64,000 nt of DNA from Odontocerum albicorne. Taxonomy: Eukaryota; Arthropoda; Insecta; Trichoptera; Odontoceridae. The stretch is taken from assembly GCA_949825065.1 (NCBI GenBank), contig OX463865.1, positions 21,251,115 through 21,315,114 on the forward strand, read 5' to 3'. Position 1 is the stretch's first letter. Each line of letters opens with the position of its first letter. A program made the translations under genes and the position numbers. Positions 1-64,000 of this stretch are shown here, piece after piece. The notes under the pieces were generated by a model, which was not told the DNA's origin, searched no databases, and saw nothing but the letters and a program-made list of their open reading frames with translations.

Positions 1-285
1 TATGCTATTCCCATCGAATGACACAGGCATTTAGTATTCGGGACTATAAGGGTATTGACGACTTCAGTCATATCTATTCTTTAATAAAATAGGAAAAACA
101 TGCCGGCGTGCTCCGATTGTCTCACTTCGGTCTCCAGTACAGCGGTGTACTGGAGAGCGGTTTGCTGGTGTGCAGCGGCTCACTCGCTTAAAGAGAACGG
201 TACAGCTTCGCTTTTCAACTGAATTGACGTTGGATGGCGAGGCCCAGCAACGACGACGGCGTTTGGAAATGCTACTGCATCTGGA
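1..285 (+). repeat. SINE-2 copy, 5' part cut by window edge
   Basis: This is the body and tail of a tRNA-headed SINE that recurs at 3888-4215, 54066-54360, 55438-55812 and 58747-59075. Shared landmarks are a 'cacaggcatttagtattcgg' segment, a 'gtgctccgattgtctcactt' segment, 'tttgctggtgtgcagcggct' and a terminal 'aggcccagcaacgacgacg'. The tRNA-like head lies left of the window. A short direct repeat around the 'cagtacagcggtgtactgga' segment is private to this copy. Confidence 0.8.
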
Positions 286-488
286 TAAGTATCAATAATC
301 GCACACGTGAGGTGTTACCAGTCGGAACTCTTTAACCAGACCGCGACTATTTTTTTTGGTACCATCGGATATTGAACCCGAAGCCCAAGGGCTTAAGACC
401 AACTTCTTACCCACAAAGCCATAGAGATAGTCCAGTAGTATAGAGTTAAAACGTTGTGTCACTACAAATACAGAAATCAATAAAATAC

Positions 489-890
489 ATGCCATCACAC
501 CGTTTCTCCGTTAGGGTAGGTAAAGAGGAGAAAGTGATAAAATTTCCTATCGTCACACACATCTTTCGTCTTTTCTACACCTATTAATTAACCTTTCATA
601 CAGCTCTAACGATTTCTCTGATTTTTTTACATCAAAATATTATTCACTTGATTCAACCATACTTTCCTTGTTCTTCCTATGTCACACCTTCCGCCATATT
701 TCGACTGCTTATTTATTTTGTTAGTCTTTACATCCGTATTACATGTCTAAACCACCTCAGAGTGCTTTTCTTCATCTTACTTAATATATCAGCCTTAAAT
801 TTACACTCATCCCATATCACTTAATTACCATATGTATTCTGTCACCCCATATATTCTTCGCAATGCATGCATTTCTTCAACATTTCTTCG
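489..890 (-). repeat. LINE-A fragment (non-LTR retrotransposon C-terminus and 3' end)
   Basis: The reverse complement encodes the recognisable but frameshifted LINE-A tail: a VYDRIRNEV-like segment, a KMKKSTLRWFGHVERMNEER-like segment, an RGRPRKVWLDQVNDILKE-like segment, and then the 3' end near 'ggtatgtatg'. The full description is under 14805-15435. This copy is degenerate and carries stops. Confidence 0.75.
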
Positions 891-1538
891 GCTTCTTTCA
901 ATATTTGTCCACGTTTCACTTCTTTCACAAAAAAAAACTAATAAAGAATTTATAAATATATGTTTATCATGTTAGGTAATCTTATGATTTGTCCGACATG
1001 ATGAGCACACCAAGGGATGGCTACGTGATTTGTACGTTACTTATAATTAGGTCTCACATGTCAAGTTGGTGACTGTTCATGGCAGAGGTATTAAATCTGT
1101 ACCTGAGAGCCAGAAGCTCTTAAGTGCAAAAACTCCATTTTACAGGAGAAGCAAATGAGTGTTTTATAAACACTTATTCTCTCAGATTTTTTTAAGTTTT
1201 AATATTACAATTGTGAAATTCATACAGTTTGATCAAGGAGTAAGTGTTCATATATTGAATAAGTTGATTTTAAAAAATATTCAGTATTTTGGATTTTAGC
1301 GCACTAAAGACATTCTGGCTCTCGTAATATTACTATCATACTGCAAATAAGTTGTTTTGTTCCAAAGGGAATTGGAGTGAGTTATATGAGTTCTATACTA
1401 CAGATGTTTTTAATGAATAAAAATACAAAAATATCTCCATTATGTGATAAATGAAACCATTATTTATAATTGAAAAATATTTATTGGAAACGGAAAGACA
1501 AAGAGAATCGAAAAATAGAAATAAAAAATAGAAGAAAA

Positions 1539-1658
1539 TCAATCTCCTAGATCCTCAGTGTGAGGTATGTTTTTAAAATACTCTTTGTATTCTTCAGGAA
1601 CCCATTGCAACATTTTTAATAAATAGGGTTCCTGGAGAGTCTTAATTGTGGCAATGTA
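1539..1658 (-). pseudogene. In-frame continuation of the transposase after a TGA
   Basis: Directly downstream of the transposase stop, the same frame continues for 39 codons to a second TGA at 1539-1541. It encodes protein-like sequence (TIKTLQEPYLLKMLQWVPEE and on, ending HTEDLGD) with hydrophobic and aromatic spacing typical of coding DNA. The simplest reading is that this is the original C-terminal tail, cut off by a point change to TGA or a slippage event next to the GCT/AGC serine microsatellite. Stop-codon readthrough is possible but unproven. Confidence 0.55.
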
Positions 1659-3404
1659 TCAGGCACAGCTGCTGCTGCTGCTGCTGCTGACCTTCGGACA
1701 TTCCTTTTGAGGTCCAATTCTAAAAAATCCCCTCCTCACCTGCATCCATACCATCGTGGATAAAGATACAGGGCTTCCTTGCGATGACTTTTTTCTATAT
1801 GTAAAAGGTGCTCCTGCACCCTGTAAGGATGAAAAAGACCAAAACATATCTAATTTCATAGGTATTACATGGAAAGATTTGCTGCATGATCTTATGAAAT
1901 TACACCAATCATTACATGTAAAGATAGTCATGGATTCTAAGGACTTACTTTTTCTTTCCATCACACTGTGGCTTACATCCACCTCCATGTGAGTGTGCCC
2001 ACGTAATAAAAATTTATGATTGATCACCTTCACATTTTTATATTTGTTTAAAGCGTAAAAATATGACATGACCACCATTATGTTACGATTCTGTCCAGGG
2101 CAATTATCTGTATAAACGGTTACTTCTTCAATTTCATCTGTAACGGTTTTAGATAGGTATTGGGCGAAACAGGATGCCATCTCATTGCCACCTCTGCCTC
2201 CTTGTGTCTCACCCCACAACATACAGTATGATTGTCGCGTGGCACTATCATAAACCGTATAATTAAACGTCCAAAGTTTTCTTAAATAAAAACTTTGACT
2301 ATTTGTCAAATAAGGTGTTGGTAGACACTTTTGAAGATCTGCCATCACTACTCTTATTTTACAATTTTCTTCTGCTATTTTTTTATCTTCAGCTTTAAGC
2401 CTGTGTCTACTTGTTGCCTCTTCTATGTGCAATTTCTTTTCGTTTTCCACATTGCCTCTTTCATTTTGTGGACAATTTCTATACTTCGCTTCTAAACTAT
2501 CGCACATGTCACAAGTATCATTATCAGGATAATGAAAAGAAAAATTAAAATTGTCATTAAATATATTCCAGTAAAGCCATTCTTTACACGGAGTTATGTT
2601 CTCTACATTACATTGTTCGACGAACATGTTGTACATTATTTTTATGTTTAAGTCACTTCCCAAATATTTCTTTTCTGTTCGTTCCCTACCGTAGTGACTA
2701 TTATGCGAAGGAAATTTCAGTATGTGCTCTTTGATTTTATTAATAATCTCTGGACAACTTTTATTTACTGGTTTGTGCTTGCCTCGTTTATCTGAATCTA
2801 CTAAACCAGATGGATTTAATCTCTTAATGATCGATTTGATGTAAGATTCTTTTATAGATAATGTGTTCATTAAAAATAATTTGCATACTTGTATGCCTAC
2901 TCCCTCATTATTTTGAAATTTGTACACAATACTCTTATTTCTATTTTTTCTCCTGTCGTCATTTTGATTTCGCCTTTTGATCTCACCAATTGACATACAA
3001 GATGCAACAAACTGAGCCTTTTTATCCCACGAACTATTTTGTTCCCAAAAATGTTCAAAGATTGCTTCCCTGGTATCTTCTTTGAAGTTAAAATTACACT
3101 TAAAACGGCACCTATTGCTGCAAGGTGGTTTTAACTTCCTGGACTCAACTATTTTTTCATGAGTTGACATATACGATTTCCCATTGAGCCTTCTGGTTTT
3201 TCTCACATTTTTCTTCCATTTGCTGGGATTTATTTTTCTTTTCTTACTCTTAATGACTTCTTCTTCAGAATCTGAATCAGAATAAGGTACCAGAGAACGA
3301 GTAGATGCAGTGCTTGTCTGAGGTACAACGTTTGATATGTCCTGTATATTTAAAGCATTATTAACCATCTTCTTGGTTCTACTTGAAACACTGCTATAAA
3401 ACAT
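1659..3404 (-). CDS. DDE/RNase H-like transposase, 581 aa
   Basis: This is the only long intact frame in the window. It lies centrally between inverted repeats, so it is almost certainly the element's transposase. The start is the first Met of the open frame, followed by a basic, acidic-serine N-terminus (about residues 40-75, likely nuclear localisation). Cysteine clusters sit at C95/C99/C103 and C298/C301/C311 and look metal-binding. The putative catalytic core carries MADLQ (D356), YTDNCPGQNRN (D433) and RGHTHMEVDVSHSVME (D476, E483), a pattern shared with a widespread family of uncharacterised insect transposon proteins. The C-terminus ends in a serine run encoded by a GCT microsatellite (about 1667-1690 on the plus strand) and a TGA at 1659-1661. 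Beyond that stop the same frame stays open for 39 more codons, so the natural C-terminus may be longer. Transposase role: high confidence; superfamily: low confidence. Confidence 0.85.
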   Translation of the reverse strand: MFYSSVSSRTKKMVNNALNIQDISNVVPQTSTASTRSLVPYSDSDSEEEVIKSKKRKINPSKWKKNVRKTRRLNGKSYMSTHEKIVESRKLKPPCSNRCRFKCNFNFKEDTREAIFEHFWEQNSSWDKKAQFVASCMSIGEIKRRNQNDDRRKNRNKSIVYKFQNNEGVGIQVCKLFLMNTLSIKESYIKSIIKRLNPSGLVDSDKRGKHKPVNKSCPEIINKIKEHILKFPSHNSHYGRERTEKKYLGSDLNIKIMYNMFVEQCNVENITPCKEWLYWNIFNDNFNFSFHYPDNDTCDMCDSLEAKYRNCPQNERGNVENEKKLHIEEATSRHRLKAEDKKIAEENCKIRVVMADLQKCLPTPYLTNSQSFYLRKLWTFNYTVYDSATRQSYCMLWGETQGGRGGNEMASCFAQYLSKTVTDEIEEVTVYTDNCPGQNRNIMVVMSYFYALNKYKNVKVINHKFLLRGHTHMEVDVSHSVMERKSKSLESMTIFTCNDWCNFIRSCSKSFHVIPMKLDMFWSFSSLQGAGAPFTYRKKSSQGSPVSLSTMVWMQVRRGFFRIGPQKECPKVSSSSSSSCA

Positions 3405-3887
3405 TTTATGAAGAAAAATACAACAATCGTAACTTTAAAACTGTTACAATATAATTAATTATGTTTGTTTAAATATAACTATCACCACTAGAAATTTGCA
3501 AATAAAACTCCGAAAACTAAAAACAGACAGCACTTCAACACCAGTTTGACAGACGCCGACATGACATAATGTCATAGACAAAAGAACTTCTAAGCCAGAA
3601 ACAAAAAATCGTGCGAGCCATAAAGTCTTAAGTGCGTTTAAGATATTCTGGCCCTAAAGCAACTTGCACTTAAGATGTTATGGTTTTCGCGTATTCCATT
3701 TTCCGTTGAGAATATACGTTTAAGGCTTTGTGGCTGCAAAGATACTGCGTCGATGATAACATAAATGTGCATAACTCATTTCGGCCAAAAAGTCACTTAA
3801 GACTTTATGGCTCTCAGGTACAGAAATAATGAATCGATAATCGGTTAATATCATCAATTTATTTTACCATGTTTATGTGTACTCAGT

Positions 3888-4215
3888 CGCCGTCATTGCT
3901 GGGTCCGTAGTCGAGGATCCCTTCGCCATTCCAACGTTAATTCAGTTAGAAAGCGAAGATGTGACTCGGAGTTCTCCTCTTTTTTAATCCGTTGCACACC
4001 AACAAGCTCTCCGGCCACACCGTTGTCCTGGATCCGATGGCACACCTAACGTGAGGCTTGTTTTATTTCCTTTTTTAAGAGCATTTATAGGTATCCTTAA
4101 ACCTCCAAATACTAGGCGTAAAAAATGTCTGTGTCCTTCAAGGAGAGCAGCATAGCGCGGCGTACGAACCGGCAATCTTCCGCACGGAAGTCCAGTGCGT
4201 TACCGCGCAGCCATA
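3888..4215 (-). repeat. SINE-2 copy
   Basis: On the minus strand this carries the tRNA-like head (remains of 'ttccgtgcggaagattgccg' and the following B-box 'ggttcg'), the body and the terminal 'acccagcaatgacggcg' tail. It lies immediately outside the right end of the DNA transposon and is moderately diverged from the other copies. Confidence 0.75.
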
Positions 4216-4875
4216 CACCTCAAGATACAGGCAAAATATTCGTATAAATTGAGTGTCCATTTTACATTACCTTTTTTTTGTTTATTTTGTGTATCCTGTT
4301 TTTCATAAACTATGTACTCATATAATTACTTATCAAGTAATTAAGAATGTGTGTAAATATAAAAGAAATGCTCACAAAACTGTCGAAATAAATCGTAAAA
4401 AAGTCATATCAGGGAAGAAATGAGGCCTACGCCAGAAGGGTCATGACGTGATATAATTTTTATTACGGGATAAATCGATTTGAATAAGACCCCTTGATAT
4501 TCTTTATCACACATGCTGGCTATACGGTCTCACCCCGGAACAGTTTCCCTTCCAACCCTTATAATATACCATTTATACGAGCTCTCGGGGCTATGCGTTC
4601 CATCGGAATTACCCAGCCAGCCGCGAGGGGCCCGTTTCATATCGGGATTTAGTTAGAACTGTCCTTTATACGTATTCTTGTGCAATGCCATCTATAGGAA
4701 AGTAAGAAAGTAAGCCTATATTAAGACGACTGCTTTAAGGTGATGTCTTCTAAGAAGGGAAATAAAAAGTTTCTTTAATTAATGTGTTTCATCGCGTCTG
4801 GATTACTGGAATTCTATTTATTATGGTGTGCTTGATTACTCCTCCAGTCTGTTTTCAATGCAGTTGCTATGCTGA
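4216..4875. other. AT-rich stretch with no recognised feature
   Basis: No coding frame of quality, inverted repeat or family match to other parts of the window is seen. A short GC-richer patch lies at about 4510-4640. Confidence 0.5.
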
Positions 4876-5157
4876 TAAATTTTAGTTATGAATGAATTAA
4901 TAAAGATGAACAAAACAGATATGTAATATAAATGTGAGTGGAAGACTTGTGAAAAGAAGACTAAGGAAAGTATAGTTGGATCAAGGGGATGATATTCTGA
5001 AAGAATTAAACGTTGAAAGTCAGAGAAATCGTAGAAGTTGTGTGAGAAAGTGTATGGATGTGGAAGAGTCGAAGATTGTGTGTCAAGATAGGAAAGTATG
5101 ACCCTCTTTTCTTTGCCTACCCCGCCAGGGAAATGGCCTGATTGTATGTATGTAATT
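4876..5157 (+). repeat. LINE-A fragment, 3' end
   Basis: Carries the 'aaagtatagttggatcaagg' segment, a QRNRRSC-like segment, a CMDVEE-like segment and the terminal 'tgtatgtatgta'. 5'-truncated and frame-broken. Confidence 0.8.
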
Positions 5158-5224
5158 ACAATTTCTTTGAACCTCCACAGTATTGACATATTAACTATCA
5201 ATCATATAATGACCTGTTTGTGGA

Positions 5225-5360
5225 TATGAAACTAATTTAATTTTTTTTATCTTTTCAGGTAAGTCCATATTTCCTGTCTTCACTTTCACCATTCTACCGC
5301 CTTAATTGCGAGTGTAAAGGTATTATTTAAAGGTCAGTATGAAAATATTCCCATTAGGAA
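5225..5360 (+). promoter_or_regulatory. Candidate recursive splice (ratchet) site, copy 1
   Basis: A long pyrimidine tract runs into CAG|GTAAGT with the junction at 5258|5259, a 3' splice site fused directly to a consensus 5' splice site. The downstream 100 bases are homologous to those after the junctions at 37699 and, more weakly, 57174. Alternative: the pyrimidine tract is the antisense A-rich tail of a minus-strand retroelement that ends TTACCTG. Confidence 0.4.
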
Positions 5361-5580
5361 ACAAATCCAACATTATTCTTCCGTGCTCAGTTCTGAACGT
5401 CTTGGTTCTCTGCCATGTCTGGAACTTGGTGCACCTTCATCCTTCATTAGGCCGGTCCTTGGTAATATCCAGCCCGTAGGAAAACAGTGCAGACCTGTTA
5501 ATCCATATCTTGGTCAGACTTATGCTGCTCATAACTTTGGTTTTACTGTAGTTCATGTTAAGGCTTCCACATAGCAGCGC
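5260..5580 (-). repeat. LINE reverse-transcriptase fragment
   Basis: The minus strand encodes a NMNYSKTKVMSSISLTKIWI-like segment, matching the post-YADD part of non-LTR reverse transcriptases (the usual pattern is L-x-MN-x-SKTKVM). It then degrades towards 5260, with stops. The family differs from LINE-A or is too diverged to tell. Confidence 0.5.
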
Positions 5581-5589
5581 TCGACTCAT

Positions 5590-6225
5590 TTCTATGTATT
5601 ATAATTTCGTAAAATTTTTTATTTATTGATTGTTTACTTTATAAAAATTGCCAGTTTCCTTTGATAATGTGTTGTAAATTTACGGCGCATTGATTTAGAT
5701 TTGATTGGATTTATTGCCGTGCTTCGCAAAATATGTCTTTGTCTTAATCCACCGTAGTCAGAATCCAGCGATTTTACGACTGGCATCATTTCCCGCGACA
5801 AAACCAAAAATTTTACGCCTCTCCACAATACAGATTTTTTTTATGACGAAACCATTAAAAAAGGCGGACACAGACAATCGTTGCGTGAAGCCAGCGAACG
5901 CAGTTACATAAGCCGAAGAAGATTTACCCCCCTTCCGCTGTCGTACCGCAACCCATAAAACCACTCGTTCCTCCCTGTTGCGTCATAAAACTGACTGACA
6001 TCGGGCCTCGAGCATGAATAATAGAGAAAAGATGCCTACTGAGACGGCTCCCTTGCCCTCCCCCCCCCACCCCGCTGGGCCTTCTGAGAATATCGTCTGC
6101 AACCTGAATATGCTCGATGCAATCCTTTTCCATAATGACGCACATTTGTATGGATGACGTAAGTATGGTCATAACGTATTGTGACAGCTGAAATGGAAAC
6201 CAATTATGCAAATATTGTATTACAT
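5590..6225. other. No recognised feature
   Basis: Contains several overlapping short open frames of no recognisable family. The GC-richer part at 5740-6080 includes a C-rich run near 6060. I see no splice-bounded exon or repeat family here. Confidence 0.4.
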
Positions 6226-6455
6226 ACATACATACCATAACAACATCTTCCTATCGGGGCTGGCTGAGAAGAGAGAGAGCGCCAGACTTTCGTATCGCGA
6301 CACACGTCTTTCGCCTCCATATACCATATCATATAAGTCAAACAGAATTAAGGCTCGCATTTGCACCGTATATTTATTTGACACTCATTCGTTCCACATG
6401 CCTCAACCATCTCAAAGTACTATTCTTCATATTATTCAATATATCAGTCTTTAGT
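6226..6455 (-). repeat. LINE-A fragment
   Basis: The minus strand shows the LINE-A 3' end and the KMKK...GHVERMNE-like region, with the WLDQVNDILKE section deleted between about 6335 and 6345. Confidence 0.7.
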
Positions 6456-6639
6456 TATTATTCATTCTGTAATTCCTCAGCAGTCTTAATACGATTTGGT
6501 ATGCATTATTATTCTGTGTAATTTACCCAAAATATCTTATTGACCTCTGAATGTGTATTTTACCCAAAGCTCCCTTGGGTATAGTGGCATACTATAAATG
6601 GAATAACGAAGTCATTTTTTAATAAGTATTCTAACATGA

Positions 6640-6978
6640 GATGAAAGTGAATTTAAGGTAGATGTGATGAGTTGGATGAAGTCCATTCTGAGATAGTTTG
6701 GGCATGTGAATCGAATGAATGAAGAAATACTCACAAAATAAGTATACAGTGTACATGTGAGTGGAAGGCGTGTTACAGGAAGATCAGGGAAAGTATGGTT
6801 GGATCAAGTGTTTAACACTTTGAAAGAAGGAAATGTAAAAAAATCACAGAAACCGTTATGAGCTATACAAAAAGGTGTATGGATGATTGAAAGGTGTGAA
6901 AGATGAGTCACAAGAGAACATTCTGGCGATGTCTCCTTTTCGTCAACCTCAACAGGGTGACGGTATGTATGTATTCTA
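6640..6978 (+). repeat. LINE-A fragment
   Basis: Covers the region from the KMKK...WFGHVNRMNEE-like segment to the 3' terminal 'ggtatgtatgta'. The WLDQV segment is clear ('tatggttggatcaagtg'). Frame-broken. Confidence 0.8.
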
Positions 6979-7392
6979 ACAAGGAGTACCATAAAGTTCA
7001 AACCGTAACCTTTGTTACGATTTAGCATTTATGGAGTTCTAAAAATGTAAAAAGGAATCATTCGAATATTTCACAAACATTAAACTTTATTATTACATTT
7101 ATTGTATATAACAGAGCGACACGTGCTTCTAACTCCCGGAATGATCCCGGGTGTTATGACTTTTATAGCGCTGCTTTGTTTTTATCCACGTACTCAAGTT
7201 TTTTCGCTTATGTTTTTCAAGCTGTTCATAAACTCTCCAAAATAAATTCTGATGGAAAAACGCCCGAGAGAATATTTAAAAAGGTGGGATCGTAAGAACT
7301 CATTGAAAAGTTTCTTTTCACCAGACTGTTGGCGTTTGTATTGCTACCTTTGATGTTTGGGTAGATATTTAGTTTATAATGGCATAATTAAG
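6979..7392. other. No recognised feature
   Basis: AT-rich. Nothing is recognised beyond the end of the preceding LINE-A copy. Confidence 0.4.
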
Positions 7393-7590
7393 ACTAAGGA
7401 AACAAATATATGTGGCAAAAGTCAGTAGAAGTTGTGGTAGAGGAAGACAAAGGAAAGGATGGTTGGATTAAGTGAATGGGTTTTTTGGAAGAAAGAAACG
7501 TATAAATTCAGAGAAATTGTAGGAATTGTATGACACTTGTTTGTGTTTAGATATCGAATAATGTATGTCGAGGTAGGAAAACCCAACAAT
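7393..7590 (+). repeat. LINE-A fragment, degenerate
   Basis: Retains 'gtggtagaggaagacaaagg', a GWLD-like segment and the following NVKSQRNCRNC-like region. Strongly decayed. Confidence 0.6.
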
Positions 7591-8235
7591 AAACATAATA
7601 CAACTCGATTCTTGGGGTCTGCAGTTTAAAGTTTATAAAACTTAAAAACTTGACAAACTGTTAACTTTTCAAAATTCGTGACATTTTATTTTTCCTTTGT
7701 TCTATAAAATTAATTTTAACAGCTTGTTAATCAAATTAGGGCATTTGCAATAAGCTTATTGGTTAATTAAGACATGTATTTGTCACAGACTCCACCCGGA
7801 TCCAGATATTAAACGTCCCGCCTCCGGGCCGTATGTTGCCTATCTGCGAGTACCATATACTCCGTAGACCCTCGGCACTCGCTGGTGGGAAAATTAGTTC
7901 GGCGATATGTCAACTGCAACTGCAACAACAAATTCCGTGTGCAGCGCTCTGCGGCCTCAGAGTCAACAGTATCACTCCACCTACGTGTAGCATCTATGGT
8001 AGACAGGTCGACTGGTGCGGGATTCATTCGGCAGACTAATTAAACTTTGCCACGGTGCGGTGCGGGCAACTTGTGGAATACGAATGTCACTGTGCTCGTG
8101 TGGATGCAACTCTTTTTAGATGAACAAACTTTTGCTTTATCAAAGGTTTCAATAATTCGGTCCAACTCCACGTTTAAGAGGAAATTTCTTTGTTATTTCA
8201 TCCATTTTGTCTGTGTAGCTTATGACTAAGCAACG
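7591..8235. other. Unique segment with a GC-richer patch (7795-8050)
   Basis: The patch is markedly richer in GC and CpG than its flanks and has a 72-codon open frame on the minus strand (7809-8027) of no known family. I see no clear splice sites or similarity to other parts of the window. It could be an old exon or TE coding fragment, or be unrelated to coding. Confidence 0.25.
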
Positions 8236-8405
8236 TGACTATCATGATAGATATACCTTGACGACTCTTCTCCGTCCATCCTGGCACTCCGCGATTCAAA
8301 GAGCAGTTGTTAAAGGTAACCCGGTTGCGTCACTCACTTGATCAGTCCAATGCATGGTATAAGGACTCTGTCTTTCCACGCTTCCAGTTACTACAAGCCT
8401 CCCTG
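8236..8405 (-). repeat. LINE-B 3' fragment
   Basis: The minus strand carries the LINE-B C-terminal pattern WKAWKDRVLIPCIGLIKV-like, then the 'cat gat ... cacgttgctt' end. It is homologous to 17280-17505, 22380-22620, 27611-27779 and 27957-28146. LINE-B is a second non-LTR family with a GRRTRGRSPMRWTDQVRDAT-like C-terminus. Confidence 0.65.
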
Positions 8406-8699
8406 ATTCGCTTGTTATTCCACTAATTACATTAATGCCCTCTTCTTTCTATCCCGAGGCTCGAGCGACAAATTATAATTTCAGTAATAGTAAAGTACGT
8501 CACAAAAATTATAAAAAAACAGTGAATTAAAAAAAAATAGATAAACACAAAGCCACGACAATAAATAAATAATTAATAACCAAAGAATGCAAAAGGTTTC
8601 ATACCTTCTTAATAAATTTTCGTTTTGCATTTATATTGTTCAAAAACACATTTAAATTATTTTATTAAAATTGAAATCATTGTGTTAATAAGATACCAA
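8406..8699. other. AT-rich stretch, nothing recognised
   Basis: Very AT-rich, with poly-A runs. No feature is supported. Confidence 0.4.
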
Positions 8700-8850
8700 A
8701 CACGCACACACACACACTTTTGGTGTTGATAATCCATAGTAACACGACATCATGTCTGATGGAAGCACTTTTCTCGCAATAAACCGGGATCATTCCGCCT
8801 AAAGAGAGCTTCGAGATAGGAAATAGAAACACGTGTAGCAGAGATCGGTG
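8700..8850 (+). repeat. Dispersed repeat R8, copy 1
   Basis: Starts with an ACAC run and then 'cttttggtgttgataatcca', 'aaaccgggatcattccgcct' and 'agagcttcgagataggaaat'. About 75-80% similar to 20214-20375 in the same orientation. The family is unidentified; one end looks microsatellite-anchored. Confidence 0.7.
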
Positions 8851-9198
8851 GACTTATTGACTTTTGATATTTATTCAAGTATTCGATAACTATTCAAGTC
8901 CCTTATTTTTATGTTGTGGCACATATTATCCCCTTACCCAAAATATAGAGAGAAGAGATAGTAGAATAGAATATACCCTTAACAATGTTATCAATTATGG
9001 GGTTGAATGGGGTGTGAATAGTTAAATATAGTCTAACTTAATTCTAAATATTGAATCTAAGACCATTTAACCTAGCACAGCACACCGTGTTAAGTCCGAT
9101 TTGAGCTCTAGGGACCCCATAACGGGCCACGGTTGGTGGTTGGATCGTACGGAATAAACTTTTACAGTGCGTAAGTTTAGACGTAAAATGTTATCGAT

Positions 9199-9290
9199 AA
9201 CTATCCCGTGACATTGAACTTCACCCAGGTGTGTCGTCGCCCGAGGAGTCCCTTTAGGCAGTTTCTTCTTCGTCACTAAGTGACCTCGCG
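9199..9290 (-). repeat. Dispersed repeat R13, single-unit copy (inverted)
   Basis: The minus strand contains 'gtcacttagtgacgaagaag' and then one diverged version of the unit that is tandemly expanded at 13366-13873 ('cgacgacacacctgggtgaa'). A third copy is at 43240-43445. Confidence 0.6.
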
Positions 9291-9660
9291 TTCGTAATTA
9301 AAAAAAAAAGATCTAGTGTAGATAATTTAGTCCCCCAAAACAGCGTGGCTGCCGGTGACCTACTAATAAGACATCTGTTTTCTGACCTCAAGTTTACGAG
9401 TTCGTCTCCTTTAGGTATTTATTTTTCACCAGTTTATAAGTCTGGTTTTCACTTAAGGGTGAACCACGTGAAATCATCATAATTTAAATAAAAATCTACG
9501 TAGACCCTTAAAATTTTCTCGATTTTAGGTTCTTAGTTAGTAGTACCAATGTTGTATTTACCAAAAGTAATTTATTTGATTTTTTTTTCAAATATTTTTT
9601 ATAAATACCAATGCAAATTTTTTGGGGGTTTTGGAAAACTATAATCTGTTATGAAATATA

Positions 9661-10626
9661 CGAGGCATATCCAGAAAGTAAGTGCACTGAATTTTTGTAG
9701 GTTACAATTTTTTTTATTTAAACAAAAAAATTACATGGTTACCGTAATACATATGTAAGCTATTTTTCGACATAGTCGCCATTCCTCTCAATGCAGGTGG
9801 TGAAGCGGGGTATCAACTTTTTGATGCCTTTCCTCGAAGTAGTTTCCCGCCAACTCCTCCGTCCACTTCTCCACCTCCTCCTTTACCTCCTTGTCGGTTG
9901 AAAACCTTTTTCCACCCATGTGCAGCTTCAGGGAGGTAAAGAGATAGTAATCTGAAGGTGCTAGGTCAGGGGAATGCGCGGGATGGTTCAGGACATCCCA
10001 TTTAAACGAGGCGAGCAGTTCCTTCGTGGCGTTGGCCGTGTGTGGTCTTGCATTGTCGTGCAGCAGGCAGACTCCCTTTGTCAGCATGCCTCTCCTCTTG
10101 TTCTGAATCGCCCTCCGCAATTTTTTTAGGGTCTCACAGTATCTTGCAGAGTTGATGGTCTCCCCTTGAGGCATATATATATATTCAAGTAAAATTATGC
10201 CTTGACAGTCCCAAAACACGGATGCCATGATTTTCTTGGCTGAAATTGTGGTTTTAAACTTTTTGGCGGAGGGTGAAGAGGTGTGACGTGACCGTTTTTA
10301 AACTCGCGACACCACTTGTACGTACTCGTACGATTCATATCTTTATCACCATATGCAGTTTTCACCTCATTATAAACCTCAACCGGAGGTTTTCCCTTAC
10401 AAACGAGATAACGGATGACGCCGCGTATTTCGCACTTGGCGGGAGATTGGATTGACATTTTTCACGAAACGTGTTGTCGCGTTAACACTTCTCAACGTAC
10501 TGACCTCGAACCGGTCTCGTTGCGGAGGGGAAGGGTCAGGCTACACGGAAGTGTAGCCAACATGTCGAAAATAAAATCCATCCGGTCGTGAGAGCCTCAG
10601 TACACTTACTTTCTGGATACGCATAG
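9661..10626 (-). mobile_element. Mariner element (family 1), internally deleted
   Basis: Flanked by TA on both sides (9659-9660 and 10627-10628). The ends are imperfect inverted repeats starting CGAGGCATATCCAGAAAGTA. The length of 966 bp is about 300 bp short of a typical full mariner. A second copy in the opposite orientation lies at 56092-57024 with a different deletion pattern, so both decayed independently from a longer parent. Confidence 0.9.
9788..10458 (-). pseudogene. Mariner transposase, central deletion
   Basis: The N-terminal frame (10195-10458; MSIQSPAKCEIRGVIRYLV..., first helix-turn-helix with YKWCREFKNGH) overlaps a second frame (9788-10228) holding the C-terminal catalytic half. 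That half has LLHDNARPHTA and SPDLAPSDYYLF, with 34 residues between the two aspartates, the DD34D hallmark of mariner. The first catalytic Asp region and the second helix-turn-helix are lost in a deletion of roughly 100 codons or more. Encodes no working transposase; the ends may still be mobilisable in trans. Confidence 0.9.
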
Positions 10627-10775
10627 TACTTTCAAAATATGCTTATCATTGAAGGGCTTTAAATTTGTTTAACCAATATCTTCTATAAATGTAGTTTTCT
10701 TTGAATAAAAAAATAGAGCAAGTCATGCAATTTCGATACTTCGGAAAGATATTGGTACATAACATGCATACAGTA

Positions 10776-10986
10776 CCCGGCGGTAAGTAATACACATCCG
10801 GATTAAGAAAGAGACTGTCGGCCATAATCGGCTAACCTCGGCTTTGTAGAGCGTCGTCTCTGTCTCTCACAAATCGCGACGGAACACGTGTATGAATGAC
10901 AGAGACGACGCTCTACAAAGCCGAGGTTAACCGATTATGGCCGACAGTCTCTTTCTTAAGCCCGATGTGTATTACTTACCGCCGGG
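10776..10986. mobile_element. Palindromic MITE (family M1), copy 1
   Basis: Two arms of about 85 bp are nearly perfect reverse complements. Ends are CCCGGCGGTAAGTAATACAC and its complement. Flanks are TA on the left and TG on the right (mutated TA), suggesting a Tc1/mariner-type target. There is no coding capacity. Copy 2 is at 16844-17096. Confidence 0.9.
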
Positions 10987-11079
10987 TGCTGTACGTACAT
11001 AATTACATACCATCAAGCAGTTTGGTACGTACCTATATACACTCCGATGTATCGAAATTACGTTATATACTCTTTTTTT

Positions 11080-11490
11080 GCTATACATACCATCACTCGT
11101 TTCCCTATCGGCGTAGGCAGAAAGGAGAGAGTGTCATCTTTCCTTTCACGACCAACACATTTCGCCTCTTCTATATTCATACAGCTCATACGACTTCTAC
11201 AATTTCTCTGACTGTTTACATTTCCTTGTTTCAAAATATCGTACACTTGATCCAACCATACTTTCCTTGGTCTTCATCTATCCCGCCTACCACTCACATA
11301 TGTACTGTATATTTGTTTTGTCAGTCTTTCTTAATTCATTCGTTCCACGTGCCCAAACCATCTTAGACTGATCTTCTTCGTCTAGCTCAAACATCAACCT
11401 AAAGTTCACACTCTTCCCTTATCATTTCAATCCGTTTATTGTCATACACGGTCACCCCATATATTCTAAGTGCCCACATTTCTGTGGAAT
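11080..11490 (-). repeat. LINE-A fragment abutting the satellite
   Basis: The minus strand runs from a LRIYGVTVYD-like segment through the WLDQVYDILKQGNVNSQRN region to the 3' end. Its 5' truncation point is exactly where the 72-bp array begins, so the array arose at or inside the 5' edge of this LINE. Confidence 0.8.
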
Positions 11491-12769
11491 TTATAGAATT
11501 TATCAAATAAATTATCTTTTGCCTAATTCTAGGTTTTCTATTCTTACTTTGTATAAAAAAGTTTATAGAAGGTATCAAATAAATTATCTTTTGCCTAATT
11601 CTAGATTTTCTATTCTTACTTTGTATTAAAAAGTTTATAGAAGGTATCAAATAAATTATCTTTTGCCTAATTCTAGATTTTCTATTCTTACTTTGTATAA
11701 AAAAGTTTATAGAAGGTATCAAATAAATTATCTTTTGCCTAATTCTAGATTTTCTATTCTTACTTTGTTTAAAAAAGTTTATAGAAGGTATCAAATAAAT
11801 TATCTTTTGCCTAATTCTAGATTTTCTATTCTTACTTTGTTTAAAAAAGTTTATAGAAGGTATCAAATAAATTATCTTTTGCCTAATTCTAGATTTTCTA
11901 TTCTTACTTTGTATAAAAAAGTTTATAGAAGGTATCAAATAAATTATCTTTTGCCTAATTCTAGATTTTCTATTCTTACTTTGTAGTATAAAAAAGTTTA
12001 TAGAAGGTATCAATTAAATTATCTTTTACCTAATTCTAGATTTTCTATTCTTACTTTGTATAAAAAAGTTTATAGAAGGTATCAAATAAATTATCTTTTG
12101 CCTAATTCTAGATTTTCTATTCTTACTTTGTATTAAAAAGTTTATAGAAGGTATCAAATAAATTATCTTTTGCCTAATTCTAGATTTTCTATTCTTACTT
12201 TGTATAAAAAAGTTTATAGAAGGTATCAAATAAATTATCTTTTGCCTAATTCTAGATTTTCTATTCTTACTTTGTTTAAAAAAGTTTATAGAAGGTATCA
12301 AATAAATTATCTTTTGCCTAATTCTAGATTTTCTATTCTTACTTTGTATAAAAAAGTTTATAGAAGGTATCAAATAAATTATCTTTTGCCTAATTCTAGA
12401 TTTTCTATTCTTACTTTGTAGTATAAAAAAGTTTATAGAAGGTATCAATTAAATTATCTTTTACCTAATTCTAGATTTTCTATTCTTACTTTGTATAAAA
12501 AAGTTTATAGAAGGTATCAAATAAATTATCTTTTGCCTAATTCTAGATTTTCTATTCTTACTTTGTATTAAAAAGTTTATAGAAGGTATCAAATAAATTA
12601 TCTTTTGCCTAATTCTAGATTTTCTATTCTTACTTTGTATAAAAAAGTTTATAGAAGGTATCAAATAAATTATCTTTTGCCTAATTCTAGATTTTCTATT
12701 CTTACTTTGTATAAAAAAGTTTATAGAAGGTATCAAATAAATTATCTTTTGCCTAATTCTAGATTTTAT
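11491..12769. repeat. 72-bp tandem array with six-unit higher-order structure
   Basis: About 18 units of 72 bp (core 'ctaattctagattttctatt'). Because 72 is divisible by 3 and the unit lacks stops in some frames, long spurious open frames run through both strands. Unit junctions vary (TATAA, TATTA, TTTAA, TAGTATAA types). The rare TAGTATAA junction, followed by a CAATTAAATT unit, recurs at 11983 and 12418, exactly 435 bp apart (6x72+3), so blocks of six units were duplicated. Confidence 0.95.
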
Positions 12770-13214
12770 TAAAAATCATATACGGGTGTCGCTCTTACAA
12801 TTTTATCATGTATAAAGATGATCATATATAAAGATCATAATTTATAAAGATGATTTAGAAGCCAAATTATTACTTAATAGGTGTCACTGAACTTGCCGCG
12901 TTCAAGTGAATTCAGGTTAATAAATTCCGCATTAGTTGAGGGTTTATTGTGTGTGCTGTTGTGTTCAGCGGCCTGAATAAATATTTTCACTCCACCGTTC
13001 TCCATAGCATCCAGACAGGAGAATCTGCACTATTCTCTGCGGGACCACACTTCAATCGGTGGACTAATTAATGTATGCCATAATGTATGGATGCACAAGG
13101 GAACTAATCTATAATATGTTTATATGACATGGTTGCACGTGGATGCAGTCTGCTATTAGTTGGATAAAGTTATATGTTAGTTGATCTCCTGCATCGGAGT
13201 TTTCATAGCATCAG
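12770..13214. other. No recognised gene; short TATAAAGATGAT repeats at 12810-12850
   Basis: Apart from the short imperfect direct repeats next to the satellite, nothing is recognised. Confidence 0.4.
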
Positions 13215-13920
13215 TTATGTTCGATCCCACCTCCACCCACTATGTTATGGAGGACAAATTAAGCCCCTATCCAACGTGATCTACACTAGAAGATCGATAT
13301 TTTCTTTATTTTTATATGAGTGCGACGTAGCGTGTGACGAAGAAGGAACTGCCCAAAGGGACGGGAATACTTCTACGGTGGCGACACACCCGAGTGTGAA
13401 AGGGACTCCTTCTACGGTGGCGACACACCCGAGTGTGAAAGGGACTACTTCTACGGTGGCGACACACCCGAGTGTGAAAGGGTCTTCTTCTACGGTGGCG
13501 ACTCACCTGAGTGTGAAAGGGACTACTTCTACGGTGGCGACACACCCGAGTTTGAAAGGGACTACTTCTACGGTGGCGACACACCCGAATGTGAAAGGGA
13601 CTACTTCTACGGTGGCGACACACCCGAGTGTGAAAGGGACTACTTCTACGGTGGCGACACACCCGAGTGTGAAAGGGACGACTTCTACGGTGGTGACACA
13701 CCCGAGTGTGAAAGGGACTACTTCTACGGTGGCGACACACCCGAGTGTGAAAGGGACTACTTCTACGGTGGCGACACACCCGAATGTGAAAGGGACTACT
13801 TCTACGGTGGCGACACACCCGAATGTGAAAGGGACTACTTCTACGGTGGCGACACACCCGAGTGTGAAAAGAATAGAAGTGACTACGGATTTAAGGTTCG
13901 ACATCACGAAAGAAGGAAAA
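13215..13920 (+). repeat. Dispersed repeat R13 with internal minisatellite
   Basis: The flanks ('ctacactagaagat', 'gtgacgaagaaggaactgc', and 'actacggatttaaggttcga' after the array) match 43240-43445, where only one unit is present between the same flanks. This shows that the minisatellite grew inside a pre-existing dispersed repeat. Confidence 0.8.
13366..13873 (+). repeat. 39-bp minisatellite, 13 units
   Basis: Thirteen units of 39 bp ('ttctacggtggcgacacacc' core) with few substitutions. The unit is a multiple of three and lacks stops, so a 13-residue repeat (TTSTVATHPSVKG) can be read over 249 codons on plus, and long frames also appear on minus. There is no independent sign of translation. 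It is better read as a minisatellite than as a protein. Confidence 0.95.
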
Positions 13921-14164
13921 TGACTCGCAGTGGTAAATATTGGTTAAGACCTGGAGTTCAAACAGCCAAGCAAGTTGCCAGTGCTTTCACAGAAACTTTC
14001 GAGTGCAACAATGCGCCACTAAATCGGAGTAGCCTATAGGACCGATGCTGAAGGCTGAGTGGTTTCTTTCGGGAATTATTGACTATTTTAATACCATTTA
14101 TAACATTTCGACATAGTATCCTGAATAAACTGTTATGTACTTTTTTCTTGAGAACTTCATCCTG

Positions 14165-14255
14165 TTGTCATGACCTCCGTGACCTTGTTGAAATGACGTT
14201 TGACTTTTGGGGTTTGACCCGGGGTTCTGATTCCCGATGGTATGTAGAATTTTTT
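14165..14255 (+). repeat. SINE-1 (tRNA-derived) fragment
   Basis: Starts 'gacctccgtgaccttgttga' (A-box region) and has 'gggttctgattcccgatgg' (B-box region) at SINE spacing. Other SINE-1 members are at 31427-31505, 46807-46905, 53157-53290, 61384-61460 and 61663-61722. Confidence 0.6.
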
Positions 14256-14800
14256 TTAACCAGTCTAGTAAAATACTTTGGCTCGTTGTTGTCTCTTGAT
14301 GTGCAGTAGTATTTTCAACATTTTGGCCTTTCCAGTGGTTCTAAATCCTGAATCAATTAATGGGGCCGAAGACATTGTTGAGCATTGTTCCATCAAGAAC
14401 TCGAAACCCGTGGGAGGAAGACCATTGTTACCAACCAGGCCAAACAATGAGAAAAAAGATGGATAAACAATGTTTACATAAGAATCGTGAAAATTTCTAT
14501 TAATTCGTTCATTTTACGTACATTACAAATATGTTCTTGCATAGATGACATCAATCATAACAAATTCCACTATTATCCACTGTGTTCTTTTGTCTCCTTC
14601 CGTTTTCTGCTAATTCCTCGGCATCCGCGTCTCGAGCGTGTCGAGTACCCTCAGCGAGACTATGTTTCTGTCAGCAGAGTAATTATCGGACACCATAATG
14701 TATTAAAGCAGTCGGTAACTTATGAAATATATTATGAAAGTATTCACACGATTTACTTGTTGGTTGTACTGGTTATGGAATTAAACACCATCAAATATGA
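14256..14800. other. No recognised feature
   Basis: Only short shadow frames. The sequence 'attcctcggcatccgcgtct' near 14610 is GC-richer but unassigned. Confidence 0.4.
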
Positions 14801-14804
14801 AAAA

Positions 14805-15435
14805 AAACAATGAAAGATTGGAGCAAGTTGAGGAATTCTCCTACTTTAGTAGTAATTTGTCAGATTATAGAGTTAAGAGGGAATTCGAACGGCATTAAGC
14901 GTTGGAAACAGAGCCAATGGAGCATTAAAACAAATATATTATACTTGAACCGGAGAGTGTCAAAATCAGCTAAGATGATGATAGTACGCAATTGTTTTTT
15001 GGTGAAAACTTTGATATAGGAGAGTTAAACGTGGATTGAGAGGAGCCGAAAAAATGAAAATAGAAATGCGTGCAGTGAGAAGAATATATAGAGTGACAAT
15101 GTATGATAGAATACGGAATGAAGTGATTAGGGGTGAACTTAAGGCTGATATGTTGAGTAAGATGAAGAAGAGCAATCTAAGATGGTTTGATCATGTGGAA
15201 AAAATGAATAAAGAAAGGCTTACGAAACAAACATATATTTTGCTAATGTGAGTGGAGCGATTGTGAGAGGAAGACCAAGGAAAGTATAGCTGTATCAAGT
15301 GAATGATATTTTGAAAGAATGAAAGTCAGAGAAATCGTTGGAGTGTGTGGATGTGGAAGAGGCTAAGGTTGTGTGTCGAGATAGGAAAAATTGTCGCTTT
15401 GTCTTCTGCTTACTCCGATAGGGAAATAATGATGG
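14805..15435 (+). repeat. LINE-A, one of the longest copies
   Basis: This is a reference copy of the commonest element here. It begins in the segment after the reverse-transcriptase core (NNERLEQVEEFSYF-like, then VKREFERH-like and a LNRRVSKSAKMM segment). It continues with MRAVRRIYRVTMYDRIRNEV and SKMKKSNLRWFDHVEKMNKE, then VRGRPRKV and NDILKE, and ends near 'agggaaataatgatgg'. Frameshifts and stops break it. The protein order is that of non-LTR retrotransposon C-termini lacking a clear RNase H domain. The clade cannot be fixed from this region. The many 5'-truncated copies are typical of target-primed reverse transcription. Confidence 0.85.
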
Positions 15436-16440
15436 TAATTTAACTTTGAGAAATGCCGTAGAAGGACCCTCCTGAACTTAACAACATCTCTATTGAAAAT
15501 ATCCACCAAACTAGACATAGCATCATTTATCTTACGAATGCAACAACAGCAGTTATCCGATTGTTGCATACTTAAGATGGATGAATTAAAACTCGCAACT
15601 GTCGTTAGTTGACCAAAAGTGCTACGAGTATACACAAATAATTGTTGGCCTTTTTCATTGTAGTGCTGGACATATGCCTCTTCTTTGTGTCTGCATTTGG
15701 TGCTATCCCACGCTAGAAATTTCGCCCGAGGTCCTGCAATGCCTTTTACGTTACTGACTATCGTATCGAGTCTTTGATTTGTTCGTAATTATTTCCATAA
15801 TTGCTATTGACATATTCTGTGTTTCTAGCAGGAGTGTGCACACCAATTCGAATTAGTATATCGAGGCTATCAACGATATTGTGACAGGACCTGTCATGAG
15901 ACATGAGGATAATCGGTACTGCCGTTTAAATGTACTCCTCTTTTCACCGCATCTGTTTGATCCCTGATCTATTTATGCGTTTTACGCTCTTTCATGGAAA
16001 AGACCCAACATTTTGGACGGTACTTCGAGTATATAACGTATTCGCAACTCTTGTATTCCAACCCGCGACGACAGCGTCAGTGATTTATGTCGTGAGTAAG
16101 CGTGTCGTAGCTGTAATGTTATGAATTTTAAAGTCATGAAAGCATTATTATGATTTATGGCGCGGGAAAACAGTATTTTGTCGCGGTTCGACAAAACCGA
16201 TTCCGGCGCTTAGCTTAATCTTGATGTTTGTTACGAATTTCTCATTTTCTCTATCTTTTAAAACTTTCTACTATAATAATAATAATAATTTATGACAGCT
16301 TTTGTTTGTCTTTCTTCAGCTCCCACGTTTGATTTATTGTTAAAAATCCGCACTATTCTGTGTTTTCATTTGCCACGCCCAGATCTTTAGCAGAACGGGT
16401 GGTCCACGTTTTAGTCAGTGGCACATTAGCACGAGTTATT
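15436..16440. other. No recognised feature
   Basis: A 1-kb stretch without family matches. It contains several short frames on both strands and an (AAT)n run at 16275-16290. Confidence 0.4.
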
Positions 16441-16508
16441 ATTTAGTATTGTTTGTGCTCCCCTGAAGATGAGTTGAAAGCCTTGAAACCGGTAGGGTTA
16501 TACCGTAT
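16441..16508 (+). repeat. Penelope-like 3' terminal fragment with hammerhead-like core
   Basis: Matches the end of the Penelope-like element at 59640-59760: 'tttgtgctcccctgaagatg', then 'ccttgaaaccggtagggtta' and TACCGT. Contains CTGAAGA, GAAA and the GGTA/TACC hairpin. Other copies are at 35385-35500 and 45395-45500. Confidence 0.7.
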
Positions 16509-16645
16509 ACATTAGTCAGAAATGAATGAACAGTGGTGAAGCGGGAGACCGAGGGAATGTTGGAAGGATATAGATGGAGAAACTTTGACTGAATGAAAGA
16601 TAAGAAGTAAGAGAAAGAAGAAAGCAAGTACGAGTATTACGAGAT
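16509..16645 (+). repeat. LINE-A-like degenerate tail
   Basis: 'gtggtgaagcgggagaccga' and a following GWKDIDGE-like stretch resemble the RGRPRxxW region. Too degenerate for certainty. Confidence 0.4.
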
Positions 16646-16784
16646 ATGTGACAGGAAAACTTTTTTTTTTTTTATATTTTAGTTAAATTAATATAAAATA
16701 CTTCGACGATTCTATTATGCGCTATCCAAGCGTTTAATTTTGATATCCCTTATAAAAATGTAGTTTATGAATTGAAAATCGACC

Positions 16785-17505
16785 GTAATTTTCAGCCTCT
16801 TGTCTTCGCAATATTTATGTACAGCGCGGGGATGTGTACAGTACCCGGCGGTGGGATGTGTACAGTAATACACATCGAGCTTAAGAAAGAGACTGTCGGC
16901 CATAATCGACTAACTTCGGCTTTGTAGAGCGTCGTCTCTGTCATTCATACACGTGTTTCGTCGCAATTTGTCAGTCGTTGCCAAGCGTAAGCGTAGCGCA
17001 TCGTGCGAAAGAGACGACGCTCTACAAAGCCGAAGTTAGCCGATTATGGCCGATAGTCTCTTTCTTAACCCCCGATGTGTATTACTTACCGCCGGGTACC
17101 GTATTTACTTGTAGAGCAAGCGAGATACGCAAAATGCATGCTTTTAAAATTTGATGCTAGATAAAGATGTTATGAATTCCATGGACGGCAAGGCGAAACT
17201 AATGCCTCCGTTCTTGAAAAACTTCGCCAGCACATTGTCGACAAAATGCTTATGAGGAGTCCACCGATTCTTAGGACACATTGCCCGTAGCCAAGGAGAC
17301 AGTTGGCAGAGGCTTATGGTCATTGAAAGCGTATAAGGACGACGCACAAGAGGAAGAGTCTCAATGCGTTGAACTGACCAAGGGAGGGACGCAACTGGAC
17401 TACCTTACATCGCTGTTTTTTGAACCGCCGCGCCGAATGCGGGCCTGGATGGAGAGGACTCGTCAAGGGCTATCATGGGAGTCGTCACAGTGCATAGCCA
17501 TGAAC
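16785..17505 (+). repeat. LINE-B copy interrupted by MITE M1
   Basis: The left part (16785-16840, 'ttgtcttcgcaatatttatg') and right part (from about 17105) together match the LINE-B copy at 22180-22620, where the sequence is continuous. The right part encodes a PVAKETVGRGLWSLKAYKD-like run, then a QLDYLTSLFFEPP segment typical of this LINE C-terminus. The MITE at 16844-17096 split it, which gives the order of insertion. Confidence 0.75.
16844..17096. mobile_element. Palindromic MITE (family M1), copy 2, nested in LINE-B
   Basis: Ends are CCCGGCGG and CCGCCGGG with intact TA duplications (16842-16843 and 17097-17098). The arms match copy 1 (10776-10986) closely, but the loop is longer ('gtcagtcgttgccaagcgta'). 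Confidence 0.9.
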
Positions 17506-17508
17506 ATA

Positions 17509-18017
17509 ACACTTCGATCAATAAGGCCCGGGACTAACTACTAAAACAACATTTGTTTGCCAAAATTCTTCTTTATTCATCAACATAGTCTCCTTCAAGA
17601 GCGATACATTCATTCCAACTCTTTCCTAATTTTTCTATGCCAGCCGTGTAGAACGATTTATCTTTGGTTTCAAAATAGGCGTTAGTTTCGGCAATCCCTT
17701 CTTCATTGGAGCCAAATCTCTTTCCCTGGAGCATCTTTTTGAGGTCTGTGAACAGCCAATGGTCGCTGGAGGCCAAATCTGGAGAATACGGTGGGTACGG
17801 AAGCAATTCGAAGTTCAACCTATGCAATTTGGCCATCGTTACCAAAAATAGTAAAAGTAGCGTCACTAAAACTACTCTAACTCAATGACACAATGTCGGA
17901 ATGTCATGAGAGTTCGACACGTAACTTCTAAAGGTTGGTACTAACTGGGAATGGTATGGATTTGTTATTAGAGGCGCCATCTGTTGGTTAGTCCCGGGAC
18001 TTATTGATCGATGTGTT
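17509..18017 (-). mobile_element. Mariner derivative (family 3), 509 bp
   Basis: TA-flanked (17507-17508 and 18018-18019). The inverted ends contain 'cgatcaataag', and 'cccgggactaac' follows in both. The interior keeps only the C-terminal transposase quarter on the minus strand. Confidence 0.9.
17573..17866 (-). pseudogene. Mariner transposase C-terminal remnant
   Basis: Encodes FELLPYPPYSPDLASSDHWLF, the third catalytic aspartate block (with S in place of the usual P before SD), then LKKMLQGKRFGSNEE and a WNECIALEGDYVDE terminus characteristic of mariner proteins. The first two catalytic residues and both DNA-binding helix-turn-helix motifs are missing. The apparent Met start is not meaningful. 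Confidence 0.88.
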
Positions 18018-18248
18018 ATCACAAATATAAATCTCCCCAATGCAACGAACGCTTTGTGACCTTGATACTAACCCTTCTTTAAGAATAGGATATTTTCGAA
18101 CTACTCGTATTTACATTATTTACCTAGTACTTGTGTGTGAGATTGAGACCAGTTACTGTTACTGCATTTTAAATGAGATCTCGCTTCTCCCTCACTTAGT
18201 TTGTTCACTTTTGCTGCATTCAAATTCGAAATTGAAATCGAAGAATTG

Positions 18249-18573
18249 TAGCGAGAGTAATAATGTTAACTAAGTAAACTCTATTACATATCGTTATCCA
18301 CAGTACAACCGAGTAATGTTAATTAAGTAAACAGTATTCCATATCGTTATCCACAATTAAACCGAGTAATGTTACATAGTAAACTGTATTGCATATCGTT
18401 ATCTTCAATATAACCGAGTAATGTTATATAGTAAACTGTATTACATGTCGTTATCCACAATATAACCGAGTAATGTTGTATAGTAAACTATATTACATAT
18501 CGTTATCAAGAATATAACCGAGTAATGTTATATAGTAAAATATATTACATATCGTTATCCACAATACAACCGA
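18249..18573 (+). repeat. 52-bp tandem repeat, about six units
   Basis: Successive 'accgagtaatgtta' landmarks fall at about 52-54-bp steps from 18307 to 18520. Units contain 'acatatcgttatccacaata'. No coding potential. Confidence 0.9.
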
Positions 18574-19769
18574 AAATAATTGTCATATTGTTCGTAATCA
18601 TTAATCAAACATAGTTTCCCTGTAATTTGTTCACTCCATTATTGTACCGTGTGTGTCTTGGGAGTATACGCAATGCGCGCGAGAGCCTCGTGTGCCGCGT
18701 ATGTACTCGTACATAATAGTTCGGCAAATATAATATTAATGAGGATATGTCATTTGTATCTCCGATCGACGCGATTGCCATTCCGTTCCATCAGCTGGAA
18801 TTGGCTGAATGAGGGGGTGGGGGGCTGTGTACATCGAATTATTAATGCTTTTGTATACACTCACAAGTTGTATTTAACTCGATTCAATGTTTGTTGCGGT
18901 GGCGCTTGAGGGAAATGTTCATCACTTTTCACTGAACTTTATCATTTATGTCGTTTGTGTAACACACCAGACATATATGGTATATTTGCCGATTCAAAAT
19001 GGTGTATTGATATTATTTGATATCTAAATTGGAATATGTGTATAATATAATGCCAATTTAATTAGATTAACTATTGTAATTAACTCCATTTATTAGTTTT
19101 TTAAGTCTTTTGCACACCACAGGTTTCCTTAATTAAATAAATATGTGTTTATTGATAGCATTATAACATAGTATACACATATATAAATACATTCCAAAAT
19201 CGCACATATGTACTCGTATATCTCAAGATAAATAGCAGAAAATACATCCAAAAGAGAAGCTACAAAAGGTCTGGGCTCACCCCACCAATGTAGGGCGAAC
19301 CTGGCCGCGAGGCCATCTTATGTTTTTCAGTCCACGCCCTTGTACATGTAGTAGAACAGAATTAATAAGTGGCAGATGAAAATTAGAAAGTAAACCCACC
19401 AATACCATCTCAGATTAACTCAAACAAATAAATATAGTTTATTTGATAGCAACATAGTGTGTACATGTGTATAGAAATATATTAGTACAAGAACCAAACA
19501 TGACAAGTTAAAAAAAAACTGTATAAAACAATTCAAAATGTTATTTGATAAAAATTATTGTAAAAATGTATATGTTACTCTAAAATACTATGAAAAAATG
19601 TGGCATGTTAGATAATATAAAAATATTAAATTATTTCAAGTACTACACTAAATTCATGAGATTTCTTCTGAACGAGCTGAGCTGAACGACACATGAAATA
19701 CGTCTATATGAGGACACACACACACGGTTAAACAGTGTGATTGCTCTACCTACCGGCATAAGTGGAATG
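18574..19769. other. AT-rich stretch with no recognised gene
   Basis: Includes a GC-richer bit at 18640-18910 and a short patch at 19268-19340. It holds two TACTCGTA octamers (18704 and 19211). Otherwise low-complexity AT-rich DNA. Confidence 0.4.
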
Positions 19770-19995
19770 TGAGTGGTGTGACCAACGTGAGTGGAACCCG
19801 TGTGAGAGAAAAACCAAGAAAAGTATGGTTGGATCAAGTGAATGATATTTCGAAAGAATGAAATGAAGAAAGTCAGAGAAATCGCAGAAGTTCCATGAGT
19901 AGATTTATGGATGTAGATGAGACTAAGGTTGTGTGCTGTGATAGGAAAGTCTTGTGATCTGTCCTCCGACGAAATTGCGTGATGGTTGGCATTAT
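19770..19995 (+). repeat. LINE-A fragment
   Basis: Carries 'agtatggttggatcaagtga', QRNRRSSMSRFMDVDETKVV-like coding and the 'gcgtgatggt' end. Confidence 0.8.
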
Positions 19996-20059
19996 GTAAA
20001 TTATATTGTAATACTCGTAGTTTGTAATGAGTAACGTGTGTAGGCATTTATCAATTACT

Positions 20060-20170
20060 TAGATACAGCTTTTGCCGTTGCTGGTCCTCTGGTGTGGAAT
20101 AGTCTGCCTCCTAGATTTCACAAGTTTAAACATTTTTCCTTTGCATTAATACTTTCGCATTCATAAGAAA
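20060..20170 (+). repeat. LINE-E C-terminal fragment
   Basis: Encodes AFAVAGPLVWNSLPPRF, the C-terminal signature of a CR1/jockey-type LINE whose 3' region also appears at 60840-61215. Confidence 0.65.
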
Positions 20171-20213
20171 TATTTTAATTATCAATCAATTTAATAATAT
20201 TGAAATGTTTCTG

Positions 20214-20375
20214 TCAATAGACCACACACACACTTTTGATGTGAGTCGTCCATATTAACATGACATCAATCTGATAGGTATATGATAAGCACTGCTCTAA
20301 TAATAAACCGGTATCATTCCGCCTGAAGAGAGTCTCGGGATAGGATTTAGAAACACGCGTAGCGGGGATTTATAT
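20214..20375 (+). repeat. Dispersed repeat R8, copy 2
   Basis: Matches 8700-8850 from the ACAC run through 'aataaaccggtatcattccg' to 'agaaacacgcgtagc'. Confidence 0.7.
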
Positions 20376-20629
20376 GCGTTTAAGAATAACAAAGGAATTT
20401 ATTGTTAAATGTGCTTTTTTATCTGTTTGTCTTTTTTTTCAACCAGTAATTCTCACGAATTATCGTAACTCTTGTTTGGTAAGTTGCATTCGATTGCCAA
20501 ATGGCAATATTAGTAGTGTCTTAGTAAATAATTAATAGGTTCAAATGAAATTTTAATCTTATACTCGTAGTAGTACAACTGTTCAATTCTGCCACCGCGT
20601 AATATGTTTACTTCCCCAGCTCATCACCG

Positions 20630-20830
20630 GAGTTCTTCGACAATAGATTTCATGTACACAACATCCCATCTCAGATCTCTCTCGTACTTTTGGCGAAATA
20701 TGAACCCCGCTGGATGCACGCCCATCTTCTCCTCTCCGCGGGGTGTAAACATGTCTCGGGCCATCTCCGTAATGCGCAATGTTTACTCTCGTCGCGCTTT
20801 AACAAGCTTAAAATACTGTTCCGCGTCCTG
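20630..20830 (-). pseudogene. Unidentified coding-like fragment with one internal stop
   Basis: On the minus strand one frame reads DAEQYFKLVKARRE, then a TAA, then TLRITEMARDMF and on through KMGVHPAGFIFRQKYERDLR to SIVEELR, followed by two stops. Composition is GC- and CpG-richer than the flanks, and the residue pattern is strongly protein-like. It is preceded on its strand by ATCACAG, which could be a 3' splice site, but no matching 5' splice site is clear. It may be a decayed host exon or a fragment of an unrecognised TE. I do not recognise the family. Confidence 0.4.
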
Positions 20831-20954
20831 TGATCGCATGTTGCAATATCTTACGATACTCAGAGATAAATTCTGAAACTTCAAGAAACGGGTTTCAGGA
20901 GGCATTTGATGACCATCATATTTGAGAGACGTTTATAAAATTCATGAACGTACT

Positions 20955-21185
20955 TTCAACTTTTGTATAAGAATTTTCGGAGTGTTGTGCCGCGTGGTGT
21001 ACTATGTGAGTCCGAGGTTTCGAAAACGTTGTTGTTTCATCTTTAGGGCTTGTTTGTTGTCAATTTTACTATAAGCCAACGCTCTGAAGATGAAAACGGT
21101 ACAGTTTTCGAAACGTCGGCATCACAAGTCAAACCGGGCGGTACAACATTCAAAAATACCTTACGCAATTGATACGAACAACTAC
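20955..21185. mobile_element. Fold-back element F1, copy 1
   Basis: The left arm ('agtgttgtgccgcgtggtgt' ... 'tttcgaaaacg') and right arm ('ttttcgaaacgtcgg' ... 'gggcggtacaacattcaaaa') are inverted. The right half holds a hammerhead-like core at 21084-21117. Other copies are at 48945-49270 and 53860-54055. Confidence 0.75.
21084..21117 (+). ncRNA. Hammerhead-ribozyme-like core in F1
   Basis: Order: CTGAAGA (fits CUGANGA), then a stem GAAAAC/GTTTTC, then GAAAC and GTC. This matches a minimal hammerhead with a two-base, loopless stem III, the arrangement known from Penelope-like retroelements. Activity is untested; such short stem III forms are expected to need dimerisation. Confidence 0.5.
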
Positions 21186-21192
21186 GAAAACT

Positions 21193-21488
21193 TCAATGTG
21201 TGTACTTTAAACTTGACCAAATATTGACTGCTTACAGGACATATCGGGAGATCAATGTGTGTACTTTAAACTTGACCAAATACTGACTGCGTACAGGACA
21301 TATCGGGAGATCAATGTGTGTACTTTAAACTTGACCAAATACTGACTGCGTACAGGACATATCGGGAGATCAATGTGTGTACTTTAAACTTGACCAAATA
21401 CTGACTGCGTACAGGACATATCGGGAGATCAATGTGTGTACTTTAAACTTGACCAAATACTGACTGCGTACAGGACATATCGGGAGAT
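21193..21488 (+). repeat. 59-bp tandem repeat, five units
   Basis: Units start at 21193, 21252, 21311, 21370 and 21429 ('caatgtgtgtactttaaact'). The last four are nearly identical; the first has several changes. Starts just beyond the end of fold-back element F1. Confidence 0.95.
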
Positions 21489-21644
21489 CAACTTTCTTTG
21501 TTCGTTTTTTTACTGTTTTCTTTAAAAAATATTCTCAAATGACTTCTCCAACTTGACCGCAACAGCCGCAAAATTATCTATAGTGAATGGTTGTTTTGAA
21601 CTTAAATATCATATAAAAAAGATGATATGAGAAATTTGGAAAAA

Positions 21645-21800
21645 CCTTGACAAACGTGACTGAAAGAGAGAAAAGTGAATAGCCTTTATAAAAAGAATAG
21701 TATGCATGGCAAGGTGTATGGATTGGCAGAGGAGAAAACGTATTATGATATAATGAAGTCTCTGCCTATCCCAAAAGGGGCATGGTGTGATGGTGATGAA
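21645..21800 (+). repeat. LINE-A-like degenerate fragment
   Basis: 'gcatggcaaggtgtatggat' and the terminal 'cctatcccaaaaggggcatg' resemble the CMRRCMD region and 3' end of LINE-A. Weak. Confidence 0.4.
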
Positions 21801-22179
21801 TTTGTCTGAGTAGTTTACAATCCACAATCGTCTCCTTATGTTCAGTGTGAACAATGCCTCAATTTCCTCGCTTCATTATATTCAATAATTGTATGTGGTA
21901 AATACTCGTATTATATAATATTAACCGTCCCTCGAGATGCATACTCGTATTGCCGCATGCCCGTATTGAGTGTAACGCTCCGCCAAGTGTGAACTTACCC
22001 CGCGGCATCTCCGCCAAGTGTGATTGCATTCCGTTCGAAATACTTAAATTCCATCTGTGCTCTAATTACATGTTGCGAGACTCACTGAATGCTGAAAAAA
22101 CGCTTTTATATTTTTGGTGCTTTTTGACACAAAAATATTTTATTGCCAATTGTGATATATAAAAAATGCGCCTAGTCAA

Positions 22180-22620
22180 GCTTTGTCTTCGCAACATTTA
22201 AGTATGGCGCGAAGACTTGGACTCTGAGAGCAAGTAAGAGACGTAGAATAGATGCATTTGAAATGTGGTGCTGTAGAATGATGTTACGAATTACATAGAC
22301 AGCAAGGGGAACTAACGCCTCCATTCTCGATTAAGTGATTATCACTTACAGATCGTCGACAATATGTCTTTGACGAGTCCTCTGATTTTTGGACACATTG
22401 TTCGTGGCCAAGGAGACGGTTTGGAGAGATTTGTGGTTACTGGAGACGTGGAAGGACGACGCACAAGAGAAAGAATCCCAATGCGTTGGACTGACCAAGT
22501 GACGGACGCAACATGACTATTCTGCATCGCTGTTATTTGAACCGCGGAGTGCAGGGATGTATGGAGAGGAGTCAACGGAGACTATAATGGGAGTCGCGAT
22601 GCTTAGTCATGGGCTACATG
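22180..22620 (+). repeat. LINE-B copy (uninterrupted)
   Basis: Encodes YGAKTWTLRASKRRRIDAF then EMWCCRMMLRIT, followed by a TNASIL-like stretch and the C-terminal GRRTRERIPMRWTDQVTDAT region. The stretch AFEMWC-RRMLRI is typical of non-LTR retrotransposon post-RT domains. Serves as the empty-site reference for the MITE at 16844. Confidence 0.8.
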
Positions 22621-22649
22621 ATAATATGGATTTGATGTATAGAATTGAA

Positions 22650-23285
22650 GTATATGCTGTAGATATACGTGCACTGAGAAGAATACATGGGATGAGGATT
22701 TATGACAGAATACGGAATGAAGTGGTAAGAGATGAATGCGCACTGAAAACAGACGTGTTGAGTAAGATGAAGAAGAGCACTCTGAATTGGTTTGGGCGTG
22801 TTTAATAAATGGATTAAGAAAAACTAACGAAACAAACAAATACGTAGGGCAAAATTGAGTGGAAAGCGTGTGAGAGAAAGACCAAGAGAAGTATGGTTGG
22901 ATCGAGTGAATGATATTTTGAAAGAAGGAAACGTAGAAAGTCAGATACATCGTAGGAATTGTATGAGAAGGTGTATGGATGTACAAGAGGCTACGGAATG
23001 AAGTGATAAAGGGTGGATGTGAACTTAGGGCTGATGTGTTGAGTAAAATGAAGAAGATCACGCTGAGATAGTTTGGGCATATGGAACGAATAAATGAAGA
23101 AATACTAATAAACCAAATATATCAGAGTTAATGGATTGTTAGAGGAAGACCAAGGAAAGTATGGTTAGATCAAGTGTACGCTATTTTGACAGTATGAATC
23201 GTAGAAAATTAGATAATTCGTAAAAGTTGTACGAGAAGGTTTCGTTTAATTTAGATGTGTGTCGAAATAGAAAAGTCTATCTCTC
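22650..23285 (+). repeat. LINE-A: two head-to-tail partial copies
   Basis: The first copy runs from VDIRALRRIHGMRIYDRIRN to the CMRRCMDVQEA segment. At about 22993 the sequence jumps back to 'cggaatgaagtgataaaggg' and repeats the DRIRNEV-to-3'-end region. Sequence divergence between the two implies a nested insertion or an old tandem duplication. Confidence 0.8.
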
Positions 23286-23334
23286 TATGAATGTGTGATA
23301 CATTGATATACTCGTAGTTGCAATTTCTCCCAAC

Positions 23335-23470
23335 TAACCAGAATGATTTAAGAAGTTCTAGGTGGAAAAAAAAACTGAAACCCACTCTCTTTCTCGGTAG
23401 TACCGGAAATCGAATCGTAATTCTCCGGAACGAATGCCTGTAGTTCTAACAAGAAGGTCATGCCTGTCGG
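23335..23470 (-). repeat. SINE-1-like degenerate fragment
   Basis: On the minus strand an 'attcgatttccggtactacc' B-box-like stretch is followed by 'gttggttagttgggag'-like sequence similar to the tail of the copy at 53157-53290. Confidence 0.45.
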
Positions 23471-24172
23471 CATCTTGTTTGATAATATAATAGAATATTG
23501 TGGAGAGAGTAATAATAAATAACACTTAGACTACCAATTTACAGAATACACATGTGTACGATGATTATCTGGAATTCACACTTCAAGGTGCCTAAATATT
23601 GGTATAATATAGTGTGTTCAATTAAAACGGTCCCTTTGTACTTTTTTTTATATGTCTATAAACATTTCATCCTTCGATCATCAAAGGTTTTGGTTTTGAC
23701 TTTGTGGTGATTCATGGTAAAATTGTCGACAAGAAATTACTTTGTAATTTGTTTAGTAAATCACCGTTTTTTTCCACTTAATATGACGATCTATACCTAC
23801 CGGTTTCAAGGTTTTCACCTCATGAGAGGAGCACAAACAACATATATAGGTACAGACAAGCCTCGGGATAGGAGATATGCGTTTATATCTCGTATCTTGA
23901 CTTGTTTGTGGATTTGGAAAAGCAAAAAACTACGTGACAAGTGGCAATTTTTGTCAAATATTTAGTAAATATAGGTATTGCGTCAATATATGCCAAAGTG
24001 AAGCATGTATTAGAGTTAATGTAACCTTGACTAAATGGTTTCATATTTCGAAAGGGGTAAAGCAAGGATGCGTTATGTTACCCTGGTTGCTAAATATTTA
24101 TATCGATTATAATAGAATAATATATATATATGTGTTATTTTTATTATATTAATTATTATAATAGAATTAAAA
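23471..24172. other. No recognised gene
   Basis: Short frames only. The segment at 24000-24110 encodes KWFHISKGVKQGCVMLPWLLNIYID on the plus strand, which matches the KGVRQGCxLSPxLFN motif of non-LTR reverse transcriptases, so a small RT remnant is present. Confidence 0.45.
24000..24112 (+). repeat. Reverse-transcriptase motif remnant
   Basis: VTLTKWFHISKGVKQGCVML then PWLLNIYID corresponds to the RT palm motif GVRQGC-LSP-LFN-Y-D of LINEs. Isolated and short; probably LINE-A or a relative. Confidence 0.6.
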
Positions 24173-24173
24173 A

Positions 24174-24240
24174 ATCAATTTATATAGCGCCGTTAAGAGA
24201 GCGGACTCTCCTTAAGGGTGCTCTTATTCGGGATACGTAC
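24174..24240 (+). repeat. LINE-E 3' terminal fragment
   Basis: 'tatagcgccgttaagagagc' is the 3' terminal motif also seen at 38462-38515, 44750-44815, 53005-53070, 54550-54615 and 61165-61215. Confidence 0.6.
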
Positions 24241-24439
24241 CTACTATTACACAGATTAAAAATATTTCAAAATAAACATATGCACATTAATATTATGTCG
24301 CCCTGGTGATAACATGGTAGTGTGAGCCATGTGGTTATATCAGTGCACGGTTTTCTACAATTATTTATTTAACTCCCTTCAATATGTTTCTACGTTCACT
24401 TCTCCCTTCCACGCAGCAAAGTTGCAAAGGTACTTGCTA

Positions 24440-24578
24440 CTAGAATATCGTTGCTACTGAAGTCTTAGCATATTTAAATACTGACCTGTTTATATTTTTC
24501 CGTGCCCCATTGACATTGACTTTGTTCCCTTTCATTACATGACGTTCGATATCCCTCGTAACGCTTCCGTCATCTACT
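24440..24578 (-). repeat. LINE-A fragment (post-RT region)
   Basis: The minus strand encodes a DDGSVTRDIERHVMKGNKVN-like stretch, the segment after the YLGS motif. Confidence 0.7.
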
Positions 24579-24624
24579 AACTAAATAGCAACACTGCTAA
24601 CATATTTTATTTCGGCCGTAAAGT

Positions 24625-24960
24625 CTTATAATTTGTGTAACACAATATTCGTTGTTAAGCTTACTACACATAAAGCCGAATGTGTCACTGTCTCATGTCG
24701 GAATGTTTACAAACGTTTCTTTATAGTTCGTATTCCTGCAGGTTTCTTACCAAATATATTTTTCTATATATATACATGTGCGGGAAGTACCCAGTCAAAT
24801 GGCCGCAGACACTACCTTCCTATCCTTGCACTCAATTTAGAAATATTTATGTTGCAAAAAATCTGTCAATAACAGTGGGTTCGTGTCCCTAGTTGGACCG
24901 TCCTTAAATAGAGGTTTGATTCCTAAACGACGCTGTATAAATAGTAGTTTAATTACAATA
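24625..24960 (+). repeat. LINE-E 3' region
   Basis: 'acataaagccgaatgtgtca', 'gtttcttaccaaatat', 'agtgggttcgtgtccctagt' and a decayed 'aaacgacgctgtataaatag' match in order the repeats at 54390-54615, 44640-44815 and 61000-61215. Confidence 0.65.
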
Positions 24961-25118
24961 TTATTATTTTCTTTATTTCTATCGTGGAAATTTAACGTGG
25001 ACTCGAGATATTTAAGCGCATATTACTTTTAAACGAGAAATGGGACAAGAGCGCGCCGTAAAGCAGTAAGAAAGAATAAATGTTGGCTAGGTTGTGGCGG
25101 TACTGTACGAGGGTTGCG

Positions 25119-25155
25119 TGACGCGGGGTGCGGGGTGCGGGGTGCGGGGTGCGCT
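25119..25155 (+). repeat. (GGGGTGC)n short tandem repeat
   Basis: About five units of GCGGGGT in a G-rich patch. Its complement is C-rich and reads as PHPAPRTPR-type coding, which is an artefact. Confidence 0.9.
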
Positions 25156-25199
25156 GCAATATCTCACAGCTGAATTCTGTGCAGCTACTCAAACGGGGG

Positions 25200-25838
25200 G
25201 TCCTGACCAATATTAATTCAGTGGGAAATAAAAAAGACTTGAAAGAAATTCACTAAAATTTCCGATGTTATTTATTTGTGGCGTCAAAGGATGGTTTTGT
25301 TGCATTCAAAGTACTGATAACTGACGGAATTATTTAAACTCCATGTATTTATTTATAAGTATATTTATCAAAACGCTAATAACTATGTGACATTTTACCG
25401 TTGTGTAGAGAGTATCATTGAATATCATGACAATATTTAGAAATACGAGTAGCTGCTAACTTTGTGCTTTCCTTTATCAATATAAATAACTTAATATAAA
25501 CATAACATGTAAGGACAACCCTTTATAAACATGTGAAATGTTTCTATGTTGTAAAGCAACTTTCATCTCGTGCTACAAGTGATCCCGTGTGTTTGTTAAA
25601 ATTCTCGATCTCAATCCATTAAAATTCTCGATAAATCCAATTCTCCTTGTTCTGTGTAAGCGTAATGTAATGCCACTCAAATCTAAGTACTTTACTTATT
25701 CTTCTTACAAAAATGATTTACACTGATATTAATACTATACACCCTAAACATCATTTCATATTTCCCATTAACAAGCTATATCTAACGTATTGAAGGAAAA
25801 TTAAATCATATGTTACAACCTTTTCCCCTATATAATAC
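25200..25838. other. AT-rich stretch, nothing recognised
   Basis: Contains two short direct repeats ('aaaattctcgat' at 25598 and 25620) and one TACGAGTA octamer (25444). Confidence 0.4.
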
Positions 25839-25840
25839 TA

Positions 25841-26760
25841 CCTTGATCAAAAAGTTTTAGAACTTTAATTCATAAAATCGAAAATACAAGTTTATTCATC
25901 ACAATCGATATGGTCCCCTTCAAAGTACTCCCCATCGACTGCAACGCACTTACGCCAGCGCTTGATCCAATCCTCGAAACACCGCTGGTACTCAATTTTC
26001 GGTATGTCTATTAGAGCAGTCTTTGATTTTTTCATGACATCCTCTCGGGTGCTGTAACGCATTCCACGAAGCGGTTTTTTAAGTCGGTTGAACAGGAAAA
26101 AGTCGCAGGGAGCCAGATCAGGTGAATTCGAAGGCTGCTGGATAGTAGTCGTGTTGTTTTTGGTCAAAAACTCATGGAAATCATGTCTTTCGCGATTTCA
26201 ACGCGGTCCTTTTTTTTCATGAAATTGAGATCTTTCAGCACCAGTTTTGCAGCGACACGTCTGAGGCCCAAATAACTAACCAAAATGTCTTGAGTGGATC
26301 CATAAGCGATGTTCAAGTCCTCTGCCAGCTCTCTGATGGTCAATTTGCGGTTTTCGGCCAACATTTCTTTGATTTTATCGATGTTTTCATCGGTTTTAGA
26401 CTGCCACTGCGTTCTTCATCCTCGACCGACTCACGACCACTTCTGAAGCGTTCGTGCCAACGAAAAACACTTCTCCAACATTTCCAAGGTCTGCGGACCG
26501 TTAAATCCGTTTTTGACACAAAATTTAATGCAAACTCGTTGATGAACAGTTGATGCCATTTTCAAACTTATAAAAAATCGAAAACACGCACAAAGGTAGA
26601 TGTACTCAGTACAGCGTAACTTTTACAAATGTCAAGCTATGACGCTGAAATTTGGAAGGGAAGTGTCGATGATAGATGTGGTAACCTAACAAAAAAAAAA
26701 TTCCAATCGGGTGACTGACAGCGCCACACGGTGGCCGGTCCTAAAACTTTTTGATCAAGG
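25841..26760 (-). mobile_element. Mariner element (family 2), copy 1, deleted derivative
   Basis: TA-flanked (25839-25840 and 26761-26762). The inverted ends start CCTTGATCAAAAAGTTTTAG. 920 bp long. Internal deletions are the same as in the copy at 29599-30310. Confidence 0.92.
25892..26575 (-). pseudogene. Mariner transposase remnant, catalytic core deleted
   Basis: From the N-terminus: MASTVHQRVCIKFCVKNGFN, a broken first helix-turn-helix, then KEMLAENRKLTIRELAEDLN and a second helix-turn-helix ending KKDRVEIAKDMIS. This is joined directly to the C-terminal SNSPDLAPCDFFLFNRLKKP and VDGEYFEGDHID. The joint removes the blocks with the first two catalytic aspartates; only the third (APCD) is left. 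A second, smaller loss follows LEMLEKCF. Confidence 0.9.
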
Positions 26761-26762
26761 TA

Positions 26763-27040
26763 GTATGTGTTCCACTGTTACGTAAGTCTACTGGGCCAAA
26801 TCTGACAATATTTTGTAATAAACATATTAAATTTAAATATACTTAGTTTATAAATTGAAAATTAGTTTAAACAAAAACTAAGTAGTTATTACTCGTACCA
26901 CTGCATTTTTGTATCTACATGTTAGTTGAAGATAAACTTTTGTAATTTTGTTAATAAATAGATTTTTTTTTGACAATCTTAACTAATTGATTAGTAGATA
27001 TTGTCATATCTGTGTGCAATGAAGTGCTAAATAAATAAAT
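26763..27040. other. AT-rich stretch, nothing recognised
   Basis: Ends in a TAAATAAATAAAAT tract that precedes repeat R27, possibly the A-rich tail of a retroelement. Confidence 0.4.
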
Positions 27041-27240
27041 AAAATACCCGTCCGAGGAAGGACGTGTTACCAACACGTTCGACGACGGACAGAAATCCAG
27101 TGTTTCTAATTTTGAAAACTCGATGAACTAGCTTAATAAATATTGCGTGTCAATGTTGTTTCCCGGTCACGCTCTTTAACATGTCTGCATCACAAATGCG
27201 AATATATTGATGAAAAAATGCTATACGAATTGATGGGAAC
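27041..27240 (+). repeat. Dispersed repeat R27, copy 1
   Basis: 'cccggtcacgctctttaaca' and following 'gcatcacaaatgcgaatata' match 47575-47640. Upstream parts are related more weakly. A small hairpin ('cgtgttaccaacacg') lies at about 27066-27080. Confidence 0.5.
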
Positions 27241-27610
27241 TCTTTTTTTTTTCGTTTAGTTTGTTTAATTTAGTATCTCAGTTTGAGAACCTCTACCGAG
27301 GACCGTTCAAAATTGTTTTCCCTTTTCTATCCCCTGCTTTACGTTCCTCCGCTCTAGTTCCTCAATGCAATCCTTCTTGCTGCAACTATTTATAGTCTCT
27401 CTTTCTCGTGGCTCCAAGCGCCTCCGGCACCTCGGCCGGCTGTGTGAGATGATGGAGGGATTCCTTTCAAGGAAGACAGGACCACTGAAGACCGGTACAT
27501 TCATCATTGAAGATCTCTTTTTCGCTTAGTGACTGGAATAAACTGGAATCTTTTACCAGTTTTGATGGAGTTTTATTAATGTTTTCTTTTGTATATTCTA
27601 TTCTTTTATC

Positions 27611-27779
27611 TTTCTATGGAGATTCTTGCGGTTACTTGAAGCGTGGAAGAACGACATACAAGAGGAAGATCCCTAATGCATTGATTGGCCAAGTGAGAGA
27701 TGCAAAAAGACTTCCCTCAACAACTGCCCTTCAAACAATCGTCAATGGTTATCATGTGAGTCACGATGCTAAGTCATAA
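27611..27779 (+). repeat. LINE-B fragment, arm 1 of an inverted pair
   Basis: Reads GYLKRGRTTYKRKIPNALIG then QVRDAKRLPSTTALQT. Matches 27957-28146 in inverted orientation. Confidence 0.8.
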
Positions 27780-27845
27780 GTTACAGGATAGGATGGTGAT
27801 GATTCTTCTTTCGTATGATACCGTTTAACATATTCGAATCGGCAA

Positions 27846-27940
27846 TTCGAGCGTACTGAAGAACCCTTTTTGGGAGGTCTTTATATGAACACTACACATA
27901 CTCTACACTACACCTTAAGCCGAATATGTTACTGTCACAT
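27846..27940 (+). repeat. LINE-E fragment
   Basis: 'tgaagaaccctttttgggag' encodes the LKNPFWEV C-terminal motif, followed by 'taagccgaatatgttactgt' of the LINE-E 3' region. Confidence 0.55.
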
Positions 27941-27956
27941 CAGAAGATCGACAAAG

Positions 27957-28146
27957 GTTTCTGTTGACTTAGCATCGTGATTTTCATGATAGTAATTGGC
28001 GACTCCTCTCCATATATCTCTGTATTTCACAGTTTGAAGGGTAGTTGTTAAGGGAAGTCTTTTTGGGTCTATCGCTTGGCCAATCAATACATTAGGACTC
28101 TTCCTTTTGTGCGTTGCCTTCCACGCTTCAAGTAACCACAAGCCTC
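27957..28146 (-). repeat. LINE-B fragment, arm 2 of an inverted pair
   Basis: The minus strand reads CGYLKRGRQRTKGRVLMY-like and ends with 'caaatcacgatgctaagtca'-type sequence. It includes a segment (WRGVANYYHENHDAKS) that is partly lost in arm 1. The two arms are about 180 bp apart. Confidence 0.8.
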
Positions 28147-28215
28147 TTCGAAGAAAGAAAGAATATTATATAATTATTCTTCTCTTGGTAGGTTTTCTGC
28201 GGTTTTCTTACCAAA

Positions 28216-29590
28216 TATTTTTAACAGTAACATATCAAAAGTTCCTAATGTCCAAAAAGACGAGTGTGTTCACAAGGATGCTTAATACCCGGATAGGCAT
28301 TATCGTATTAAAACATTTTCAACAAGGCGCAAATGTGTCAGATATGTGTAGCATTATTATGCAACGTACATTATGTTATTATGCAACTTTATTTTACCAA
28401 AGTTTATATCAAATATTTCAAATTGGTTGTTATATAAAATAGACTAATTTAAAAAAAAAACGCGCACACTACAGGGCTAGGTGCAGGAACTGTCAGATAC
28501 TAATTGTTTGTGAATCGCAGCATGATAACAGAACGCACAATATAAATGGAAGAGGATCTCGGGAGAGGCAGGCGAGCAACAGATGAGCGGGGAAGAAGAG
28601 AAAGAGGCCGATGATTAATGAGGAAGATCCACTCCTCCCGTGCCGGAGCACTGATTGATTTTTTATCACATCTGGAGGGAAGTTTTTCCTGCGCCCTAAT
28701 ACTACAAGTACACGCACTCGAGCTTGAATAATATTTTAGGACCAGGAAAGTTAGAACAGGAGAATAGATGGTTTCAACTTGTATTACGGGTATGAATCAT
28801 CTTAAATTCAGGAAGATAAATATTTTTGTAATTTTTCATCACTTGAATGGTTGAAGTGAAAGTGAAAGAGGCACTAAGTACCAAAAAAAAACTACGTATG
28901 TAGTTCCATTCTGTATGACATTCACTTTCTTTAAGTAAACCTTGTTTGATGCAAACTTTACACATAATTTTATATGTATTGAGGATTTCGCGTACAAAAA
29001 AATACATAATTTACTTAATTCATCGCGGCAATAACAACTTCTTCACTTTACTTCTGTAAGTTACTCGTACATGAAATTCAATGCAATGCCTAGATGCGTT
29101 GTTTTGCTATGCAGGATTCATATAAATAATTTGTTGCAACTGGGTCATTGTGTTATAATATATTTTGCCGGGTGGCCTTCAAAGAACGTGTAACATGACA
29201 AACTGAGTAAGAGATGAACTAACATGTTTCAGTCGCGAGTGCGAGTAGCTAAGTACTCGTAGGTGCTTTCGGCATGTTAACTACTAGTATACACTTTATT
29301 TTTACCCTTCCCTTAGGATAAAGGTTTTAACGCCTTCGAAACCTTAGGTGTCATTTAAGCCAATAGGGCAGCAACGACTCCGAACAAACTATCAACTCTG
29401 GTGTTGATGTGTTACAGTATGTGCTTACTGTAGTGCTGCGTGTACTGGAATCATACGTCTTTTACATTACGCTGTTATTTTAAGGACATTAGACATTACA
29501 GGGAAACTATTGATGTTTCTGAGCAAAATACGAAGGTATTTTTTTTTCAGAATCATGTATCGTTGCTGAGACGTTGTGTATCTTGTTCAA
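28216..29590. other. No recognised gene
   Basis: 1.4 kb of mostly unique AT-rich DNA. A purine-rich, GC-richer segment lies at 28540-28720. Three TACTCGTA or related octamers fall at 29062 and 29254 and nearby. No element ends were identified. Confidence 0.4.
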
Positions 29591-29598
29591 CATTACTA

Positions 29599-30310
29599 CC
29601 TTGATCAACAAGTTTTAGGACTTTATTCATAAAATCGGAAATACAAGTTTATTCATCAAAATCGATATGGCCCCCTTCAAAGTACTCTCCATCGACTGCA
29701 ACGCACTTACGCCAGCGCTTGATCCGATCCTCGAAACACCGCTGGTACTCAATTTTCGGCATGTCCATCAGAGCCGTCTTCGATTTTTTCATGACATCCT
29801 CTCGGGTGCTGTAACGCGTTCCGCGAAGCGGTTTTATAAGATCGGTTGAACAGGAAAAAGTCGCAGGAAGCCAGATCAGGTGAATTCGAAGGCTGCTGGA
29901 TAGTAATCATGTTGTTTTTGGTCAAAAACTCACGGAAATCATGTCTTTCGCGATTTCAACGCGGTCCTTTTTTTGCCTGAAATTGAGGTCTTTCGGCACC
30001 AGTTTTGCAGCGACACGTCTGAGGTCCAAATCACTAACCAAAATGTCTTGAGCAGATCCATAAGCGATGTTCAAGTCCTCTGTCAGCTCTCTAATGGTCA
30101 ATTTGCGGTTGTCGGCCAACATTTCTTTGATTTTATCGATGTTTTCATCGGTTATCGACTGCCACTGCGTTCGTCATCCTCGACCGACTCACGATCACTT
30201 CTGAAGCGTTCGTGCCACCGAAAAACACTTCTCCAACATTTCCAAGGTCTGCGTACCGTTAAATCCGTTTTTCACACAAAATTTAATGCAAACTCGTTGA
30301 TGCACAGTTC
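29599..30310 (-). mobile_element. Mariner element (family 2), copy 2, 3'-truncated
   Basis: Starts after TA (29597-29598) with CCTTGATCAACAAGTTTTAG. Matches 25841-26540 closely, including both internal deletion joints. The match stops at about 30308, near 'ttgatgcacagtt', so the other inverted repeat is missing. The transposase remnant (29922-30122 and flanks) is equally inactive. Confidence 0.9.
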
Positions 30311-31317
30311 CCTGGATCCCCTGGACCCCTGGATCTTGGCCTGCTATGCGCTTCTCTATGTGATGGTGTGTGTACTTCTATTGGTTGTAATCTTGTGTTT
30401 TGTATTGATGCACACTCAAATTTTGAAATGGTCATAATCGGTCGTGCATTTTAAGAAAATAAAATAAAATAATGTTTTGTCCATTTCATTGTTTTCTATA
30501 TATCCTCGTTTTAATGTAATAAACGTCCACTTTTCTGTATGCAAAGAAGGCAGAAAGCAGAAGCTACTCAAGTTTTAATTAAATAAACGTACACCTTCAT
30601 ACGCTCCTATGAGTAAAGACGCGCCAAGTTCCGAGAAGCGCTCTGTCTCTCTCGCCTGAGTGCGGGACTGTCATCATGCTTATAATTACCTGCACTTCAA
30701 ATGCAATCCGCTTGCCGTGGAAGTGCAACCGTTTGCCTGGTGCAACCGTTTTTCATCAATTTTAGGTTTAATCTATTACCCAAAAACTATTATATAAACT
30801 AACTTAATTTTAATTACCCACGTGTGATTTTAATATTTCATTTCTGATGAATACAAATATAAAATATTATATAAGTCAATTACATTATGCACTTACAATA
30901 GTTTTAACAATACTGAAGAGTGTGCGAAAGGGGAGGGAAGGGAAGGATTCAGTGAAAGGGATAAGTAACAGGCGTGTCTAGGCGTTGTTTGAACATTTTT
31001 ATTTTTCTGAACATTTTTATTTCTCAAATTTATTGACATTTACAATTTGACCTTAAATGTTGTCTATTTAAGTTTAAAAGTATTTACTCTTTGGAATAAG
31101 GACATGTTCGAGTTCCCTTCCAGCAGATCACGCCGTGAACCTGTGCTGTCATAGCTGATCTCTAATTATGTTCCTTGCATTTGTCGTACGGATGCATCAG
31201 CGCTTCACTGACATCCGTAATGAAAGGGGGGCGCAACCATTCTCCGTAAACTTAGTAAACTGCAGATAATAATATATGTCATTCTCTGGTTAACCTCGTG
31301 AGAAAATTATCAGGGCA
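30311..31317. other. No recognised gene
   Basis: Begins with a short GC-rich piece that ends in an AAAATAAAATAAAAT tract near 30470, possibly a small retroelement that truncated the mariner. A G-rich purine tract sits at 30920-30950. Confidence 0.35.
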
Positions 31318-31400
31318 TTCATACCATCACGTCATATCCCTGTCGAGGTAGGCAAGGAGGACAAAGCGTTAGACTTTCCTATCTCGACAAGCATCCTTAA
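31318..31400 (-). repeat. LINE-A 3' terminal fragment
   Basis: Minus-strand 'ggatatgacgtgatggtatg' and the preceding CLPTSTG region. Only the last 80 bp remain. Confidence 0.65.
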
Positions 31401-31426
31401 GTTAAAACCAGACTGGAATAATTTTT

Positions 31427-31625
31427 TCAAGAAATCTGGGTTCCAACGTGGATCGAATACGCAACCCCCGAGTTAGGAAACAAACGTCTTATCAACTAGG
31501 CCATTGTGGTGTAAAACAGTCGAAGAGTTAAACTAGTCAGGAAGTGAATCCGTCAGGAATCGAACGCGGGGCTCCTGTTTACTTAGCATGTGTGCTTAAC
31601 CATTTGACCATGGCTGCCGATATTT
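31427..31625 (-). repeat. Two adjacent tRNA-derived SINE-1 heads
   Basis: The minus strand has two tRNA-like modules. One (31427-31492) has A-box 'atggcctagttgataagacg' and B-box 'gtattcgatcc'. The other (31553-31618) has A-box 'catggtcaaatggttaagca' and B-box 'gcgttcgattcc'. They differ enough to be separate insertions. Confidence 0.65.
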
Positions 31626-32250
31626 AGAGATTTATTAGTTCTTCGATATTTTAGAAAATTAAAATATTACATTTATAACCTTAATTAGAATTAATTTTAT
31701 TTTTTTATGCTGATTTACGTAAAATTTCGAATATATTTACATTATTTTATCTGCACAAATGGAATTCTCTATTTAAATGAACTTATTTAAATGAAACCGG
31801 CAATGGCAATGCCAATGGTTCCCCTCCCCGTCCCCGAGTCGCTGCATCCCATCCCAGATTGTGTTATTCTCGCTCGTCTTATTATTTGTCGTCATCTTGT
31901 GTTTTTGGTCCGAATTGTTGTTTTTGTTTTTGCTCTCTCGAGGAAAATGTATTTACAGTGAAATTTTGTAGTTGCATCTTTGTTATACATACGACTCATT
32001 TGTCTCGCATAATACGAGCGCGTGAGAAACTTTATGCAATTCGTTGAATGTATTCAACTCGGAGAAACTGGAACAGGTTGATGAGTTATGTCATCTGAGC
32101 AGTGTGTGTATGGTATGTTTACGTGTGACGTGTGATGGGCGAGATGAAAGGGACATTGGAAGAAGTGTCCCTCTTACGCGAGTCCACTTATTTTTGCGTG
32201 TAAATTCGATTATTTAGCATTTTGTCACCTATTCGTTCGACATTTTAAAC
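31626..32250. other. No recognised gene
   Basis: GC-richer patch at 31795-31870 ('gcaatggcaatgccaatggt'). The rest is AT-rich. Confidence 0.35.
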
Positions 32251-32254
32251 TGAA

Positions 32255-32565
32255 TACGTCAACTTGCTGTTTTTCAATCTGCTTTGTCAGCATTTTGCTC
32301 ACGTTGATCGTTAACAATTCAATTTATTATTCTGTTATGCATCGAAATACCACATCATCTTTTGAGTGCACGCATTTCTACTGTATTTACTCTACTTTTT
32401 CTATTAATTTTCCACATTCATGTTTCACTGCCATACATTAATTTTGGCAGAGTCACACTATTGTGATCCACCATGTTGCTGGTTTGAGTATACCATACAT
32501 ACATATATCTTTTAATACCCCATTGGCTTTGTTTACTGTTGAATCTCACCTTTCAATATATCTTA
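32255..32565 (-). repeat. LINE-A fragment (post-RT region)
   Basis: The minus strand reads KLMYGSETWMWKINRKSRVN then TVEMRALKRWCGIS, the YGSETW motif typical of LINE C-terminal regions. It extends upstream into a DIERxxSxVNKANG-like stretch. Confidence 0.75.
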
Positions 32566-32566
32566 T

Positions 32567-33760
32567 TTTAACAATTTTATTGCAAATACAATATGGCTGG
32601 CTTATTGCCAGGTAGCAATCTCTTCCAACTTACCAGGCAAAAGTAAATAAAGCAAGAGACATAGTCTCTAAAAACATTCAAATTACTATTTATCCTCACG
32701 AAATCCATGAATACATACGTGAGCATACTCCCAGAAACCCCACAAAGACGGACAATCACCCGAACATTCCGTTTCATATAAAGTGAGATATCATCAATCA
32801 AAAGAAAAGGAAGGGATGGTGGAGAGGAAAGAAAAATCAGGAATGAAACATGTTATATTACTGACTAGAAATTAAGCGATTTTTCAGTCGCTTCTTAAAG
32901 CATGACAAAGGCGCAGCGAATCTAACAATGGTTTGTAACTGGTTCCAGAGACTCACTGCATGGACAGTAAAGGACGACGTAAAAAAATGAAGAGCGGTGA
33001 ACCGGAAAGGCTAATAAAAGTAATAAACAATCTCAATTTGAGCGTAGCGGTGATCCATGATCGGAAAGACGTGCGGAAAATTTTCGGGAGATAAGAGAGG
33101 GCGGCGAAACATTTAAGGATATTATACAATAGAGCCAGTATGTGAATTTGGCGTCTATTTCTAACATTCAACCAGTTCAATGCCTTCTGGTATGAAGTTA
33201 TATGATCGTACTTTCGTAGGTTGAAAATAAATCTTAGACAGACATTTTGAAGAAGCTGTAATTTTTCCAACTGTTCCTCTGAAATATCCAAATTACAGAC
33301 GTCCGCGTAGTCCAAATCAGAAAGAGCAGAGATCGCACGAGAAAAATTTTGGTTTTAGTAGGCATGAATCCTTGCAATACTTTAAGGGAATGAAGGCTAA
33401 AGAAGATCCTTCGGCTTACCTAATTTATTAAATCTCGCCATGAGAGGGTTATGTTATGTATTAGCACTCCTAGATTTTTAACAGTTTTATGTAATGGTAT
33501 GATAGAGCCATCAAGTAATATTGGAGGAAGAAAGTCAGTGTTGAATTTACTGAGAAGCTGAGGGCTGCCAATGAGGATCGCTTGAGATTTCGTAAGATTA
33601 ATGAGTGAGCCATGTTCCTTAGTCCACTCGGATATCGATTGAAGGTCCGCATTTAGATTGTTCAATGCCGTGTAGAAGCAATTTTCATCTTTCCGTCCCC
33701 TGAGAACATGTAATTCTTCCCAAATAGTAGAGTTTTTCAACTTCTTTGTTCACTTAAATA
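32567..33760 (-). repeat. Jockey-like LINE 3' half
   Basis: The minus strand encodes the reverse-transcriptase thumb and C-terminus: ALNNLNADLQSISEWTKEHG, LTKSQAILIGSPQLL, DGSIIPLHKTVKNLGV and LSWRDLI in the 5' part, then LHSLKVLQGFMPTKTKIFLV, DYADVCNLDISEEQLEKLQL and QNVCLRFIFNLRKYDHIT. This order matches jockey/CR1-type non-LTR elements just downstream of YADD. At least one frameshift, near 33315-33420, separates two frames (32953-33315 and 33420-33740). The YADD motif itself is not included. The 3' UTR runs to about 32567. Confidence 0.85.
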
Positions 33761-35384
33761 TCCGCTGAAATATTGGCATACGTCAAGAGCTCAAAAACAG
33801 CGAAACAAATAAAAACGTGTATCTACATATTTACCAACTCTATCCCCCTCTCGTATACAAAGGTTTAAGGGTATCGATTGCCGCGATATTACATTTGAAT
33901 TATGCTCCTTCGAAAAAAACCAGACCTTCCACCCTGGCGAACAGTAAGTATCGGCTCCCGCCCTGGCTGGCAGCTGTGATTTGTGTGCCTGTGGATAAAG
34001 GCCTCGGTGCTCTCTGCCTGCCCCTGCGTTACTCCCAGGGGCACACAAATCATCCATCATTGACAAACTACCCTCGGCCGGTTTTCCATACTTTCATATT
34101 GGATACAGGAAGACCGTGCCAAACGGAAGTGCAAATCTTGGCAACAAACTGAATATTTTATTTGGTTATCGAGAGAAATTTCATTTTTTTATTCAAAAGT
34201 TTGTAAAGATAAATTATTTTATTTTATTCGAATGAACGGTCGTGAGACCCTTTAGTTCAACAATATATTACAATTTCAAGTGCAAATAAATGTTTCGACA
34301 TAGGTATCACTTTCGCTCTTAATACTAGAGCCCAAAAAGATAGTCTTGAATATTAATTTTTGTTAAATATTTTTTTATTTCACTAATTACATCAATCTCC
34401 GCTTCGCGTTTTTCTACCTTCTATCCTGAGGTTGTATTAGGTGGAATGGTCCTTCTTCGTTACGAGAACAGTGCTTAGGTTCATCTGATGTTATGTTACA
34501 TCGAAAGTGTGTAAAGGAATAATGTTTAAGAGGGTTGAAATCTCTCCTAGACCTTGACCTCTATGCCCAGCGGGAAGGAAAAAAGAGAAAGAAGACATCC
34601 GGAGAAAAGAAGAACATCATGCCTTGGAGTCCTGGTAGTCGGTTCCGTAAGACCGTCCTATCATCTCTGCGATGCAGGGAATTCTGAAAATAAATTTGTG
34701 TCCTTTTTAATTGTTTATATTTCTTGGATTATAATTAACAGATGATGGGTATCGGAATGCCGGTTCTACTCTACTACTGGTTCAACTGGTGAAGGAACCG
34801 CACGCACGCACTTTCTCCATTGGCGCGCGCATTTCACATTTATTACAGGAAATTATGGAAAAAGGAGAGTTCTATAATCCCATCTAGAGTAAGAAGGAAA
34901 TTAAATGATATTCGTGATTCGCGTGTCTTGACTTGATTGAAACTCTGTCCGAACACCTCTGGGGCATACTTTTCACAACATTGCTATAGATTTATATGAC
35001 GCCAGGCCTCTCGATCCCCGAGACTTGGGCACTTTTCAATTTGTGATGCAGTTCTTCTTTTTCGGTAGAGGGGGCATTAGTCTGCGCTGGAAGTTTGACA
35101 CTTTTCCTATATTGCGGTTTATTTCTGGAAAATTGTGAATCTTCAATTTGAAATATCATACATGCGTCAATTTAACGGGATATCATTAATAGTTTTGATC
35201 GATTTATATTAATTTTAATCTGCTACTGTACTATTTACTACTGTACTACGATTTACATTAATTTTAATCTGTTACCGTACTAAAAGTTTATATAAAGGTT
35301 GTTATGAGGGATAAACCACTACAGAAATGATCCTGCGATATCTAGTCCAAAAAAATATTATATATTGTAATTGGTTTAATCAAA
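33761..35384. other. Mostly unique sequence
   Basis: 33880-34090 is GC-rich, with an imperfect inverted repeat ('gatttgtgtgcc' with 'ggcacacaaatc', about 45 bases between the arms) and open frames in both strands; nothing is recognised. 35202-35283 holds an imperfect direct repeat ('ttaattttaatctgctactg'). The rest is AT-rich. Confidence 0.35.
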
Positions 35385-35515
35385 CATTCCTTATTCCTCT
35401 TTATATAACGGTATAATTGGTGTTTTGTTTGTGCACCCCTGATGATGTGTAAAACCTTGAAACCGGTAGGGTAATACCGTTATATAAAATGGAATAAAGT
35501 GTTTGATTAAACAAA
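35385..35515 (+). repeat. Penelope-like 3' terminal fragment
   Basis: Contains 'gtgcacccctgatgatgtgt' (core CTGATGA at 35439-35445, the canonical hammerhead form), 'ccttgaaaccggtagggtaa' and TACCGT, then 'tggaataaagtgtttgatta'. Flanked by related 'aacggtata' upstream, which may be the other repeat end. Confidence 0.7.
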
Positions 35516-35814
35516 TTACAATGTCTTTAAACCCCCATAGTGTTAACGACTTAATTATAAATAATATATAAAATATTACAATATATAGTTGAAAAATCAT
35601 TTCTAATTCATTCATTCGTATGGCACCCTTCTCCATATCCTGATTGGCAATGCGGACATATCGAAAAGCGTGGCCGAATCCAACCCAGTCATTAAACCAT
35701 CGGGCTAAGAATTAGTGCATTAGACAATTAACTCATAGTTTCCTATCGTATGTGGAAGGCAACAATGTTGAATGTTGTTACCGAACGAACTGTTTATTGA
35801 TACTGGAACCCTAT

Positions 35815-35880
35815 TTAATTTTATTGTTGCGTGCCACCGGGGATCGAATCCGAAACAAGTTCTTCCAGTATCGTCGAATT
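35815..35880 (-). repeat. SINE-1-like B-box fragment
   Basis: Minus-strand 'ttcggattcgatccccggtg' retains a good B box. The A-box half is not clear. Confidence 0.4.
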
Positions 35881-36057
35881 TGTCCTGCGTGCTGATCGAG
35901 GTACACGTCAGCTTCACATTTTCAAGGTTTCCTTTTTCTATCGTTCATTTTATTTCAATGTCCGTGTGTTGGTACAGTACAAAAAGATTGGGTAACAAGA
36001 TAAATGAAATAAAAACAAGAAATTTTACATGAATCAAGACTTCAATAATTTTTTGTT

Positions 36058-36190
36058 GGGCAAATTTTGGGTGTATTTTTACAGGATAAATATCAGATGT
36101 GTTTTTGCAGGGTAAATTTTGGATTTATTTTTGTAGGGCAAATTTTGGATGAATTTTCGCTAAGTAAATATTGAATATACTTTTTAAGAA
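36058..36190 (+). repeat. About 27-bp degenerate minisatellite, five units
   Basis: Units such as 'ggcaaattttgggtgtattt' repeat with 26-28 bp spacing and 60-80% identity between units. Confidence 0.75.
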
Positions 36191-36414
36191 TTATGGTGCG
36201 ATTTTATACAGCATACAGCATACAGCTAACGCGTAACTAGTTTCTTTGCTTGTAAATCACAAGCCTCAGTTAATAATAGAGGGAATAGCTTTTCCAATAA
36301 AACGTTTTTGCTGAGTTACGAGAATAACCTTTTTCCATGAGTCGCCTTTTTACAGCCTCTTCAACGTGCCTTTTTATACTTGTTGTTATTTTGTTCAATT
36401 GGCTTCCGAGTTGA

Positions 36415-36660
36415 AAAGGTTGAATAACGAGATGAAGATAAAATATTCAAGTGGGAATAAGGGTCTGGTTTACTAAGAAGGGTGAAGAATATTGATTTTA
36501 GGTGGTTTGGAAATCTGTTAAAATGGATTCAATGTATTTGTCTGGATTGAACTATGAGCGAGGAGGAGGCAGGCCGATGGTAGAATGAAAGGATGGGTTT
36601 GCAAATATTTCGACTGAAGAAAATGTAAGAAATATGAAATATCTACTTATTGAATCAACT
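36415..36660 (+). repeat. Probable LINE-A relative, degenerate
   Basis: 'ttttaggtggtttggaaatc' (FRWFGN-like) and 'gaggaggcaggccgatggta' (RGGGRPM-like) follow the LINE-A order, but the copy is too old to be sure. Confidence 0.35.
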
Positions 36661-36689
36661 GTACAATGTACCTTACAAAGTATTTATTA

Positions 36690-36960
36690 ATACTTTATTC
36701 TAAAACGATCCGGCGGATTTAGTGCCAGACGGTAATCTTTTCCAATAAACCAAACAAATTTTTATTTTTTTTAAATACGTGGTCGCTAAAATTAAATAAT
36801 TTTTCTTCTGTACAAAATTCATGAAAAATATGCATTATAAAAATGAAATTGAAATATTAATAAAAGGGAAAATGAAGAGAGGGGCGGAGAGCAAACAAAT
36901 CGGGAATGAAACTCGTTACATTCTTGATCAGTGAGTATTTCATTCATTACCAAGACAAAT
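36690..36960 (-). repeat. Probable 3' UTR fragment of the jockey-like LINE
   Basis: Shares 'caatctcttcc'-like and 'aaatcgggaatgaaactcgt' blocks, in order, with 32600-32860 (there 'aaatcaggaatgaaacatgt'). Confidence 0.45.
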
Positions 36961-37016
36961 ATTTCTAAAATAAAAAAAAAATTATAACTACTCGTATTAC
37001 AGTAAAAGTAAATTAA

Positions 37017-37320
37017 CTCATTCAGTCCCTGTGTGCATAATTATGCACACTTATTTCAAAGCATAATATAACGAATAAAATACTCGTAATATAACGAATA
37101 GCATAATATAACGGCAAATTTTCTTTTAAAAACCTATGCAACAAGATTCTCTTTTCAGTCGTCTGTGTACGTTGAGACCTGTTGGGCATAATTATGCACA
37201 TGTTCAATTTCCTAGTAAAAAAAAAAAAAAAACATTTTTCTTCTATTAAAACCCCGATGAAGCCTAATCCACTCTTAAATATTTTTTTTCTCCCTTAACA
37301 ATAATTCAGGTCTGAAAGGG
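37017..37320. mobile_element. piggyBac-like MITE
   Basis: Flanked on both sides by TTAA (37013-37016 and 37321-37324). The ends are inverted: CTCATTCAGTCCCTG at left against CCCTTTCAGACCTG at right, which fits the TTAA-CCYTTTxxxCTG pattern known from piggyBac elements. Inside are two copies of a GCATAATTATGC palindrome; the first is a perfect 20-bp palindrome at 37031-37050. No transposase; 304 bp. Confidence 0.8.
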
Positions 37321-37639
37321 TTAAAATATACTCGTACATTAACAAATAAAACAATTAAAATAGGACAGGTTTGCCAGTACGGAAGTCAAAATAATTTCAT
37401 AATTTCAACAATATACTCAGTTATTCATACGATACGTGACCATCTCAATACAGGCAGCCCGCACCTTACCACACCGAGCGTCACTCTTGACATTCACGTG
37501 GAAAGTAATGTATCGTACAAATTGAACAATTTATAAACTCTGCAGAGAAGAAAGTGATTAATTGTGTATGCGGTAAAGGTTATTTTTGTATAAAGGAAGA
37601 TTTTTCCCCTCTGCCTCTATCATTGTGTGTATTTTTTTT

Positions 37640-37800
37640 AATTTATGAAATGTTGTATTTAAAGATCACAAATTTATGTAATGTTTTCTGTCTTTTCAGG
37701 TAAGTCCATAATTCCTGTCTTCACTTTTGTATCCTCTCGTCTTAACTTCGAGTGCAATGGTATTCTTTGAAGGTCAGTGGATATTCCCATTAATAAAAAA
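37640..37800 (+). promoter_or_regulatory. Candidate recursive splice (ratchet) site, copy 2
   Basis: 'ttttctgtcttttcag' runs straight into GTAAGT with the junction at 37699|37700. Downstream bases up to about 37790 match those after the junction at 5258. Upstream sequence beyond the pyrimidine tract is not similar. Confidence 0.4.
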
Positions 37801-37804
37801 AACT

Positions 37805-38150
37805 TAAAGCTGATCTTAAAATAAGATGAAGGAGAGCATTCTAAGATGGTTTCTGCATGAAGAAGGAATGAATCGAGAATAACAAAAAAATATACAGTGC
37901 AAATGGGAATGGAAGGAGAAGGAATGTGTGGTTGTATTAAGTGAACGATACCTTAAATGAAGGAAACGTAAAATGTCAGAGAAATCGTAGGAGTCATATT
38001 AGAAGGTGGAAAAATGGATTGTAATTTATTTTTAACAAAGAGATGTAGTGAGTTGATAGATTTGTGTCACAATAGAAAAGCTTCCTGTTCGTAGAATAGA
38101 GTATACAACAGGGAGACTGCATGATGGTATGTTTGTACTCGTATGTATGT
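37805..38150 (+). repeat. LINE-A fragment
   Basis: Runs from a LKADLKI-RMKESILRWF-like segment to the 3' end at 'gcatgatggtatgtttg', where a TACTCGTA interrupts the usual 'gtatgtatgta' tail (38136-38143). Confidence 0.75.
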
Positions 38151-38269
38151 AACAAAACAAATTTATATAGATTCTTCGTAAAAGGATTCGAAAATTTATA
38201 TATTGTAGATTCTTTGCGGAAGGTTCTGTTGTAGCGTGCTTTTTCTATAAGAGAAGTTGGACACGAGTG

Positions 38270-39200
38270 TTCGGTATATACATACATACCATTTATCTGA
38301 CGGGGTAGGGAGATACGATAGATCGCTGGACTTTTCTGTCTCAATACACACCCTTCACAATCATACGCTTTATATAACTCCCACGGTTTCTATGACTTTT
38401 TCAAGTTTCCTTCTTTCAAAATGTCATTCATTTGATCCAATCAGACCTTGTTTGAAATAATAAAGGACAATTGATATAGCGCCGTTTAAAAAGCAAACTT
38501 TCAAGGCGAAACTTGAGAGTTTGTGTACTTTACCACGTCATCCACTCACATTTGCGCTACACTGTTTTGTTAGTATTTCTTCATCCTTCGTTCTACATGG
38601 CCAAAGCATTTCAGAGTACCCTTCCTTGGTGTATTCAACACATCAGCCTTTATTCACATTTATCTATAATGGCTTCATTCCGCATTCAATTAAAAATTGT
38701 CACTCGTTAGTGCACGTATTGCAACATCAATGAATTCTTCTGGTTTTTGTTTTTTCCACGTCCACGTTTCACTTCAATATATTACGTTTGCACTTAAATA
38801 CTGTCGTGGATTAGTAGATTTTGATTCTGTCTGGTTGAAGTAATTATTTTTTAGTGCCCCATTGACTTTGTTTCCTATTACCACAAGGCGTTCGATATCC
38901 CTCTTAACTCTTCTATCATCTAAGAAAATACTACCCATGTAGCGGAATTCCTCAATTCGGTCCAATCTTTCATTATTCACCCATATGCCGCATTTACTTT
39001 TCTAATAAATATTTGTTCGACTGTCATTCATTCTCAAATATTTCTCTTCGCATCTCTCGTTCAATTTGCTTATCAAACTCTATCTATTATATTTCACCTT
39101 CGCTCTCCTCCAACACTACACTACCATGTCATCTGCATACAGCTATCCAAACTCTATCTAGTTCACCTTCGCTCTCCTCCAACACTACTCAAACATAAAA
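38270..39200 (-). repeat. LINE-A, long copy with the RT YADD motif, interrupted
   Basis: The minus strand includes YADDMVV (about 39130), NNERLDRIEEFRYMGSIF, RRVKRDIERLVVIGNKVNGA and the C-terminal region down to the 3' end. A 50-bp duplication of the sequence just after YADD ('ttcaccttcgctctcctcca' at 39091 and again near 39161) breaks the frame. A LINE-E terminal fragment (38457-38520) is inserted in the WLDQV region. Confidence 0.8.
38457..38520 (+). repeat. LINE-E 3' terminal fragment inside LINE-A
   Basis: 'ggacaattgatatagcgccg' then 'aagcaaactttcaaggcg'. It separates two parts of the surrounding LINE-A copy. Confidence 0.6.
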
Positions 39201-39464
39201 AATTACTCAAACATCCCAAGTTGCGTGTTTTATGACCAGAAATCTGCTGATACTGTTGATGAGAATTCAATTTATTCAAGAGTACACGAAGAAGATTCAC
39301 CCAATGCTATATTTTTCATGAGTTTTAGTTTAATATTTACATTTCAACTGTGGTATTTATCAAATCGGTCTTCAAATTTTGAATAGTTTTATACATGTTT
39401 TTTTACATATTATATTTGTTCATTGTATGAATTAGGGAAACCTGTTGTGTCAAAGGACATAAAA

Positions 39465-39790
39465 AATCTTCTCCCTGGCTCCATCCCAACTCACTGTCTG
39501 CGAAGACTGTTGGGGTCAGCTCTCCTCGTCCTCAGGTTGTATGCTCTTCTGTCCCGGACTACGTCCCCCAGGCCGTACCTCTGCATCAGGTTATCTTTTT
39601 GCACCACCCACGAATTCTTTGGTCTTCCTCTGGTTGTTATTCGAGGAAGATCCATGGAGATTGCCTGGTTCACAATGTGATCGGGTGTTCCGCGTCCAAC
39701 GTGCCCATACCATCTCAATCGCCTCTCCTCCATCTTAACGTTGATATCTGTAACACCTAGGCTTCCTGCATCTTAGGGACACGCCAGCTG
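39465..39790 (-). repeat. LINE-C C-terminal fragment
   Basis: The minus strand encodes EERRLRWYGHVGRGTPDHIV, RGRPKNSWVVQKDNLMQRYG and LGDVVRDRRAYNLRTRRADP, then a stop. This LRWYGH...RGRPK order marks a third LINE family. Well preserved over 80 codons. Confidence 0.8.
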
Positions 39791-39799
39791 ACCATCTTA

Positions 39800-40604
39800 G
39801 CATGCGCTATCCAAATAGCGAAATTCCTCAACTTGCTTCAATCGTTAATATTTTGCTCATTTACTTTTCCTTTCACATTTTTTTATCATGTTCGGAATAT
39901 AACGAAACAAGATCACATTAGTATGAAACATGTTTATTTCAATATGTTGAACTTTTAAAGTAATGTATTAATTATACTTAACATAGTGTATACAGAACGT
40001 CAAAAGATCGCGTTTGTTTGTAAACATTTGTAAACTCCAGCCACGTCGGAGAAAGAATGCGCCAACAGTGTACGGAAGGAAGCGAAGATTAGAAATTTTA
40101 ATTAATTTGATTTTGAATGAAATTTAAAACATAATAAAACAAGTGTTAAGAAAATAAAACTATCATGGAAAAAGTAATAAACTAAATATTGGATGTTAAC
40201 ATAAGTTGTGTCTGTTTTTTTCCAAATTAAAATGAGCACCAAAAGTAAAACAAAATGGTAAAGGTTATACGTCATTCGAAAGATAATTTTCTGCTCTACA
40301 AGATATTGTGTTTGCTTTTACGTTACATATATTATTTTATTTGATTACAAGCCTTCAAAATAGAATGTCAAGTAAACGAAAGCGAGCATTTTCGACACCT
40401 CCTTCTGTTCGCGTTCAATCGAGGGAATAAAGCTGCCAAAGCTGCTCGCGATATTTGCGAAGTTCGTTCGAGCTCGAAGATTAGATATGCATCTGTACTT
40501 AAGGTTAATTTATGTTATTGTAATTTATTATGTTGTTTATAGTTAAGGAATCCTTTTCTTTTTTTTAAACAACATGTTAATTAATGTATTGAATATTGTG
40601 AAAA
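39800..40604. other. AT-rich stretch, nothing recognised
   Basis: A small GC-richer patch lies at 40370-40480. Confidence 0.4.
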
Positions 40605-40915
40605 ACAGCATTGTCAGTTAGTTTGGGCAGTTGAACGTTTAAACGGAGAAAGATTAACGAAACATACATGTAGTGTAGTGCATGTGTGAGTAGAATTCAT
40701 CGTAGTGGAACACCGAGAAAGTATAGTTGGAACGAGTTAATAGCGTTTTAAATTAATTAAACGTTAAAAGTCAGAGAAATCATTGGAGGTGTATGAGAAA
40801 GTGTATGGATGTAGAAGAGACAAAGGATGTGTGTCGACATTGGAAAGTATGGCGCTCTGTCCTATTTGTCTAAGCCGACCGGATAATGGCGTGATGGTAT
40901 GTATGTATTTTATCC
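40605..40915 (+). repeat. LINE-A fragment
   Basis: From 'tagtttgggcagttgaacg' (VWAVERLNGERLTKHT-like) to the well-preserved end KVWRSVLFV and 'gcgtgatggtatgtatgta', the intact form of the LINE-A tail. Confidence 0.85.
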
Positions 40916-41104
40916 ACGGTCAATTCCAACTTAAAAATAATGCGATCTCAATATGTAACGCAATCAACCAATTGAAATTGAAATTGTCAAAAATATTAAT
41001 TGTATCGAACTTAGCCTAGTATCTAGCGGGCTTTCGATTTATGAAAAAACATGTTTATGTAATGGATTCCGGTTTTAATTAAAAAATAACAAGTACTACT
41101 AAAA

Positions 41105-41168
41105 TAAATGTCTCGCCCTCGTTTCGGTGCATCGTTTCTCTGAAGATGCATTAAGCTCTCTTTACATA
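41105..41168 (+). repeat. Short dispersed hairpin repeat, copy 1
   Basis: 'cggtgcatcgtttctctgaa' then 'gatgcattaagctctc'. Matches the reverse complement of 43131-43186; contains CTGAAGATGCA paired with TGCATCG. Confidence 0.5.
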
Positions 41169-41169
41169 T

Positions 41170-42049
41170 TTTTTACTTGTACCTGTCTAATGCAACATAC
41201 CGCTTTGAGTGCACCAAGGTGTTGGAGGTAAACCACATGGCCCGCAATCCACGGCTCATGCATATTATTAACGGGTGCACATAGCAGATAGCGCATACAC
41301 AGTGCACATCCGATGTGGAAATGCAGTATGCCACTCAGTCCTCTTGACAGGTGCCTCGGCGTCACTGCTATGACGCAATCTCTGTCTCTCCTTCCTAATG
41401 CATTTCACTTTATTTATTTATTTGTTTTATACAGTTCAATGTACAATTACATTTGCGAGGTATAATATCAAATTTCCTGGTAGTGAGTGTTCTTTGGAAT
41501 TAAATAAAAAATAAATAAATTTATCCCTAGTCATTTCATTCCGTATTCTGTCATACATTGTCATCGCATCTATAATAAATGAAAAAAAAAGGAATAAAAC
41601 AATCTGGACTAATCATAGTTATCAAAATAAATGTTTTTCATTCTCTTAAGTTCAAAATATTTTTTTTAGTCTTAACTTGAAATACAGAACTTTGAAAGGA
41701 TATCGCTGTCTGAGTAGGATAATGGAAAGTGTTTTCCATTTTGAATATTCTCCAGCGATATTCTGAAATGTGACATATCTAATCCTCGTATCGTTATTTG
41801 TTCGCCACAAGAGCATCATAATTCCAATTTGGACAGAACTGGATTAAAATTTGAACTTATTCCGACCAAGAACTTAATTGACTGCTGTAAAGATTTTTCA
41901 TTGTGAGTCTTTAATGGTGTACGCTATTTGCGAACGACATATTTATTTTTATTAATTTGTTTACACGATAAGTAATTGTATGAACACATAACTTATGGAA
42001 AACAAGACAAAGAACAAAATGAAAACAGGTAATATACCATATACTCAAC
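41170..42049. other. No recognised feature
   Basis: GC-richer part at 41170-41400 without a coding signature; 41440-42049 is AT-rich and unassigned. Confidence 0.35.
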
Positions 42050-42210
42050 GTGCTTGGATTTAGCCTTGTTACCTTTCATTTGTCGTGTTACCAGTAAACG
42101 GGTTGATTGGAAGAAATTGTAGCCTGGCAATAAGCCCGCCAGTTGTTTTTACAATGATGTGTTAATAAATAAATAAACTAGGCTTTTGCCTGTATGTTAC
42201 TGAGGATATG
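42050..42210 (-). repeat. Dispersed repeat R45, copy
   Basis: Minus-strand 'acaggcaaaagcctagttta' and 'cacgacaaatgaaaggtaac' in the same order as 45150-45255, 50640-50745 and 61268-61350. Confidence 0.6.
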
Positions 42211-42336
42211 TTAACATAAACAAATAAGTTGACCGTGGTCTAAAAGTTAAAAGGAATAAAACGGTGCATATGTAGTTTCACTCTGGAAGAGCAAATGAAG
42301 GCACAACATCCAACATTTAATTAGTACAGCAATCGG

Positions 42337-42685
42337 TCAGGAATGAAGAGGTAAGGGATGAATGCGAACTTAAGGCCGATGTGTTAAGTAGGATGAAGAA
42401 GAACACGCTGACATGGTTTGAACATGTGGAACGGTTGAATGAAGAAAGACTAACAAAATAGATATAAAGTGTAAATGTGAATGGAAAGCGTGTGAGAGGA
42501 AGACCATGGAAAGTATGGTTGGATCAAGTGAATGACATTATGAATGAAGAAGACGTAGAATGTCGGAGAAATCTTAGAAGATATATGGACGTGGAAGAGG
42601 CTAAGGATATGTCGAGCTAAGAAGGTATGGCGTTCTGTTCTTTCTATCTACCCCGACGTGGCGTGATGATATTTACTCATATATT
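42337..42685 (+). repeat. LINE-A fragment
   Basis: RNEEVRDECELKADVLSRMK, then LTWFEHVERLNEERL, then VRGRPWKVWLDQVNDIMNEE are all readable with few breaks. Among the best-preserved protein stretches of the family. Confidence 0.85.
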
Positions 42686-43130
42686 TTGCTAAATAAAATT
42701 ATTCCTATGGACATTGATTCCTTCGCTATTCACTTCCTTGACTTCTGTACAACTGGATTTTGTATTCTTAAACTGGCTGACATCTGCATATTGTATTGTC
42801 TTATTCTATTGTAGATTTGGGCAAATGCATTGGAAAATCATTTCCATGTACAAAGCAATATGCTCAGATACACCCGCCATTTCCCATGTCTCTCGGCAAG
42901 CTATTCCGTGTAACCATGCCCCACTATTTACGATTCCGCGACTGATTCGGAACTTTATTCCCCTCCGAAACAATTTCTCCTACCATGTACTCGTATATAT
43001 CCACCTCTTTTATTGGCACGTCCTCTTCTTTACTCTTTGTGTTTCATTATCCTTTTCCATCGATGGCCAACTCAAATAAGGTGGGAAACAATATTTCATT
43101 TATTAAAAACCTTGGTGCCTGTCAAGTTTG

Positions 43131-43186
43131 TTAAGGGTATAACAGAGCGCTTGGTGCATCTTCAGTTGAACGATGCACTGAAACGT
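43131..43186 (-). repeat. Short dispersed hairpin repeat, copy 2
   Basis: Inverse of 41105-41168: 'cagtgcatcgttcaactgaa' on minus, then 'gatgcaccaagcgctctg'. Confidence 0.5.
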
Positions 43187-43239
43187 ATATGATAGACTAG
43201 AGTTATATTAATTATTTTTTATTAGAATACATGATAGTT

Positions 43240-43445
43240 TGTTTGATAGTTTGATCCCATCATCACCAACCTCACTACTACGGGGGGGGGGGGGGGGGGG
43301 TATTTCTAGCCTAGCCTACACTAGAAGATGATCATGAAGTCACTTAGTGACGAAGAAGGAACTGCGCAAAACGACTCCCAACGGCTGCGACACACCGGAG
43401 TAGGAAAATTTTATTAACTACGACGGACTTAAGATCCGACATACA
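43240..43445 (+). repeat. Dispersed repeat R13, single-unit copy
   Basis: Flanks match 13215-13365 and 13874-13905. Only one diverged 39-bp unit is present. Includes a run of 19 G at 43282-43300. Confidence 0.75.
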
Positions 43446-44035
43446 TATATGCCATCATGCCATTTTATTGTTGGGATGATCTGATAACCAGAGCGCTAGA
43501 CTCCCTATCTCGATACATACACATTTTCCACATCCATACAACTTCTTATACAACTCATACATTTTTTCTGACTTATACCATGCTTTTCTTGGTCTTCCTC
43601 TGCCACATCTTCCACTTACATTTGTTCTATATGTTTCGCTTTATTAGTCTTTATTCATTCATTCTTCATGCCCAAACCATTACTGAGTGCTCTTCTTCAT
43701 TTTATCAACACATCAGTCTTAAGTTTAGTCATCTCGAATCATTAGTATTTTTTCAAGGCAAATTTCCACTCATATATGAATGTTAATACTAAAATACCGG
43801 TATGGACTATCATCTTAACAGACTTTGATACTGTTTTATATAGTACAAGTATATATATATGTTTTAGTGCCCTATTGACTTTGTTTCCAATCGCTACACG
43901 CCTTTCTATATCCCTCGTAATTGTTCCATAATAGTTGAATTCCTCAACTTGCTCTATTTTTTTATTGCTCACCCATATATCGAATTTACTCTTCACATAT
44001 TTTTTATTAACATTACTTTTGATTTCGCAGCATCC
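43445..44035 (-). repeat. LINE-A, long copy
   Basis: The minus strand runs from WVSNKKIEQVEEFNYYGTI and TRDIERRVAIGNKVNRALKH through the C-terminal region to the 3' end. The YGSETW-to-YDRIR part is shortened. It abuts R13 directly. Confidence 0.8.
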
Positions 44036-44639
44036 CACTCTCAGATCTTTCTCTTTCTATTTTTTCCCGTACAAAACGATGCTAGAATTTATGTTCAAAG
44101 TCTTACGCGAGAATAATAAAGAAAAACAAAAATCCGAACGACATTAGAACATTTTTGTATTCAAAATAAAATATCAAGAACATCGGGACTAATCAAAATG
44201 TTGTCGATCACTTGTATTTGGTGCGATCAGCGAACGAAATGTTACTTACTACACGACGCTGTCGTTTATTTACTGCCCGGGATCGACTCCGTGGAATTTA
44301 TTTCCCGCGATGTACAGCCGAGCGACGGTGGACCCGGAATCTGCACTCAATCCTGCCCGCGTCACGTGCAAACTACATATGTGTATGCATGCATGCACAC
44401 CTCTCTCTCGCTTTGATGTGAATGCACTGAAAATAAACTCCAAGTCGTCTGCTTTTATAGATAGCCCATAAGTCAATTCATTTTTAGCAGATGTCGTTAA
44501 CTTTTGGTGTTAGTATTATTCGTATGCAGATTTTTTTTGTTTTTCTTTTGTAGGCAGCGTATCCGTTGACAATTGACATAGCAACTTTGCTAATTGATTA
44601 TGTCTCGAAATCATGGGATTGTATATTTATACGTAGTTT
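44036..44639. other. Unique sequence with a GC-richer patch (44270-44400)
   Basis: Short open frames on both strands, no family. The patch contains CpG-rich 'tacagccgagcgacggtgga'. Confidence 0.3.
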
Positions 44640-44815
44640 TGTTATACTTCTGATAAACCTAAAACCGGATGTGTTTCTATCACATATCGGAAGATCTACA
44701 AAGATTTCTTTGTAGTTCTTCCGTCTTCTTGCAGTAAAATTTCTTACGTTAGAGCGCCCTTGAGGAGAGTCTGCTCTCTGAACGGGGCTATGTACATAAA
44801 TCATTATTTTATTAT
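44640..44815 (+). repeat. LINE-E 3' region
   Basis: 'cacatatcggaagatctaca', 'ttagagcgcccttgaggaga' and 'aacggggctatgtacataaa' in family order, ending near an ATTATTTTATTATTTT tail. Confidence 0.65.
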
Positions 44816-45149
44816 TTTGAGATGGTTTGGAACAACTCCCTTAGATATAAGTGGTAAGATTTGTGTGGGCTCTTGAGTGTGGGTTTCTTATTGTTGTTTT
44901 AATTTTGTTTTATATTTGTATTTCTGTATTTATTTTTATGATTGTGTGCGGTATATTATGGGATGAACATTTTTGGTTTTTCTGGAGTGATGATGTGTGA
45001 GGAGTTTGATTTCGCATGATGTTTCCAGTTGTAATTGAGTGTCACTATTTGTCACATTGATGAGAATGTGCAACGGGGTTTCGCTTTTGTGTAGTCGTAA
45101 ATCGGAAAGAAGTATCGATTTATTTTTTCATGCTAAATATCCTTAATGA

Positions 45150-45290
45150 GATACAGGCAAAATCCTAGTTTACTGGGGACACGACAAATGAAAGGCAATA
45201 CGCCCAGATTCATTAAACTTGTATGTCCAAATTAAATTACCTATTGTATTTTCGAATAAATGTCATAAATAAATAAATAAAAAAAATAAA
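45150..45290 (+). repeat. Dispersed repeat R45, copy with A-rich tail
   Basis: 'gagatacaggcaaaatccta', 'ggggacacgacaaatgaaag', then 'attcattaaacttgtatgtc' and a terminal TAAATAAATAAA tract, suggesting a retroposed short element. Confidence 0.65.
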
Positions 45291-45394
45291 ATAAAGTGAT
45301 AAAGAAGATAACTTACAACCCCTCATCACATATGAGGTCAAAGACAGACTCTATGTCAGTCAAAATCACCTTTTCACCAGTTGTGTGCTCTTCG

Positions 45395-45510
45395 AATATC
45401 TGGGATTCCACCACAATGGTTGGCTGAGGTGAAAGTCTTGAAACCGGTAGGGGTATACCGTTACATAAATAAATAAAGTGGAATAAACAATGTTCAACAA
45501 AACAAATAAC
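45395..45510 (+). repeat. Penelope-like 3' terminal fragment
   Basis: 'gtcttgaaaccggtaggggt', TACCGT, and 'agtggaataaacaatgttca'. The CTGANGA half is degraded (CTGAGGT). Confidence 0.6.
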
Positions 45511-45984
45511 AATGCAATTTATTATTAATAGTCTAATATAATTTTTACATTTTATCTTTCCCCGATCAAATGTTGGCCGTCGGCTGATCCGTGAAACTAA
45601 ATTACTTGCAGTTTACCTCATGTTTATTGCAAAGAAACGACGTCTCGATCCCGAATTGCGTGCACCGCCTGCATTACCATTTCCCCGCGCCGCGAGTGAA
45701 TTGCATTATATTATATACGAACAGATTATCCTCCGTTTCACAGTCTTATGGTTACTGTCCGACTCTATTTGCCAGATTGTCTTAATGTCCACGACGTTGT
45801 TTTGTATTGGTTTCAATTTATTTCTTCTGAGAAAGCGACAAATGAATGTTCGGACATAAGTTTAGCGTTTTGTCATCTCTGTCAACTCGAATGACGCGAT
45901 GGTGTTTATGTTTGTATCGTTTATTTTAGTATAATTTCATGAAATCTATTTTATAATACTATCGAGTGGCAATGTATTCGGATT

Positions 45985-46440
45985 GCTAACATATATGCTG
46001 ATAATAACATGATAGTGTTAGCGAAGAATGATGAGGAATAAGAGAGTTTGATAAGTAAACTGTGATAGATGTAAAGAGAAATATTTAAGAATGAATGTTG
46101 ACAAATTTAAAGTCATGGTGATAAAAAAGTGAGAAAGTAAATGTATGTATGATATGTAGGTGAACAATGAAAGATTTAAGAAAGTCGAGAAATTCTGCTA
46201 CTATATTTGGGTAGTATTTTCTCCGATGATGGGAGAGTTAAGACATGTCGAACAGCGTTTAGCAATTGAAAATAATGTCAGTTGGGCACTTAAACATTTA
46301 TACTCGGACTGGGCAGTATCAAAATCTTCTAAGATGATAGTCCACTAGTGTATTTTAGTACCAACTTGAATGTATGGCAGTAAAACGTGGAGAGCGACTG
46401 GAAGAAGCAGAATAACTCCTGAAAGAATTCGTTAATTGAG
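45985..46440 (+). repeat. LINE-A fragment including the region after YADD
   Basis: Reads NMIVLAKNDEE (after a damaged YADD), MNVDKFKVMVI, VNNERFKKVEKFCY, then RHVEQRLAIENNVSWALKHL. Ends at YGSKTWRATGRSRIT-like sequence, just before the palindromic MITE. Confidence 0.75.
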
Positions 46441-46460
46441 GACACAATGAAATGAACATA

Positions 46461-46667
46461 TCGTTGGCCTAACTATAAGAACACGTAACTCCGTATGAGT
46501 AACTTTACAGGAGAGAGTCACAGTTTGTCATAAAAAACAATGTCTTTATCAATCAGATATATTTAAAACACAATGTTTAAGTTTACATAGGACAAACTGT
46601 GACGTTTTTTCTCTCTCCTGTAAAGTTTCTCGTATGGAGTTACGTGTTCTTATAGTTAGGCCAACGA
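46461..46667. mobile_element. Palindromic MITE (family M2)
   Basis: Arms of about 75 bp are reverse complements ('tcgttggcctaactataaga' and onward), flanked by TA (46459-46460 and 46668-46669). 207 bp, no coding capacity. A short insertion of A/T bases separates the arms in the right half. Confidence 0.85.
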
Positions 46668-46806
46668 TATATTTAACCCATTCCTGTATCTGTATTGACC
46701 TAATGAACTAATTTTCATATATATTCGTTACATGAGCTCTGTTACCAGTAGTTTTACGACCTTCCTTAAATTATGTAATTTTCAAATCATATGAAGCGAC
46801 TGAACT

Positions 46807-46905
46807 TTCATATACGACCTCCGTGGCCTAGCTGGTAAAACGGTTAACTTCCACCCGGGGATTTCGGGTTCGATTCCCGATGAAATCATAAAGAATAATA
46901 AAAAG
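46807..46905 (+). repeat. SINE-1 (tRNA-derived head)
   Basis: 'tggcctagctggtaaaacgg' fits an A box and 'ggttcgattcc' a B box. The module has no matching acceptor stem, so it is a SINE head rather than a working tRNA gene. Confidence 0.7.
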
Positions 46906-46909
46906 GGCA

Positions 46910-47455
46910 CAAAGCTAGTAGAAGAGGTCGTCTTGTAACAGTGATAAAGCTCAAATACAAAAACAATATAGAACAAATACAAAAAAAATTCCTCAGATAT
47001 CTATGGTACAGAACAAAGGGCGATTACCCAAAATATGCTCACCATGCCGAACTTCTCACGGTGTGTAACTATAGAAGCCTCGAAACAAGAAGGCAAGAAT
47101 CCATTGCGATATTCCTAATAAAGGTTTTCCAAGGTTCCTTTAACTGTCCCGCGATTCTAGAAGCACTAAGTTTATATGTACCCAATAAATATATCCGTGC
47201 AAGGAATCACCTTCTGTTCTACATACCAACTTACAGGACGAATATCATGGCTAAACACTCAGTCACCCGTGGTATAGAGATATTGAACCAACTGAATGAC
47301 ACGGTTGATATATTCTCGGTACCGTCTAGCAGTATGAGAAGAATCCTGGCTGATATTATTCCTAACGAATAAGCTAACGCTAGAAGCAAACCCTCTTTGT
47401 GTAACAGGAGAAATCCGTGCAAAGTGGATAAAAAAAAATAAAAAATAAATAACAT
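46910..47455 (+). repeat. Jockey/CR1-type LINE C-terminus with 3' end
   Basis: One frame (46941-47372) reads LKYKNNIEQIQKKFLRYLWY, then CNYRSLETRRQESIAIFLIK, then RARNHLLFYIPTYRTN and on to ADIIPNE and a stop. The IxxIQKRFLRYL...SLExRR...RTN order is characteristic of the C-terminal region of insect jockey-superfamily elements. No stops across 143 codons, so this is a young or recently inserted copy. A 3' UTR of about 60 bases ends in an A-rich tract. It starts directly after SINE-1. Confidence 0.8.
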
Positions 47456-47574
47456 ACGCTGGACGTGTGCCGTAGTTCTTGTATTTTCAACATTCTCGTA
47501 AACTATGGCGAACGCTGAGTTTCTAGCCTATTTCAATGGTTCTTAATTCGTAGGGTCGATTACTGGAGTTGAAA

Positions 47575-47645
47575 GTAATATTATCTCCTGGTCACGCTTA
47601 TAAATTTGTTCGCATCATAAGTTTTGATATATTGTGGGTGTTTAT
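47575..47645 (+). repeat. Dispersed repeat R27, copy 2
   Basis: 'ctcctggtcacgcttataaa' and 'tgttcgcatcataag' match 27165-27230. Confidence 0.5.
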
Positions 47646-48944
47646 ATGTTTAAACTTTCTCGAGTCAATATTATTATAAAATAGAAATTTGTAAAATATA
47701 CTATATTATAAAAAAATAGACTAAGTGACCATGTGTTTCGAATGTCTAACGAACGACTGCCTAAGCTGGTGGTAGGTATACTCTGAAGTGACCAGGGGCA
47801 AAAGACAGTGAGCAGGTCCCTAAAAAGGTTTAGATACTTTCTCAAGGGCAATTTGAAACAATTTGGGATTGATAGAAGAAATAGGTATTGCAAACAATCG
47901 CGCATAGTTGATGAGTGCGATTCAATATGGCTGTGTTTGATTTGAAATAGTGCTTGAAAATGCAGAAAGGAGAAACGGCAAGGTAGGAAGGGACGTGAGA
48001 CTCCGTAATGCTTGAGATAAATCTGTCATAAAATCCGGGAGTTACGGGTTTTATCACCATTAGTAATCCATTTTTTTAAGTATACGAGTGTGTAATTCAC
48101 TCAAAGCTTATTTAACTGTATAGCTGGAAGATATTGGACATGAAAATAAATTCGCGAGCTCATAATGTATATAACGAAAGTGTGTTATGTAATATTTCAC
48201 TGTTTACATTACAATATGATCATTACTGCGTGAAAATAGCTTTTAATTGATCATAAATATGTTTAAAAAGAAAATCTGAATATTTGAAAGCTATTTTTGA
48301 CATTTTGGATACCGTAAGGAATCGAACTCGAAATCACCGGATTGAGAGACGAGCGTTCTATTAACCTCATGGAGATAGCTTTTGTGTGTATAACTCGCGA
48401 GTGAGTGATAGCTTTGGATGGACATCGAGTCAATGAACTCGATAAAGTTAACCTATTCTTGCTGAGTTTTGTGATAATCGACTTTGTCTGCATCACACAT
48501 CATTGACCAGTGCTAGTGAATTCTACTTTCCAAAACATGTTATCTTATTTTTCTTTTGATGGCGCGTCCTGTCCAATAACCAAAGTCGGCGAGAAAGGGA
48601 GCGTGATTTCGGCCATTAAAATAGAAAAAAAATCGGGAACAGGTGTCACATTCCGGCTGACATATTTTTCCTCGGGCATCAGCAACTACGGCCCAGCATC
48701 TTTCTTTTTTTTTACAAGAGGAGAAACTAATCTCGAGTTAACGCTTCATTTAAACACATCTCCTAAAATAAGAACAAAAGCCATCACGTTTTATTACTTG
48801 GCAAGAGGCGAATGCCGCCCGCAGATGTGGTTCAAGTCACCGAAGAAAGCAGCAATGGTCTTGAGTTGTTAGTATTTAAGGTGCGCTAATTGTATATATT
48901 TTTTACATCGATTTCGTTGTATACAATACAATCTGGTGCGTCTA
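47646..48944. other. No recognised gene
   Basis: 48298-48370 (minus) carries a B-box-like 'tttcgagttcgattccttac' of a SINE-1 relative. 48550-48860 is GC-richer with a 120-codon open frame on plus (48510-48872) of no recognised family, containing runs of F/S that look like chance coding. The rest is AT-rich. Confidence 0.35.
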
Positions 48945-49270
48945 GCTGTAAAAGGTATTTCGGAGTGTTGTACGGCGTGGTTTGCCTTTTGATGTTGACA
49001 TTTCGAAAACGTTGTAGTATTCATCTTCAGGAGTTGCTTGTAGTCAACTTCGCACTAAGTAGAGGCTCGTCTATAACGTTCGGTATATAGCAGACTCTCA
49101 ACCGTAACATTCTCGCATAGGTCGGTCACGGTTTACGTGCGCATCGGTCTCCCACCACGGGAGAATAAGCGCACGGCTTCCACGTAGGTTGAAGTTATTG
49201 TTCATTTTCATTTAGCTGTCCCCTTTGACGCGGCACAATATTCCAAAATACCTTATTCAACTTGCGAGAA
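48945..49270. mobile_element. Fold-back element F1, copy 2
   Basis: The left end ('tttcggagtgttgtacggcg') and right end ('gacgcggcacaatattccaa') are inverted-related. Contains the hammerhead-like core on minus at 48997-49030 (CTGAAGA ... GAAA-TGTC), and a unique GC-rich middle. Confidence 0.65.
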
Positions 49271-49574
49271 GAACCTCGAAAGCCTCATAACAAACCTGGC
49301 GGGTTTATTACAACTAATATCTGACAACTAACTAATCACAAGATGTTTTTGCTGTCATTTTTTTTATGATAGATCTCCATTTGTTAGGAAAATTAAAATT
49401 AAACTTTTCGATAGTTATTCACTTTTTTTCATTATATGAGTGAGATATTAGTTGTGGAAATATATCCACACGACCCTTTAGTTGAATGTATCAAATATTT
49501 TAAATGATGTTCAATTTGCCTTACAAAGCAGCTCGAAACTCAAATTACTATTATACCAACTTATTTTATTGGAT

Positions 49575-49695
49575 CAGAAGGCGTGGTAGAGGAAGATCAA
49601 GGAAAGTACGGTTGGATCAAGTGAATTCTATTTTGAAAGAAGCAAATCTAAAAAGTCAGAGATTTTTTAGGAGTTGTATGAATAGAATATGAAAA
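49575..49695 (+). repeat. LINE-A fragment
   Basis: RRGRGRSRKVRLDQVNSILK and EANLKSQRFFRSCMNRI. Short but in frame. Confidence 0.75.
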
Positions 49696-50639
49696 GGTCT
49701 GAAGTAGAATGTGAAAAGAATGAAGAAAGACTAAGAAAATAAAAACAATGCTAATTGAAGTGGAAGGCATAGTAGAAGAAGACTGTATGAATATATAAGA
49801 CACGTGAAAGATCTGTCCTGCCTGCTTACAAAGGAAAATTTGAAACTTTTACTTACATCTGCATATTTAAAAGCAGCCCGTTCAAAAAGCATCAGTCAAA
49901 TAGTTGACCAATTTGCAATCACTTTTTTTGGGCGACAGCAGACGATGGAACGCCTCTGTCTCCAGCTCAGCTCCCGACCGCGTCATCACTCAGACTTGTG
50001 AATATTACGAGGGTTTCTGTACTTGCGCATTCCCATTTCACTTGTGGATCGTCTTGAAAATACAGAAAAAACTTTCAATTCAGAATAACAGACGTATGGA
50101 GATACGACTATAGCTCCAGCTCTCGTTGAATTTTCATTATGTTTTGTAATAATTCTCTCAACATCTTTTTCTTTTATATAACTTTAGTATGGAGTATGGA
50201 ACAAACGACTATAATATTTCACGACGTGTTGCCAATTATCTCATTTCTCAGTAAAACCGCTCTGTTAGAATTAGAACGTTTAGCACCTCGCAATATAACT
50301 TTAGTGTTTATAAAGGTAAAACGTATTGACAATATGTTACGGAACAAACTGTCGTAAAATATTTTGATTACGTCCTTTTTAGAACGAGAGCTCCATTTTT
50401 AGACAGATACTTAATTTAAATCTTTTGATCGATTTAAAATTAAATAATGTTTTTATGAATAAAATATATAATAAAAATCGATTTTACATAAATGATTAAA
50501 ATATTGTCCATCTATTTTTGGAGCCTTAACGCTACAAGTTAATGTTAGTGATAAAATACATAATTAATTTATATTTTTATTTATTCGTATATGACAAGAA
50601 ATGTTATAAATTATATATAATTTGTAAAAAAAAACAACA
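49696..50639. other. No recognised gene
   Basis: 49730-49800 repeats bits of LINE-A 3' sequence ('aatgaagaaagactaag'). The remainder is AT-rich and unassigned. Confidence 0.35.
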
Positions 50640-50745
50640 GGTAATTTAATATGGACATACAATTTTAATGGATCTGGGTTTGTTACGTTTCATTTGTCGT
50701 GTCCCCCAGTTAACTAGGCTGTTGCTTGCATCTTACTGATGAGCG
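50640..50745 (-). repeat. Dispersed repeat R45, copy
   Basis: Minus-strand 'aactgggggacacgacaaat' and 'aacccagatccattaaaatt'. Confidence 0.6.
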
Positions 50746-50874
50746 AATTATGACAAAATATTGTTCAATGTGCTACGAAAATAATTTTACTATTTCTTGC
50801 TGAGATATGAAAACACTGTTGCGAGGTTTTGCAAAAGACGCTCCTGCAACGCTTGAACTGTTAACCTAAAAAGA

Positions 50875-51125
50875 ACATGGCTCTGGGGGAAATTGTGGTG
50901 GACCGGACATGCGATAGGTATGGACGATCACAGATTCCCAAAACTCGTATTACCCAAGAAAGTAATGTGCAAGTGAATGGTCGGGGGGCAGGGGACGCGC
51001 TCTAAGAACAATGCTGAGCGTCTAAAGACTGATAGCAGGTGGCTCAACACCGTAGGAGGTGGACTACTGCGTGTTATTGAGCTGATGCCGCTTCAACGGC
51101 TAGATCTATGAAACGTCAGCGTGCC
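50875..51125 (+). repeat. LINE-D C-terminal fragment
   Basis: LWWTGHAIGMDDHRFPKLVL (LxWxGHxxRMDDxRxPK pattern of LINE C-termini), then a decayed 'aagaacaatgctgagcgtct' region. GC-richer than LINE-A and separate from it. Confidence 0.6.
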
Positions 51126-51284
51126 GCTACGAGTAACATACGTCGGCGTAACTAGGCGGCTCAACGAGAGGGAGTGCGCGTCTAGATCGGGCTATTCTGT
51201 CACAGAAGATCACAAGATTGACGCGGAGGTGCACCTTGAGGACAAAATAAAATTGTGGTGCAACATGAGCGGACGGCGCGGTTG

Positions 51285-51495
51285 AGGAAAACAAGACCAT
51301 GGAAAGGATGGTTGGATCTATGTTGTTAGTGATTGATATTTTGGAAGAAGGCAACTAGAAAGTCAGAGAAATCGTAGAAATTGTATGAGATATATAGATG
51401 TGGAAGAGGCAAAATATGTTTGTTGAGAAAGGAAAATCTGGTATTTTGTTATCTACCTACCCCATCAGGGAAATCTACGTTATGGTACTCGTATG
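51285..51495 (+). repeat. LINE-A fragment with octamer insertion in its tail
   Basis: KTRPWKGWLDLC-like, then QRNRRNCMRYIDVEEAKYVC-like. The tail reads 'ttatggtactcgtatg', where the intact family tail at 40895-40910 reads 'tgatggtatgtatg'. Confidence 0.8.
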
Positions 51496-52925
51496 TTTAG
51501 GTTTTTTCATGCATCATATTTTCGTTTTTTAGACATTATATTATGAAAATTACTCATACGAGTGTATATGATATATTCTGAATAGTTGGTTAGTTCTGTT
51601 TTGGCAGATGTTGACACGAGTACGTTGTCTGTTGTTTTATAATTGGTACTGTGGAAACTCGTATATAAAGGACACTGGCGTATGGTTTATTTTGACAATA
51701 AATATTAAAAAAAAAACAATAATCGATCGTTGTACCGACCTACGAGCAGCATATATTAAGTTAGTTCTGGATTCCTCTGCAACGGCTCTCCTCAATGGCA
51801 ATGGCCGACCTGGTTCGCTTCTGTTCCTCGTATAATTTCCCTGATTCCCGCCTATAATTATTGCTCCTGCTTGTTTGACAGCCTAATGAGCTGACTTGAG
51901 TCTCCACTGCCAACTCTCGTAGATCAAAATACCCCTAACGCCGGCCCGGCCTAATGTCACGGGGAAGCATTGTTCTTTCGATTCTCTGAAGTCTGGCGGT
52001 GATTAATTTCTAGCTTCCTTGTCCATTCTAACGTTATTGTTTCATTAATGTTTTTCTGCTTCGGAATCGCATTTATATTTTTCTGTCTAGTATTTAAATA
52101 ATTAGATTGTTCCTTTTATCTCGTACATTTGAAAGAAAAATTAATCAATCTCTTCAATACCAGTTCGAGGATATAGTTCGATCTTTCAGGCTGTAGCTAT
52201 CGTTAAAATTATATTGGTATCGGGGATAGTCGGTCAATTTATATCTATAGCCATTGGAGATTACTTGAAGACTGGTTTTTGACTTTTTAACAGATCTTGA
52301 CAAAATATATTATTATGTTTCTAAAAAGTCTACATTGCAGTGTCGCGAGCTGATTGATTTTCCTTTTAGTCTAAGTATTTAACTTCTTAATGGGATGTCT
52401 TCATTGTGTCTTTTGGATATGTGTTTGAGATATTTTTCTTCGGAGAGGATTATAACTTCGATGGTGGGCGTTATCTTATGTACGAATCACAATTTCGAAT
52501 ATTGTGAAGTCTACTATATAACATAAATGAATAAATTCGATTCACAGATCTTACTAACGTTCCATTCGATTTGTCAATAACGGATTTTCGAGACTTGTTA
52601 ACGTCTAAAAAGCCATACGTTGACTATCGTGAGTTTGTTTAACCTGATACGATAAGCTATTCCTCCTGGTTAAGTATGTTTTCTTGCCATTCTGTGGAAG
52701 GAAAACGCTTCTGCGTGGATTGCTTTATTGTGAGCGCGCTGTTTCATTCAGCAAGCACACAGTCTCAACATATCAAAGTCAGACTGCTGCAGTCTTTCGT
52801 TGGGTTTTTTATACTGCGCTATTTTTATGTTAGTTAATAACGCAATAATTATTTATGATACTATAATAGTATGTAAGCTAAGGAAAACAATTTTAGATGC
52901 TAAATGAGTATAACCAGTACGGGAA
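51496..52925. other. Unique sequence, no recognised gene
   Basis: 51720-52020 is GC-richer ('aatggcaatggccgacctgg') and might be conserved non-coding DNA. The rest is AT-rich. Confidence 0.35.
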
Positions 52926-52927
52926 GA

Positions 52928-52985
52928 AATCCGCCAGGAATCGAACTTGGAACGCCCGCTTGCTTAGTTTCAATGCGAACCTATA
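52928..52985 (-). repeat. SINE-1-like fragment
   Basis: Minus-strand 'aagttcgattcctggcggat' keeps the B box; the A-box half is degraded. Confidence 0.4.
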
Positions 52986-53004
52986 AATTGATTTAATTTA
53001 AAGG

Positions 53005-53110
53005 AAAATTTTATACAGCGCCGTTTAGAGAGCAAACTTTCACCGATAGCGCGGCGCTTTTACTCGGAACTCGAGCCTACTATTATCAAACAAATCACTT
53101 TGTTGTACAG
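53005..53110 (+). repeat. LINE-E 3' terminal fragment
   Basis: 'ttttatacagcgccgtttag' then 'gagcaaactttcaccga'. Confidence 0.55.
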
Positions 53111-53156
53111 TAAAACCTTGTGGTATTATTGCCACGTGAATCAATCTCAATCGTTT

Positions 53157-53290
53157 CCAACTAACCAGAAAGATGTTGACCCTAAGTGAAACCCAGACTA
53201 CTTTTTTTTAAATCGGAGTCCCACCGGGAATCAAATCCGCAACCTCCGTTTTAGTAAATGGGCGTCTTACCAACTGGGCACGGAGGCACC
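53157..53290 (-). repeat. SINE-1, most complete copy
   Basis: The minus strand reads 'gcctccgtgcccagttggta' (A box), 'gcggatttgattcccggtgg' (B box), then a body with 'gtctgggtttcacttagggt' ending in 'ggttagttggaaacg'. Confidence 0.7.
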
Positions 53291-53859
53291 CTTGGAATGA
53301 TCAAGAAAATAAGGTCCGTCATTGTTTTTTTTAGACGAAAAGTTATTTTGCAATTAGCAAGAAATTAAATAATAGACGTGTAGGTACGGTTTTATGATCC
53401 AGCCGATGTTGTTTCGAGAAAAGAAGTCTGTTAAATTAAAGAAAGAGCAAGCGCAAGTGGCCCGTCGCGTTATTGTGGTCGTTAATGTTGGATATACAAC
53501 AAACGGAGACTGGGTGTCGGCCGTAACCGCTCTGGAAATAGCCCGATTACATCTTTGTACTGTTATGTGTGGTCCACGATGCTTGGATAGACGTGCCTAG
53601 GAGAACAATGCCGGTATTGTCTCGCTTCTAATCCTTTCGAGCTGTTTGCTTTTCTTGTTACATTTTTTAATGTCACGTTTCTCAGAAATGTCTTTTCGGC
53701 CGTTCACTGGATGGCTACTGACGTCGACTGCACGAATGTTTTTGGTGGGGAACTTGGCGTTTTATTAATCTGCACTCTTTGGTGATCATGTGTCACCCAG
53801 GATCGTCCGTTCAACTTGTCTTATGAATGAATATTTCGAACATTATTTCCTTCGTTGTA

Positions 53860-54055
53860 TATGGTCTTTCCAAGAGTTGTACCACGTGGTTTGGCTTATA
53901 ATATCGACGTTTCGAAATCGTTGCAGTTTTCATCTTCGGAGATTGTTCATAGTCAACTTCGCAACTACGACCATGTCCTGAAGATAAAAACTGCAACGTT
54001 TTCGAAACGTCGTTGACATTATACGCCAAACCACGCTGTACAACACTCCGAAAGT
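53860..54055. mobile_element. Fold-back element F1, copy 3 (best palindrome)
   Basis: 'gttgtaccacgtggtttggc' at left and 'gccaaaccacgctgtacaac' at right are reverse complements, with further pairing inwards ('cgacgtttcgaaatcgttgc' with 'gcaacgttttcgaaacgtcg'). About 195 bp. Confidence 0.85.
53978..54011 (+). ncRNA. Hammerhead-ribozyme-like core in F1 copy 3
   Basis: CTGAAGA, stem AAAAC/GTTTT, GAAAC, GTC. A mirror-image motif on the minus strand (53906-53939) has CCGAAGA in place of CTGAAGA and so is probably damaged. Confidence 0.5.
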
Positions 54056-54065
54056 CGTCGTCGTT

Positions 54066-54360
54066 GCTGGTTTTTTTTTTCTTCTCTTTAAGTGAGTGAT
54101 CTGTAGCACACCAGCAAACTCACCGGCCACACCGCTGTACTGGATCCGATGGCACACCTGAAGTGAAACGATCGGAGCACACCGGCATGTTTTCCCCCCT
54201 TTTTTTAAAAAATAGGCATGATCGAAGTCATAGGTATCCTTAGATACCCGAATACTTGGCGGAAAAAATGCCTGTGTCATTCGAGGGGAGTAACACAGCG
54301 CGGGGTTCGAACCGGCGACCTTCCGCACGGAAGTTCAATGCGTTACTGCGCGGCCATGCA
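54066..54360 (-). repeat. SINE-2, complete copy
   Basis: The minus strand starts with 'atgcatggccgcgcagtaac', then the B box 'gccggttcgaaccccgcgct', body and 'accagcaacgacgacg' tail. It abuts fold-back element F1. Confidence 0.8.
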
Positions 54361-54389
54361 TCTAATAAATTTGTGTAATATTTCGTCTT

Positions 54390-54615
54390 TCTTTGGTAAG
54401 TTTTTTGTGGTTTCCTTATTAATTATGTTTGTCTAAACATATGTAGGCGCGGAGAAATACCCAATCTATTGCCCGCAGCCAGTGCCTTCCTATCCTCACA
54501 CTCAACTAATTATATATTTTGTCTTTCAATACGAGTGGGTTCTAGTCACAAATTAGAACACCCTTCAGAAGAGTCTGTTCTCTAAACGGCGCTATATAAA
54601 TTGTCCTTTTATTAT
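54390..54615 (+). repeat. LINE-E 3' region
   Basis: 'ggtaagttttttgtggtttc', 'gcgcggagaaatacccaatc', 'ctaaacggcgctatataaat' then a TTTTATTATTATC tail. Confidence 0.65.
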
Positions 54616-55070
54616 TATCGTTCATACCTGAGATGTTTAGTTTTTTAATAAACGTTATATATAAATTGTTTTTAGTACCAAAAATACTACTCTCATTTTC
54701 CTCTTAATATTTTCAATTCAAGTGTTTTAAACATGTTTCAACTTTTGTTAACTTGAATATTAAATTCGCCATGACACATACGACAACGTTTTGAATATGT
54801 TCCTCCGCGTATCATCACATATCCTCAGCACGTTTGTACGAGTATATACCTCGACAGCATCTCTGCCCCAGATTTCCACCCCTTTTAACAGCACATCTCC
54901 ACACAGTACGTTTTCATCGTTCCCAGCACCTGGAGATTCTCACGGTGTATGGGAAGATCTATTGTATAGACGGAAATTTCCCATCAAACTGGTGGCAGCA
55001 GGTGGAATATATTTTATGGGTGCTCTATTGGTTAGATATTTATAATGTGTCTTTCATATTTCCCACCTTC
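54616..55070. other. No recognised gene
   Basis: 54790-55060 has overlapping open frames on plus with no recognised family. Confidence 0.35.
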
Positions 55071-55074
55071 ATTT

Positions 55075-55440
55075 GGAAGTGAAACGTGGACTTGGCTTGA
55101 CTTGAAAAGTAAGTGTACTAAGAAAAAGAGATGGGTGTACTAAGAACAAAATATGTGGAGATGCGTGCAGGAACAATAAAAATATTTCGTATCAATGTAT
55201 GAAAAAGTCAAAATAAAATATGAATAAAATGGATGGATGCACAAAGGAGTGTTTAGTTGGTTTTGGAGTGCAAGGTTTGCGTGGTAGAAAAGCGAGGCTG
55301 AATCAAGTGGCCGAGATTTTTAAAGGAGGTGTAGTGAGAAATGTTAATAATATAAGATTATACAAGGTGAAATGTAGATGGTGGTGACAATTATGTTATT
55401 CAATAGAAACATATGGAAATCTGTCCTTTCTGCCTACCCT
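55075..55440 (+). repeat. LINE-A, decayed copy
   Basis: 'gaagtgaaacgtggacttgg' (SETWTW), then MRAGTIKIFRINV-like, GLRGRKARLNQVAEIFKGGV, and the end KSVLSAYPARC at 55420-55445. SINE-2 is inserted at its 3' end. Confidence 0.65.
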
Positions 55441-55812
55441 GCAAGGTGCGCACGGCCGCGCTGGGCTCCCGTGCGGAAGGTCGCCCATTCGAACCTAGCT
55501 GTGCTACTCCCCTTGAACGACACAGGATTTTTTCGCCTAGTATTCGAGGGTATAAGAATACATATGACTTTGGTCATATCTATTCTTTCAAAAAAAGATA
55601 ATATGCCGGTGTGCTCCGATCGTCTCACTTCGGTGTACCATCGGATTCAGTACAGCGGTTTGGCCGGCGAGTTTGCTGGTGTGCAGCGGCTCACTCACAA
55701 AAACACAACGACACAACGCTTCCCAACTGATGACGTCGGAATGGCGAAGGGATCGTCTACTACGAGGCCCAGCAACCACGGCGACGGCGACCCTGCAAAG
55801 AACACGGCGTGA
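55438..55812 (+). repeat. SINE-2, complete copy
   Basis: Head 'aaggtgcgcacggccgcgct', B box 'cccattcgaacctagctg', full body and tail, ending just after 'aggcccagcaaccacggcga'. It sits exactly in the LINE-A 3' end: upstream 'ctgcctaccctgcaag', downstream 'cggcgtgatgat' resumes the LINE-A tail. Confidence 0.85.
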
Positions 55813-56091
55813 TGATATTTATCTTCATACAATATGTTGTTTAATTAAAGGTTCTGGATGTTGTGCGTCCTGCATGTATCATATTGTGTTCATCCTCCTG
55901 GATCTGTATCTATCCACATGTCAAGCGAAGACTATGAACGATATGAACGAAGGAAGTACACTGATTATTCGGATTCGGATTGTAACATCCCCAAGGGACA
56001 TGGAATTATAATTATGTATATTCTCGTAGATGCATGTGTAGTATGCTATTTGGATAAAAGCTTTTATCTCCGATAAATGTAAGGTTTATTA

Positions 56092-57024
56092 CGAGGCGTA
56101 TCCAGAAAGTAAGTGTACTGAGGCTCTCATGACCGGATGGATTTTATTTTCGACATGTTGGCTACACTTCCGTGTAGCCTGACCCTTCCCCTCCGCAACG
56201 AGACCGGTTCGAGGTCAGTACGTTGAGAAGTGTCGACGCGACAACACGTTTCGTGAAAAATGTCAATCCAATCTCCCGCCAAGTGCGAAATACGGGGCGT
56301 CAACCGTTATCTCGTTTAGAAGGGAAAACCTCCGGTTGAGGTTTATAATGAGGTGAAAACTGCATATGGTGATAAAGCTATGAATTGTACGAGTGTGTAC
56401 AAGTGGTGTCGCGAGTTTAAAAACGGTCGTACGTCTGTGCATGATGATCAGAGGAGCGGAAGACCTTCAATTGTGACTGACGAAATTGACGAAATTGTTT
56501 TGGGACTGTCAAGGCATAATTTTAATTGAATATATGCCTCAAGGGGAGACCATCAACTCTGCAAGATACTATGAGACCCTAAAAAAATTGCGGAGGGCGA
56601 TTCAGAACAAGAGGAGAGGCATGCTGACAAAGGGAGTCTGCCTGTTGCACGACAATGCCAGACGGAACTGCTCGCCTCGTTTAAATGGGATCTCCTGAAC
56701 CGTCCCGCGCATTCCCCTGACCTAGCACCTTCAGATTACTATCTATTTACCTCCCTGAAGCTGCACATGGGTGAAAAAAGGTTTTCAACCGACGAGGAGG
56801 TAAAGGAGGAGGTGGAGAAGTGGACGGAGGGGTTGGCGGGAAACTACTTCGAGGAAGGCATCAAAAAGTTGATACCCCGCTTCACCACCTGCATTGAGAG
56901 GAATGGCGACTATGTCGAAAAATAGCTTACATATGTACTACGGTAACCACGTAATTTTTTTGTTTAAATAAAAAAAATTGTAACCTACAAAAATTCAGTA
57001 CACTTACTTTCTGGACTTACCTAG
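56092..57024 (+). mobile_element. Mariner element (family 1), copy 2, internally deleted
   Basis: TA-flanked (56090-56091 and 57025-57026). Inverted ends are CGAGGCGTATCCAGAAAGTA and its degraded complement. 933 bp. Confidence 0.9.
56261..56925 (+). pseudogene. Mariner transposase, multiply deleted
   Basis: MSIQSPAKCEIRGVNRYLV, a stop, then NEVKTAYGDKAMNCTSVYKW and VHDDQRSGRPSIVTDEIDEI. After a deletion joint it continues at YMPQGETINSARYYETLKKL. A second, smaller loss removes the bases after DNAR, which breaks the frame, so the second catalytic block is damaged. The AHSPDLAPSDYYLFTSLKLH block and the TCIERNGDYVEK end persist. The joints differ from copy 1. Confidence 0.88.
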
Positions 57025-57119
57025 TATCTTAACGGGGAAATAATCTTCCAAGTTGGGAACTTATGCGTACCTGGAATTGTCGCTGTACCTCTTCGTTCCG
57101 TGTTCAAAGTGTGACATTT

Positions 57120-57250
57120 AACATGTTATAATATATTATATATACGAGTATATGAGATTTTCTTTTCTTTCCAGGTGAGTACAGCACTGTCTTAACTATC
57201 ACCTGCAAATCGTAACCTTTACATTTTTGGTAAGTTTTTGCTCTTTTTCA
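57120..57250 (+). promoter_or_regulatory. Candidate recursive splice (ratchet) site, copy 3
   Basis: 'gattttcttttctttccag' runs into GTGAGT with the junction at 57174|57175. Downstream 'ctgtcttaactatcacc' resembles 'ctgtcttcactttcacc' after the 5258 junction. Confidence 0.35.
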
Positions 57251-57744
57251 ATGAAATGCACGTCTGTGACTTCACCATAAGTGCAATAGAAAGTATAACA
57301 CAAAGGTCCAAATTTTATTCTTGAAGTACTTAAAGCGTGTATGGACATAACATATATCACGCCCACCTCATGACCAGGCGACTTAACAGTTAAAATTTGA
57401 TATATGTATGTGTGTCAACTAGAACCGATAGAAGACATATTAGATTCTGAAATGTGCGAAATTGAATATCGATCGGTTATCAATATCGTTCGACATATAA
57501 ACGTCGATTAATTTCTGTCGGGATTTTTTCTTCTTTTAAATGAACTCAATAAAAGCGCTATATTAAAAACTTAACAATTCGGAATATAACGAAATAACAC
57601 GTCTTATATCGATATTTTAGAATATATGATCTTTTGTAACAATTTATATATAATAACATAGCTCGATTTATAGTAAATTCTCCCCAAGGGCGCTCTAACT
57701 CGGGAATTTAGAAGATGTTCGTAAATGGAATACGTATCTTTGAA
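57251..57744. other. No recognised feature
   Basis: A short LINE-E-like 'ccaagggcgctctaactcgg' lies at about 57682-57705; otherwise AT-rich. Confidence 0.35.
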
Positions 57745-57955
57745 AATTATACATTCATACATACCATCACGCCGTCTACTTCTTGAGGTAGGCGGAGAAG
57801 AGATACATCCAGACGTTCCTACCGTGTTACACATATTTTGCCTCTGTAACATCTATACTCTTCTCATCCAGCTTCTATGATTTGTCTTCCTTTTCTACAT
57901 TCCCTTCTTTCAAAATATCTTCTCTTTATTCAACAATAATTTTTGTACAATCTTT
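57745..57955 (-). repeat. LINE-A fragment, 3' end
   Basis: The minus strand has the 'gcgtgatggtatgtatgaat' tail and decayed VNKEKIF-EGNVEKEDKS-like coding. Confidence 0.7.
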
Positions 57956-57989
57956 TTATTTTCTTTGATTTATAAAACATCACGTCTCG

Positions 57990-58225
57990 ACACCATATGA
58001 ATGAGAGACTATTATAGATTCCATAAATATGAAAGATATATCTCTGACTATGATCAGATCGAGTCGGGGAGCAGGCGGCGCGCCGTCTCCGTGGAGAGAC
58101 GCCGCGCCGCTTCCTCCTTATCCGATTCGGGGCAGTCTTTAAAAATACATAAAGATCTTATCCGTCCATCCAGGCAGGAGCCGTTGCCAGCTCGGCTGTC
58201 TTAATTAGTCCGCTCCTTTTTTCTG
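57990..58225 (+). other. GC-rich island with arginine-rich open frame
   Basis: 58055-58130 is strongly GC- and CpG-rich, unlike its flanks, and contains an imperfect palindrome around 'gcggcgcgccgtctccgtgg'. The 67-codon frame (58001-58204) reads DQIESGSRRRAVSVERRRAA in the island. It is not similar to any repeat here. It could be a host exon or a regulatory island; unproven. Confidence 0.3.
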
Positions 58226-58555
58226 GAAAACTAGTAAATACGTTCTGCGGTTTGGATATCTCACTTCTCCTGCTTGCCTTTGAGAACGATGAGTTTTCAA
58301 AGAAATGTCGTTTGACCTATTCTATCAAAGAGGGCTATCTCAGCTCATCGTCTAGGATTTTTAAAATTAAGGTTTTTTGATATACATACATTTTTTTACA
58401 GTTAACTTGTCAACCCTCTTTTGAGTTTTGAACAATTCAGGCTGTCTGGGTATTTCTTGAAAAAATCTCTTTTCTTACTAATCGTGTATTATATTAAACG
58501 CATCGAGTTTATTGCCATGTGGCAATCTCTTTTCATTTGAAGAAATTTCTTCAAA
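58226..58555. other. AT-rich stretch, nothing recognised
   Basis: 58505-58535 has 'attgccatgtggcaatctct', similar to the 3' end of the jockey-like LINE at 32600. Confidence 0.35.
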
Positions 58556-58559
58556 GTTG

Positions 58560-58670
58560 TAATGATGGGTCACAATAGTTTATTAATGCCAACATTTATG
58601 TATGAGAGTGAGACGTAAACGTGGAAATAAATTGAAGAAGCAGAGTAAATGCGGTAGAAATTGTGTACTA
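58560..58670 (+). repeat. LINE-A fragment
   Basis: 'tatgtatgagagtgagacgt' (YESET) followed by 'agaagcagagtaaatgcggt' (RSRVNAV). Confidence 0.6.
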
Positions 58671-58746
58671 AGTAGAAAATGTGATATGTCGTGTTATGAC
58701 ATATTGTAATAAGAAATCTTCCTCCTCATACGTACAGCTCCTACGA

Positions 58747-59075
58747 GGTGCATGGCCGCGTGGTAACACACTGAACTTCCGTGCGGAAGGTTGCCGGTTC
58801 GAACCCCGCGCTGTCCCCTCGACTGATACAAGTATTTTTTTCCGCCTGGTATTCAGGGTATAACAATACGTATAACTTCGGTCATATTTATTCTTTTAAA
58901 AAAAGAGAAAAAAATGTGTACCGATGTGTTTCGATCGTCTCACTTGGGTGTAACATCGGATCCAGTACAGTGGTGTGGTCGGTGAGTTTGCTGGTGTGCA
59001 ACAGCTCACTGAATTAAACAAACTGAGGCACTGCTTCACTTCACTCCGAGGCCCAGCAACGACGACAGCTCTTAC
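58747..59075 (+). repeat. SINE-2, complete copy
   Basis: 'ggtgcatggccgcgtggtaa' (A box), 'ggttgccggttcgaaccccg' (B box), then the full body and 'aggcccagcaacgacgacag'. The best reference for the family. Confidence 0.85.
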
Positions 59076-59200
59076 GATTTCTCTGACTTTGCTCCATTTA
59101 TAGGTATGCTTATGGAGCAAAGTCCTATTTATAAAAAATATATCATATGAAATAACCAAAAATATTCCAAGTCACATAAAGCCAGCTTTTTACACTAACT

Positions 59201-59605
59201 TTAATCTCCGGAAACTCTTATTTCAATGGGAAAGGCAAAAATGGAATACTTAGCAACAGTGGTGTGTATAAACTTTTATGTGCTGACTGTGATCATTTCT
59301 ATATAGGAAAGACAGGAAGATCTTTTGAAAAGAGATTTCGTGAACACAAATCCGCCTTAACAAATCCTTTAATTTATTCTGAAATGGCTAATCATTGTCA
59401 CCGTGAGAATCATACTTTTTCTATCGATGATGCCAAATTCTTACATATTGGCAACGGAAATAAATTGGACAGATTAGAGGCCCTAGAAAATTCTAAGTCA
59501 GTATACCGATCGGAGAATCTGTTGAACAGTTATTTCCCCAAAATCTCCCCGCACTTGGCCGAAATTATCCCTAGCCTTCCTCACCCCCCAGCCTCCAACC
59601 GTTGA
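59201..59605 (+). pseudogene. GIY-YIG endonuclease domain of a Penelope-like element
   Basis: The frame contains SGVYKLLCADCDHFYIGKTG (GVY...YIG, the GIY-YIG core), RSFEKRFREH with the catalytic arginine, and FAxH-like MANHCHRENHTFSIDD, then a conserved LDRLEALE glutamate. Two cysteines (CADC) before the YIG motif match the CCHH-type arrangement of Penelope endonucleases. The open stretch ends at 59603-59605. The domain is complete and without stops, but it lacks its reverse-transcriptase partner. The Met at 59264 is internal to the domain, so it is not the real start. Confidence 0.88.
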
Positions 59606-59657
59606 AGCGTCTATATCGGTACCAGTTCGAACAGCATTTAGTCTTGTTTGCGCTCCC

Positions 59658-59702
59658 CTGAAGATGAGGTGTGCACCTTGAAATCGGTAGGGTTATACCG
59701 TC
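59658..59702 (+). ncRNA. Hammerhead-ribozyme-like core at the Penelope 3' end
   Basis: CTGAAGA, a stem AGGTG/CACCT, GAAA, a hairpin CGGTA/TACCG and GTC. The order fits a type of hammerhead known from Penelope elements; the two bases next to the stem are not ideal. Confidence 0.5.
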
Positions 59703-59754
59703 AAAAAAGTGGAATAAACAGTGTTTGTTAAAAATAAATTATAATAATTTTCTT

Positions 59755-59825
59755 CATCATACACTTAGCCTAACCATACTTTTCTTGGTTTTCCTATTTC
59801 ACACCTAAATACATTTGCACTTTGA
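59755..59825 (-). repeat. LINE-A degenerate fragment
   Basis: Minus-strand 'ggaaaaccaagaaaagtatg' then GT-rich sequence. Short. Confidence 0.5.
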
Positions 59826-59989
59826 ATCGATTATGTGTTTTTATATATGTATTTCTAACTAATTAATTGAATGACAAATGCAGTGGAAATTCTGTAGAAT
59901 AACAATGACTTCTGAACGCATTCATATATGATACTCGTATATCCCATCCCATCCCATCCTATCAAAAGTTCCCTGAAAGCACGCGCTAT

Positions 59990-60240
59990 TGACGCGCGCC
60001 GCTCATCCAATCCAAACAACTCGTCCACTGTCAGTAGTCAGTCAACTATCACGGATCTATTTCTGTCCTCACGCGCACTCGCAGTCGCACTGGCCGGCCG
60101 GTGACGGTGACGGCTGCGAGCTTGACATTCTCCATCGTCCGCATTTAGAGCTGACTGCTGGAGGATCGGACGGACTCGCCTAACAGCTGACTTGCAGCGC
60201 CGCCTCCTCGGTGATTTATTGTTGTGTATGCGCGACTCTT
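59990..60240. promoter_or_regulatory. CpG-rich unique island, candidate promoter or first exon
   Basis: A GC- and CpG-rich stretch ('cactcgcagtcgcactggcc') in AT-rich surroundings, with several TCAGT/TCAGTC pentamers (60029-60042) resembling the arthropod initiator. It is not a member of any repeat family in the window. A CCCAT-type short repeat (59942-59962) lies just upstream. A promoter role is inference only. Confidence 0.3.
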
Positions 60241-60417
60241 GTGCATCGGAGATTTGCATCGCATAGGTATTAATGTATGCATCATGCAGAGATTCATGGA
60301 ATGATTTCGACATATGTACATAGCAGAAATAAGAAATTAAAAAACATCGAAAAGAAGATTTTTTACGTTTGTACTGTTCTGCTGTACATGCACGCACACA
60401 TTAGACTTAACTCGATT

Positions 60418-60840
60418 GACTAGCTGGGTTCAATTCCCAGTGGGATAGATGGAATAGGTTTGATGGCAAATACCCCAGGCGAGGTAACTCACTTAACAGC
60501 GCCACTTTGATTGAGGCATTGTTGTAATCCTGTTAGCACAACTGACAATCGGGAGCAATCAATACTGTGCAGGAAGCTTGCCTCACGGGAACTTCCCTTA
60601 GTTCCAGGACTACTCTCCTAATTTACCTAAAGGATATTTGAAAAAAAATATGACACAAAATACTTTATTTTTATATTAAACATTTGTTTTGTATTCAAGT
60701 CCCTTCATTGGACGTCTCCATCGTATATTATCTTTTGAATTTTGCACCGGCGCTTTAGAGAGGAGTAAAACTCGAGATCGCTTACGTCTTCATCGCAAAT
60801 AAATCGATTGTTCCGTATCGATCCAATAGGGTGGGGTATT
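60418..60840. other. SINE B-box remnant and unique sequence
   Basis: 60425-60450 has 'gctgggttcaattcccagtg', a good B-box stem. The following 400 bp are unassigned. Confidence 0.35.
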
Positions 60841-61215
60841 ATAACAGGACTTTTACCGTTGCCGGTCCTATGACGTGGAATGATATACCTCAAATAGTTA
60901 GTGATATGGGTGGCGTGTGGATTTAGGAAGCACTTGAAGACAACCCTTTTTGGGACGTCTTATCAAAATTTATGAGTCAATACTTACATTTTACCTAAAC
61001 CTGAATACATTTTACCTAAACTATCACTAATCGGAAGATCTACAAAGGTGTCTTTGAAGTGCGTCGTCCGTTGTTCAATTTTCTTACCAAACTAATGACA
61101 ACAGCTAGCACCTTCTTACACTTAACTTGTTATTTTTTAAATATGTCAATAGTACTAGATTCGAATCCCTTGAGGAGTTTGCTCTCTAAATGGCGCTAAT
61201 AAATTACCATTTTAG
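60840..61215 (+). repeat. LINE-E C-terminus plus 3' region
   Basis: TFTVAGPMTWNDIPQIV (C-terminal signature), EALEDNPFWDVL, a stop, then 'atcggaagatctacaaaggt', 'cccttgaggagtttgctctc' and 'aaatggcgctaataaattac'. This copy links the coding end to the 3' region that occurs alone elsewhere. Confidence 0.7.
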
Positions 61216-61267
61216 TATTATTAGTGCCGTTGTTGTAAAGTTGCCAAAATATTTTTTTTAATACTCA

Positions 61268-61350
61268 GTGTCCTCAGATACAGGCAAAAGCCTAGTTTAC
61301 AGGGGACACGACAAATGAAGGGCAGCAAACCCAGATCCATTAAAATTGTT
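61268..61350 (+). repeat. Dispersed repeat R45, copy
   Basis: 'cagatacaggcaaaagccta' and 'ggggacacgacaaatgaagg'. Confidence 0.65.
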
Positions 61351-61383
61351 TATCCAATCGATTGTTTTAGATCTGGCTAACCT

Positions 61384-61510
61384 GACCTCTGTGGCCTGGA
61401 TGGAGGGCCCGCCTGTATCCGAGTGTTTTGGGTTTGATTCTCGGTGGTATCTAAAAAAAATCAAACGGTCTCTATTCATTCATTCGTATGGTGTCCATAT
61501 ATGGACAGAA
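61384..61510 (+). repeat. SINE-1 copy
   Basis: 'acctctgtggcctggatgga' and 'tgggtttgattctcggtggt' (B box), followed by an A-rich linker. Confidence 0.6.
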
Positions 61511-61662
61511 AACCGTCGCAAGGGGATCATAGTTTTCTGGCCTTAATCGAACTATAGAGCTTTAGCGCCAATGGATTATGCAAGAAACTTGTAGTTCTTC
61601 ATCGCATTGTTGCAATAGGAACGATTTTACTAGACTGCGACTCTATTTTATTTATTTTTCAG

Positions 61663-61722
61663 GTACGAGATCCATCGGGAATCGAACCCGAAACTCTGCA
61701 CCAACTAGACCGCGGAAGTTGT
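61663..61722 (-). repeat. SINE-1 fragment
   Basis: Minus-strand 'cgcggtctagttggtgcaga' (A box) and 'ttcgggttcgattcccgatg' (B box), with the variable loop shortened. Confidence 0.55.
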
Positions 61723-62935
61723 CGAAGAATTTGTTAGGCAGCTGCCAAGCTTTAGGACAACAATACATTCAAATCATTAATGTTCGTATCTGTATCGTCA
61801 ATAGTCATTCAATTATGCCACTTGTTCCAAGTAAGAAGCAATCGAGATCCCAGCGCCCTATCATTTGCATTGATCAGTGCCTACTAAGGGCATGCAGTCC
61901 CGATGCTCAGACAAGTTAGCACGCGTTACGAGTCCTGTTTACCCTTAAAATCACGTTCAATGTTGATTTCGTTTCAAAAAACCCCATATCTGCATGTTCA
62001 CACTGCATGTAGTCAATCAATCCTTCTCGGAGTCTAATCAGGATTCGTCAAGTAGACCAAGGCAAATTATCTTGTTTTGCTTCTTTTGCAAATATGGTTC
62101 TGTGAGTTATTAATTAAAAATAGGTAAAAAAAGGCACAATAATTATTTGATTCCGGCTGTGGACAAGGTAGAGTTTTACAAAGTTGAAGAGGTGGAAATT
62201 ATAATCTTATCTGTATATCTCGGTTATGGTGACTTAATTGTGATTTTTATTTAGTATATTCCAAATTGTAAATCTTGGTGATGTGATCATCGCGGTAAAC
62301 GAATTATACTCGTATAGTAGAACTCGGCTCATCTTCATGATAAGCGGAGACCTACAATACGAGTATAATGAATAATTTATCAATTGCCGGTGTTAACACA
62401 ACACAATATCGATTTTCTTTTTCACAAAGCCGAGAACTGAACGCATTGAAGGGGTTGTCGTTTCTCAAGTTTGGAGAAGCCAAGTCGTTTTGATGACGGA
62501 ATAAAATATTTGGAAATCCGTGCCGGTCTACAATATCTTGGAACAAATTCCCAGAAAATTTCTTAAAATTATTCAAGTGCCTCCCCTTTAGATACATTAT
62601 TCATACTTCGCACTTAACAATTTGGCATGCCGGATCATCTCAAGCGCGCTGCATCGCTGAAATAGTCACGGCTGAAATTCCGAGGTTTTCCTTGATTCGC
62701 TTCTTTAGTATTCGTTTGTTCATTTTATTTGTATTCAAGACGAGTACCTCGAATGGTGCCAATATGCCGATTAACCTGATCCACTTTGGCGTCATCTGAA
62801 GAAGTCCCGTTGCGTGTTTTGTCACCTGCGTAGTCTTTCTTTATTTATTAAACTTCTTTGTCGTGACCTCAATGCTGGGGAACTTGACCCTCAATTTTTT
62901 TGTTTTCTTGTGAAAACTACTGAGGTTGTTTCCCA
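61723..62935. other. Unique sequence, no recognised gene
   Basis: Short frames on both strands. Contains TACTCGTA (62307) and TACGAGTA (62358) within 60 bp. Confidence 0.35.
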
Positions 62936-62937
62936 TT

Positions 62938-63005
62938 ACCTTCCGCACCGCAGTTGCTGGGTTTCGTAGTCGAAGATCCCCTCGCCTTTCCAACGACAGT
63001 CTCTA
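62938..63005 (-). repeat. SINE-2 tail fragment
   Basis: The minus strand has 'cgaggggatcttcgactacg' and 'aaacccagcaactgcgg', the last 65 bases of the family. Confidence 0.6.
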
Positions 63006-64000
63006 ACTGATCCTCCACATCGATCGTGTGCTCTTCTGCGAGAAAATAGACGCGCATTCTCACACGCAGACGTCACAGACATAGGATCCTGCTGAGCTGC
63101 CTCGTAAGACTGGCGCATGTTCCCAGCCCCAGCACGTTGTTACATGTCTAGCTGTTGAGACGCCGTCAGTTCAATAGCAGATAGCTCTCCATTTCCCACG
63201 ATCCAGATCCACATATTCTCAGTTTTCAGGCGCCCCGTACAAAGTCAGAGAATCTCGCAGGCTCTCCTGATTGCACTTTCTCTGTCTACCAAGCCTTCAT
63301 TTGCACATAACTTCCCCGTATAAATCGCGTTTTGGGAGCCTCGCAGTAAATGTTCTGGGAGTCGTACGTACAAATATATAGTATATATTGTGAGCCCTGC
63401 TGCCAATCTACAGTATTTTGAGGAGTCCTAGATGTAGTATATTTGTTGATGTAAAATGGGAGCAGGAGTGTTATAGAAATGTTTTGGGATATACTGATTA
63501 GGATAAGAGTTGGAAGGATTAGGAGAGAGAATAAGGAAAACACACATAAGCAGAAGTTAACAGCTTTTGTGCCCCTCCATCAAGTTGAACCTGCGGGCCC
63601 ACAGTTTCTTGGGTGTGGCCGCTGTCCGTGTACTGACAGCTGCTTGGAGTCAAAGGTGAATAGTTCGAGATATCAGCGGGCCAGGGGCTGAGTACTTTCT
63701 GGGTGACTCTAGACTGGCCAGTACTGTCCACGAGGTACTACCGCTTTATAGATCGCTACACCCTATTTAACTCTTTCGTGCAAATAGATTTGGTGGTATT
63801 ATTGCTTTCAATTAATTTATTCCAATGTTCCAGATTTGATTTTGAAAATTATTATTGGTATACTCGTACATGGCTGTGTCTGACGCAGTGTATATTTGAG
63901 AGAAAAAAAAAAGATAAATCTCAAGGAAAATAGGTAATGGGGTGGGAATCGTATGGGTTAAGGATGTTGAATATTTTGAAATAAATAGTGTTTTTTTCTT
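63006..64000. other. Unique sequence to the window edge
   Basis: 63006-63320 is GC-richer without a clear frame. The rest is AT-rich and unassigned, with one TACTCGTA (63862). Confidence 0.35.

Follow-up and report, generated by a model that had tools for sequence, protein, structure and literature searches.

An exact scan of both strands detected 28 copies of the octamer TACTCGTA/TACGAGTA in the window (the whole 64-kb stretch of DNA analyzed), of which 21 read TACTCGTA and seven read TACGAGTA on the plus strand. In the forward orientation, putative excision footprints that match the octamer exactly are located at positions 18102..18109, 18704..18711, 20012..20019, 20562..20569, 21903..21910, 21942..21949 (39 bp from the copy at 21903), 23309..23316, 26890..26897 (with an ambiguous alignment to L010:4195-4295), 29062..29069, 29254..29261, 36989..36996, 37081..37088, 37329..37336, 38136..38143, 42988..42995, 51486..51493, 59932..59939 and 63861..63868, together with 19211..19218, whose sole well-aligned repeat copy, in L012, is 3 bp shorter. 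Exact matches on the minus strand, also putative footprints, are found at 15623..15630, 16629..16636, 51128..51135, 54837..54844 and 57143..57150, and the minus-strand copy at 25444..25451 is a footprint with a TA empty site, as described below. Two more exact matches, at 62307..62314 (plus strand) and 62358..62365 (minus strand), lie at opposite ends of a 67-bp imperfect palindrome (62303-62369), for which no further copy was found in the sequences examined.

Two copies of a mariner element, here called family A and considered a candidate source family, are also present in the window. One, internally deleted and 970 bp long, occupies 9659..10628 with its transposase remnant on the minus strand and has the ends TACGAGGC and TACTATGC; the other, of 937 bp, occupies 56090..57026 on the plus strand, opposite to the first, and has the ends TACGAGGC and TACTAGGT. 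The remaining exact octamer, at 10323..10330 on the plus strand, is located inside a mariner element, and since the other mariner copy of the window reads CACTCGTA at this place, it is most likely the product of a substitution rather than a footprint. This copy is additional to the first-pass annotation, which listed 27 sites; all of these exist, with the correction that the last one starts at 63861 and not at 63862.

The copies are unevenly spread. Before position 15623 only a single octamer occurs, against 6.8 expected (p = 0.008), and the variance to mean ratio of the counts across 10-kb bins is 2.25; we take this pattern as uneven density and not as the mark of a special region. A mild clustering within 120 bp can be observed (7 against 2.5 expected). 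The strand skew of the window (21:7, p = 0.013) was not repeated in the C38 sample (18:21), and no shared flank was evident among the 28 window copies. Elsewhere in the genome some octamers lie in tandem arrays; those of C1 are spaced 66 and 99 bp apart.

Enrichment of the octamer

The over-representation of the octamer is real. An order-2 Markov model predicts 1.9-2.0 copies in the window, so that the excess is about 14-fold (Poisson p ~1e-22), somewhat above the roughly tenfold excess over 2-3 expected copies given by the first-pass annotation. In the masked window the octamer stands first among the 136 TANNNNTA words in the ratio of observed to expected counts (14.8, with a runner-up of 4.7). 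In the C38 sample (200 kb), 39 copies were counted against 5.2 expected. In this sample the octamer is fourth by z-score among the TANNNNTA words, below TATATATA, TACATATA and TATACATA, the word TAGCGCTA has a higher ratio (10 against 0.8 expected), and the octamer is absent from the best 15 of the most deviant 8-mers.

The genome-wide count that had been proposed as a check gave the same picture. The octamer occurs 381,502 times in 1.287 Gb (190,749 forward and 190,753 reverse), and is 12.7 times commoner than a control consisting of the octamer read backwards (15,070 forward and 15,081 reverse). This is 10.9 times the Markov expectation, scaled up from 294 kb with the window included. The addition of forward and reverse genome counts is valid because the sums predict the counts in the samples: for the 230 kb outside the window, 68 exact octamers were predicted and 59 were seen, and 150 words with one mismatch were predicted and 147 were seen. 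The density of the octamer in the genome is thus about 0.3 per kb, and the excess amounts to approximately 346,000 copies. In the 294 kb formed by the window and these 230 kb, 87 exact octamers stand against 8.0 expected, whereas words with one mismatch are at expectation, both in the 294 kb (197 against 193-208) and genome-wide (842 k against 843-910 k). As no excess of one-mismatch words is observed, most of the scars look young.

Repeat copies and flanking bases

In order to compare octamer-bearing sites with the corresponding sites without the octamer, repeat copies within the genome were used as a stand-in for orthologues. The analysis covered 67 octamers in the window and L009-L028, and flanks of 60 nt were required. 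A spanning paralogue was available for 14 octamers, of which L019:4379 was excluded owing to poorly matching flanks, leaving 13 that could be assessed. Opposite seven of these 13, a repeat copy is 6 bp shorter and carries TA instead of the octamer, as in the window at 25444..25451, where GAAATACGAGTAGCTG is aligned with GAAATAGCTA in the repeat copy L025:2573-2476. Four of the seven empty sites are clean, one is ambiguous (L024:5187, in the same array as L024:6073), and two are weak (L021:2774 and L012:1188). At L015:2036, which is also one of the seven, TA is present in two copies, but four further copies lack the TA as well and are shorter by 6 bp. Among the other TANNNNTA words, used as a control, a TA empty site was found in 8 of 1831 cases. 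Moreover, none of the 13 octamers is common to the aligned repeat copy, whereas the control words are shared in 1444 of 1831 cases. The difference between the octamer and the control words in TA empty sites is significant by Fisher's test (p ~8e-13, and ~7e-7 when only the four cleanest sites are used). No TA empty site was seen at the other six assessable octamers (L011:320, L019:7875, L019:8184, L021:359, and window positions 10323 and 19211). Additionally, at L021:36, where the stretch ends too soon for this comparison, a close copy reads TACGAGAA, a substitution without a gap.

An unbiased table of 6-bp insertions and deletions between repeat copies was also compiled, without L001-L008, which overlap one another. 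It contains 62 distinct sites, and TACTCG is found at four of them, in four different repeats and always at TA. Two classes in the table are bigger, ACCGGT with 16 sites and AAAAGG with 7, and each is suspected to come from one repeat family. The comparison was made within one genome, and no site was seen in all three states (empty, filled and scarred).

When the flanks of 79 distinct copies are collapsed on the TA, they are mirror-symmetric, as integration would give. A is preferred at -3 (47 copies, 29 expected) and at -1 (50, 31 expected) and T at +3 (51, 29 expected), and C is nearly missing, with one case at -3 and three at +3. This resembles the preference of Sleeping Beauty for A-N-N-TA-N-N-T. 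The two sides are unequal, with A at -1 in 65 of 101 cases on one and 39 of 101 on the other.

Very probably, most copies of TACTCGTA/TACGAGTA were left as footprints by the excision of a CGAG-ended element of the Tc1/mariner kind. This reading is based on the observations that the octamer is sharply enriched, that it forms an insertion of exactly 6 bp at TA when set against some repeat copies, that the flanks around the collapsed TA are symmetric, and that words with one mismatch show no excess. A cut-and-paste element with the ends CGAG...CTCG would insert at TA and duplicate it. At excision the transposase would cleave 4 nt inward from each 5' end, which would leave 3' overhangs of CGAG on both flanks. 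In these overhangs the two outer bases could pair while the two middle ones remain mismatched, and fill-in and mismatch repair would then give TA-CGAG-TA or TA-CTCG-TA, with a net gain of 6 bp; the excision events would be recent. Both orientations are in fact present, with the four bases CGAG and a net 6 bp. The first-pass annotation had already suggested footprints, left by an element that hopped many times through this region. The footprint interpretation is supported by the TA empty sites, but the phenomenon is genome-wide and not particular to the window.

Two explanations without excision were also considered. It is very improbable that the octamer is a functional motif, such as a binding site of a host protein, that is kept under selection. 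A sharply defined word with no obvious common flanks and with the mild clustering mentioned above would suit such a motif, but the gap of 6 bp at TA in seven of 13 paralogues and the lack of the octamer in the aligned copies of all 13 argue against it, as do the some 346,000 excess copies and the flanks, which resemble an integration site once the 6 bp are removed. Nor is there any enrichment of words that differ by a single base, some of which a binding protein should accept. Still less probable, and indeed hardly credible, is that a few repeats or satellites containing the octamer account for the excess. The C1 tandem arrays do carry it, and in one pair of distantly related, poorly aligned repeats (L015:2036 and L019:4379, a pair outside the 13 assessable cases) it is present in both at a matching place, but the 79 distinct flank pairs, the window copies without an evident common flank, and the fact that none of the 13 octamers with a well-aligned paralogue is shared all speak against this explanation.

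Candidate source elements

The ends of the Minos element read CGAG, and Mos1 leaves three bases on excision. Inverted repeats with TA-CGAG or TA-CTCG ends were searched for at lengths of 60-4,500 bp, and then at 60-5,000 bp with looser ends. The convincing inverted-repeat elements of the sample fall into families A, B and C, apart from one of 626 bp in L015. Another candidate, 141 bp long (46494-46634), was rejected, as it lies within a larger palindrome (about 46455-46672) and has no other copy in the sequences examined. The other Tc1/mariner relics of the sample have different ends wherever the ends are visible.

Excision footprints being the preferred reading, two kinds of source can be proposed. 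One, which we hold to be close to an even prospect, is one or more Minos-like Tc1 elements with CGAG ends, so scarce or so close to extinction that the sample misses them. The form of the scar matches the Minos footprint, as does its size, 6 bp (PMC3386967, PMC10992017). A scar of four bases without a three-base form, and the self-pairing of the outer bases of CGAG, fit such a source. In the 294 kb, the 2-nt and 3-nt forms of the scar show no excess. Four 5-nt forms were also counted; one of them occurs 6 times against 2.9 expected, and the other three do not exceed expectation. The point against it is that no Minos-like element was found in the window and L001-L028, where tblastn gave ten places with 22-36% identity.

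The other kind of source, plausible but falling somewhat short of an even prospect, is the CGAG-ended mariner family A with similar families (B and others), the transposases of which would cut 4 nt and not 3 nt inside the end. These families are abundant, with 9,870 exact ends of family A (26-nt) and 2,829 of family B (19-nt) genome-wide, and TA-CGAGG stands at one end or at both in four inverted-repeat families of the sample; those other than A we take to be mariner-like from their end sequences, the mariner protein test having covered family A. Ten family A copies are, in the comparisons listed, about 90-97% alike over their longer stretches and are thus not old. The flanks agree in part. 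Position -3 holds A or T in all 52 family A ends and on 181 of the 202 sides of scars, and at -1 both groups seldom have T (2 of 52 ends and 22 of 202 sides). They differ at -2, where G occurs on 28 of the 202 scar sides and in none of the 52 family A ends (p = 0.002). It is important to mention that the scar predicted by the Mos1 register, TACGATA, shows no enrichment (48 copies in the 294 kb, where 45.8 are expected), and that a family A subgroup with TACTATG at one end predicts TAATAGTA, which is not enriched either (19 against 17.3). A Minos-like stagger of 4 nt fits the scar better than a Mos1-like cut.

Known footprints and a possible record of excision

Mos1 and other mariner elements use a TA target and leave a short scar of terminal bases, as is seen here alongside an abundant CGAG-ended mariner family. 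The difference is that Mos1 leaves three bases, whereas the three-base form is not enriched here. The closest likeness is to Minos, in which a net insertion of 6 bp is left at a duplicated TA, with four terminal bases in both orientations; the same is observed here. Whereas the Minos scars are few and experimental, those found here are apparently natural and number hundreds of thousands in one genome.

Footprints of Tc1/mariner elements are 2-4 bp long (PMC7913693), and the Minos footprint is given as 6 bp (PMC3386967, PMC10992017). In two reports on Sleeping Beauty and Tc1 (PMC3878927, PMC2874221), the scar consists of terminal bases beside TA; the overhangs have two or three bases in the former (PMC3878927), whereas four are proposed here. 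Natural footprints of a DNA transposon, recognized by presence and absence, are described for a Stowaway MITE in grasses (PMC1925063), and the putative footprints here are likewise natural; to judge by its title and the start of its abstract, that study followed one element on a phylogeny, whereas the subject here is a single exact word in excess across a genome. Among the matches listed, covered by title and start of abstract and with subscription papers mostly outside the scope, there was no report of a genome-wide excess of this octamer or of a genome-wide footprint count.

On the whole we consider it possible, although somewhat doubtful, that a recent invasion by CGAG-ended Tc1/mariner elements left approximately 346,000 scars, together about 2 Mb of sequence inserted 6 bp at a time, in this 1.29-Gb genome, and that family A, if it is the source, cuts at 4 nt. 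If so, scars would outnumber the intact ends of the two CGAG families counted by about 27 to 1, and transposition would be recorded mainly by scars and not by resident copies. A cut at 4 nt and not 3 nt inside the ends of family A, should this family be the source, would represent a new cleavage register for mariner elements. Excision is usually hidden in genome assemblies, because annotation covers resident copies only. A fixed scar of eight bases makes it countable, so that its rate and age, the choice of targets, the outcome of repair and the effect on genes could be approached from one genome, and population data would give the scar record allele by allele. A similar screen could be applied to any genome, by searching for TA-NNNN-TA words that are sharply over-represented without an excess of the words one mismatch away, and then comparing repeat copies. 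Several hundred thousand transposon departures may thus be legible in the genome studied here.

Abundance of the octamer in the window and in the genome

An exact scan of the window detected 28 copies of the octamer TACTCGTA/TACGAGTA (21 of TACTCGTA and 7 of TACGAGTA), a word read as the excision scar of a Tc1/mariner-class element. All 27 positions listed in the first-pass annotation were real, with one start off by one, and the over-representation claimed there was confirmed, 1.9-2.0 copies being expected in the window under an order-2 Markov model. Of the masked window's 136 TANNNNTA words, the octamer had the largest ratio (14.8-fold; the runner-up was 4.7-fold). The window occupies C38:21251115-21315114 of a 1.287-Gb assembly, which by its mariner content and overall character is probably that of an insect. 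Its density of 0.44 per kb is somewhat above the genome average of 0.30 per kb. A 67-bp imperfect palindrome (window 62303-62369), which has an octamer at either end and no second copy in the sequences compared, may be either a very small element or a hairpin that contains two scars.

Other features of the window include a 72-bp tandem array (11490-12767; 17.7 copies, 97% matches), a 39-bp tandem array (13363-13869; 13 copies, with several frames open on both strands) and further tandem arrays at 18261-18573, 21193-21491 and 36050-36157. A DUF7869 domain (PF25273) lies in an extended open stretch (1662-3434) that is possibly a transposon gene, and a GIY-YIG endonuclease domain (59180-59602) is probably derived from a Penelope-like retroelement. 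The core of a long palindromic hairpin (46455-46672) has no second copy in the sequences compared.

The genome-wide excess, a check proposed in the first-pass annotation, was also observed: the octamer occurs 190,749 times in the forward and 190,753 times in the reverse form, 381,502 in total, compared with about 35,000 expected when scaled up, an excess of about 346,000. The octamer read backwards, used as a control, occurs 15,070 and 15,081 times. The forward and reverse counts were summed and checked against 230 kb outside the window, where 59 exact octamers and 147 one-mismatch copies were found and the sums predicted 68 and 150; because of this agreement, the two counts can be added. In the 294 kb formed by the window and stretches L009-L031 there were 87 octamers (8.0 expected), and in the 200-kb sample of C38, the sequence containing the window, there were 39 (5.2 expected). 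In this C38 sample (L009-L028), TATATATA, TACATATA and TATACATA exceed the octamer in z-score and TAGCGCTA exceeds it in ratio; TAACGGTA, TAACCCTA and TAACTATA are likewise in excess, and simple repeats and high-copy families are probably responsible for all seven. The 10-mers GGACAGTATC, GCCTTAACTA and ACCCTACCGG are also strongly in excess there, and together with the TANNNNTA words TAGCGCTA, TAACGGTA and TAACCCTA they suggest either high-copy repeats or additional scars. Close to the start of C1, octamers are densely clustered with partial forms such as CACGAGTA (L008:590-860), and L029 contains 11 octamers in 10 kb.

Empty sites, flanks and sharpness of the probable scar

Aligned repeat copies (paralogues) were used as stand-ins for the unscarred state. 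In the window and L009-L028, 66 of the 67 octamers had full flanks and 13 had a paralogue well aligned on both sides. At 7 of these 13, TA replaces the octamer in at least one paralogue, which is 6 bp shorter, and at none does a well-aligned paralogue carry the octamer; for the control TANNNNTA words, a TA empty site was found at 8 of 1831 and the same word in the paralogue at 1444. This version of the empty-site check suggested in the first-pass annotation, with repeat copies in place of related strains or species, favored the footprint (Fisher p ~8e-13, or 7e-7 counting only the four cleanest sites). The clean sites are L019:7205 (five TA copies), L015:2036 (two TA copies, and four others 6 bp shorter without TA), L024:6073 (eight alignments, each to a unit of its own array and each with TA) and window 25444 (one TA copy); L024:5187 is ambiguous, and L012:1188 and L021:2774 are weak. 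Two of the six octamers without an empty site, window 10323 and L021:359, look like chance words because their paralogues differ by substitutions; about 1 in 11 octamers is expected by chance. Two results of a looser comparison were contrary: L015:2036 and L019:4379, which are distantly related copies of a single repeat, have the octamer at the aligned place in both, as either an inherited scar or a site hit twice, and the copy facing L021:36 reads TACGAGAA. In an independent tabulation of all 6-bp indels between repeat copies (62 distinct sites), TACTCG was found at 4, in four different repeats and always at TA, and two other classes outnumber it (16 and 7 sites).

Around 79 distinct copies, with each octamer reduced to TA, the flanking bases were mirror-symmetric, with A at -3 (47, expected 29) and T at +3 (51, expected 29), C almost missing at both positions (1 and 3, respectively), A preferred at -1 (50, expected 31) and A depleted at +1 (12, expected 25). 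This pattern fits an integration site, and a binding motif gives no reason for it.

The 24 words with one mismatch to the octamer showed no excess in the window (50 vs 42 scaled from the genome), in the 294 kb (197 vs 193-208 expected) or genome-wide (about 842,000, possibly a lower bound, vs 843,000-910,000 expected, with forward and reverse figures differing by 4,099). A mean neutral divergence d of the scars predicts about 8 x d x 346,000 extra words of this kind; since none were seen, d should be at most a few percent, the background model itself being good to perhaps 5%.

Putative excision mechanism and candidate source elements

If a CGAG-ended element were cut 4 nt in from each of its 5' ends, 3' CGAG overhangs would remain on both flanks. 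Facing each other, the overhangs would match at their first and last bases and mismatch at the two between, and fill-in and repair would produce TACGAGTA or TACTCGTA. This cut position and repair path, which we infer, would explain the exact scar length, its two forms and the absence of a 3-nt form. In the 294 kb, the 3-nt form TACGATA was not enriched (48 vs 45.8 expected); among the four 5-nt forms counted, TACGAGATA occurred 6 times (2.9 expected) and the other three were at or below expectation. TACATA (514 vs 340), which is confounded by simple repeats, and TACCATA (69 vs 54) were in mild excess in this sample; these are the forms that Tc1-like and Mos1-like ends, respectively, would leave. 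The two sides of the scar are not fully equal, A standing at -1 in 65 of 101 on one side and 39 of 101 on the other. One possibility is that neighboring bases affect which strand is copied during repair; the adjacent base may influence how repair turns out or which way round the element sits. The scars add 6 bp relative to the TA empty site, as does the Minos footprint according to published passages (PMC3386967, PMC10992017), and footprints of 2-4 bp are given for Tc1/mariner elements in a passage of another source (PMC7913693).

Elements with TA-CGAGG ends are plentiful genome-wide, with 9,870 exact 26-nt ends of family A, a mariner (window 9659..10628 and 56090..57026), and 2,829 exact 19-nt ends of family B. 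The protein tests covered family A; family B and the smaller families are mariner-like by their end sequences. The family A protein carries a Mos1-type HTH_48 domain; its best database match is 94%, and its named close relatives are from ants (Pseudoatta, Trachymyrmex, Acromyrmex), a click beetle (87%) and a psyllid (86%). Ten copies are internally deleted (871-970 bp) and, among the matches listed, about 90-97% alike over longer stretches; a 1,275-bp copy has both ends and a broken transposase frame. At -3 and -1, the bases flanking 52 family A ends are similar to those around the scars, and at -2 they differ. A mariner cutting at the Mos1 position would presumably leave TACGATA; as this form is not enriched, the source would be either CGAG-ended elements cutting one base further in than Mos1 or a Minos-like element. 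In a family A subgroup (L036, L037 and window 9659-10628), one end starts with TACTATG, not TACGAGG, and the matching scar, TAATAGTA, was not enriched.

Tests able to contradict it support the reading of the octamer as an excision footprint, advanced in the first-pass annotation. The apparent novelty lies in the scale: a single exact excision scar appears to be present several hundred thousand times, and the scars are apparently recent.
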